Below the pieces are notes generated by a model. The model saw nothing but the letters and a program-made list of their open reading frames with translations. It ran no database searches and was not told the DNA's origin. From a virus, in the IMG/VR virus record IMGVR_UViG_3300017782_003779, positions 1 through 33,108 of that record: a stretch of DNA of 33,108 bases; one strand, written 5' to 3'. The position numbers and the translations under genes were made by a program. Shown here one piece after another: positions 1 through 33,108 of the stretch. Numbering within the stretch: position 1 is the first letter of the stretch; each line of letters starts with the position of its first letter.

Positions 1-1
1 A

Positions 2-1405
2 CTAAATCAAAAACCATTAGAACATAATGTAATTGTTAAAGTTGGAAACAAAGTATTAAATGCAGGATACAATCAACAGTTTAAAGTAACAACAGGAGTA
101 AGAGAATATCAATTAAGAGATTATCAAATTACTCAAGCTGGTGTTGGTGCAAACCAAGTTAGAGTTTTCTTAAACGGAACAGAACTTACACTTTCAACTG
201 CTTGGAACTGGAATACGTTTAATGCTTCAGTAGAACTGTTCTCTGACATAGGTGTTGACGGTGATGTATTAGATGTTTATGTAATTGACGGTGGCGAATA
301 CGCATTTGGTTTCTTAGACGGTAACGGCTTATGGGTTGAAACTCCAGGTAAAGTTTATCTTGATACTGCTCCTGCAAACAATGAAAGTGTAACTGTATAT
401 CAGTTAACAAATCATGATGTAAGACAAATTGAAAGAGAAAACTTAGACATAGTTACACGTAACCCAATTACAGTTGGTACAGATAATTACACAGAATATC
501 ATCAACTTACAAACGGTATCATCAAGTTGCGTAAAGCGGCCATCGATGCTGAATATGTTTGGTTAGTAGTAAATGGCGCCTTGTTAACTCCAAGTGTTGA
601 TTATTACTTACAAGATGATAAACAAACTATTAGAGTTGTAGTAGATCTTAATGCAAATGATGTAATTGAGTTGATACACTTCTCAAACAGCACAATAGTT
701 GGCAAGTTTGGATTTAGACAGTTTAAAGATATGCTTAATAGAACACACTTCAAACGTTTGGGTGATGATGTTGAATACACACTAGCACAGAACTTAAACT
801 GGTATGATACTAAAATATTTGTAACTAACGCAGACGGATTACCACAGCCAAACAGAGATAAAGGTATTCCAGGCATCATATTCATTGGCGGAGAACGTAT
901 TGAATACTATCTAAAAGAAGAAGGTGCTATTAGACAGTTACGCAGAGGTACACTAGGTACAGGTATTAAAACACTACACACAGCTGGAGCACAGGTGCTA
1001 GATCAGAGTGTGTACCAGACTGTACCGTATAAAGATGAGATGAGAACACAGACATTTACAGCAGATGGCTCAACTAGAGCTGTAACTGTAGACTTTATAC
1101 CAAACAACGTAAACGAATTTGAGATTTTTGTAGGTGGACGTAGATTACGCAAGAATGCGATAAGTTCCTTCAATCCAAGCAATGATTTGGACAGTCCAGA
1201 GGGAGATATTACACTACCAGCAGAATTTAGTGTTGATGGAGTCAATCCAGTAGTAACACTAACAGACACACCAGCGATTAACACCAAGATAATGGTGGTT
1301 AGACGCATAGGTAAAAAATGGACTGATAACGGAACTCCACTAAGATTGCAAGAAAATAACATCGGAAGGTTCTTAAGAAACAAAGAGGTGGCGTTACCTA
1401 AATAA
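2..1405 (+). CDS. Virion structural protein, 5' end outside window
   Basis: The frame is open from the first bases of the window to the TAA at 1403-1405, giving at least 467 residues with no start inside, so the gene is truncated by the window edge. An apparent start at 527 is an internal TTG leucine codon and is not a real start. The protein is rich in Asn, Thr, Val and Gly. It has repeated units of the type VFLNGTEL, WLVVNGALL and IFVGGRRL, the beta-rich repeats typical of large structural proteins of marine T4-like phages. A stretch reading GGERIEYY followed by LRQLRRGTLGTG (near 890-965) is familiar from cyanophage virion proteins. Its place just before the fibre genes suggests a baseplate or fibre-attachment part. 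The structural call is fairly secure; the exact virion position is inference. Confidence 0.75.
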   Translation, partial: LNQKPLEHNVIVKVGNKVLNAGYNQQFKVTTGVREYQLRDYQITQAGVGANQVRVFLNGTELTLSTAWNWNTFNASVELFSDIGVDGDVLDVYVIDGGEYAFGFLDGNGLWVETPGKVYLDTAPANNESVTVYQLTNHDVRQIERENLDIVTRNPITVGTDNYTEYHQLTNGIIKLRKAAIDAEYVWLVVNGALLTPSVDYYLQDDKQTIRVVVDLNANDVIELIHFSNSTIVGKFGFRQFKDMLNRTHFKRLGDDVEYTLAQNLNWYDTKIFVTNADGLPQPNRDKGIPGIIFIGGERIEYYLKEEGAIRQLRRGTLGTGIKTLHTAGAQVLDQSVYQTVPYKDEMRTQTFTADGSTRAVTVDFIPNNVNEFEIFVGGRRLRKNAISSFNPSNDLDSPEGDITLPAEFSVDGVNPVVTLTDTPAINTKIMVVRRIGKKWTDNGTPLRLQENNIGRFLRNKEVALPK

Positions 1406-1408
1406 ATA
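1401..1408 (+). promoter_or_regulatory. Probable T4-type late promoter (AATAAATA)
   Basis: The octamer AATAAATA matches the T4-like late-promoter consensus NATAAATA. It overlaps the stop of the upstream gene and lies 18 bases before the ATG of the next structural gene, with an AGGAT ribosome site between. The position is right for a late promoter of the structural genes; this is inferred from sequence only. Confidence 0.5.
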
Positions 1409-1426
1409 CACTTGTAGGATATAAAC

Positions 1427-2041
1427 ATGACAGACAATTTTAAAGACAATTCAGGAGTTCTTTTGCAAGGACACATAAAGATACATAACCCAGAAAGCGG
1501 TGAAATCTTTGTGGATAAGCGAAATGCTATCCACTATGAGAATATGAGTATTTCACTAGCAGAAAGTTTAGCTAACCAAGGGCAAGGAATGATATATTCC
1601 ATGAACTTTGGTAATGGTGGAACATCAGTTGATCCAACTGGTATTATTACATACCTTTCACCAAATAGCACAGGAACAAATGCTAGTTTGTACAACCAAA
1701 CATACACTAAAGTAATTGATGACAATTCAATCAACAACACAGATCCTACAAGAAATAAGATTGAAACTCGTCATGTTAGTGGTACAAATTACACAGATAT
1801 TATTGCAACTTGTTTACTAGACTACGGTGAACCTTCAGGACAAGATGCATTGGATAACGCAACAAGTTCAGACAGCTTATATGTATTTGATGAGCTAGGA
1901 CTAGTAAGTTATGCAACAAGTGGTACAGGTAGATTATTAACACACGTAATATTCCACCCAGTACAAAAAAGTTTAAACAGACTAATCCAGATTGATTATA
2001 CAGTTAGAGTACAATCATTAACTGGTTTTAACGAGGCGTAA
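1427..2041 (+). CDS. Virion structural protein (204 aa)
   Basis: A 204-residue protein starting at an ATG with AGGAT about ten bases upstream. It opens with MTDNFKDNSGVLLQGHIKI and has a Gly/Asn/Ser-rich middle and a C-terminal part ending near VRVQSLTGFNEA. I recognise this as a conserved structural protein that sits just before tail-fibre genes in marine T4-like phages, but I cannot assign it a T4 gene number. It has no signal peptide, membrane segment or catalytic motif. A late-promoter-like octamer precedes it and the collar-fibre gene follows after 3 bases, so it is probably made together with the fibre genes. A tail or fibre-base component is the likeliest role. Confidence 0.65.
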   Translation: MTDNFKDNSGVLLQGHIKIHNPESGEIFVDKRNAIHYENMSISLAESLANQGQGMIYSMNFGNGGTSVDPTGIITYLSPNSTGTNASLYNQTYTKVIDDNSINNTDPTRNKIETRHVSGTNYTDIIATCLLDYGEPSGQDALDNATSSDSLYVFDELGLVSYATSGTGRLLTHVIFHPVQKSLNRLIQIDYTVRVQSLTGFNEA

Positions 2042-2044
2042 TAG

Positions 2045-4072
2045 ATGGCATATACAGTTAACCATACAGACGTTGCTAACAAGGGTAGCATAACGGTTGA
2101 AGATAATACAATCAACCAACAGACGTCGTTGTCACTGCCAGGCAGAAATACAACTGCTTATGGTACTGCTATTGCTGAAAACTTTTTACACCTATTAGAA
2201 AATTTTGCAAACACAACTGCACCAAACAATCCTACAGAAGGACAGTTATGGTATGATAATACAGCAGGTGTTGATCAATTAAAATTATATGATGGTACTA
2301 CTTGGATTAGTGCATCAGGATTAAAGAAAGCTACAACGGCACCAGGTGCGGCACAATCAGTTACAGGCGACCTTTGGGTTGATACTGATAACCAACAACT
2401 ATACTTGTACACAGGTTCAGGTTGGGTATTAGTAGGTCCAACATTTAGTGATGGACTGTCAACAGGTGTTAAGCCTGAATCAATAGTTGGAACAAACAAT
2501 GTAAGTTATACTTGTTTGGTTATAGAAATTAGTGCCAAGACATTAGCAATTTATTCAACAGCGGCATTTACACCTAAGACAACCATTGCAGGATTTACAA
2601 CAATCAATCCTGGCTTTAATTTAAGTTCAGCAGATATTACAGGTGCAGGTGCAGGAAAATATTACGGAACTGCGGAAAAGGCAGAAGCATTAGTTATTAA
2701 TAACGAAAGCATACCTGCAACAAACTTTATGCGTAACGACAGTACTTCACAAAGTTTATATCCGATAACAGTTAAAAACAATGGTGGTATTACAGTTGGT
2801 GCTTCAAGTTTCTTTACAATGGGAGTTGAAGGACAAGCGGGTATTATTAGTCACCAAACTTCAGGATCAAACATTGACGTAAGAGTAAACAACAACGGTT
2901 CAGCAACGACTGTAATGAGAATTGACTCAACTGCTAAAGTTGGTATTAATAATTTAAGTCCGGATCAAGCATTAGACGTTACAGGAAACATACAACTTTC
3001 AAACTCATTATTGGTTGACGGTACTACAGATGCTTCTACTATATCAACAGGAAGTATTATTACTAAAGGTGGTGTTGGTATTGCTAAGAAACTATTTGTT
3101 GGCAGTGATACAAACCTTTCAGGACTTACAACTACAGCAAACATTGTACCAAACGCAAATACATCACGTAACTTAGGTACAGCTAACGAACAATGGTTAA
3201 ACGTTTATGCACAGAACCTTATAGGTAACTTAACAGGTAACGTTACAGGAACAGTTTCAGGACGTTCTGGATCAACAGACAAACTTGCAAGTTCAACAAC
3301 ATTCCAAATGAATGGTGATGTAACTGCACCGTCATTTACATTTGACGGACAAGATGCAAGTAGCAAAACATTTACAACAACGATTTCAAATACATTTGTT
3401 GCTAATAAAACAGAAGTTTCTAGTTCATTATCAACAGACGAAATATTATTAAACAGAGTAACAGGCGATACTGGTGTTTATAAAGTTTCAAGAACTAACT
3501 TGTTCAAAGCAATTCCTACATTACCGATTGGAATGATATCACCATTTGGTGGCGATACTGCTCCAGTTGATTGGGTATTATGTTACGGACAAGAAGTAAC
3601 TATTGCAACATATCAAAACTTGTTTAACGTGATTGGCTACAACTTTAAAGATCAATCATTGGTAGCGGCAGGTAAATTTGCATTACCTGACTTAAGAGGT
3701 AGATTCCCACTAGGTAAAGATAACATGGGTGGCGGATCAGCAAACGTTGTAACATCAGCGGCGGCCGACACAATGGGAAGTGTTGAAGGACAACAGAACC
3801 AAACTATTGCAATTAATAATTTACCAGAACACGAACACGATTTAAGAGGACCAAGTGGAGATCAGTACTATACTTTAAGAGATGTAACAGGTACTCCAAA
3901 CGATGCACAGGGTATTCAATACGATGCTCCGACAGGCACAGGTGCAGGTCAGGCATATCCTACTTCAGGTGGTGTGTTAACAAACAACGCATTGGGAACA
4001 GCTATAGATGTTATGAACCCATACATGACTGTTAACTATATTATCTATGCCGGGGAGAATACAGCGATATGA
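2045..4072 (+). CDS. Tail fibre protein with C-terminal phage tail-collar domain
   Basis: A 675-residue fibre protein, the first of three in a row that share an N-terminal module (residues about 1-130) with paired GQLWYD/LYDGT and GDLWVD/YTGSGW units. The middle (about 150-480) is a low-complexity, beta-rich shaft with Thr/Asn-rich and LDVTGN-type repeats. From about residue 494 (PIGMISPFGG) to 600 lies a phage tail-collar domain with the hallmark LPDLRGRFPLG at about 547-557 and a following LPEHEHD. This is the domain of T4 short tail fibre gp12 and of microcystin-dependent-type proteins. It probably binds the host surface. The start ATG has GAGG upstream. The stop overlaps the next fibre gene by 4 bases (ATGA), which points to coupled translation. 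The domain call is strong; the exact fibre type is inferred. Confidence 0.85.
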   Translation: MAYTVNHTDVANKGSITVEDNTINQQTSLSLPGRNTTAYGTAIAENFLHLLENFANTTAPNNPTEGQLWYDNTAGVDQLKLYDGTTWISASGLKKATTAPGAAQSVTGDLWVDTDNQQLYLYTGSGWVLVGPTFSDGLSTGVKPESIVGTNNVSYTCLVIEISAKTLAIYSTAAFTPKTTIAGFTTINPGFNLSSADITGAGAGKYYGTAEKAEALVINNESIPATNFMRNDSTSQSLYPITVKNNGGITVGASSFFTMGVEGQAGIISHQTSGSNIDVRVNNNGSATTVMRIDSTAKVGINNLSPDQALDVTGNIQLSNSLLVDGTTDASTISTGSIITKGGVGIAKKLFVGSDTNLSGLTTTANIVPNANTSRNLGTANEQWLNVYAQNLIGNLTGNVTGTVSGRSGSTDKLASSTTFQMNGDVTAPSFTFDGQDASSKTFTTTISNTFVANKTEVSSSLSTDEILLNRVTGDTGVYKVSRTNLFKAIPTLPIGMISPFGGDTAPVDWVLCYGQEVTIATYQNLFNVIGYNFKDQSLVAAGKFALPDLRGRFPLGKDNMGGGSANVVTSAAADTMGSVEGQQNQTIAINNLPEHEHDLRGPSGDQYYTLRDVTGTPNDAQGIQYDAPTGTGAGQAYPTSGGVLTNNALGTAIDVMNPYMTVNYIIYAGENTAI

Positions 4073-5886
4073 GTTATAAACTAAACAAAACTGACGGCAC
4101 GTTACTCGTAGATCTAGTTGATGGACAATTAGATACTACAACGTCAAGCATTGGTCTTATTGGAAAAAACTATTCAGGATTTGGTGAAACACTAAACGAA
4201 AATCAAATCAAGATGTTAGAAAACTTTGCTTCTACATCAGCACCAACAGTTCCGTTAATTGGACAGTTATGGTATGATAAAACACAAGGTAGAATAAAAG
4301 TTTATGACGGAACATCATTTAGAGAAAGTGGCGGACCTATTGTTGCTACGGCACAACCGGCAACACTTGTAAGTGGTGACCTTTGGTTAGACAGTTTAAA
4401 GAACCAATTATATTTTTATGATGGTACAGACTTAGAATTAGCTGGACCTATATACTCTGCACAACAAGGCAAGACAGGGTTTGAAACATTTACAGCATTA
4501 GATACACAAAACAACAGCAAGGTGGTTGCAAAATTATTCATAGGCGGAGCACTTAACGGTGTATGGTCAAATGAAGAATTTACTCCAGCAGTAGGTTATA
4601 CTATTGCAGGATTGACTGGAACAATCAAAAAAGGATTTACTCCAATTGATGCATCATCAACGGGAACTGTTTTTAGAGGCGTATCAAATGCGGCACTAAA
4701 CTTAATTAACGCCGCAGGTGTTGAAAAGAGTGCATCACAGTTTTTACCAGCTGACTCAAACGGTACCACAACAGGTGCATTAACAGTTAGTAACAGTGGC
4801 GGGGTTACAATAGGACCTGCACAAAACAATATTATGAAAATTATTGGTACTTCATTTGTAACTGAAAACCAATTATCCAATCATGACTGGAAAGTTAGAG
4901 TTAGACAACCAACTGGATACCTTGATGCTATCGTAGTTGATACATCAGAATCACACGTAGGATTGTTTAAAACTTCTCCACAGTATACTTTACACGTGGG
5001 CGGAGATGCTAAAATTGATGGCGACTTAATCATTGGTGGTACAAGTTTAGCAGTAGAAACAACAGTTTTAAGAGTTGAAGACAAGAACATTGAACTTGCT
5101 ATACAATCAGATAGTTCAACAGGTAACAATGCCGCGGTAGACGGTGGTGGTATTATTCTTAAATCTTCAGACTTAGATAAAGAATTTTTATGGCGTAATA
5201 CTGAACAGGCTTGGACATCAAGTGAAAACATTGACTTGGCAGTAACTAAAGGTTACAAGGTTAATGGAAACGAAGTATTAAACGAAACAGCATTAGGATC
5301 AACTGTAACATCAGCATTAGGCTTGACACAGGTAGGTACATTATCTACACTATCAGTTGACAACGTAACAATTAATAACTATGCAATATCTACATCAGGT
5401 AGCGGTTTGCAAATAACAAGTGATGGTTCAATTACTATTACTAATAACCAAAAAATTACAGGATTAGCTGAACCTACAACTAATACTGATGCCGCAACTA
5501 AATTTTATGTAGATGATTCACTAGATAATGAGCCAGTTATTGTACCATTGGATATTACAGGGTTAAGTAATGCCAATATTGCTACAATTATCGAGGACAT
5601 TTATCCGGCGGCAACTAAAAAGACAGGATCATATGCGTATGTTCCAACAAGCACATTAACTGGAGCAACAGTTAGTGGAATTGATGTAAACACGGTTGCA
5701 AGTAAATCATTCATTGCTGTAGACTCAAATGGTGTACAGAATGAAAGTGTTTTACAGGATATTGCGTTTAGTAATGCTTCAGGTACTGTTAATGCTTCAG
5801 TGGCTAGAGGTTTAAAAAGATTCAAGGTTCAAGCTGGATCTTGGGTGTTTGACACTGATCTAGGTAGCAGTGGCGGACTATGGTAA
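4069..5886 (+). CDS. Tail fibre-like protein (605 aa), second of three paralogues
   Basis: A 605-residue protein whose first ~130 residues repeat the module of the preceding gene (GKNYSGFGE, NENQ, LENFAS, GQLWYDK, VYDGT, GDLWLD, FYDGT), so the two are paralogues at the N terminus. The shaft has the motifs YTLHVGGDAKIDGDLIIGG and ITGLAEPTTNTDAATKFYVD (the latter near residue 470), both common in phage tail-fibre shafts. The C-terminal ~90 residues (from about YVPTSTLTGA) have no collar domain and end in GLW, so this fibre has its own tip. GGGGAG lies upstream of the ATG and the gene overlaps its predecessor by 4 bases. A fibre or fibre-connector role is likely; the receptor is unknown. Confidence 0.8.
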   Translation: MSYKLNKTDGTLLVDLVDGQLDTTTSSIGLIGKNYSGFGETLNENQIKMLENFASTSAPTVPLIGQLWYDKTQGRIKVYDGTSFRESGGPIVATAQPATLVSGDLWLDSLKNQLYFYDGTDLELAGPIYSAQQGKTGFETFTALDTQNNSKVVAKLFIGGALNGVWSNEEFTPAVGYTIAGLTGTIKKGFTPIDASSTGTVFRGVSNAALNLINAAGVEKSASQFLPADSNGTTTGALTVSNSGGVTIGPAQNNIMKIIGTSFVTENQLSNHDWKVRVRQPTGYLDAIVVDTSESHVGLFKTSPQYTLHVGGDAKIDGDLIIGGTSLAVETTVLRVEDKNIELAIQSDSSTGNNAAVDGGGIILKSSDLDKEFLWRNTEQAWTSSENIDLAVTKGYKVNGNEVLNETALGSTVTSALGLTQVGTLSTLSVDNVTINNYAISTSGSGLQITSDGSITITNNQKITGLAEPTTNTDAATKFYVDDSLDNEPVIVPLDITGLSNANIATIIEDIYPAATKKTGSYAYVPTSTLTGATVSGIDVNTVASKSFIAVDSNGVQNESVLQDIAFSNASGTVNASVARGLKRFKVQAGSWVFDTDLGSSGGLW

Positions 5887-5888
5887 AA

Positions 5889-5896
5889 GATAAATA
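5889..5896 (+). promoter_or_regulatory. Probable T4-type late promoter (GATAAATA)
   Basis: GATAAATA fits the NATAAATA late-promoter consensus. It lies in the 31-base gap after the second fibre gene, 21 bases before the ATG of the third. An AGGGG ribosome site follows. Inferred from sequence and position. Confidence 0.55.
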
Positions 5897-5917
5897 ACAT
5901 TATAGGGGTTTATAACA

Positions 5918-7405
5918 ATGGCATATACTATAGATAGATACAGTGGCGTTACTTTGACAACAGTCGAAGACGGAACTGTTGACCAAACTACCGATATTAA
6001 GTTAGTAGGTAAAAACTACGCTGGATACGGTGAAATACAAAACGAGAATTTTTTACATCTGCTAGAAAACTTTAGCGGAACTTCACAACCACCTAAAGCG
6101 ATTTCAGGACAAGTTTGGTTTGATGCTACAGCATCTAAACTTAAATTTTATGATGGTTCTAAGTTTAGAACAACAGGTGGAGCAGAAGTAAGTGCAACAC
6201 AACCGGCTGGTTTAGCTACTGGTGATTTATGGTGGGATAGCACAAACGAACAATTATACGCATACAACGGAACTGGTTACGTATTAGTTGGACCACAAGG
6301 TTCAGGTACTAGTGTAACACAGATGAAAACTGTAACTATAAGAGATACAACAAGCACAAATAGACTAGTCATTCAAGCCATTGTTAACGACGAAGTCATT
6401 TATATGATTAGTGCAGTTTCATTTACTATTGATAGTACAGATCCAACTAACGCAGTTACAGGATTTGACGTTGTTAAAAAAGGAATAACCCTAAGAAATA
6501 CACAAAACGCAACAGGCGGTGTTACAAGTACTACAGATTACTACTGGGGTACAGCAAGTAACTCATTAAAACTTGGTGGATATACTGCTTCAGATTTTGC
6601 ATTAGCAGGATCAGGATCATTTACTTCACTTGTTAACTTTGCAGATGCTGGTATTTCAATTGGTGATTCCAACGATCTTAAAATTTACGTTGAAAATGAT
6701 AACGAAGGTGTTATACAAAACGACGTAGGTACAGTAATTAAAATTAAAGTTGATGATTCAGTAGGAACAGTTGCACAACCGTTAGCGATTGAATCAACTG
6801 GTATGCACCCAGGTGCAGATAATACCTATAACATAGGTAAGTCTGGTAATAAATTTGCAACAGTTTACGCAACTTCATTTGCAGGACTGGCAACACAGGC
6901 TTCAACATTAGCAGTTGGATCAAATTACCGTTCAGGATCAACAGCGGCAACTAATAATACAGTAGCAGTTAGAGATGGTTCAGGTAACTTGGTAGCAAAC
7001 TTATTTACAGGTACAGCTACACAGGCACAATACGCTGACTTGGCAGAGAAATACACAACTAAAGAAGAGTATCCAGTAGGTACTATTATGACAGTAGTCA
7101 AAGCTGATCAAGAAGAAAGCATTGATGCTGAGATGGAGGCTTGCGGTGAAGGTGAAATACCATGCGGAGTTATATCTGAGAAACCAGCTTACTTGATGAA
7201 TGCAGAAGCAGACGGTCAAGCAGTTGCACTTAAAGGTAGAGTGCCAGTTAGAGTTGAAGGACTTATTGTTAAAGGTGAGCCTATTTACACAGCAATGGAC
7301 GGAATAGGTAATCAAGATAATAGACACGGTACAATGATTGGTATTGCACTAGAAAATGATGACAAAGACGGCGAAAAACTAGTAGAAGTATTTTTAAAGG
7401 TATAA
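5918..7405 (+). CDS. Tail fibre-like protein (495 aa), third of three paralogues
   Basis: The first ~130 residues again carry the shared module (VGKNYAGYGE, NENFLHLLENF, GQVWFD, FYDGS, GDLWWD, YNGTGY). After a shaft with repeats such as YNIGKSGNKFATVYATSF comes a distinct C-terminal domain of about 124 residues beginning YADLAEKYTTKEEYPVG (from residue ~372). It includes two nearby Cys residues (EACGEGEIPCGV) and ends in VEVFLKV. I have seen this ADLAEKY-type C terminus at the ends of fibre proteins in marine phages; whether it is a chaperone-like trimerisation domain or a receptor-binding tip cannot be told from sequence. The gene has a late-promoter-like octamer and AGGGG upstream. Confidence 0.78.
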   Translation: MAYTIDRYSGVTLTTVEDGTVDQTTDIKLVGKNYAGYGEIQNENFLHLLENFSGTSQPPKAISGQVWFDATASKLKFYDGSKFRTTGGAEVSATQPAGLATGDLWWDSTNEQLYAYNGTGYVLVGPQGSGTSVTQMKTVTIRDTTSTNRLVIQAIVNDEVIYMISAVSFTIDSTDPTNAVTGFDVVKKGITLRNTQNATGGVTSTTDYYWGTASNSLKLGGYTASDFALAGSGSFTSLVNFADAGISIGDSNDLKIYVENDNEGVIQNDVGTVIKIKVDDSVGTVAQPLAIESTGMHPGADNTYNIGKSGNKFATVYATSFAGLATQASTLAVGSNYRSGSTAATNNTVAVRDGSGNLVANLFTGTATQAQYADLAEKYTTKEEYPVGTIMTVVKADQEESIDAEMEACGEGEIPCGVISEKPAYLMNAEADGQAVALKGRVPVRVEGLIVKGEPIYTAMDGIGNQDNRHGTMIGIALENDDKDGEKLVEVFLKV

Positions 7406-7410
7406 ATTAA

Positions 7411-8301
7411 ATGGCAATCGGCGATATTATTACAGCGGCAAGGTATAACAACTTGCAATCAAGAGTAGCAACTATTATGGGAACAGGTTCCGGCGATGAC
7501 GGATACGGACAGTCGCTGAATTCAAGCCAAGTAGGTGCATCAGATGTAATCAATGCAACTCATATGTCAACACTTTACACAGATATTGCTAATGGTAGAG
7601 TACACCAAACAGGTACAGCACCAAGTCAAATAGCAGTTATCAGTTCAACAGATACTATTTTAGACAGCGACACTATTAATAAGAAGGGTGTTGCACAGTT
7701 TGAAAATTTAACAACTACCTTAGAGAACGAAAAGTTTCAAATACACGCCTCTCAGGCAACAGCAGAAGCAACAACTTCCGCAACTTATACATCAAACTGG
7801 AATGGTACATTAATACATTTACTAAACGTAACGTATAGCACATCTGATCATAGAAGACAGTTTTTTAATGCAGGTGGAGAAATCCGTTTTGCAAGTAACA
7901 TTACATACTTAGGCTCTAGTGCAAAAACTATTGACTGGATGGGTATGCTTGTTAACATGGGAACTATTAAGATGGGGTACACATCAACTAGCTCAACAGG
8001 ATCAGGATCAGGTTCAACAGTAGGATTTCATGATCTTACAACAGCTTTCCAGACATTGTTTACTAAATCAGGTACTGGTTTATATGCGGCCAACAACTAT
8101 ACATTAAAAGCTAAATTGGTTGGTACTACTCAAGTCCAATTCCAAGCAGAATGGAATGACGCAAACACTGGTAATCCAAACTACGATGAAGATGTACTAG
8201 GTACTTTAAACAGCACAATTACTCAATTACGTCCTACAGGGACATACGTTGAGCTTCCTACACCAACACACAGCACAGACGCTGGTTCAAACTTAACATA
8301 G
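7411..8301 (+). CDS. Virion structural protein (296 aa)
   Basis: A 296-residue protein starting 5 bases after the third fibre gene, with AAGG before the ATG. The N terminus (MAIGDIITAARYNNLQSRV) is followed by a Gly/Ser/Asp-rich linker and a mid-region with NWNGTLIHLLNVTY and HRRQFFNAGGEIRFA. A Ser/Gly-rich stretch (STSSTGSGSGST) lies near residues 195-210. This family occurs beside fibre genes in T4-like cyanophages and related marine phages and is treated as structural there. No enzymatic motif, signal peptide or membrane helix is visible. It is the last clear virion gene in this window; the following gap has a promoter-like octamer. Confidence 0.65.
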   Translation: MAIGDIITAARYNNLQSRVATIMGTGSGDDGYGQSLNSSQVGASDVINATHMSTLYTDIANGRVHQTGTAPSQIAVISSTDTILDSDTINKKGVAQFENLTTTLENEKFQIHASQATAEATTSATYTSNWNGTLIHLLNVTYSTSDHRRQFFNAGGEIRFASNITYLGSSAKTIDWMGMLVNMGTIKMGYTSTSSTGSGSGSTVGFHDLTTAFQTLFTKSGTGLYAANNYTLKAKLVGTTQVQFQAEWNDANTGNPNYDEDVLGTLNSTITQLRPTGTYVELPTPTHSTDAGSNLT

Positions 8302-8316
8302 TCCACTAAAAATTTA

Positions 8317-8324
8317 TCTAAATA
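8317..8324 (+). promoter_or_regulatory. Possible late-promoter variant (TCTAAATA)
   Basis: TCTAAATA differs from TATAAATA at one base and sits in the 47-base gap between the last structural gene and the next block, 24 bases before the ATG at 8349. It would be the entry point of the long overlapping gene series from 8349 to 17800. The match is weaker than the other octamers. Confidence 0.35.
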
Positions 8325-8348
8325 GTAGTACAACTACGGATTACTATT

Positions 8349-8708
8349 ATGGATGAAAGATTAAAAAAAGCCTTAGACTTTTCTAATTATATGGTGACTC
8401 TTAATAACCAAAAAAGAGTGTTAAAAGAGAAGTTTCTTGAAAGCAGAATTTACTATTTTAATGGTGGACAATTTTCTGTTACACAAGAACTATTGACTTT
8501 TGTAAAAATTCTGTGTGATAACGATGACTCAAACGTTGTTATTGTAGACGATAATGACACTCCAATAAGAATAGAACAGCTTCATGAATTCTACGATAAT
8601 ATTAGTGACGTTTATTTTACATCTACTAACGAATACGAAACAGAATACCAAAAGCTAAGAGCTAAACGCAAGGTTTCGGGATTAGTAGATTATGACAAAG
8701 AAGACTAA
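8349..8708 (+). CDS. Conserved phage protein of unknown function (119 aa)
   Basis: A small, charged protein beginning MDERLKKALDFSNYMVTLNN, with a likely helical N terminus followed by an FNGGQFSV turn and a helix (TQELLTFVKILCDN). The rest is acidic (VVIVDDNDTPIRIEQL, then a helix and a Lys/Arg-rich patch). I recall proteins of this kind near the tail-fibre region of marine T4-like phages, where they are annotated only as hypothetical. It lacks a signal peptide, membrane segments and metal motifs. It is the first gene of the long overlapping series and overlaps the next gene by 17 bases. The ribosome site is weak (CGGA). The gene is real; its function is unknown. Confidence 0.65.
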   Translation: MDERLKKALDFSNYMVTLNNQKRVLKEKFLESRIYYFNGGQFSVTQELLTFVKILCDNDDSNVVIVDDNDTPIRIEQLHEFYDNISDVYFTSTNEYETEYQKLRAKRKVSGLVDYDKED

Positions 8709-9552
8709 AGGTGCATTAATCTTTGCACGTAACAATGCACAGATTGATTACATAAAACAAGCTCACTATTCAGCTAAAAGAATAAGAAAATATTTAGATA
8801 TACCAACTAGCATAGTTACGGATAGTGTAGATTACCTAAAGGAAACGTACAAGGACTATGAAGAAGTTTTTGATAAAGTCATTGAAGTGCCTTTCACAAA
8901 CAATTCGACTACTAAAAGATATTTTGATGGGTCGGGAGTAGCAAAGCACTTACAATTTAAGAATGACCTACGCACACAGTCATATGAACTAACACCATAT
9001 GACGAAACAATACTACTAGACAGTGATTATATTATAGCAAATAGCTTATTTAAAAATTGCTTTGAACAAGATCACAATTTTCTAATATTTAAAAATGCAA
9101 AAGACCTAACAGCCTGGAGAGATACTGCTGAGTTTGAAAAGATTAGTGATAGTAGCATAGACTTTTATTGGGCTACTGTTATATTCTTTAGAAAGTCAGA
9201 AGAGAACAAGGTATTCTTTGAACTAACAAAGCACATACAAGAAAACTGGGACCACTATAACAGCATCTTTCAAGTAAACAGAGGTCTTTTCCGTAACGAC
9301 CATGTGTTTAGTGTAGCAATACACATAATGAATGGTTACCAAGAAGGAGACTTTGCACATAAGTTACCAGGTACAAAGTATTACACAGCAGATAGAGATA
9401 TTTTGTGGGAACTTGACCAGGATAATTTTTTATTCTTACTAGAAAAAGAGAATCACCTAGGAGAATATACACCATTGCGTATCAAAGGCAGTAACATTCA
9501 CGTTATGAACAAGTTTAGCCTTAACAGAATTATAGATAGAGGAGTAGTGTAA
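8692..9552 (+). CDS. GT-A glycosyltransferase-like protein (286 aa)
   Basis: A 286-residue cytoplasmic protein laid out like a GT-A glycosyltransferase. An N-terminal strand and turn (GALIFARNNAQIDYIKQA) start the nucleotide-binding half. A hydrophobic strand ending in the metal-binding-type motif LLDSDYII (D110-S111-D112) follows YDETI. A later region, FYWATVIFFRK, resembles the acceptor side of GT8-like enzymes. It would use a nucleotide sugar, but donor and acceptor are unknown. It overlaps the previous gene by 17 bases and kdsA by 1 base (TAATG), which ties it to Kdo or related sugar metabolism. The related GT-A gene at 10506 has the same general order of motifs. Function is inferred from fold-type motifs only. 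Confidence 0.55.
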   Translation: MTKKTKGALIFARNNAQIDYIKQAHYSAKRIRKYLDIPTSIVTDSVDYLKETYKDYEEVFDKVIEVPFTNNSTTKRYFDGSGVAKHLQFKNDLRTQSYELTPYDETILLDSDYIIANSLFKNCFEQDHNFLIFKNAKDLTAWRDTAEFEKISDSSIDFYWATVIFFRKSEENKVFFELTKHIQENWDHYNSIFQVNRGLFRNDHVFSVAIHIMNGYQEGDFAHKLPGTKYYTADRDILWELDQDNFLFLLEKENHLGEYTPLRIKGSNIHVMNKFSLNRIIDRGVV

Positions 9553-10325
9553 TGAGAATAATTGCAGGTCCTTGTCAACATGAAACACTTACTGACAGTT
9601 TGATGATTGCAAAAGAATGTAAACGTGTATGTGATAAACACGAGATAGAATATTACTTCAAAGCAAGTTTTGACAAAGCAAATAGGACTTCAGCTGATGG
9701 TACAAGGGGTGTTGGCCTTGCAACTACCATGGAAGACTTTATAGTTCTTAAAAATGACCTTGGTATAAAAACTTTAACTGACGTGCATACCCAAAACGAA
9801 GTATTAAAAATTGCGGCATACTACAACGAAGCTGTAGACGTTTTACAAATACCTGCTTTCTTGTGTAGGCAAACAGATTTAATCAAGGCGGCTTGTAAAA
9901 CAGGAAAGATTGTTAACATCAAGAAAGGACAATTCCTAGCACCATGGGATGTCAAGGGCATATTAAGTAAAACAAACGGTGCAAACGAAGTATGGATAAC
10001 TGAAAGAGGAACTAGTTTTGGTTATAATACATTAGTGTCTGACTTTACAGGACTACAATATATGTTAGATAATTTTGATGTACCAATAGTATATGATGTT
10101 ACGCACTCTGTTCAAAAGCCAGGAGGCAAAGGAGACAGTAGTGGGGGTAACAGAGCATACGTTCCAGGTTTATCAAGAGCCGGAGCGGCATTAGGAATAG
10201 ATAGTTTCTTTATGGAGGTTCATAATGATCCAGACAATGCACCTAGTGACGGACCTAACATGGTTAGGATTGAAGACTTTGAAAAAATTATAGGCGACAT
10301 TGTAAAAATAAGAGGAGTACTGTAA
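9552..10325 (+). CDS. kdsA: 3-deoxy-8-phosphooctulonate synthase (Kdo-8-P synthase)
   Basis: This enzyme condenses phosphoenolpyruvate with arabinose 5-phosphate to make Kdo 8-phosphate, the first committed step toward the Kdo sugar of Gram-negative LPS. The 257-residue protein carries the family signatures: AGPC at 5-8, KASFDKANR at 37-45, TDVH at 76-79, QIPAFLCRQTDL at 99-110, INIKK-like VNIKK at 121-125, and DVTHSVQ at 182-188. The four metal ligands of the metal-dependent class appear present: Cys8, His185, Glu222 and Asp233. E. coli KdsA has Asn at the Cys position and needs no metal. Length is slightly below the usual 270-285. It overlaps its neighbours by one base on each side and lies between two GT-A-like genes, which supports a surface-sugar role. 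Identification is strong. Confidence 0.93.
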   Translation: MRIIAGPCQHETLTDSLMIAKECKRVCDKHEIEYYFKASFDKANRTSADGTRGVGLATTMEDFIVLKNDLGIKTLTDVHTQNEVLKIAAYYNEAVDVLQIPAFLCRQTDLIKAACKTGKIVNIKKGQFLAPWDVKGILSKTNGANEVWITERGTSFGYNTLVSDFTGLQYMLDNFDVPIVYDVTHSVQKPGGKGDSSGGNRAYVPGLSRAGAALGIDSFFMEVHNDPDNAPSDGPNMVRIEDFEKIIGDIVKIRGVL

Positions 10326-10513
10326 TGGAATTCATTTGGCATATACTACTTACTGTATGTTTAGGTAGTGATTGCAAAACACAAGACGTACAGTGGTTCA
10401 AAGATGAAAAAGAATGTAATACAATGCTTATATTATACAAAGAAATACCACAAGATGGTGAATGGGACACAGTAGAATATGTGTGTAAACCAGTAGGGAG
10501 CAAAAGTGCCTAG
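10325..10513 (+). CDS. Small Cys-containing phage protein (62 aa)
   Basis: A 62-residue protein whose N terminus (MEFIWHILLTVCLG) is a short hydrophobic segment, possibly a weak signal peptide or membrane anchor. It has four cysteines, at 12, 17, 31 and 53, and a Trp/Glu/Asp-rich remainder. Similar small proteins with this N terminus and cysteine spacing occur in marine phages as hypotheticals, from memory. It overlaps kdsA by one base (TAATG) and the following GT-A-like gene by 8 bases, so it belongs to the same transcript. Disulfide formation outside the cytoplasm is possible. No function can be assigned. Confidence 0.55.
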   Translation: MEFIWHILLTVCLGSDCKTQDVQWFKDEKECNTMLILYKEIPQDGEWDTVEYVCKPVGSKSA

Positions 10514-11348
10514 TAAAGGATTCGTATTAATAGCACAAAACAGCGAATACGATTACGTACAGCAGGCGTGTGTGTTAGCTATGAGTATTAAAGCTACTAA
10601 TGACGCCAACATTTGTTTAATAACCAACGATAAAGTGCCATCTAGGTATGAAAAATTGTTTGATGTTATCAAACCCATACCTTGGTTAGATGATGCAAAG
10701 GACAATGATTGGAAGGTAGACAACCGTTGGAAGTTATACCATGCAAGTCCTTATGATAGAACTATTGTGTTGGATACCGATATGTTAGTATTGCAGAACA
10801 TAGACACATGGTGGAAGTTTTTAGAAAACTATGAAGTGTTCTATACCTCAAATGTTTATACATATAGAGGTGAAAAGGTAATAGACAACCATTATAGAAA
10901 AACATACAAAGCAAATAACCTTCCTAATGTATATGCAGGATTCCATTACTTTAAAAAATGTAATTTTGCAAAAGAATTTTATACGTTGCTAGAAATTGTA
11001 ATGAATAACTGGCAGATGTTTTACGGAAAGTATGCAAAGGAACAATATCAAAAGTTTTTAAGTGTGGATACAAGCACAGCTATAGTAACAAAGATACTAG
11101 ACTGTGAAGATAAGATTACAAATAAACGTGTTAAGTTTCCTACGTTTACACACATGAAGCCACACATACAAGGTTGGAGAAACGGTAGTGCTACTTGGCG
11201 TAGCAGAGTAGGATCATATCTTACAGATGACCTAACACTAAAGATAGGTAATCATTTACAATCAGGAATCTTTCATTACACAGAAAAAGAGTTCTTAACC
11301 GAAGAGAAAATTAAAAAATATGAAAACTATATTACAAAGAACTATTAA
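10506..11348 (+). CDS. GT-A (GT8-like) glycosyltransferase (280 aa)
   Basis: A 280-residue protein with a GTG start that overlaps the preceding small gene by 8 bases. The GT8-like order is visible: GFVLIAQNSEYDYVQQA near the N terminus, NICLITND (35-42), then RWKLYHASPYDRTIVLDTD with the DxD metal site at D90-T91-D92. A PNVYAGFHYFKK region and a His/Lys-rich C-terminal part follow. Such enzymes transfer a sugar from a nucleotide donor in the presence of Mn2+ or Mg2+. It lies just downstream of kdsA and overlaps hemE by 29 bases, an unusually long overlap. The glycosyltransferase fold is likely; the sugar and acceptor are unknown. Confidence 0.6.
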   Translation: MPSKGFVLIAQNSEYDYVQQACVLAMSIKATNDANICLITNDKVPSRYEKLFDVIKPIPWLDDAKDNDWKVDNRWKLYHASPYDRTIVLDTDMLVLQNIDTWWKFLENYEVFYTSNVYTYRGEKVIDNHYRKTYKANNLPNVYAGFHYFKKCNFAKEFYTLLEIVMNNWQMFYGKYAKEQYQKFLSVDTSTAIVTKILDCEDKITNKRVKFPTFTHMKPHIQGWRNGSATWRSRVGSYLTDDLTLKIGNHLQSGIFHYTEKEFLTEEKIKKYENYITKNY

Positions 11349-12261
11349 AGATAAGGAAACAAACTTATACCCTGTGTGGTTAATGCGTCAGGCTGGAAGA
11401 TATATGCCTGAGTACATGGCAATCAAAGAAGCTAGTAACGGATTCTTGGATATGGCACTTACACCAAGCAAGGCAACAGAGATAACAATGCAACCCATCA
11501 AAGCATTTGATATGGATGCGGCAATAATTTTTTCTGACATACTTGTTATTCCTTATGCACTCGGACAAGAACTAGATTATAATCCTGCACCAAAGCTAGG
11601 ACCTTATAATGAAGATATGCTAAACACGGATAGGTTTCTTTTTATAGAAAGATGTCAACCTGTGTATGATGCAATCAAACAAACTAGGCAAGAACTAGAT
11701 AGTAACAAGAGCTTGATAGGATTTGTTGGAGCACCTTATACACTTTGTAAGTATATGTGTGGTAACAAAGATCAAAAAGTTATAGAAGGATTAGTTCCTT
11801 ACATAATTGAACACCTAGTACACCAAATAGAAGCAGGGTGCGACACAGTACAGATATTTGATAGTTGGGCAGGAGATCTAACAGAACAAGAACTAGATAA
11901 ACTATGTTATTCTCCAACAGCAAAAATAGTAGAAGCTATAAGAAAGATATACCCTGAAGTTAGCATAATTGCTTTTCCAAGGCTGATAGGTAAAAATATA
12001 AATGACTTTGCAAAAATAGTAAATCCTGACTGCATCAATTTAAGTGATGACATACCTGTAGAAGAAGTATCTACTAACGTTGTTTTACAAGGAGGCATAC
12101 CCATTAGTGAATTACTTGCTGATGCTAATCCTACATCAATGTTAGAAAAAATGAAAGACAAACCTTACATAGTTAATCTAGCACACGGAGTTAACAAAGA
12201 AACTCCTGTAGAAAATGTTAGAAACTTTGTACAAACTGTAAAGGACTTTAGATGCAACTAG
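11320..12261 (+). CDS. hemE: Uroporphyrinogen III decarboxylase
   Basis: HemE removes four carboxyl groups from the acetate side chains of uroporphyrinogen III to make coproporphyrinogen III in the heme and tetrapyrrole pathway; it is a cytosolic, cofactor-free enzyme. The 313-residue protein shows the first family signature (PVWLMRQAGRYMPEY, 18-32) with both arginines, the catalytic Asp73 in FSDI, the GAPYTL loop at 137-142, the QIFDSWAG motif at 178-185, and the late His289 in LAHG. It is shorter than most HemE proteins (about 340-355). The usual QGNLDP segment reads QGGIPI at about 257-262, which may affect substrate contacts. Its start lies 29 bases inside the upstream GT-A gene. Phage-borne hemE is unusual. 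Confidence 0.92.
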   Translation: MKTILQRTIKDKETNLYPVWLMRQAGRYMPEYMAIKEASNGFLDMALTPSKATEITMQPIKAFDMDAAIIFSDILVIPYALGQELDYNPAPKLGPYNEDMLNTDRFLFIERCQPVYDAIKQTRQELDSNKSLIGFVGAPYTLCKYMCGNKDQKVIEGLVPYIIEHLVHQIEAGCDTVQIFDSWAGDLTEQELDKLCYSPTAKIVEAIRKIYPEVSIIAFPRLIGKNINDFAKIVNPDCINLSDDIPVEEVSTNVVLQGGIPISELLADANPTSMLEKMKDKPYIVNLAHGVNKETPVENVRNFVQTVKDFRCN

Positions 12262-12839
12262 GTATTACAGTAGTCAATGAACGTTATGCAGTATTTGATC
12301 CTACAACAGGAGAACTACTGTCATTGCCAAACATCAAACCCACTGAAGGAAGTTTTATTCCTGTAGCAGACGAGGAAGTAAAGGGTATAATCGAAGGCAG
12401 AGAAAGTATGCACTTCTATTATGTACACTATATTAAAAGAGCTAATACATACGAACTAAGGCAACGTAGCAATCATGACATAGACAGTTACTTTGTTGAC
12501 GACTTAATATACGAGTTACCAACAACAGGAAACAATGCGGATATAACAGTTACTAAAAATGTAAAAGATACCTGCTGGAAGATAACAATAGGTGGCGATT
12601 TAGAAATGAACATTTTAGCACAAAAAATTAGCTTGACAAATGGACATTTATCATTTAGTATAACCAAGAAAGACGATCCAAACATTCTTTATAAAACACT
12701 ACAATTTACGTTTGACAAACTTATAGGTGGAAAATACATTGTTTTACCATTTAGCGAACAATTTGAGTTTGACAACAAGCCGATTTCAGTGTATACTATA
12801 AAGAAGTTCGACAGTTACAAATATGAGGTTATAGAATGA
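12252..12839 (+). CDS. Conserved phage protein of unknown function (195 aa)
   Basis: A 195-residue protein starting at an ATG 10 bases inside hemE and overlapping the next gene by 4 bases (ATGA). The sequence is beta-rich with alternating hydrophobic residues. It begins MQLGITVVNERYAVFDPTTG, has an aromatic middle (MHFYYVHYIKR) and a C-terminal half with SLTNGHLSFSITKK and IVLPFSEQFEF. There is no signal peptide, transmembrane helix or recognisable catalytic motif. It might be a beta-sandwich structural or binding protein. The position in the overlapping gene series suggests expression with hemE and the nuclease-like gene, but I have no functional clue. Confidence 0.5.
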   Translation: MQLGITVVNERYAVFDPTTGELLSLPNIKPTEGSFIPVADEEVKGIIEGRESMHFYYVHYIKRANTYELRQRSNHDIDSYFVDDLIYELPTTGNNADITVTKNVKDTCWKITIGGDLEMNILAQKISLTNGHLSFSITKKDDPNILYKTLQFTFDKLIGGKYIVLPFSEQFEFDNKPISVYTIKKFDSYKYEVIE

Positions 12840-13477
12840 AGTCAAAAATATTAGCAGAAAACATTGTAAAAGGTTCTGGTGGGCATGGTCTTAAACAGGA
12901 TCAGCTTGTAAAGATATTTGATAAAATAGATAACTTGGAAGACTTTGCATACACTATGAAAAAGGTGTTAGAGCATGGTGGAAAAGAATATCTTACAACA
13001 CAATCTTACAAACTAGGTATGCCAAAGTTTGACAAGTTTACAACATGGCATCATATTGATGAGAAGTATGACGCTAGTTGGGGGTTTGATAAAAAAGATG
13101 CCGGCTGTTATATGTATGGAATGTTTAAGGATTCAGCTCCCGAAGTAGCAGACATTTTACAACCAGGTGTAATATACATTGGCGAAAGCAGAGCAACAAC
13201 TAGAAACTGTATGCTAGGTAGACGCACAGATTTTAAAGGTACAGTACGTAACGATAGGTTATCACCATATGGTTGTGGTACTGCATTTAAGGAAAAGATA
13301 GGTAAGGAATACATTGATAACGTATATCAAGCATACTTGCCAATGCACAACAGTCTTGTAAAAGAAGCTGAAATGCAGATGCTAATTAACTATTATAGAT
13401 ACTATGGTCGTATTCCTGCTTGTAATCCAGTGAGTGATTTGCGTAGGGTTGAACTAAGGATAAAGAATGAAAATTAA
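12836..13477 (+). CDS. Probable GIY-YIG-type nuclease-like protein (213 aa)
   Basis: The residues of a GIY-YIG domain can be traced in order: GCYMYG at 90-95 (the GIY strand), GVIYIGES at 111-118 (the YIG strand), Arg129-Arg130 in LGRRTDF, a candidate metal-binding Glu at 177 or 179 in VKEAEMQML, and an Asn at 197 in PACNP. GIY-YIG enzymes cut DNA in homing endonucleases, repair and phage competition. The N-terminal 80 residues are helical and unassigned, including a Gly-rich stretch (GSGGHGLK, 13-20) and a WHH motif at 71-73. It overlaps its neighbours by 4 and 11 bases. It could be a mobile endonuclease that settled in the cargo region or a modified nucleotide-processing enzyme. I rate the family as probable, not certain. 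Confidence 0.5.
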   Translation: MKSKILAENIVKGSGGHGLKQDQLVKIFDKIDNLEDFAYTMKKVLEHGGKEYLTTQSYKLGMPKFDKFTTWHHIDEKYDASWGFDKKDAGCYMYGMFKDSAPEVADILQPGVIYIGESRATTRNCMLGRRTDFKGTVRNDRLSPYGCGTAFKEKIGKEYIDNVYQAYLPMHNSLVKEAEMQMLINYYRYYGRIPACNPVSDLRRVELRIKNEN

Positions 13478-14348
13478 TATTGCTGAACAAGATATCATAT
13501 TCTTAAGTTATGATGAACCTAATGCAGAAAAAAATTATGTTGATCTGTGTAAGAAGGTGCCCTGGGCAAAACGTGTACACGGTGTAGACGGTTCAGATGC
13601 GGCACACAAAGTCTGTGCAGAGCAATCAGAAACTAAACACTTTGTTACTGTAGACGGCGACACAATAATTGATCAAAAGTTTTTAGACGTAGTACTTGAT
13701 CTAGACGAACTAGGTGTAGATGATGACTATCAGTTTAGTTGGTGTGGTAACATTGACATCAACGGATTAAAATACGGCAACGGAAGTCTAAAGATGTGGA
13801 CTAAAGACTTTGTTAGAAATATGAAAACACACGAAAACACAGACGGGTCAGACGATACACAGATAGAGTTTTGTTACTTTCACAACTACTATCAGCTTAA
13901 TCAAAACTATTCAACAAGCATTATTAGTTCAACACCACATCAGGCTTGGAGAGCAGGTTTCAGAGAAGGTGTTAAGATGTCACTAAACAGAGGTGCAAAG
14001 GTACAGGATCTTGCAAACAATACTTGGTGGCAAAATTATCATAGATTACTTGTTTGGTTAAACGTTGGTGCAGATGTTGACAACGGACTATATGCTATCA
14101 TGGGTGCTAGAGATGGTTGTCAAAAGATATTAGCAACCGATTGGGATCATTCTGTAACAAGAGATTTTAAATGGCTTAATGAATATTGGAACGAGATTAA
14201 AGACTATCCTGTAGAACAAATGATTGCCGAGTATGGCGAAGTATTACAAGAGCAAGGATTACCTATAAGTAAAGTTGCACTAGATGAGGAGCAAAGTAAA
14301 TTCTTTAAAACTGTTTATGTAAACAGTGATAGAGTACTAGGTAGGTAA
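13467..14348 (+). CDS. GT-A-like protein, paralogue of the gene at 22012
   Basis: A 293-residue protein whose first ~70 residues look like a nucleotide-sugar binding half: DIIFLSYDEPNAEKNY, then KRVHGVDGSDAAHK, then FVTVDGDTIID with the DxD-type motif D63-G64-D65. The same series (SYxEP, KRVHGVxG, AHxxA, VDGD/IDGD) recurs in the shorter gene at 22012. The C-terminal half has WRAGFREGVKMSL, also matched in the paralogue (WKSAFRECVKLS), and a DWDHSVTRDFKWL region. This family is found in marine T4-like phages and is generally thought glycosyltransferase-like. It lies directly before a radical SAM gene, as does its paralogue, which suggests a linked function. Donor and acceptor are unknown. Confidence 0.55.
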   Translation: MKINIAEQDIIFLSYDEPNAEKNYVDLCKKVPWAKRVHGVDGSDAAHKVCAEQSETKHFVTVDGDTIIDQKFLDVVLDLDELGVDDDYQFSWCGNIDINGLKYGNGSLKMWTKDFVRNMKTHENTDGSDDTQIEFCYFHNYYQLNQNYSTSIISSTPHQAWRAGFREGVKMSLNRGAKVQDLANNTWWQNYHRLLVWLNVGADVDNGLYAIMGARDGCQKILATDWDHSVTRDFKWLNEYWNEIKDYPVEQMIAEYGEVLQEQGLPISKVALDEEQSKFFKTVYVNSDRVLGR

Positions 14349-15724
14349 TGAGCGAACTAGAAAAAATTAAAAAATTAATGCCTGTGATTGAGGAGCAAAC
14401 ATCTCCTACATTCTGCTTGGCCAAATGGCATCACACCACAATATATCTAGCAACAGGTGAAACGCATAGTTGTTATCACCCTGCTCCGCACCCTATACCA
14501 TTAGAAGAACTAAAAGATAATCCAAGTGCATTACATAACACCATAGAAAAGAAAGACCAACGTAAGAAAATGTTATGTGGCGAAAAGCCAGACGGTTGTA
14601 ATTACTGTTGGAAGATTGAAGCTATGGGTAAAGACTATGTAAGTGATAGACATATTAAAACAACAAGCATTTATAATGAAGAAAGATTAGCGGAAATAAA
14701 ACAAAAAGGGGCGGATTTTAATGTAAATCCGGAATATATTGAAATAAGTTTTAGTAATGAATGTAATTTTAAATGCGGATATTGTCACCCTAAAGCATCT
14801 AGCAGATACTATAATGAAATAAAACAACACGGACCATACAGTATGTCTACTTCACATAGACAAGATATTGATTGGTTTAAGATTTACAAGAAGGAAGAAG
14901 AGAATCCATACGTAGATGCATGGTGGAGATGGTGGCCTGAAGTAAGTAAGACACTAAACATATTGCGTATAACAGGTGGCGAACCTCTAATGCACAAGAG
15001 CTTATGGGAATTGTTTGATAAGCTAGAAGCAGATCCAAAACCACACATACAAATAGAAGTCAACAGTAACATGGGTGTTAAGCCCAAGCTAGTAGAAAAG
15101 TTAACTTCTACTGTTAAAAGATTAAAAGAAAAGAATTGTATTAAAAGTTTTAAACTGTATACAAGCATTGACACTTGGGGACCTAGGGCCGAATATGCTC
15201 GTACAGGACTAGATATAAAGTTATGGGAACAGAACTTAGATCACTATCTAAGTAACACAGGATGGCCTGTAACGTTTATGATTACATTTAATATATTTGG
15301 TGTAACTAGTTTTAATTTATTATTAGAAAAAATACTAGAATGGCGACACAAATATAATAGTGATGACAATGCCACACAATGGCAACGTGTTAGATTTGAT
15401 ACTCCGCATTTGAAAGAGCCAATCATATATGACATGAACATATTACCCAAGGAAGAATTTATGCCGTATATGGAAAGTCACTTAAAATATATGCACGACT
15501 ATCAAGATGATCAAGACAGAACAAAGTTTAGTTCATTAGAAGTAGAAAAATTTAGACGTGTGGTTGACTATATGCGTACAACAAACATTGAACCTGCTAA
15601 ATTAGATCAAGGACGTAGAGATTTTTATCGTTGGTTTACAGAGTTCGATAAACGTAGAGACTGTAACTTAACTGAAACGTTTCCTGAATTAAAAGGGTTC
15701 TATAATGAATGTTCTAAAACCTAA
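14348..15724 (+). CDS. Radical SAM protein with N-terminal SPASM/twitch-like Cys domain (458 aa)
   Basis: Radical SAM enzymes reductively cleave S-adenosylmethionine at a [4Fe-4S] cluster to make a radical that modifies a substrate. The cluster motif CNFKCGYC is at C139, C143 and C146, followed by the SAM-binding RITGGEPL at 207-214 and later NSNMG and TSIDTWGPRAEY strands. Ahead of the core lies a domain with cysteines at 23, 42, 77, 84 and 87 (including GCNYCW), resembling the auxiliary-cluster SPASM/twitch domain that normally follows the core. The C terminus ends in TFPELK, shared with the genes at 16625, 27840 and 32248. It abuts the GT-A-like gene (TAATG) and overlaps the SGNH gene by 20 bases. 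The substrate is unknown. Confidence 0.82.
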   Translation: MSELEKIKKLMPVIEEQTSPTFCLAKWHHTTIYLATGETHSCYHPAPHPIPLEELKDNPSALHNTIEKKDQRKKMLCGEKPDGCNYCWKIEAMGKDYVSDRHIKTTSIYNEERLAEIKQKGADFNVNPEYIEISFSNECNFKCGYCHPKASSRYYNEIKQHGPYSMSTSHRQDIDWFKIYKKEEENPYVDAWWRWWPEVSKTLNILRITGGEPLMHKSLWELFDKLEADPKPHIQIEVNSNMGVKPKLVEKLTSTVKRLKEKNCIKSFKLYTSIDTWGPRAEYARTGLDIKLWEQNLDHYLSNTGWPVTFMITFNIFGVTSFNLLLEKILEWRHKYNSDDNATQWQRVRFDTPHLKEPIIYDMNILPKEEFMPYMESHLKYMHDYQDDQDRTKFSSLEVEKFRRVVDYMRTTNIEPAKLDQGRRDFYRWFTEFDKRRDCNLTETFPELKGFYNECSKT

Positions 15725-16625
15725 GTACTACAAATACACACCTGGAGCAAATGATCAAGATAGGTTGTTTAAGGATTTACAAGAAGTATTAGTAAATGAC
15801 AACAATAAAAAGCCTCTGCATATTAATCAAAATGTAAAGAATACAGAGTTCTGGGTCAAACGTGGCAAGAGAGAATGCACACTAGTATTGGGTGAAAGCT
15901 GGACATATGGTGAAAGCCTTGAAGGCCGTGTACAATCAGCATTAATGAAATGGGACTTAGATACACAGATAAGATACTGTTGGGGTACACAGGTTGCTAC
16001 ACTACTGGACACAGATTACTATCAGTATGCTATACCAGGAAACAACAATTTTTATATCTTTGGCAACGTAGAAAGATTACTAAAATATCTATCACCTCAA
16101 TACGATAAAATATATTTGTTAGTACAAATGACAGAGCCAAGTAGAGAAGATATTGTTATCAACGAATTAGGTGATCATCCTATTGCTAGGTTATATGATA
16201 TAAATTATGTAAGTGGCATGAGTGTTAAAGACTGGTGTGTTGAAAACGAACACATTTTTTACACACAATTAAACGATACTATTGCAAAGTTTAATAACGT
16301 AAAAGCCACTGCCTGGAAAAACTTTTGTACGCAACAAAATGAAAACTATTGGGGATTTACTATGATTAAAGAAACATGGATGGAATTTAGTGCTAGGATG
16401 TCTGGCTTTAAATTACAAAGTCCTGATTTTTATGTTGCGGCTTGGTTAAAGAACTTTGTAAGTGATTATCCTGTAGTTCAAGAAAATAAATATTTCAATA
16501 AGCAATTAGACAAGATTGAAGCGTCAAATAACTTTTTAAAACAAAGCCAAGATCATTGTCCTCACCCTGTAGCGGCCGCACACAAGGTTTGGGGATATAA
16601 TGTCTATACACTGATGGACAAGTAA
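15705..16625 (+). CDS. SGNH/GDSL hydrolase-like protein (306 aa)
   Basis: The sequence carries SGNH-hydrolase blocks. Block I, LVLGESWTYGES, has the nucleophile at Ser65. Block II is AIPGNNNF around Gly112-Asn113. A C-terminal DHCPHP region (Asp283 with His287) comes close to the end. Such enzymes hydrolyse esters, and some remove or transfer acetyl groups on sugars or LPS. No signal peptide is seen, so it acts in the cytoplasm unless exported otherwise. Two more SGNH-like genes lie at 17784 (minus) and 21120, and all three adjoin GT-A or radical SAM genes. The usual DxxH is spaced DxxxH here, so activity is plausible but unproven. Confidence 0.6.
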   Translation: MNVLKPKYYKYTPGANDQDRLFKDLQEVLVNDNNKKPLHINQNVKNTEFWVKRGKRECTLVLGESWTYGESLEGRVQSALMKWDLDTQIRYCWGTQVATLLDTDYYQYAIPGNNNFYIFGNVERLLKYLSPQYDKIYLLVQMTEPSREDIVINELGDHPIARLYDINYVSGMSVKDWCVENEHIFYTQLNDTIAKFNNVKATAWKNFCTQQNENYWGFTMIKETWMEFSARMSGFKLQSPDFYVAAWLKNFVSDYPVVQENKYFNKQLDKIEASNNFLKQSQDHCPHPVAAAHKVWGYNVYTLMDK

Positions 16626-17800
16626 TGAGTAAGACACTTTGCATACTACCCTGGATTCATATGTACGTCAATGCTGACGGAAGTGTGTTACCTTGTTGCA
16701 TAGGTGATTACAAACAGCCTTTAGGAAATACACACAATCGTAGCATAGAAGATATTTGGAATAGTCACGAATATAAAACATTAAGAAAGCAATTACTTAA
16801 TGGAGAAAAGCCTAGTATATGTAATCAATGTTGGAAACATGAAGAAGCAGGTAACACTAGCTCACGCATGAGTAACAATAAACGTTTCAAAGAAGAATTA
16901 AAATTTATAGAAACAACTAACGAAGATGGTAGCTTAGATGAAATGAATCTACGTTACTTTGATGTGCGTTGGAGTAACATTTGTAATTTTAAATGTAGAA
17001 CGTGTAGTTCAACATATAGTTCTAGCTGGGCTCAAGAAGATAACTCAACAAAGTTTGCACCTGAAAAACCTGTTTATATATTTGCAGGAGGTAATAACAA
17101 TGATAACCTGTATCAACAATTCAAACCTCATTTTAAAAACATAAAAGTATTTTACTTTGCAGGTGGCGAGCCGTTGCTTACTGATAAGCACTATGATATA
17201 CTAGAACATTTAATTGAAACAGGAAATACTAAAGTAAGATTAGAATACAACTCAAACGTAAGTAAATTAAAATATAAAAAGAAAAGCATTATAGATTTAT
17301 GGAATCAGTTCGAAGACGTTCAAGTAAGTGCTAGTTTAGATAGTTACGGACCAAGAGCAGAATATATTAGAGCAGGAACTGATTGGGATCTAATTACGAC
17401 TAATTTAAAAGTAATACGTGAACAAGCACCTCATGTAAAAATAAGTTTTAACACAGTAGTAAGTATTTTTAATCTGTGTACACTAACAGACTTCTTAAAT
17501 GAAATACAAAACGTAGATCCTAATAGTGCTAGTATGTATAACATTGTTGATCCACATTATTATAGTGTAAACGCATTACCTGAAGAATACAAGACTATTG
17601 CGTTAGAAAAGATACAAAAATATATGAATAGTAATCCAGGAAAATATAAGTGGCAACTAGAAGGTGTTGTACGTTATATTGAAAATAGTAAGTTTGATGA
17701 AAGTGCGTTAAAGCAGTTTAGAGCAAAGACTCAACACTATGACTTTATTAGAAATCAAAAATTTATTGAAACGTTTCCTGAACTTAAAAGTGTATTATAG
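16625..17800 (+). CDS. Radical SAM protein with N-terminal SPASM/twitch-like Cys domain (391 aa)
   Basis: The radical SAM motif CNFKCRTC is at C120, C124 and C127, and FAGGEPL with the SAM-binding GGEP is at 180-183. The N-terminal domain (about 1-75) has C6 in LCILPW, the pair C24-C25 after NADGSVLP, a GNTHNRSIEDIWNS segment and C66/C69 in ICNQCW. These elements have the order of a SPASM domain (Cys, GxVxPCC, xIWNSxxxxxLR, CxxC) but sit before the core. The end, ETFPELKSVL, matches three other radical SAM genes in the window. It starts one base over the SGNH stop (TAATG) and its last 17 bases overlap the end of the minus-strand SGNH gene. Peptide or carbohydrate modification is possible; the substrate is unknown. 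Confidence 0.83.
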   Translation: MSKTLCILPWIHMYVNADGSVLPCCIGDYKQPLGNTHNRSIEDIWNSHEYKTLRKQLLNGEKPSICNQCWKHEEAGNTSSRMSNNKRFKEELKFIETTNEDGSLDEMNLRYFDVRWSNICNFKCRTCSSTYSSSWAQEDNSTKFAPEKPVYIFAGGNNNDNLYQQFKPHFKNIKVFYFAGGEPLLTDKHYDILEHLIETGNTKVRLEYNSNVSKLKYKKKSIIDLWNQFEDVQVSASLDSYGPRAEYIRAGTDWDLITTNLKVIREQAPHVKISFNTVVSIFNLCTLTDFLNEIQNVDPNSASMYNIVDPHYYSVNALPEEYKTIALEKIQKYMNSNPGKYKWQLEGVVRYIENSKFDESALKQFRAKTQHYDFIRNQKFIETFPELKSVL

Positions 17801-18662
17801 GATCTGGTTTTTCATCAGGCTTTATATTAGTTTCGTAATAAAACATATCCAACCAACGTTGTTGCATATTAAACAAATGAAAATCCTTTTTATCATTACT
17901 TGCATCTCGCAATAGTTTGATCCATTTGTTTTGTGCTTCTTCTACTGCTCTATCAGTAGTGTCCTTCCAGTCGTGTTTAAATGTATCCTTTAGAAATACA
18001 TAGTGTTCCATAGGACTAGGATGTCCGTCTTGAAAGTTTTTATGAACTGTTTTTCTATCTCTTTTAAATTTACTTTCAATATTATTGTTATATAATGTTT
18101 GATAAAAGCTAGGCAATATTTCTCCTAGACTAGGAGCATAGTATTTCATCATGTCATCTATTCTATGATTCTTATCCCGTGTTGCACCAGACCACTGATC
18201 TGTTTGCTCTAGTATATCACACATTTGTAGAAAGTGATATTGTGTTTTATGTTTTAGCATTTCATGTCCTGCTTTTATAAATGCTAAATCTCTTACGTAT
18301 GCACCATACTCACTAAAGTAATCTCTTACAAATTCTTCTCTGTATTGTTTTTGTGAGTAAATATTACCTGGAGTCATCCAAGGTCCGTTTGGATCCTGCG
18401 GAACATATCTATCTTCTCTACAAACATTGGTCCATTGTACAATAACTAAATCTTCATGCGTAAAGTCATAAACAGCATCGGCCTGCATAAGCATATTGAA
18501 TATAAAGTGATTACCTGCACCACTTCTACCAAAGTTTACAAAAGTACAGTCTAGTTCTTGCCCTAGTGCGTTTGCCCAGGTTCCCCACATATAGTGAGTA
18601 AAGCTACAACCAAACGTAAACAGTCTTTTTGGTTTGTTATGATATAATACTTTCTTACTCAT
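17784..18662 (-). CDS. SGNH/GDSL hydrolase-like protein (292 aa), minus strand
   Basis: A 292-residue protein with SGNH features: TFGCSFTHY with the Ser at 20, VNFGRSGAGN with the block II Gly and Asn51, QWTN with Asn79 as a possible block III residue, and DGHPSPMEH with Asp212 and His214 for the catalytic pair. It thus carries all four residue types of the family, which points to an active esterase or acetyl hydrolase. It starts at an ATG 8 bases inside the upstream minus-strand gene at 18655. It ends convergently, overlapping the radical SAM gene at 16625 by 17 bases. No signal peptide is visible. The substrate, perhaps an acylated glycan, is not known. Confidence 0.6.
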   Translation of the reverse strand: MSKKVLYHNKPKRLFTFGCSFTHYMWGTWANALGQELDCTFVNFGRSGAGNHFIFNMLMQADAVYDFTHEDLVIVQWTNVCREDRYVPQDPNGPWMTPGNIYSQKQYREEFVRDYFSEYGAYVRDLAFIKAGHEMLKHKTQYHFLQMCDILEQTDQWSGATRDKNHRIDDMMKYYAPSLGEILPSFYQTLYNNNIESKFKRDRKTVHKNFQDGHPSPMEHYVFLKDTFKHDWKDTTDRAVEEAQNKWIKLLRDASNDKKDFHLFNMQQRWLDMFYYETNIKPDEKPDPIIHF

Positions 18663-19923
18663 CTGCTAGATCTCTCATTTTAAGTGCCACATTTTTAAAC
18701 TTTTCTTTAGTATACTTACCTTCTAAAAGTGTTTTAAAGTTATGCACCAATACCTGTTCGTTTTTAAACTTCCATCGTATGTGTTGTTTTACAGTTGGTA
18801 ATGTTCTAATGTAATCTATTTGTTTGCATACTTCTTTCCACAAAGCTCTCCAACGTTTTACAGGGTCATGGATATCATCAAAACTTAAATCAAACCAATC
18901 GTCATATAATTTATATCCGTAATCTACCATGCGTTTGTTAATGCCAGGTTGTCCCCATATAACAAAAGGTTGCATATGATATATGCTTCTAAAAGTTTTT
19001 TCACTCCAGAACAAACTAGTTCCATGCCAATCATTTACAAACGTTTCGTTTACTATTTGAAACAATGATTGATCATTTAGATCACTGTGTAATGCAGTTG
19101 CATGATTAGTTTTAAAATCTTCCGTGTCTACAATCAAAGGTAGATGTTTCTTAAAATTTTTTAATTGCTGAAAATTTACACCACTGTTTGGAAAAGGTAT
19201 CTCAGTAAGATAATAATCTAAGTTCATACCTTTTAAACTTCCATGACTAACATACATATCTTTAAAATGTTTGCTGTTGAATATTTCCATAGCACTAAAA
19301 GTTCTGTGTGGTCTGTTTACCCTACTTAAACTTAATCCTAGTTTATTGAATTGAGGGTGATGGTATTTTAACTTTGTTCTTTTTACTGCGGTATTAATTC
19401 TTTTATCTACAATAGCATCGACGTCTATGTTCCCACTCAAATCGACTTCTGTTTGTCCAGCTGTGCCAAATATCATCTGTTCAAAGTTTAGATATGTAAA
19501 CACGTTGATACTTGTTTTTATGTTATGTTCCATGTTATAACGCATGATGTTATCATTGTCTTTCATGTTACTACTGGTAAAAAATATCCTGCGTGGATCT
19601 ATGTCATACTTTTTAGCCATCTTATATAGAATATCAAAATACGGTTCTCCGTAGATAGTGCTAAATCCTTCAGTACTTGCATCAAAAAGAAAGAAACATT
19701 TCTTATCTTCCTTCATTTGATTTTGGACTTTTTTCTTAACATAGGTAAAAAAGTCAGTATCAGGGTACCATTTTGGATAGCCAATTAGCACAGTAATAAC
19801 AGTGATATCGTCATGTACTATTTCATTCGTTCTAAAAGCCTTCTCCAATTCTACTGTAGTCTGAGTAAACTCGGGATCTTGTACAAAAGAGTTGAATCTT
19901 AAGAAGCCACGTATACGTTTCAT
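18655..19923 (-). CDS. Conserved marine-phage protein, possibly glycosyltransferase-like (422 aa)
   Basis: A 422-residue protein first in a two-gene minus-strand unit. Its C-terminal third has a motif I recognise from marine phage proteins, WSEKTFRSIYHMQPFVIWGQPG (residues ~306-327), followed by an aromatic patch with KLYDDWFD. It also has RVNRPHRTF at 201-209, where similar proteins read LNRxxRPHR. The N-terminal half includes FLFDASTEGF (78-87) and IFFTSSN. The SEKTF...QPF...G pattern resembles the donor-binding end of fucosyltransferase/exostosin-type GT-B enzymes, so a glycosyltransferase role is a fair guess but not shown. A late-promoter TATAAATA lies 27 bases upstream on this strand, with GGAAG before the ATG. 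It overlaps the SGNH gene by 8 bases. Confidence 0.45.
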   Translation of the reverse strand: MKRIRGFLRFNSFVQDPEFTQTTVELEKAFRTNEIVHDDITVITVLIGYPKWYPDTDFFTYVKKKVQNQMKEDKKCFFLFDASTEGFSTIYGEPYFDILYKMAKKYDIDPRRIFFTSSNMKDNDNIMRYNMEHNIKTSINVFTYLNFEQMIFGTAGQTEVDLSGNIDVDAIVDKRINTAVKRTKLKYHHPQFNKLGLSLSRVNRPHRTFSAMEIFNSKHFKDMYVSHGSLKGMNLDYYLTEIPFPNSGVNFQQLKNFKKHLPLIVDTEDFKTNHATALHSDLNDQSLFQIVNETFVNDWHGTSLFWSEKTFRSIYHMQPFVIWGQPGINKRMVDYGYKLYDDWFDLSFDDIHDPVKRWRALWKEVCKQIDYIRTLPTVKQHIRWKFKNEQVLVHNFKTLLEGKYTKEKFKNVALKMRDLADE

Positions 19924-19936
19924 ATTAATAATCTTC

Positions 19937-19944
19937 CATAAATA
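19937..19944 (+). promoter_or_regulatory. Probable late promoter (CATAAATA), plus direction
   Basis: CATAAATA fits NATAAATA and points toward the GTG start at 19985, 40 bases on, with AGGAG just before the GTG. It lies in the only divergent intergenic region of the window and overlaps the leader of the minus-strand unit. Confidence 0.45.
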
Positions 19945-19950
19945 TTACTA

Positions 19951-19958
19951 TATTTATA
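19951..19958 (-). promoter_or_regulatory. Late promoter (perfect TATAAATA), minus direction
   Basis: The plus strand reads TATTTATA, so the minus strand has the exact T4 late consensus TATAAATA. It is 27 bases upstream of the minus-strand ATG at 19923, with GGAAG in between. It explains expression of the minus-strand pair 18655-19923 and 17784-18662. Confidence 0.6.
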
Positions 19959-19984
19959 TACGCATTTAATGGTAGGAGATTAGT

Positions 19985-21127
19985 GTGAAGATTAGTTTTA
20001 TCGGATTGGGTAAACTTGGTTTACCTTGTGCAGAAGCAGTAGCACAAAAAGGACATACAGTAAGCGGTTACGACATAGTAAACGTAACTAGCGACACAAT
20101 TAACGTAAAAGATAGCATAGCAGAAGCAGTAGCAGGTCAAGACATAGTGTTTGTTGCTGTACCAACACCACACGACCCAGCCTATGATGGCAGAGCTCCT
20201 ACGGCTCATTTAGAACCCAAAGACTTTTCATATGACATTGTAAAAGAGTGTTTAGAAGAAGCCAACAAGTTTATGACAAAGAATCAACTGCTTGTTCTTA
20301 TTAGTACAGTATTACCTGGCACAACACGTAGAGAATTTGTACCGTTAGTAAACAACACAAGATTTGTTTACAATCCATATCTTATTGCTATGGGTACAGT
20401 TGCTTGGGATATGATTAATCCTGAAATGATTATGATTGGAACCGAAGATGGAAGTGCTACAACTGATGCTAGAGAGTTAGTAAAATTTTATCAAAGCATT
20501 ATGGAAAACAATCCACGTTACGAAATAGGTACTTGGGACGAATGTGAATGTATAAAAGTTTTCTACAACACATTTATTAGTACAAAGATTGGACTAGTCA
20601 ATATGATGCAGGACGTAGCACAGAAGCAAGGCAACATTAATGTTGATGTTGTAACAAGAGCTCTTTCAAAGTCAACAATGCGTATCATTAGTAAAGCATA
20701 TATGAAAGCAGGTATGGGCGATGGCGGTGCTTGTCACCCACGTGATAATATTGCTCTACGTTACATGGCACAAGAACTTGGACTAGGTTACGATTTATTT
20801 GATAGTGTAATGAATGCAAGAGAGAAACAAGCAGAAAACATGGCTATTGAAATATTAAAATACGGAAACAAGGTTCAGTTTAGTAGCGATAGTTATAAGC
20901 CGGGTGTTGATTATGTTGACGGTAGCTACAGTTTACTAGTACAACACTACATAAAAAAACATGGCGGTTATGTTGTAAAAGAAAAGCCAATGATCTATGT
21001 GTTGGTACATGAAGGAGATACAGTTCCTGATAACGTACCTGTGTTCGATCCTTGGAGAACATACAAAGGAACCAACGTAGTTTATTATGGAAACACAAGG
21101 AAAAACAAAGGTATAATTTGTGAGTAA
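19985..21127 (+). CDS. UDP-glucose/GDP-mannose dehydrogenase family protein (380 aa)
   Basis: This family oxidises a nucleotide sugar in two NAD-dependent steps to its uronic acid. The sequence has the Rossmann loop GLGKLG at 7-12, VPTPHD at 59-64, STVLPGTT at 107-114, the Lys191 segment CIKVFYNTFIS at 189-199, and the catalytic Cys250 in GGACHPRD (247-254). The usual SPEFLxEG segment is replaced by NPYLIAMG near 130-137, so the substrate may differ from UDP-glucose. The C-terminal third, the UDP-binding domain, is present. At 380 residues it is a little shorter than most. The start is GTG with AGGAG upstream, just after the divergent promoters. It overlaps the SGNH gene by 8 bases. The family is secure; the exact nucleotide sugar is unknown. 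Confidence 0.82.
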   Translation: MKISFIGLGKLGLPCAEAVAQKGHTVSGYDIVNVTSDTINVKDSIAEAVAGQDIVFVAVPTPHDPAYDGRAPTAHLEPKDFSYDIVKECLEEANKFMTKNQLLVLISTVLPGTTRREFVPLVNNTRFVYNPYLIAMGTVAWDMINPEMIMIGTEDGSATTDARELVKFYQSIMENNPRYEIGTWDECECIKVFYNTFISTKIGLVNMMQDVAQKQGNINVDVVTRALSKSTMRIISKAYMKAGMGDGGACHPRDNIALRYMAQELGLGYDLFDSVMNAREKQAENMAIEILKYGNKVQFSSDSYKPGVDYVDGSYSLLVQHYIKKHGGYVVKEKPMIYVLVHEGDTVPDNVPVFDPWRTYKGTNVVYYGNTRKNKGIICE

Positions 21128-22019
21128 AATACTAATAGCAGGTGATAGCAACGCACTAGGAGAATGGGGAACTATTGTTCCAGGACCTGCCTGTGCGAAT
21201 CCTAATCACCCAGAAGTATTTCGTCCATGGAATAAAGAAAAATATTTAGAAGGCGATCATGCTAAACCCTTTCAGGTTGTTTGGCCAGGCTTTGGATATT
21301 ACTTAGATCAAAAAGGACACGCAACAGTTAACTATGCGTTTGGCGGCTGTGGTAACTTTCAAGCATTATATAAAGTAGAAGAAGCACTAGGACTAGCACC
21401 TTGCTTTACAAGTCCTGTATTTTACAATCCTGATTGTATTGTATGGATGATTTCAGAACCTTGTAGAGATTTAAAACAGCTATCAGATGAAGCAGGGTTA
21501 TATGACCTAGACAAGTACTACAAAGCATCAGATGATCTTGTACAAAATGCAAAAACAATTAAAGAAATAAATGACGGATTATTACAACACGCACTAGATG
21601 GTGCACAAAAAATATATGAAGAAACCAACATACCTTGGGTAATAATAGAAGGTTGGACCAAAGTAGAATTAAAAGAACACCACACATTTGTGAAACATAT
21701 TCACAAAGACTGGATGGCCAAACTTATTAATAGACCTGTACCAATGTTTAGTAGTTGGCAGACTATAGATAATATTAGAAGGCGTAGACCTGACCTAACT
21801 GAAAGTGCGTCAGAAAGTTTACGTTTATTTCAACGACAAAAACCAGAGCTAGGTATTCCAGATATACCAGAAGGCCCTGACAATGAATTTAAAAGAATAG
21901 TTGATGATTACGAAGAAGTAATTAAGATTATGAATGAAAGTCCGTTGTTTCCTGATAACTGTCACCCAGATAGAACTTTACAGGAGCAACTGGCGTACGA
22001 GCTAGAACTTTATGTATGA
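21120..22019 (+). CDS. SGNH/GDSL hydrolase-like protein (299 aa)
   Basis: A GTG-started protein with clear SGNH blocks: ILIAGDSNALG with Ser10, YAFGGCGNF with Gly76/Gly78 and Asn79 for block II, and a C-terminal DNCHPD with Asp279 and His282 in the correct DxxH spacing. A block III Asn is not obvious. The most likely activity is ester or acetyl hydrolysis on a sugar or similar substrate. It overlaps the dehydrogenase-like gene by 8 bases and the GT-A-like gene by 8 bases, mirroring the earlier run of GT-A, radical SAM and SGNH genes at 13467-16625. Inserted loops (about 180-260) rich in Glu, Arg and Lys have no recognised role. Confidence 0.65.
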   Translation: MSKILIAGDSNALGEWGTIVPGPACANPNHPEVFRPWNKEKYLEGDHAKPFQVVWPGFGYYLDQKGHATVNYAFGGCGNFQALYKVEEALGLAPCFTSPVFYNPDCIVWMISEPCRDLKQLSDEAGLYDLDKYYKASDDLVQNAKTIKEINDGLLQHALDGAQKIYEETNIPWVIIEGWTKVELKEHHTFVKHIHKDWMAKLINRPVPMFSSWQTIDNIRRRRPDLTESASESLRLFQRQKPELGIPDIPEGPDNEFKRIVDDYEEVIKIMNESPLFPDNCHPDRTLQEQLAYELELYV

Positions 22020-22707
22020 TGCAGTTTTTATAAGTTATAATGAACCTGACGCAGATGAAAGATATAAACGTTTACTAGAACGTTATCCTAATACAAAGAG
22101 AGTTCACGGTGTAAAAGGAATACACCAAGCACACATCAAGGCCGCAAAGAAATGTCATACAAAGATGTTTTGGGTCATTGACGGTGATGCAGACTTATTA
22201 CCAGAATTCAATTTAGATCATAAAGTAAGTGATTATGATTTAGATTGTGTCCATGTTTGGCGTAGCCAGAATCCTATCAACAATTTAGTTTACGGGTATG
22301 GGGGTGTTAAACTCCTACCAAGACGACTCACCATGAACGTAGACGTTAGCAGTACTGATATGACTACCAGTATAAGTGATAGATTCAAGGCTATGCCAAT
22401 CGTGAGTAACATCACTAGTTTTAACACAGATGAGTTTAGTACTTGGAAAAGTGCTTTTAGAGAATGTGTTAAGTTATCTAGCAAAGTAATACAAGGACAA
22501 GAAAATGAAGAAACAGAACAACGACTCAACGCATGGTGTACAAAAGGAGAAGAAAAAGAGTTCGGACTATTTTGTATACGAGGTGCTAGGAGCGGTCGTG
22601 ACTTTGGTCATACTAATAGGACTGCACCTAGCTTACTAGCAAAAATAAATGATTTTGATTGGTTACAAGAACGTTTCCATATGGACGAGATGAATGATAC
22701 CATTTAA
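22012..22707 (+). CDS. GT-A-like protein, shorter paralogue of the gene at 13467
   Basis: The 231-residue protein repeats the pattern of the 293-residue gene at 13467: AVFISYNEPDADERY, KRVHGVKGIHQAH, and FWVIDGDADLLPEF with the DxD-type D57-G58-D59. In the C-terminal half, TWKSAFRECVKLSSK parallels the other gene's WRAGFREGVKMSL, and GLFCIRGARSG parallels GLYAIMGARDG. The paralogue is about 60 residues longer, mainly at its C terminus. A nucleotide-sugar transferase is likely but unproven. Both copies stand directly before a radical SAM gene, here with a 14-base overlap, so the pair may be a duplicated two-gene unit. Confidence 0.55.
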   Translation: MYDAVFISYNEPDADERYKRLLERYPNTKRVHGVKGIHQAHIKAAKKCHTKMFWVIDGDADLLPEFNLDHKVSDYDLDCVHVWRSQNPINNLVYGYGGVKLLPRRLTMNVDVSSTDMTTSISDRFKAMPIVSNITSFNTDEFSTWKSAFRECVKLSSKVIQGQENEETEQRLNAWCTKGEEKEFGLFCIRGARSGRDFGHTNRTAPSLLAKINDFDWLQERFHMDEMNDTI

Positions 22708-23671
22708 GGATATTACAAAACTAGGACATAAGAATATGTTAGACAAAGGTGTGTTTAACGTAAGCTGGATCCTTGGACGTTTTTGTAACTATAATTGTAG
22801 CTATTGTTGGCCGTATGCTAGAAGCAGTACAGTTGACCACAGACCATTTGAAGTGTACACTAGAGCAATAGATGAAATAAAACGTCAAGCAAGAGCAAAT
22901 GGATTTGACAAGTTTCATTTTAGTTTCAGTGGCGGAGAACCTACAGCATATAAAAAATTTATAGATCTAGTAAAACACTATGAGGATTATGAAAGCAAAT
23001 ATTTAAGCATACACATGACAAGTAATTGCAGTCCTGCAAAACGCTGGTGGCAACGCTGGCTCGACGCAACGCACATTATGGACAGAAGAACCATTACTGC
23101 AAGTTACCATGCTGAGTTTTCAAATGAAGAAGAATTTGGTGACAAGTTATTATTCTTACAGGATAATGATGTTGGTGTCACTATTAATCAGGTAATGGTA
23201 CCTGAACATTGGGAGGAATATTATGATAGAAGCAATCGATTCATTGAACGTGGTCTTCACGTTACTCTTAAGCCTCAGTCTGATCCTACCGCTAGTTTTG
23301 TCGTTAGTGGTTATACTGATGCCCAAAAGAAAATATTACAAGAAGACAGTCAGCAAGATGAAAAACAGATGCGGTTACAAGATGTTAATGGAGTAGAGTA
23401 TTGGGTTGACCAAGCAGAAAGATTAAATGCTTTTGGCTTCAACAAGTTCAAAGGTTGGAACTGTTGGGCTGGTTATCAAAGCTGTATTATACGAGAACCA
23501 GGCGGAGAAGTAAAACGTGCATATAGTTGCCATGATGAGCCTCTAGGCACGTTAGACGACGGATTTGAGCTATTTAAAGCACCAATGCCGTGCATAACTC
23601 CAACCTGTGTTAGTAGTGCAGATAGCAAAATACCAAAAGAAAGGACGATAAGTAATAGTAATGGACTATAG
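22694..23671 (+). CDS. Radical SAM protein with Cys-rich C terminus (325 aa)
   Basis: The core motif CNYNCSYC gives ligands C31, C35 and C38, followed by FSGGEPT at 78-84 for SAM binding. There is no N-terminal cysteine domain. The C-terminal part holds C257 in WNCWAG, C264, C279, C300 and C305, suggesting an auxiliary Fe-S cluster after the core, the usual SPASM-like order. It is related to the gene at 30787: both start near KDITK, share an SYH motif (137-139 here) and the W(N/K)CWAG segment. It overlaps the GT-A-like gene by 14 bases and the oxygenase gene by 11, so it is probably translated with them. The modified substrate is unknown. Confidence 0.82.
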   Translation: MIPFKDITKLGHKNMLDKGVFNVSWILGRFCNYNCSYCWPYARSSTVDHRPFEVYTRAIDEIKRQARANGFDKFHFSFSGGEPTAYKKFIDLVKHYEDYESKYLSIHMTSNCSPAKRWWQRWLDATHIMDRRTITASYHAEFSNEEEFGDKLLFLQDNDVGVTINQVMVPEHWEEYYDRSNRFIERGLHVTLKPQSDPTASFVVSGYTDAQKKILQEDSQQDEKQMRLQDVNGVEYWVDQAERLNAFGFNKFKGWNCWAGYQSCIIREPGGEVKRAYSCHDEPLGTLDDGFELFKAPMPCITPTCVSSADSKIPKERTISNSNGL

Positions 23672-24278
23672 AGATTTAAGCCAATTCGGAAATCAAGTAG
23701 AATTAGAAACAACAACAGATGCAGAAATGCTGGTTGCTTGGGCTAATGACTTTGACTGGCAAAAATACAACCCACGTAAAGATGTTAATCGTTGGGGACT
23801 GAGTGTTACAAGTTCAGACGGTACTTTTAATGGTATTGATTTAGATAGCTTGTATGAATACAACAAGGAGCATGGTACAGAGTACGGAGAAAAGGACTTT
23901 AACAAAGCAACTCCTGTACTAAACAAACAGATACACGATTTGTTATTACCATGGGAAGGACATTATTACAGAACACACTTTTTAAAATTTGGTCCAGGTG
24001 GATTCTTTCCTCCACACAGGGATTGGGATTACAGCGGAGAGGCCATTGATACGTTTAGATTAATAATGCCATTACGTAATGTAAATCCTCCACAGTTTAA
24101 TTTTATATTAGAAGGACAACAGTTACATTGGGAAGTAGGTAGAATGTATTTCATAGATACTTTGAAAATGCACTACTTGTTCAACAGTAGTTTTACAGAT
24201 AGTTACTGGCTAATAGTAAATGTTGCCGCCAATGACGAAACAATAGAAGCAACAATGCGAAGGTTCAATCAAAAGTAA
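23661..24278 (+). CDS. Aspartyl/asparaginyl beta-hydroxylase-like Fe(II)/2-oxoglutarate oxygenase
   Basis: These enzymes use Fe(II), oxygen and 2-oxoglutarate to hydroxylate a substrate. The 205-residue protein has the iron-binding triad of the fold: His119 and Asp121 in FFPPHRDWD, and a distal His171 in LKMHYLFN. Arg133 in TFRLIMPL falls in a conserved strand and GRMYFIDT precedes the last ligand. The arrangement resembles Asp/Asn/Pro hydroxylases of the PF05118 type, which can act on proteins, peptides or free amino acids. It is one of few oxygen-using enzymes here and sits between two radical SAM genes, with an 11-base and a 1-base overlap. Substrate unknown; peptide modification is one option. 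Confidence 0.75.
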   Translation: MDYRDLSQFGNQVELETTTDAEMLVAWANDFDWQKYNPRKDVNRWGLSVTSSDGTFNGIDLDSLYEYNKEHGTEYGEKDFNKATPVLNKQIHDLLLPWEGHYYRTHFLKFGPGGFFPPHRDWDYSGEAIDTFRLIMPLRNVNPPQFNFILEGQQLHWEVGRMYFIDTLKMHYLFNSSFTDSYWLIVNVAANDETIEATMRRFNQK

Positions 24279-25270
24279 TGTATAACCTAACGGATATAAG
24301 AGCAATTCATTTAGAAGTGACTAGTCGCTGTCAGGCAAAGTGCCCTATGTGTGCTAGAAGAATGAATGGCGGTCCGTTAAATCCTTTCATGGGCTTAGAT
24401 GAAATAAACATTGACAAATTTATGGAATGGTTTGATGTAGATTTTATTAAACAGTTAAATCATTTAGGAATGTGTGGTAACTTGGGTGATCCTATAGTTG
24501 CAAAGGACACACTACAGATATATGAATACCTACGTGAGTCAAATCCTCACATGGGATTACAAATGCACACCAACGGCAGTGGTCGTACAGACAAATGGTG
24601 GAAAGAATTAGCAAAATTAAAAGTAAATGTTGTGTTTGGCATAGATGGTCTGGCAGACACACACGCAAAATATAGAATTAACACAGACTGGAAGAAGATC
24701 ATACACAATGTTATGACCTTTGTAGACGCAGGTGGAAAAGCAAGATGGGATATGCTGGTGTTTGAACATAATCAACATCAGATAGATGAATGTAGAGAAC
24801 TATCTAAACGTTTAGGTATGGAAAACTTCTCTGTCAAGCACACTACACGTTTCAAAGACGGAAAGTTTGCTGTGTTAAATGAACAAGGACAACAAATAGA
24901 TACTTTGTATCCATCACAAAAGAGTAAAGAGATGACCAGCAAAGTAAAACAAGCATCTGCAGAAACATTACCAACCATAAACTGTAAAGCAGTTAAGGAC
25001 AGTATGTTATACGTAAGTGCATTAGGTACAGTTACTCCTTGTTGTTGGTTAGATCAACAATTTTATCCACCGTCACACGAGAATCGTATAGACTATTTGA
25101 ATAAAATTAAGATATGGCCAAACTTAAACGACACTAGCTTGAAAAGTATCTTTGCAAGTGGGTACTTTGATCTTATTGCAGGGTGTTGGAACAGTACAGG
25201 ACTTAAAGAGTGTTCAAAACAATGTGGTAGTTTTGACAAATTAAACGAACAGTTCGTGGAGAGATCATGA
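24278..25270 (+). CDS. Radical SAM/SPASM protein with C-terminal auxiliary Cys domain (330 aa)
   Basis: The motif CQAKCPMC (C18, C22, C25) starts near the N terminus, as usual for the family. The SAM-binding GGEP position reads GNLGDP at 67-72. Strands with MHTNGSGR (96-103) and FGIDGL follow. The C-terminal domain has C236, the pair C255-C256 in GTVTPCCWLD, C303, C312 and C316, which matches a classic SPASM arrangement with one or two extra Fe-S clusters. SPASM enzymes often modify peptides, for instance in ribosomal natural products and quinone cofactors. This is the only one here with the standard C-terminal SPASM. It overlaps the oxygenase by 1 base and the next gene by 4 bases. Substrate unknown. 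Confidence 0.84.
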   Translation: MYNLTDIRAIHLEVTSRCQAKCPMCARRMNGGPLNPFMGLDEINIDKFMEWFDVDFIKQLNHLGMCGNLGDPIVAKDTLQIYEYLRESNPHMGLQMHTNGSGRTDKWWKELAKLKVNVVFGIDGLADTHAKYRINTDWKKIIHNVMTFVDAGGKARWDMLVFEHNQHQIDECRELSKRLGMENFSVKHTTRFKDGKFAVLNEQGQQIDTLYPSQKSKEMTSKVKQASAETLPTINCKAVKDSMLYVSALGTVTPCCWLDQQFYPPSHENRIDYLNKIKIWPNLNDTSLKSIFASGYFDLIAGCWNSTGLKECSKQCGSFDKLNEQFVERS

Positions 25271-26013
25271 AAATATTAGTAGCAGGATATGGAACAGTAG
25301 GAAAAGCACATGAAACATATCTAAGACCTTCCTTTGATGTTGAGATATACGATCCAATGAAGGGCTATAACGATATAAGCAAGGACATAGACGGAGTAAT
25401 CATATGTACAGCAACACCATCATTTGAAAATGGTGCTTGTATAGTAAACTCTGTGTATGATGTAATAAGCAGAGTACCTAACGTGCCTATAATAATTAAA
25501 AGCACAATAAGTTTAGAAGGTTGGAAGGCAATAAAACAAGACTTCCCCAAACATGATATTACATTTAGTCCGGAGTTTTTAAGAAACAAAACAGCAACAG
25601 AAGATTTAGCTAATTCAGAATATTTTATGTTAGCAGAAGGTAACACACAGTTTTGGAGTACAATATTAGTAACTATGTTTGGTACGCCAACAATTAACCT
25701 TTATAATAAAGCAGAAGAATTAATACTTGTTAAATACTTCCGCAACAGTTTTCTAGCAAACAAGGTTGCTTTCTTTAATCAAGTTTATGATCTGTGTAAA
25801 GCTACAGGTGTAGACTATGATAAGGTTGCTGAAGGTGTAGGAAAAGATAGACGAATAGGTTCAAGCCACACAGAAGTTACAGAGGAAAGAGGCTTTGGTG
25901 GTCATTGTTTTCCTAAAGACATACAAGCAATAATTTATACTGCAAAACAAAACGGCGTTGACTTAACTTTGTTACAAGAAGCATTGGAGTATAATAAGAA
26001 AGTTAGAAAATGA
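25267..26013 (+). CDS. Truncated UDP-glucose 6-dehydrogenase-like protein (248 aa)
   Basis: The first two domains of a nucleotide-sugar dehydrogenase are present: the Rossmann motif GYGTVG at 7-12, TATPSF at 48-53, IKSTIS at 77-82, SPEFL at 101-105, Lys156 in LILVKYFRNSF, and the catalytic Cys214 in GFGGHCFPKD (209-218). The protein stops about 30 residues later, so the C-terminal UDP-binding domain found in normal 390-450-residue enzymes is absent. It has the standard SPEFL that the longer gene at 19985 lacks. It may act on a different or unlinked substrate, or pair with another protein. Overlaps of 4 bases on each side (ATGA) put it in the gene series with the radical SAM genes. The family is clear; activity is uncertain. 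Confidence 0.78.
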   Translation: MKILVAGYGTVGKAHETYLRPSFDVEIYDPMKGYNDISKDIDGVIICTATPSFENGACIVNSVYDVISRVPNVPIIIKSTISLEGWKAIKQDFPKHDITFSPEFLRNKTATEDLANSEYFMLAEGNTQFWSTILVTMFGTPTINLYNKAEELILVKYFRNSFLANKVAFFNQVYDLCKATGVDYDKVAEGVGKDRRIGSSHTEVTEERGFGGHCFPKDIQAIIYTAKQNGVDLTLLQEALEYNKKVRK

Positions 26014-26399
26014 GATTATTATTAGTAGCAATTTTTATGTGTATTATAGTTTCGGTAGGAGACAGTAAAGCATTAGATTTAAAACAGTTTTACAAAGAAC
26101 CTTTAACAGAAACTGATAAGGCAGGTATCATTGCTTTTAATATATTACAAACAATAGATATGTTACAGACTTTAGAAATAGCAAACAATGACAACTATTA
26201 TGAAAAGAATAAAATATTAGGTAAGCACCCAAATGAGTTTCAAGTTATAACTTATTTTATTGCTAGAGGATTTGCACACTATGAAGCAACAAAGATGATA
26301 CCTGAGAAATATAGATCCATATGGCATACGTATAATGTTGTTTATAATTATGATGTTATTAGAGATAATCACAGTATAGGAATAAGAATAGGCTTTTAA
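26010..26399 (+). CDS. Small secreted or membrane-anchored protein of unknown function (129 aa)
   Basis: The N terminus MRLLLVAIFMCIIVSVGDSKA is a good signal peptide, with a hydrophobic run at 3-16 and a probable cleavage site after Ala21. The mature part contains QTIDMLQTLEIA, YYEKNKILGKHPNEFQVITYF and an aromatic/His-rich C-terminal half, predicted mostly helical. Similar short proteins with the pattern QTxDxxQT...NxxLGxHP appear in phages as conserved hypotheticals, from memory. It is one of the very few genes here with an export signal, so it is a candidate for an envelope-acting component. It overlaps its neighbours by 4 and 1 bases. No function can be named. Confidence 0.5.
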   Translation: MRLLLVAIFMCIIVSVGDSKALDLKQFYKEPLTETDKAGIIAFNILQTIDMLQTLEIANNDNYYEKNKILGKHPNEFQVITYFIARGFAHYEATKMIPEKYRSIWHTYNVVYNYDVIRDNHSIGIRIGF

Positions 26400-27007
26400 T
26401 GAAAATAGATATACACGATATAAAGTTCTGGATGGACGCAATACGTAACAGCGAAGATAAAGAACGTACACTTGAGAGTTTCTGGGACGGTCAGATTAAA
26501 AGTAAGCTCTGGCTAATTGAAGCACTTGAAAAACACAAGTCTATTAGAAATGCAGAGTTTGTAATACATGGCGGTTGGAACGGAGTACTAGCTTGTATGA
26601 TGTTCAATAGTGAACTAGGTTGCAAACACATAACAAGCATTGACATAGATCCTAAGTGTAAAGAAATAGCAAGTACAATGAACAAACGTTATGAGATGGA
26701 AGGTAAGTTTGAAAGTGTAACTGCTGATATGTGTGAATATGAATATACTAGAGAGCCTTACTTTGTTATCAATACAAGCTGTGAACACATCACACAAGAA
26801 CAATACAACACTTGGTTAGACAAAGTACCAGATGGAGCACAAATTATTTTACAAAGTAACAATTACTTTGAATTAGATGAACACGTAAACTGTAGCAAGG
26901 ACCTTAAAGAGTTTGAATGGAAAAGTAAATTAAATGTATCTGAAAAAGCAGAACTTGAACTGCCTAAGTATACAAGGTATATGTTAGTTGGAAGGAAAAA
27001 CAAATGA
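26399..27007 (+). CDS. Class I SAM-dependent methyltransferase-like protein (202 aa)
   Basis: A Rossmann-type protein with motif I-like VIHGGWNGVLA at 55-65, an acidic motif II end at SIDIDPKC (80-87), VTADMCEY (107-114) and NTSCEHI (125-131) near motif IV. This matches small class I methyltransferases found in marine T4-like phages, where the target is unknown. The glycine motif is HGGWNG and not the standard ExGxGxG, so I am cautious about activity. It overlaps the secreted-protein gene by one base (TAATG) and hemC by 4 bases (ATGA). A methyl donor role in sugar, peptide or tetrapyrrole chemistry is possible. Confidence 0.6.
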   Translation: MKIDIHDIKFWMDAIRNSEDKERTLESFWDGQIKSKLWLIEALEKHKSIRNAEFVIHGGWNGVLACMMFNSELGCKHITSIDIDPKCKEIASTMNKRYEMEGKFESVTADMCEYEYTREPYFVINTSCEHITQEQYNTWLDKVPDGAQIILQSNNYFELDEHVNCSKDLKEFEWKSKLNVSEKAELELPKYTRYMLVGRKNK

Positions 27008-27843
27008 AAGTAAGGGTAGGAGTTAGAGGTAGTGAACTAGCATTGTCAATGGCAGAAATAGTAACTAGAAAATTAGAACAACTAAACTGTACTGTAGAAA
27101 TTGTTCCAATCAAATCAGATGGAGATATCCACGAAGATAAAGTTATTGCTGACATAGGTGGCAAAGGAGTATTTTGTAAACGCATAGAAGATGAATTGTA
27201 TAATGGTGCTGTTGATGTAGCTGTACACAGCACAAAGGACTTACCAACTGTAATGCCAAAAGAGTTAATACTTGCGGCAGTATTAAAACGTAACGATCCA
27301 AGAGATTGTTACTTGGGTAAATTCTTTCCAGGTGCAAGAGTAGGAACAGGTAGTCCAAGAAGAATAGCACAACTTAAAAATAACTTTAAGGTAGACTTTG
27401 AGATAAAACATATCAGAGGAAATATTGCAACACGCATTAAGAAATTAAATGACGGTGATTATGATGCCATTATTTTGGCAAGAGCAGGACTTGAAATACT
27501 AGGATTAGAAAAATATATAACACATACATTTGACTTTGATAAAATGTTACCAGCGGTTGGACAAGGTGTTATTGCTGTACAGACACGTACTATGAGCCCT
27601 TACACAGCTCTAGTAAGGCAAATAAACCACTTGGATACATTTTATAGTGTATTAGCAGAACGTACAGCATTGAAGTTCTTAGACGGTGATTGTCATAGTG
27701 CAGTAGGAGTACTTGCACAGGTAGTAGGAGATTGTATTACACTAAAAGGAATCAACTACGAAAACATGAAACAGTCTACAGTTACAGGAAAGATATTGGA
27801 ATATAAACAAATAGGTGAACAAGTAGGATTAGCAATAAAATGA
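27004..27843 (+). CDS. hemC: Porphobilinogen deaminase (hydroxymethylbilane synthase)
   Basis: HemC joins four porphobilinogens into hydroxymethylbilane using a dipyrromethane cofactor attached to a cysteine. The 279-residue protein has RGSELAL near the N terminus, VHSTKDLP at 74-81 with the catalytic Asp79, SPRR at 117-120, HIRGNIATR at 136-144 with substrate-binding arginines, AVGQGV at 184-189, and the cofactor Cys230 in LDGDCHSAVG. These correspond to E. coli Asp84, Arg131/132, Arg149/155 and Cys242. The protein is shorter than the usual 300-315 because domain 3 is small. It overlaps its neighbours by 4 bases each. All key residues are present, so it is likely active. It is unusual in a phage. 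Confidence 0.93.
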   Translation: MKVRVGVRGSELALSMAEIVTRKLEQLNCTVEIVPIKSDGDIHEDKVIADIGGKGVFCKRIEDELYNGAVDVAVHSTKDLPTVMPKELILAAVLKRNDPRDCYLGKFFPGARVGTGSPRRIAQLKNNFKVDFEIKHIRGNIATRIKKLNDGDYDAIILARAGLEILGLEKYITHTFDFDKMLPAVGQGVIAVQTRTMSPYTALVRQINHLDTFYSVLAERTALKFLDGDCHSAVGVLAQVVGDCITLKGINYENMKQSTVTGKILEYKQIGEQVGLAIK

Positions 27844-29144
27844 GTAAAACATTTTGCCCACTACCCTGGATACATTTAGCGACACGACCTAACGGAGATG
27901 TTAGAGTTTGCTGTACTGCCAATGCCAGTGGTGCGGGTAAACAAGATGAAAAGACAGCAGGACTTGTTAAGAAAGATGGTATTGCTATGAACCTACGTGA
28001 CCATACAATAGAAGAAGTATGGAACAGCGAACACATGAGAAGAACAAGACTTCAAATGCTCAATGGCGAAATACCTGCCAGTTGTACTAAATGCTTTAAT
28101 GAAGAAGCAAAAGGTATTTCAAGTAAACGCCAATGGGAAAGTGCAGAATGGAAAGAACGTTTAGACTTTGATAAACTTATTGCAAGTACAAAGGAAGATG
28201 GTACTGCACCTGTAAACATTCCTTACTTTGATTTACGTTTAGGTAACCTATGCCAATTGAAATGCGTTATGTGTAGTCCACATGATAGTTCAAGTTGGAT
28301 TAAAGAATGGAAACTACAGTATCCGCAGTATAAGAACAAGGACCTAGTTGCTGACCAAGGTTGGGACGATCAATATGATTATACCTGGTATAAAAAAGGA
28401 TCGTTTATAGATTCAATGAAAGACCAGGCACAGCATATACAAGAACTGTACTTTGCAGGCGGAGAACCGTTACTAATACCTGAACATTATAAAATATTAG
28501 AGTTTATGGTCGACGAAGGATATGCAAAAAATTGCAACCTACGATATAATTCAAATGGATTAGAATTACCAGACAAGTTATTTAAACTATGGGATCATTT
28601 TAAGGAAGTACGTTTTAATTTTAGCATTGACGCATATGGTGAACGTAATGATTATATACGTTACCCAAGCAAGTGGTCGGACGTTGAAACCAACTTAAAG
28701 AGATTAGATCAAAATACAAAGGATAATACGGTTATCAATATTGCCTGTGCAATACAATTATTAAACGTAGGTTACATAGATGAATTAGCTGAATGGAAAA
28801 TGGATCAAGGCTTTAGCAAGATTAATCCATCAATGTTTGGCGGCGGAATCATAGGAACGCATTTGGTTTATTTGCCATCGTACCTAAATGTACAAGTACT
28901 ACCACAAGAAGCAAAACTATGGGCTAAACAAAAGATTGAAAGTTTTATTGACAGACAGAAGTTTAATTTAGAATTTAATCAACACCCATACGGTGCTCAA
29001 CGTTGGAGAGGACTAATTAAATACATGATGCAAGATGATTGGGGAAACAAACTTCCTGCACTACAAGAATACTTAAAGATAACAGATGAAAGACGTGAAA
29101 CAGACTTTAGAAAAACATTTCCAGAGCTTGGGAGATATATGTAA
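27840..29144 (+). CDS. Radical SAM protein with N-terminal SPASM/twitch-like Cys domain (434 aa)
   Basis: This is the third complete radical SAM protein with the cysteine domain ahead of the core. The N terminus has C6 in FCPLPW, C24-C25 after NGDVRV, an IEEVWNS segment and C82/C85 in SCTKCF. The core motif CQLKCVMC is at C138, C142 and C145, and FAGGEPL with GGEP is at 207-210. The second half includes NFSIDAYGERNDYIR, the same type as SLDSYGPRAEYIR in the gene at 16625. The end, TFPELGRYM, also matches the shared C-terminal tail. It starts 4 bases inside hemC and abuts the aminotransferase gene by one base. The target molecule is unknown. Confidence 0.83.
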   Translation: MSKTFCPLPWIHLATRPNGDVRVCCTANASGAGKQDEKTAGLVKKDGIAMNLRDHTIEEVWNSEHMRRTRLQMLNGEIPASCTKCFNEEAKGISSKRQWESAEWKERLDFDKLIASTKEDGTAPVNIPYFDLRLGNLCQLKCVMCSPHDSSSWIKEWKLQYPQYKNKDLVADQGWDDQYDYTWYKKGSFIDSMKDQAQHIQELYFAGGEPLLIPEHYKILEFMVDEGYAKNCNLRYNSNGLELPDKLFKLWDHFKEVRFNFSIDAYGERNDYIRYPSKWSDVETNLKRLDQNTKDNTVINIACAIQLLNVGYIDELAEWKMDQGFSKINPSMFGGGIIGTHLVYLPSYLNVQVLPQEAKLWAKQKIESFIDRQKFNLEFNQHPYGAQRWRGLIKYMMQDDWGNKLPALQEYLKITDERRETDFRKTFPELGRYM

Positions 29145-30265
29145 TGGAATATAAAGGACTAATACTAGGACAACAGACTGACGTAAGTGTAGACACTGAA
29201 CACTGGAAGTTTGGCACAATTAAAGACGGAGTCAAGTTAATTGACAACCTTTTATATTATAGTGCGTTTAGTCTAGGATATGACGACCATGGTATCATTG
29301 ATAAAGTATGTACTAGAATGAAAGGATTCAAACACGAGACAGGTGACAGTTTGTTTTTTGGTCATTCAGGACCAGCTGTAAATTCACCACACATTGATTT
29401 AGCAAACAGATTGTATAACATGACCGATGGATACAGACCTGTGTTTGCATTATCAGGAAGTGACGGAGTAGAAGTTGCTATCAAGTTAGCCTTTGCATAT
29501 CATCAAAGATGTGGAAATACTAGAAAGAAAATAGTATCATTTGACGATGCGTATCATGGATCAACTTTACTGTCAATGAGTGTTGGAGATGTACACTTTC
29601 AAAGTGCATACTACGGAATGGATCCATATCAAAACGTAATTAAATTATCACGCAATAATTTAGAACAGGAAGTTGATTGGGACGATGTTGCTTGTATCGT
29701 TGTAGAAACTTGTCCACATGATCAAGATATATCACCTTATGGGTATGACGTTTGGAATAAAGTAAATGAGATACAAGCCAAACATGATGTACTCGTAATC
29801 ATAGATGATGTGTTTATGGGTGGCGGTAAAACAGGAGACTTCTTTGGTTGGAGTAAACAACCTGTTAAGCCTGATCTATTTGTAATGGGCAAGGCAATTA
29901 CAGGAGGCTTCTTTCCGTTATCAATGGCTATGTTTAATGAGAAAGTACATGAAAAAATAAAAGACGGAAAGTGGTTACATGGACACACATACAGTATGAC
30001 CCTGTCAGGTGTATTGTGTATGGACGAATACTTAAACGTTTTAGAAAATTACAAGTATATGGATAACGTTAATAATGTTATAGAACTTGCAAGACAGAAT
30101 TTATCAATCGATGGTTGGAACATCAGCGGAAACTTTGGCACTACTTTTATGATAAACAAAAGTGATAAGCATTTTAGGTTTATTGTACCTATTAATGCAG
30201 ACCAAGAATACTTTGATGCAATACCAGATACGTTAAAAGAAATGGAAAAGGTACACGGATTATGA
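29144..30265 (+). CDS. Class III PLP-dependent aminotransferase (373 aa)
   Basis: This fold transfers amino groups with pyridoxal phosphate. Motifs visible are SGSDGVEVAIKLA at 104-116 (phosphate and substrate region), FDDAYHGST at 133-141, IIDDVFMGGGKTG at 219-231 with the PLP-contacting Asp221, and LFVMGKAITGG with the internal-aldimine Lys250, then LHGHTYS at 278-284. These resemble the DAPA/ornithine aminotransferase side of class III more than glutamate-1-semialdehyde aminotransferase. It is short for the class (usually 400-460). It starts one base over the radical SAM stop and overlaps the SDR gene by 4 bases. It could make an amino sugar or another amine. HemL, which would join the hem genes, is possible but not favoured. 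Confidence 0.78.
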   Translation: MEYKGLILGQQTDVSVDTEHWKFGTIKDGVKLIDNLLYYSAFSLGYDDHGIIDKVCTRMKGFKHETGDSLFFGHSGPAVNSPHIDLANRLYNMTDGYRPVFALSGSDGVEVAIKLAFAYHQRCGNTRKKIVSFDDAYHGSTLLSMSVGDVHFQSAYYGMDPYQNVIKLSRNNLEQEVDWDDVACIVVETCPHDQDISPYGYDVWNKVNEIQAKHDVLVIIDDVFMGGGKTGDFFGWSKQPVKPDLFVMGKAITGGFFPLSMAMFNEKVHEKIKDGKWLHGHTYSMTLSGVLCMDEYLNVLENYKYMDNVNNVIELARQNLSIDGWNISGNFGTTFMINKSDKHFRFIVPINADQEYFDAIPDTLKEMEKVHGL

Positions 30266-30786
30266 GAGTAGGAATCACAGGACATTTGTCAGGACTAGGT
30301 AAAGAACTTTATACACGCATACCAGATAGTATAGGATTTGACTTAGGCAGTCATCATGACATAAAAAATCCTGATCCTTGGATTGACGCCTTATTAAGTT
30401 GTGACGTTTTTATTAACAATGCGTATGATGGATTTCATCAAGCTAATATGTTAGAAAAAGTTTTTTTAAAGTGGATGAATGAGGATAAAACAATTATAAA
30501 CATTAGCAGTACTGCTTCTGAAATAAAACATATAAATTATCAAATGGGATTTTATCCTATACATAAAAAAGCACTAGACGAAGCCTGCATGAGATTACAA
30601 CACATAGAGAAAAAGTGTAGAGTAGTAAATATTAAAATAGGTTGGATGGACACGCCTATGACAGAAGGATTTGATACAGCTAAATTGCCCGTTGATGGTG
30701 TAGCCACAAAGATTATAGATGTAATGAATGATAAAGATATAACATCAATAACAATAGAAGGTCCATGGCAAAAGTGGGATTACTAA
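30262..30786 (+). CDS. Short SDR-family NAD(P)-binding protein (174 aa)
   Basis: A short Rossmann dehydrogenase/reductase. It has the coenzyme loop TGHLSGLG at 6-13, the NNAYD motif at 52-56, catalytic-region serines in ISSTAS at 81-86 and the Tyr98-Lys102 pair (YPIHK), all in the standard SDR order. At 174 residues it lacks most of the usual C-terminal substrate region, like several reduced SDRs of marine phages. It overlaps the aminotransferase by 4 bases and directly abuts the radical SAM gene at 30787. The second SDR, 31716, lies after that radical SAM gene, so the pair brackets it. It could reduce a keto sugar or an aldehyde; the substrate is unknown. Confidence 0.72.
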   Translation: MRVGITGHLSGLGKELYTRIPDSIGFDLGSHHDIKNPDPWIDALLSCDVFINNAYDGFHQANMLEKVFLKWMNEDKTIINISSTASEIKHINYQMGFYPIHKKALDEACMRLQHIEKKCRVVNIKIGWMDTPMTEGFDTAKLPVDGVATKIIDVMNDKDITSITIEGPWQKWDY

Positions 30787-31719
30787 ATGAAACTAGTATA
30801 CAAGGACATTACAAAAAACGATTGGTTCTTAGTTAGTTGGACACTATCTAATAAGTGTAACTATCGTTGTGAGTACTGCCCCGACATACTACACAATGGT
30901 AGCACAGGACAACCACGTTGGGAAACTGTAGAACGTTTTATAAAAAATTTAAAAGTAAACAAGGATATCTGTTTTAGGATAAGTGGTGGTGAACCTACGT
31001 ATTGGAAACACTTTATAGACATGGCAAAGTGCGCCAAGGAGCAAGGACATAAGTTTACATTTGTAAGTAATGGAAGTCAAAAGCCAGAGTACTTCAAACG
31101 TATTGCACCCTATACAGATGCTATGATGTTAAGCTATCATAAAGCATACGCAGATCCAGAACATTTTATAAAAGTAATAAATGAAAGCGGAATCAATACA
31201 GTTGTAAACATGATGTTATTGCCAACAGACTTTGAAGAAGCATTTAAGATATCAGAACTAATTTATAGCAATACAGATATAGCAAGTATTGAGCCTAAAG
31301 TTATTGTAGATAAAACATCTAGTGAAAGTATTACAAATGAAGTTGTTACATATACACAGCAACAAAAGGATACAATTAAGAATTGGCCCTTTAGTAGAGA
31401 TATACATTTCGGAGATGTACACAGAGGCGAAATGCAATTACAATACAATGACTGGTTCAAGGATAGCAAAGACGTAGACGCTAATCAACTAATACTAGAA
31501 GGTAAGAACAAATTTGTAGGTTGGAAATGTTGGGCAGGTGTTGACGGAGTAAATATAGATATGTGGGGCAATATGTATAGAGCAGACTGTCAGTTCGGTG
31601 GAGCAATAGGTAATTTAGAAAGATACAAGTTGCCAACAGAACCTATAGTATGTGGTAAAAGCATTTGCAGTTGTCTAAGCGACATATACATTAAGAAAGA
31701 ACAAGTAGCAGAACTATGA
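30787..31719 (+). CDS. Radical SAM protein with Cys-rich C terminus (310 aa)
   Basis: The core motif CNYRCEYC is at C24, C28 and C31, and ISGGEPT with the SAM-binding GGEP is at 67-70. It is a paralogue of the gene at 22694: YKDITK N terminus, an SYH motif at 116-118, WKCWAG at 246-251, and a similar C-terminal set of cysteines (C248, C268, C289, C294, C296). These could hold an auxiliary cluster. It starts immediately after the SDR stop with no gap and overlaps the second SDR by 4 bases (ATGA). The radical SAM assignment is firm; the substrate is unknown. The position between two SDRs hints at a sugar or small-molecule pathway. Confidence 0.82.
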   Translation: MKLVYKDITKNDWFLVSWTLSNKCNYRCEYCPDILHNGSTGQPRWETVERFIKNLKVNKDICFRISGGEPTYWKHFIDMAKCAKEQGHKFTFVSNGSQKPEYFKRIAPYTDAMMLSYHKAYADPEHFIKVINESGINTVVNMMLLPTDFEEAFKISELIYSNTDIASIEPKVIVDKTSSESITNEVVTYTQQQKDTIKNWPFSRDIHFGDVHRGEMQLQYNDWFKDSKDVDANQLILEGKNKFVGWKCWAGVDGVNIDMWGNMYRADCQFGGAIGNLERYKLPTEPIVCGKSICSCLSDIYIKKEQVAEL

Positions 31720-32267
31720 GCAAAATATTAGTAACAGGAAATCCTAACTACGAAGGTTTATGCAAAGGTATCTATGAAGCATATAATCATAATAGGGTAG
31801 AGTTCATTGGCAGATGGAATGACTGGGATCTAGGAGACTTTGAAAAAGTCGCCAACTATGCGAAAGACTTTGATGTATTTGTAAACAGTCAGTATGGTCC
31901 TGATGGAGAACAGGTAGATATATTAAATGCTGTATACGATAAGTTTGAAAGAGGACATATAATTAATATCAGCAGTACAACAAGTTTCTGGGGTGACGGT
32001 TATAGTCCGGAAGGGTATCTTGAAAACAAAACTGCACTTGATAAAAGAAGCAAAGAACTTTGTAAGAATGTATGTTGGGGTAATAGTAAAATACGTATGA
32101 GCAATATTGCTTTTGGTCAACTAAATTCTAAAACACAAAAATTAAAAGACGATAAACACAAAATTAGTTTACAACAAGCAGGGCAACTTGTTAAGTGGGT
32201 AATTGATAGTCCTACTTACACCAACGTTCACTATATAGCACTTGATCCTATACAAACAGATCTTTAA
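31716..32267 (+). CDS. Short SDR-like protein (183 aa)
   Basis: A short SDR with a coenzyme loop TGNPNYEG at 7-14 that departs from the usual TGxxxGxG, FVNSQYG at 55-61 in the NNAG position, INISSTTS at 83-90 and Tyr101-Lys105 (YLENK) as the catalytic pair. It is similar in size to the SDR at 30262 and probably related. The unusual glycine loop means cofactor binding is less certain. It is the last gene of the plus-strand series, and its final 20 bases overlap the 3' end of the minus-strand radical SAM gene. Substrate unknown. Confidence 0.6.
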   Translation: MSKILVTGNPNYEGLCKGIYEAYNHNRVEFIGRWNDWDLGDFEKVANYAKDFDVFVNSQYGPDGEQVDILNAVYDKFERGHIINISSTTSFWGDGYSPEGYLENKTALDKRSKELCKNVCWGNSKIRMSNIAFGQLNSKTQKLKDDKHKISLQQAGQLVKWVIDSPTYTNVHYIALDPIQTDL

Positions 32268-33108
32268 GTTCAGGACAATAATCTAACACACTTGTATTTC
32301 TAATCTTATCTAGATCTTTAGTATAGTTTACAAACAAGTCTATATGTTTACCTAGTTCCTTATCTTGTTCATATGTAATCTTAGGAAATCTAAAATCAAT
32401 CTTATCTAGTATCTCGTTAGGTAATATTCTAGGATTCAAGTAAGGCGGTTTAGCAACTACATTATTAAAATATATTTCCCAGTTGTCTTTTTTATTTTCT
32501 TCAAACCACCACCATATCTTATCTAGGTGTGCAATATTATATGCCATAACAGTTACAGCAATAATAATTCTATCAAAGTCGTACTGCTTTAGGTTTTCAT
32601 TTAGTTGATCAAACGTAAAGTTCTTTCCACCTCTAATGTATTCATACAGCTTACCTGTTCCTTCTAAACTTACTGTCCATTTAGTTTCGCCAAAGTGTCT
32701 AGCAAGTTCCTGTATTTCTTCATCAACGATCGTACCATTCGTTGTCCAGTCAAGTGTAACATTTTTTGCAACTCCTAAGTCTATAAACTTCTGCAATATC
32801 TTTTTGTTTGCAGGCTCCATGTAAGGTTCTCCACCCTTGATACTTAGATAACGTAAGTTCATAAATGGTGTGGGATCCTCGAATAATTTTTCTATGATCT
32901 GATCGCTTTTATTAGTGTAACCAAATTCTGGATCGTCAGTTCTTCTAAAATACGGGTTACCATTTTGTGCAAGTTTAAGATCGTCCTTGACCCAAGCACT
33001 AGAATTGATACCGTCACACATACGACATTTTAGGTTACATATATTACTCATATTGAACTCCAAAAAGTAGATATCTGTGAAGTCTTTTGAGTAATCATAT
33101 CCCTTGTC
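32248..33108 (-). CDS. Radical SAM protein, 5' end outside window
   Basis: Read on the minus strand, the frame is open through the window edge at 33108. The codon at 33061-33063 is TTG and not a convincing start, and the residues before it (TDIYF) continue smoothly, so the gene is cut by the edge. The core motif CNLKCRMC is visible just inside, followed by IKGGEPY. The C terminus DYCPELKDLFV matches the FPELK tail of the genes at 14348, 16625 and 27840, so I expect an N-terminal cysteine domain beyond the edge. The phrase WTVSLEGTGKLYEYIRGG parallels the SIDxxGxRxxYIR motif of the others. It converges on the SDR gene with a 20-base overlap. Confidence 0.8.
   Translation of the reverse strand, partial: DKGYDYSKDFTDIYFLEFNMSNICNLKCRMCDGINSSAWVKDDLKLAQNGNPYFRRTDDPEFGYTNKSDQIIEKLFEDPTPFMNLRYLSIKGGEPYMEPANKKILQKFIDLGVAKNVTLDWTTNGTIVDEEIQELARHFGETKWTVSLEGTGKLYEYIRGGKNFTFDQLNENLKQYDFDRIIIAVTVMAYNIAHLDKIWWWFEENKKDNWEIYFNNVVAKPPYLNPRILPNEILDKIDFRFPKITYEQDKELGKHIDLFVNYTKDLDKIRNTSVLDYCPELKDLFV

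Follow-up and report, generated by a model that had tools for sequence, protein, structure and literature searches.

The analyzed window is a stretch of 33,108 nt (IMG/VR record IMGVR_UViG_3300017782_003779) and comes from the interior of the genome of a large marine phage with a contractile tail; a near-identical contig (G001) comprises 83 kb. The giant virion gene that ends in the window encodes 4,906 aa at full length in G001. It is followed by tail-collar genes and then by a block of radical SAM (rSAM) genes (Table 1), in which 27 of the 28 gaps between adjacent genes from g8 to g36 are zero or overlapping. The closest cultured relatives of g2 were rhizobial jumbo phages.

Table 1. Genes of the window. 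Scores are in bits. Counts out of 11 records include one record (G004) that was retrieved via HemE and has no shared rSAM gene, which lowers them.
Gene	Position	Strand	Assignment
g1	2..1405	+	C-terminal end of giant virion gene; flank, outside the block
g2-g6	1427..8301	+	phrog_11259 gene and tail-collar/virion-type genes; flank marking the phage setting
g8	8692..9552	+	GT-like by eye only; conserved, 8/11 records; no Pfam match
g9	9552..10325	+	KdsA, KDO-8-phosphate synthase; accessory; 2/11 records
g11	10506..11348	+	GT-like by eye only; conserved, 8/11 records; nothing significant in Pfam
g12	11320..12261	+	HemE family, uroporphyrinogen decarboxylase; accessory; 5/11 records
g15	13467..14348	+	GT-like by eye only; conserved; homologues in bacterial loci
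g16	14348..15724	+	rSAM, N_Twi family; PF04055 33.1, NF033640 318.0
g17	15705..16625	+	SGNH-like by eye only; no Pfam match
g18	16625..17800	+	rSAM, N_Twi family; PF04055 34.6, NF033640 396.5
g19	17784..18662	-	SGNH-like by eye only; nothing significant in Pfam
g20	18655..19923	-	GT-like by eye only; conserved, 8/11 records; no Pfam match
g21	19985..21127	+	UDP-glucose/GDP-mannose dehydrogenase family; PF00984 66.0; motif GDGGACHPRD
g22	21120..22019	+	SGNH-like by eye only; no Pfam match
g23	22012..22707	+	GT-A-fold protein (predicted), invariant DxD; core module
g24	22694..23671	+	rSAM, SPASM-like C-terminal part; PF04055 51.5; core module
g25	23661..24278	+	Asp/Asn beta-hydroxylase family; PF05118 25.7 (cut-off 22.6)
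g26	24278..25270	+	rSAM, C-terminal Cys region (weak SPASM match); PF04055 37.2; core module
g27	25267..26013	+	UDP-glucose dehydrogenase family; PF00984 93.8; motif GFGGHCFPKD
g29	26399..27007	+	methyltransferase-like, conserved family; Methyltransf_25 17.1 (below cut-off 27); core module
g30	27004..27843	+	HemC, porphobilinogen deaminase; PF01379 221.6; accessory
g31	27840..29144	+	rSAM, N_Twi family; PF04055 39.8, NF033640 430.4; core module
g32	29144..30265	+	class-III aminotransferase; PF00202 153.8; 5/11 records
g33	30262..30786	+	SDR-like; PF13561 22.8 (below cut-off 27)
g34	30787..31719	+	rSAM; PF04055 52.5
g35	31716..32267	+	SDR-like; own match not significant
g36	32248..33108	-	rSAM, N_Twi family; PF04055 36.8, NF033640 182.4; 5' end beyond the window

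An earlier note on this DNA had claimed seven rSAM genes. All seven positions corresponded to open frames with a CxxxCxxC motif, and all seven products exceeded the Pfam Radical_SAM cut-off (PF04055, 29.5 bits). The gene placed at 32248 was present, but it lies on the minus strand and is truncated by the window end; the complete protein has 381 aa in G001. The seven genes do lie in the window as described, but the block is not confined to the proposed 19 kb or so and extends beyond the window edge. Eight PF04055 places were found in each of G001, G002, G005, and G012, ten in G006, and three to seven in the remaining block-carrying fragments.

The proposal of at least three rSAM architectures was borne out by Pfam and NCBIfam profiles and by the Cys pattern. 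An N-terminal twitch/SPASM region precedes the rSAM domain in g16, g18, g31, and g36 (the N-terminus of g36 lies beyond the window end), g26 combines the rSAM domain with a weak C-terminal SPASM match (19 bits, cut-off 21.5), and g24 and g34 have additional C-terminal Cys residues. Comparison with subgroup profiles placed the first four in the N_Twi family (NCBIfam NF033640, cut-off 170 bits), while g24 (33.9 bits), g26 (49 bits), and g34 (21.1 bits) stayed below this cut-off. In a quick tree with SH-aLRT support only, the four phage N_Twi genes fell into separate clades, and we rejected a recent duplication within the phage as their source; the label "BDELLO" in this tree takes in L105, a record titled just "bacterium".

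The partner genes named in the note were confirmed in part. An oxygenase (g25) and an aminotransferase (g32) both exceeded the Pfam cut-offs. For g23, structure prediction supported a GT-A fold, but g8, g11, g15, and g20 looked GT-like by eye and had no significant Pfam match; the same applied to the SGNH motifs of g17, g19, and g22. The SDR matches were below the cut-off (g33) or not significant (g35), and a bacterial homologue of g35 (L126:12240-12827) matched SDR models weakly, also below the cut-off. KdsA, HemE, HemC, and the two UDP-sugar dehydrogenase-like proteins g21 and g27 had been overlooked. The g9 protein scored 328.9 bits with the KdsA model TIGR01362 (curated cut-off 314). The g12 protein reached the URO-D family (PF01208, 240.1 bits) and missed the curated cut-off of HemE model TIGR01464 (257.4 vs. 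302.95 bits). The g30 protein was above the Pfam cut-off for HemC and has the Cys of the GDC motif, which we take to be the cofactor site.

The presence of HemC and HemE inside the block would fit a tetrapyrrole pathway, in which both enzymes supply AhbD/NirJ-like rSAM proteins that form a haem variant. The g26 protein weakly resembled AhbD (30.4 bits), as g34 and g36 did NirJ-type models, but the cut-offs of TIGR04545, TIGR04051, and TIGR04054 lie at 500 to 650 bits and the best scores reached 30.4 to 30.7. Furthermore, genes of the HemC and HemE families occur in G004 without any rSAM gene, while G005 (eight rSAM places) and G006 (ten) lack HemC and HemE among the called ORFs. We rejected this pathway, which we regard as highly improbable, because HemC/HemE and the rSAM genes are separable. 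HemC, HemE, and KdsA are detachable extras and would be separate metabolic additions.

The gene order of the block was kept in related IMG/VR contigs. The GT-A-fold protein g23, the rSAM proteins g24, g26, and g31, and the methyltransferase-like g29 form a core module, whose genes co-occurred in most viral loci sampled (among the matches listed, 80 of 325) and were also found together in distant phages. This conserved order and co-occurrence, together with the near-gapless arrangement of the genes, supported the dedicated pathway that had been suggested, but only for part of the block: the core set has a conserved neighborhood, while the refuting outcome named in the note, unrelated families in no fixed neighborhood, applies to accessories, among them HemE and KdsA. 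As judged from these sequence comparisons, the rSAM block is no chance collection. A hypervariable landing site for genes without a common product would explain why g9, g12, g17, g32, g33, and a halogenase-family gene vary between relatives, and host-recognition clusters have been termed hypervariable (PMC7029224). Since the core set was found together across distant phages and bacterial genomes, we give a landing site little probability. The relatives also carry a nucleotidyltransferase-like protein (just under the cut-off) and a DegT aminotransferase. Among annotated phages, no DNA near-match to positions 8300-33108 was found. By tblastn against phages, g16 matched two records, g31 four, and g24 none; a search of plasmids with g31 gave a single weak match.

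The rhizobial phages Phosso (Sinorhizobium) and Atu_ph07 (Agrobacterium) show the same order of baseplate genes, a giant virion gene, a phrog_11259 gene, and a collar gene, followed by four CxxxCxxC genes in each stretch, all four with rSAM annotation in Phosso. Unlike the flanking order, these rSAM-motif genes differ from those of the block and gave no BLASTP match to it at 1e-4, which is again what a landing site would predict. Both are in culture and have rSAM genes in the corresponding location, which offers a laboratory entry point.

We compared predicted structures of two core proteins with known structures. The model of g23 (pLDDT 92.7) showed a GT-A fold with a DxD motif, in which D57 and D59 are invariant, and matched B4GALNT1 with Z 11.5 and rmsd 2.7 over 136 residues. 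As IspD-type nucleotidyltransferases scored almost as high, the model supported the fold of g23, which is a putative glycosyltransferase. A sequence search of the PDB gave no match for g23 and nothing meaningful for g29. For g24, the top VIA-align match was the cytosylglucuronate decarboxylase BlsE (PDB 7vob; Z 15.2, rmsd 4.0, 267 residues), which acts on a glucuronate nucleoside. The identity was only 15%, EpeE, MoaA, PqqE, and anSME followed within 1 Z, and the structure lists singled out no single substrate class. BlsE was not among the profile sequence matches of g24, while the g26 and N_Twi profiles matched it weakly. The BlsE model TIGR04466 (cut-off 400 bits) gave 17.1 bits for g36 and was absent among the matches listed for the other rSAM proteins (lists to 25 for g24, g26, and g34).

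SPASM/twitch rSAM proteins frequently modify peptides. The rSAM proteins of the block might accordingly be maturases that cross-link, epimerize, or otherwise alter a peptide or tail protein, which the GT-A protein may glycosylate. The structural tie of g24 with EpeE, PqqE, anSME, SkfB, and ChlB, SkfB as the best PDB match of the N_Twi profile, the peptide S-glycosyltransferases SunS and ThuS and polypeptide GalNAc transferases in the Foldseek list of g23, and the adjoining tail genes all fit such a role. We nevertheless consider it rather unlikely: the UDP-sugar dehydrogenases and KdsA point toward sugars, and an unsystematic look recognized no precursor peptide. Synthesis of a modified nucleotide or nucleoside, be it a chain terminator of the viperin kind or a DNA modification of the 7-deazaguanine type, appears improbable. 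The prokaryotic viperin model NF038283 was the top NCBIfam model for g34 (49.6 bits) and g24 (39.7 bits), and relatives encode QueC-like proteins and a QueE-like gene identified by eye, but the viperin scores are far below the cut-off of 180. In the g24 structure comparison, viperins ranked below BlsE, EpeE, and MoaA, though within 2 Z units, and the GT-like and sugar genes would be left unaccounted for.

The core module was also found in Bdellovibrionota genomes, in one case with four genes side by side. With at most 11 candidates scored per genome, the N_Twi family was present in 42 of 144 Bdellovibrionota genomes (38 of 140 without G015, G016, G017, and G021; at least these four had been picked via earlier matches) vs. 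3 of 150 genomes of the comparison phylum (2 of 149 without G026, whose matches fall, at least in part, on a phage-like contig). The bacterial matches listed (80 of 217) represent 78 distinct loci, a count that includes six probable phage contigs inside MAGs: four with homologues of phage tail genes (L147, L149, L154, and L168) and two that resemble the viral contigs L210 and L222 (L099 and L102). A g31-type gene was present in 9 of the 78 loci, including L099 and L102. L096 (13 kb, from a Neisseriaceae MAG) was assigned neither to phage nor to bacterium. As in the phage, the Bdellovibrionota clusters L095/L126, L097, L098, L103, L113, and L169 combine a g31-type gene with g24 and/or g26, and g23 or g29 is often present as well. 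Unlike the phage block, these clusters belong to bacterial genomes, no tail genes were noticed around them, and their neighbors differ, including a B12-type rSAM gene and GT2 genes. The common core suggests one chemistry, perhaps directed at an unusual surface sugar.

In pelagimyophages, the host recognition cluster is described as a large island among the structural genes, located after tail fibers and a giant baseplate-type gene; it follows VrlC, contains GTs, a UDP-glucose dehydrogenase, and rSAM cassettes, and was interpreted as O-chain modification, and porphobilinogen deaminase was reported in one pelagimyophage group (PMC7029224). The block occupies the corresponding position, downstream of the giant and tail-fiber genes. 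This likeness is one of position and gene content; VrlC and the neck gene gp14 are the flanks described for the pelagimyophage cluster, and, in contrast to our block, the part of PMC7029224 considered here describes no rSAM module. Numerous rSAM genes in one phage are not new either: the earlier note gave one or two such genes as known in marine phages, but the 183 kb T4-like marine genome TARA_ERS488813_N000010 has 12, together with an A-type carrier gene (PMC5332604). An A-type carrier gene was also found in G005. Compared by description only, it differs from the block in that no gene neighborhood or module appears in the part of PMC5332604 considered. Both the 12 rSAM genes and the pelagimyophage cassettes are thus already published, while searches of open-access papers gave no description of the conserved module or of the corresponding Bdellovibrionota clusters.

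We give an even chance to the view that the block, situated in the host-recognition region next to the tail-fiber genes, is an island for glycan-type biosynthesis that modifies the virion or the host surface. The dehydrogenases g21 and g27, g32, and the SDR-like proteins would provide a nucleotide-linked sugar of unusual type, a uronate or an amino sugar, which several rSAM proteins would remodel by radical epimerization, dehydrogenation, deoxygenation, or decarboxylation. The sugar would be attached by g23 and other GT-like proteins and methylated by g29, and the product would reach the envelope of the infected cell, hindering further adsorption, or the virion. The conserved order and co-occurrence, the fold and DxD motif of g23, the families of g21, g27, and g32, the nucleotidyltransferase-like and DegT proteins of relatives, and the pelagimyophage island argue for this role, as do the best match of g24 to BlsE, though tied with others, and three GT2 genes over the cut-off that adjoin g24-g31-g26 at the bacterial locus L255-L256. 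Against a glycan island stand the peptide substrates of many SPASM/twitch proteins, the ties of g24 with EpeE, PqqE, and anSME, and the GT and SGNH labels without Pfam support. The same holds for the few GT genes seen by eye in the L095 and L120 clusters, for cluster G044, which has GT2 and GDSL genes but lacks g24, g23, g29, or a g31-type gene above 40%, and for the Pfam coverage of 10 of the 74 ORFs of two bacterial clusters.

It is also possible, with a probability clearly short of even, that marine T4-like/jumbo-type phages and predatory Bdellovibrionota share one old multi-rSAM system, each of the four N_Twi enzymes forming its own phage-plus-bacterium clade, that makes a radical-modified surface glycan or glycopeptide. 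If true, phage and Bdellovibrionota would display this product where each meets other bacteria. Marine viromes repeatedly contain rSAM genes, which are mostly filed singly under auxiliary genes and in some cases under haem synthases; one Baltic survey listed 261 "ahbD" genes and termed the functional inference rather speculative (PMC9301287). A defined module common to phages and predatory bacteria would make some of these genes parts of one testable pathway.

We also looked for clues to the host. No tRNAs were found in the window, G001, or G005. Ten HemC-bearing "phage" records were dropped on the presumption that they are bacterial DNA; among them were Salmonella entries, records of very small size, and contigs of whole-genome type. 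In a HemC tree, the copies from the phages and from G004 clustered with a Pelagibacter MAG, a hint of a SAR11-like host; branches were long, and the support (89/94) did not reach the starred level.

The window is a virus record of 33,108 bases, and the genome setting of the radical SAM (rSAM)-rich block g8-g36 is that of a phage: g1 is the last part of a giant virion gene, and g2-g6 encode a phrog_11259 protein and proteins of tail-collar or virion type. Among cultured phages, the phrog_11259 protein has its best relatives in the rhizobial jumbo phages Phosso and Atu_ph07; the remaining phrog_11259 records among the 30 of 60 matches listed were genomes of about 310-380 kb. Between neighbours in the block (n=28), 27 gaps were zero or overlapping and one measured 61 bases, which fits long co-transcribed runs.

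The seven rSAM genes claimed by the earlier note were confirmed, with CxxxCxxC in all seven and the Pfam Radical_SAM cut-off exceeded by all seven; g36, on the minus strand, is present and is cut by the window end. The profile search proposed there placed only four in a shared family: g16, g18, g31 and g36 scored above the cut-off of NF033640 (N_Twi); by the NCBIfam search, g24, g26 and g34 belong to types other than N_Twi. Such a number had been regarded as unusual for a marine phage. This was not upheld, since 12 rSAM genes have been reported in one T4-like marine genome (PMC5332604), and the host-recognition clusters of pelagimyophages are reported to carry rSAM cassettes (PMC7029224). The rSAM count alone is therefore not new. 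Vibrio phage K566 (L092) has five CxxxCxxC genes with 22-27% identity to the block rSAMs, four of them annotated as radical SAM.

A family shared by four genes might have arisen by recent duplication inside the phage. This is ruled out by a quick tree, in which g16, g18, g31 and g36 fell into separate clades, each together with bacterial proteins (smallest starred sets quoted: 19, 14, 14 and 5 rows; SH-aLRT 98, 98, 97 and 96, respectively).

The block is conserved across relatives. The neighbourhood comparison suggested earlier found the larger part of the block, with its gene order kept, in the IMG/VR contigs G001 (83 kb, near-identical to the window), G005 (157 kb), G006, G002 and G007. With the window counted, g26 and g29 each occurred in 10 of 11 records, g21, g23, g24, g31 and g34 each in nine, g12 (HemE) in five and g9 (KdsA) in two; these counts are not independent, as the set includes several fragments or near-duplicates of other members. 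PF04055 places numbered 8 in G001, G002, G005 and G012, 10 in G006, 7 in G007 and G011, 6 in G003, 5 in G008, 3 in G010, and 0 in each of G004, G009, G013 and G014, which were retrieved via HemE. ORFs of 62 aa like the one in the table were seen in G002 and G005, and G006 gave a BLASTP match.

The tetrapyrrole genes are passengers of the block. In the virus contig G004, which also encodes a terminase and an A-type carrier, HemC- and HemE-family genes occur without any rSAM; G005 and G006 have rSAMs, and HemC and HemE were absent among their called ORFs. PMC7029224 reports porphobilinogen deaminase and a curli operon for pelagimyophages.

The core module was examined in the best 80 of 325 viral loci from the N_Twi scan, which were picked by N_Twi similarity and are not random phages. 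A g31-type gene (at least 40% identity) was present in 55. Within 12 kb of it lay g26 (47 loci), g29 (42), g24 (39) and g23 (28), and three or four of these in 36 of the 55; many loci are cut, so partner presence is a lower bound. The 25 loci without a g31-type gene had g24 in five, g29 and g23 in two each and g26 in one. The module genes of the window run g23-g24-(g25)-g26-(g27, g28)-g29-(g30 HemC)-g31, so that g25, g27, g28 and g30 look like inserts within the module.

Among 78 distinct bacterial loci (from the best 80 of 217), nine had a g31-type gene, eight of these with two or more core partners; in the other 69, g26 occurred six times and g23 and g29 once each. Carriers were mostly Bdellovibrionota by record title. 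Four core genes are contiguous in L113 (Bdellovibrionales; g24-g26-g31-g29), and L169 (Halobacteriovoraceae) has g26-g31-g24. At E 1e-20, NF033640 was found in 42 of 144 Bdellovibrionota genomes (up to 11 scored copies per genome) and in 3 of the 150 genomes from the phylum to which G026, a Pelagibacter MAG, belongs, and in none of 14 named control genomes; some of the genomes counted had been known as positives in advance. Chromosomal neighbours were checked for two clusters: a class II tRNA synthetase, MscL and a SIS-domain gene lie near L095/L126 (936-kb contig), and DnaG, sigma-70 and YqeY genes adjoin L129 (917-kb contig). Three GT2 genes stand beside g24-g31-g26 in L255-L256 (328-kb contig). 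In the cluster of the bacterial genome G044 (2.66-Mb contig), core g24 is missing, and the N_Twi rSAMs are accompanied by a single GT2 and a single GDSL gene that exceed the cut-off. We did not find this conserved module and its Bdellovibrionota counterpart described in the open-access literature searched. Four loci filed in bacterial MAGs (L147, L149, L154, L168), where phage tail-gene homologues adjoin rSAM genes, are likely phage contigs binned with bacteria.

The gene content as a sum fits a nucleotide-sugar-based product best. The predicted model of g23 is GT-A-type (pLDDT 92.7) with an invariant DxD; its best VIA match (Z 11.5, rmsd 2.7, 136 residues) and the others barely cover the C-terminal third. 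Both g21 and g27 retain a GxGGxC-P motif, as in UDP-sugar dehydrogenases, and g32 is a class-III aminotransferase. The product could also be a peptide: g24, with three cluster cysteines and four further Cys invariant in 23 sequences, matched BlsE (15.2), EpeE (14.7), MoaA, PqqE and anSME (14.4) in VIA, all tied within 1. Relatives additionally contain a tryptophan-halogenase-family protein, TauD dioxygenase, Asp/Asn-hydroxylase, QueC-like proteins, DegT aminotransferase and an AMP-binding protein. G005_038 appeared amidinotransferase-like by eye and had no Pfam match. The A-type carrier of G005 could help to load many Fe-S enzymes. Paired small membrane proteins, HTTM/SdpA-like by eye, occur in Bdellovibrionota rSAM clusters; three tested gave no Pfam match.

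Coordinates of further features in the window, its viral relatives and bacterial loci
Record	Positions	Feature	Basis
Window	10325-10513	62-aa ORF	hydrophobic start, four Cys
G004 (L077, L078)	16172-21593	HemE after curli-like genes	curli-like by eye
L069 (G002, 71-kb relative)	11214-12320	tryptophan-halogenase-family protein near rSAM block	PF04820, 233.4 bits
G001 (L056)	72166-73062	QueE-like gene, ~15 kb downstream of rSAM block	by eye
G005	140119-140418	A-type Fe-S carrier	PF01521, 59 bits
L126	7312-8829	B12-type rSAM	PF04055, 63.5 bits; B12-binding, 29.7 bits (below cut-off 32.1)
L126	14048-15410	membrane-protein pair	by eye
L095	19098-20547	membrane-protein pair	by eye
L120	3765-5229	membrane-protein pair	by eye
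L256	13817-15144	membrane-protein pair	by eye
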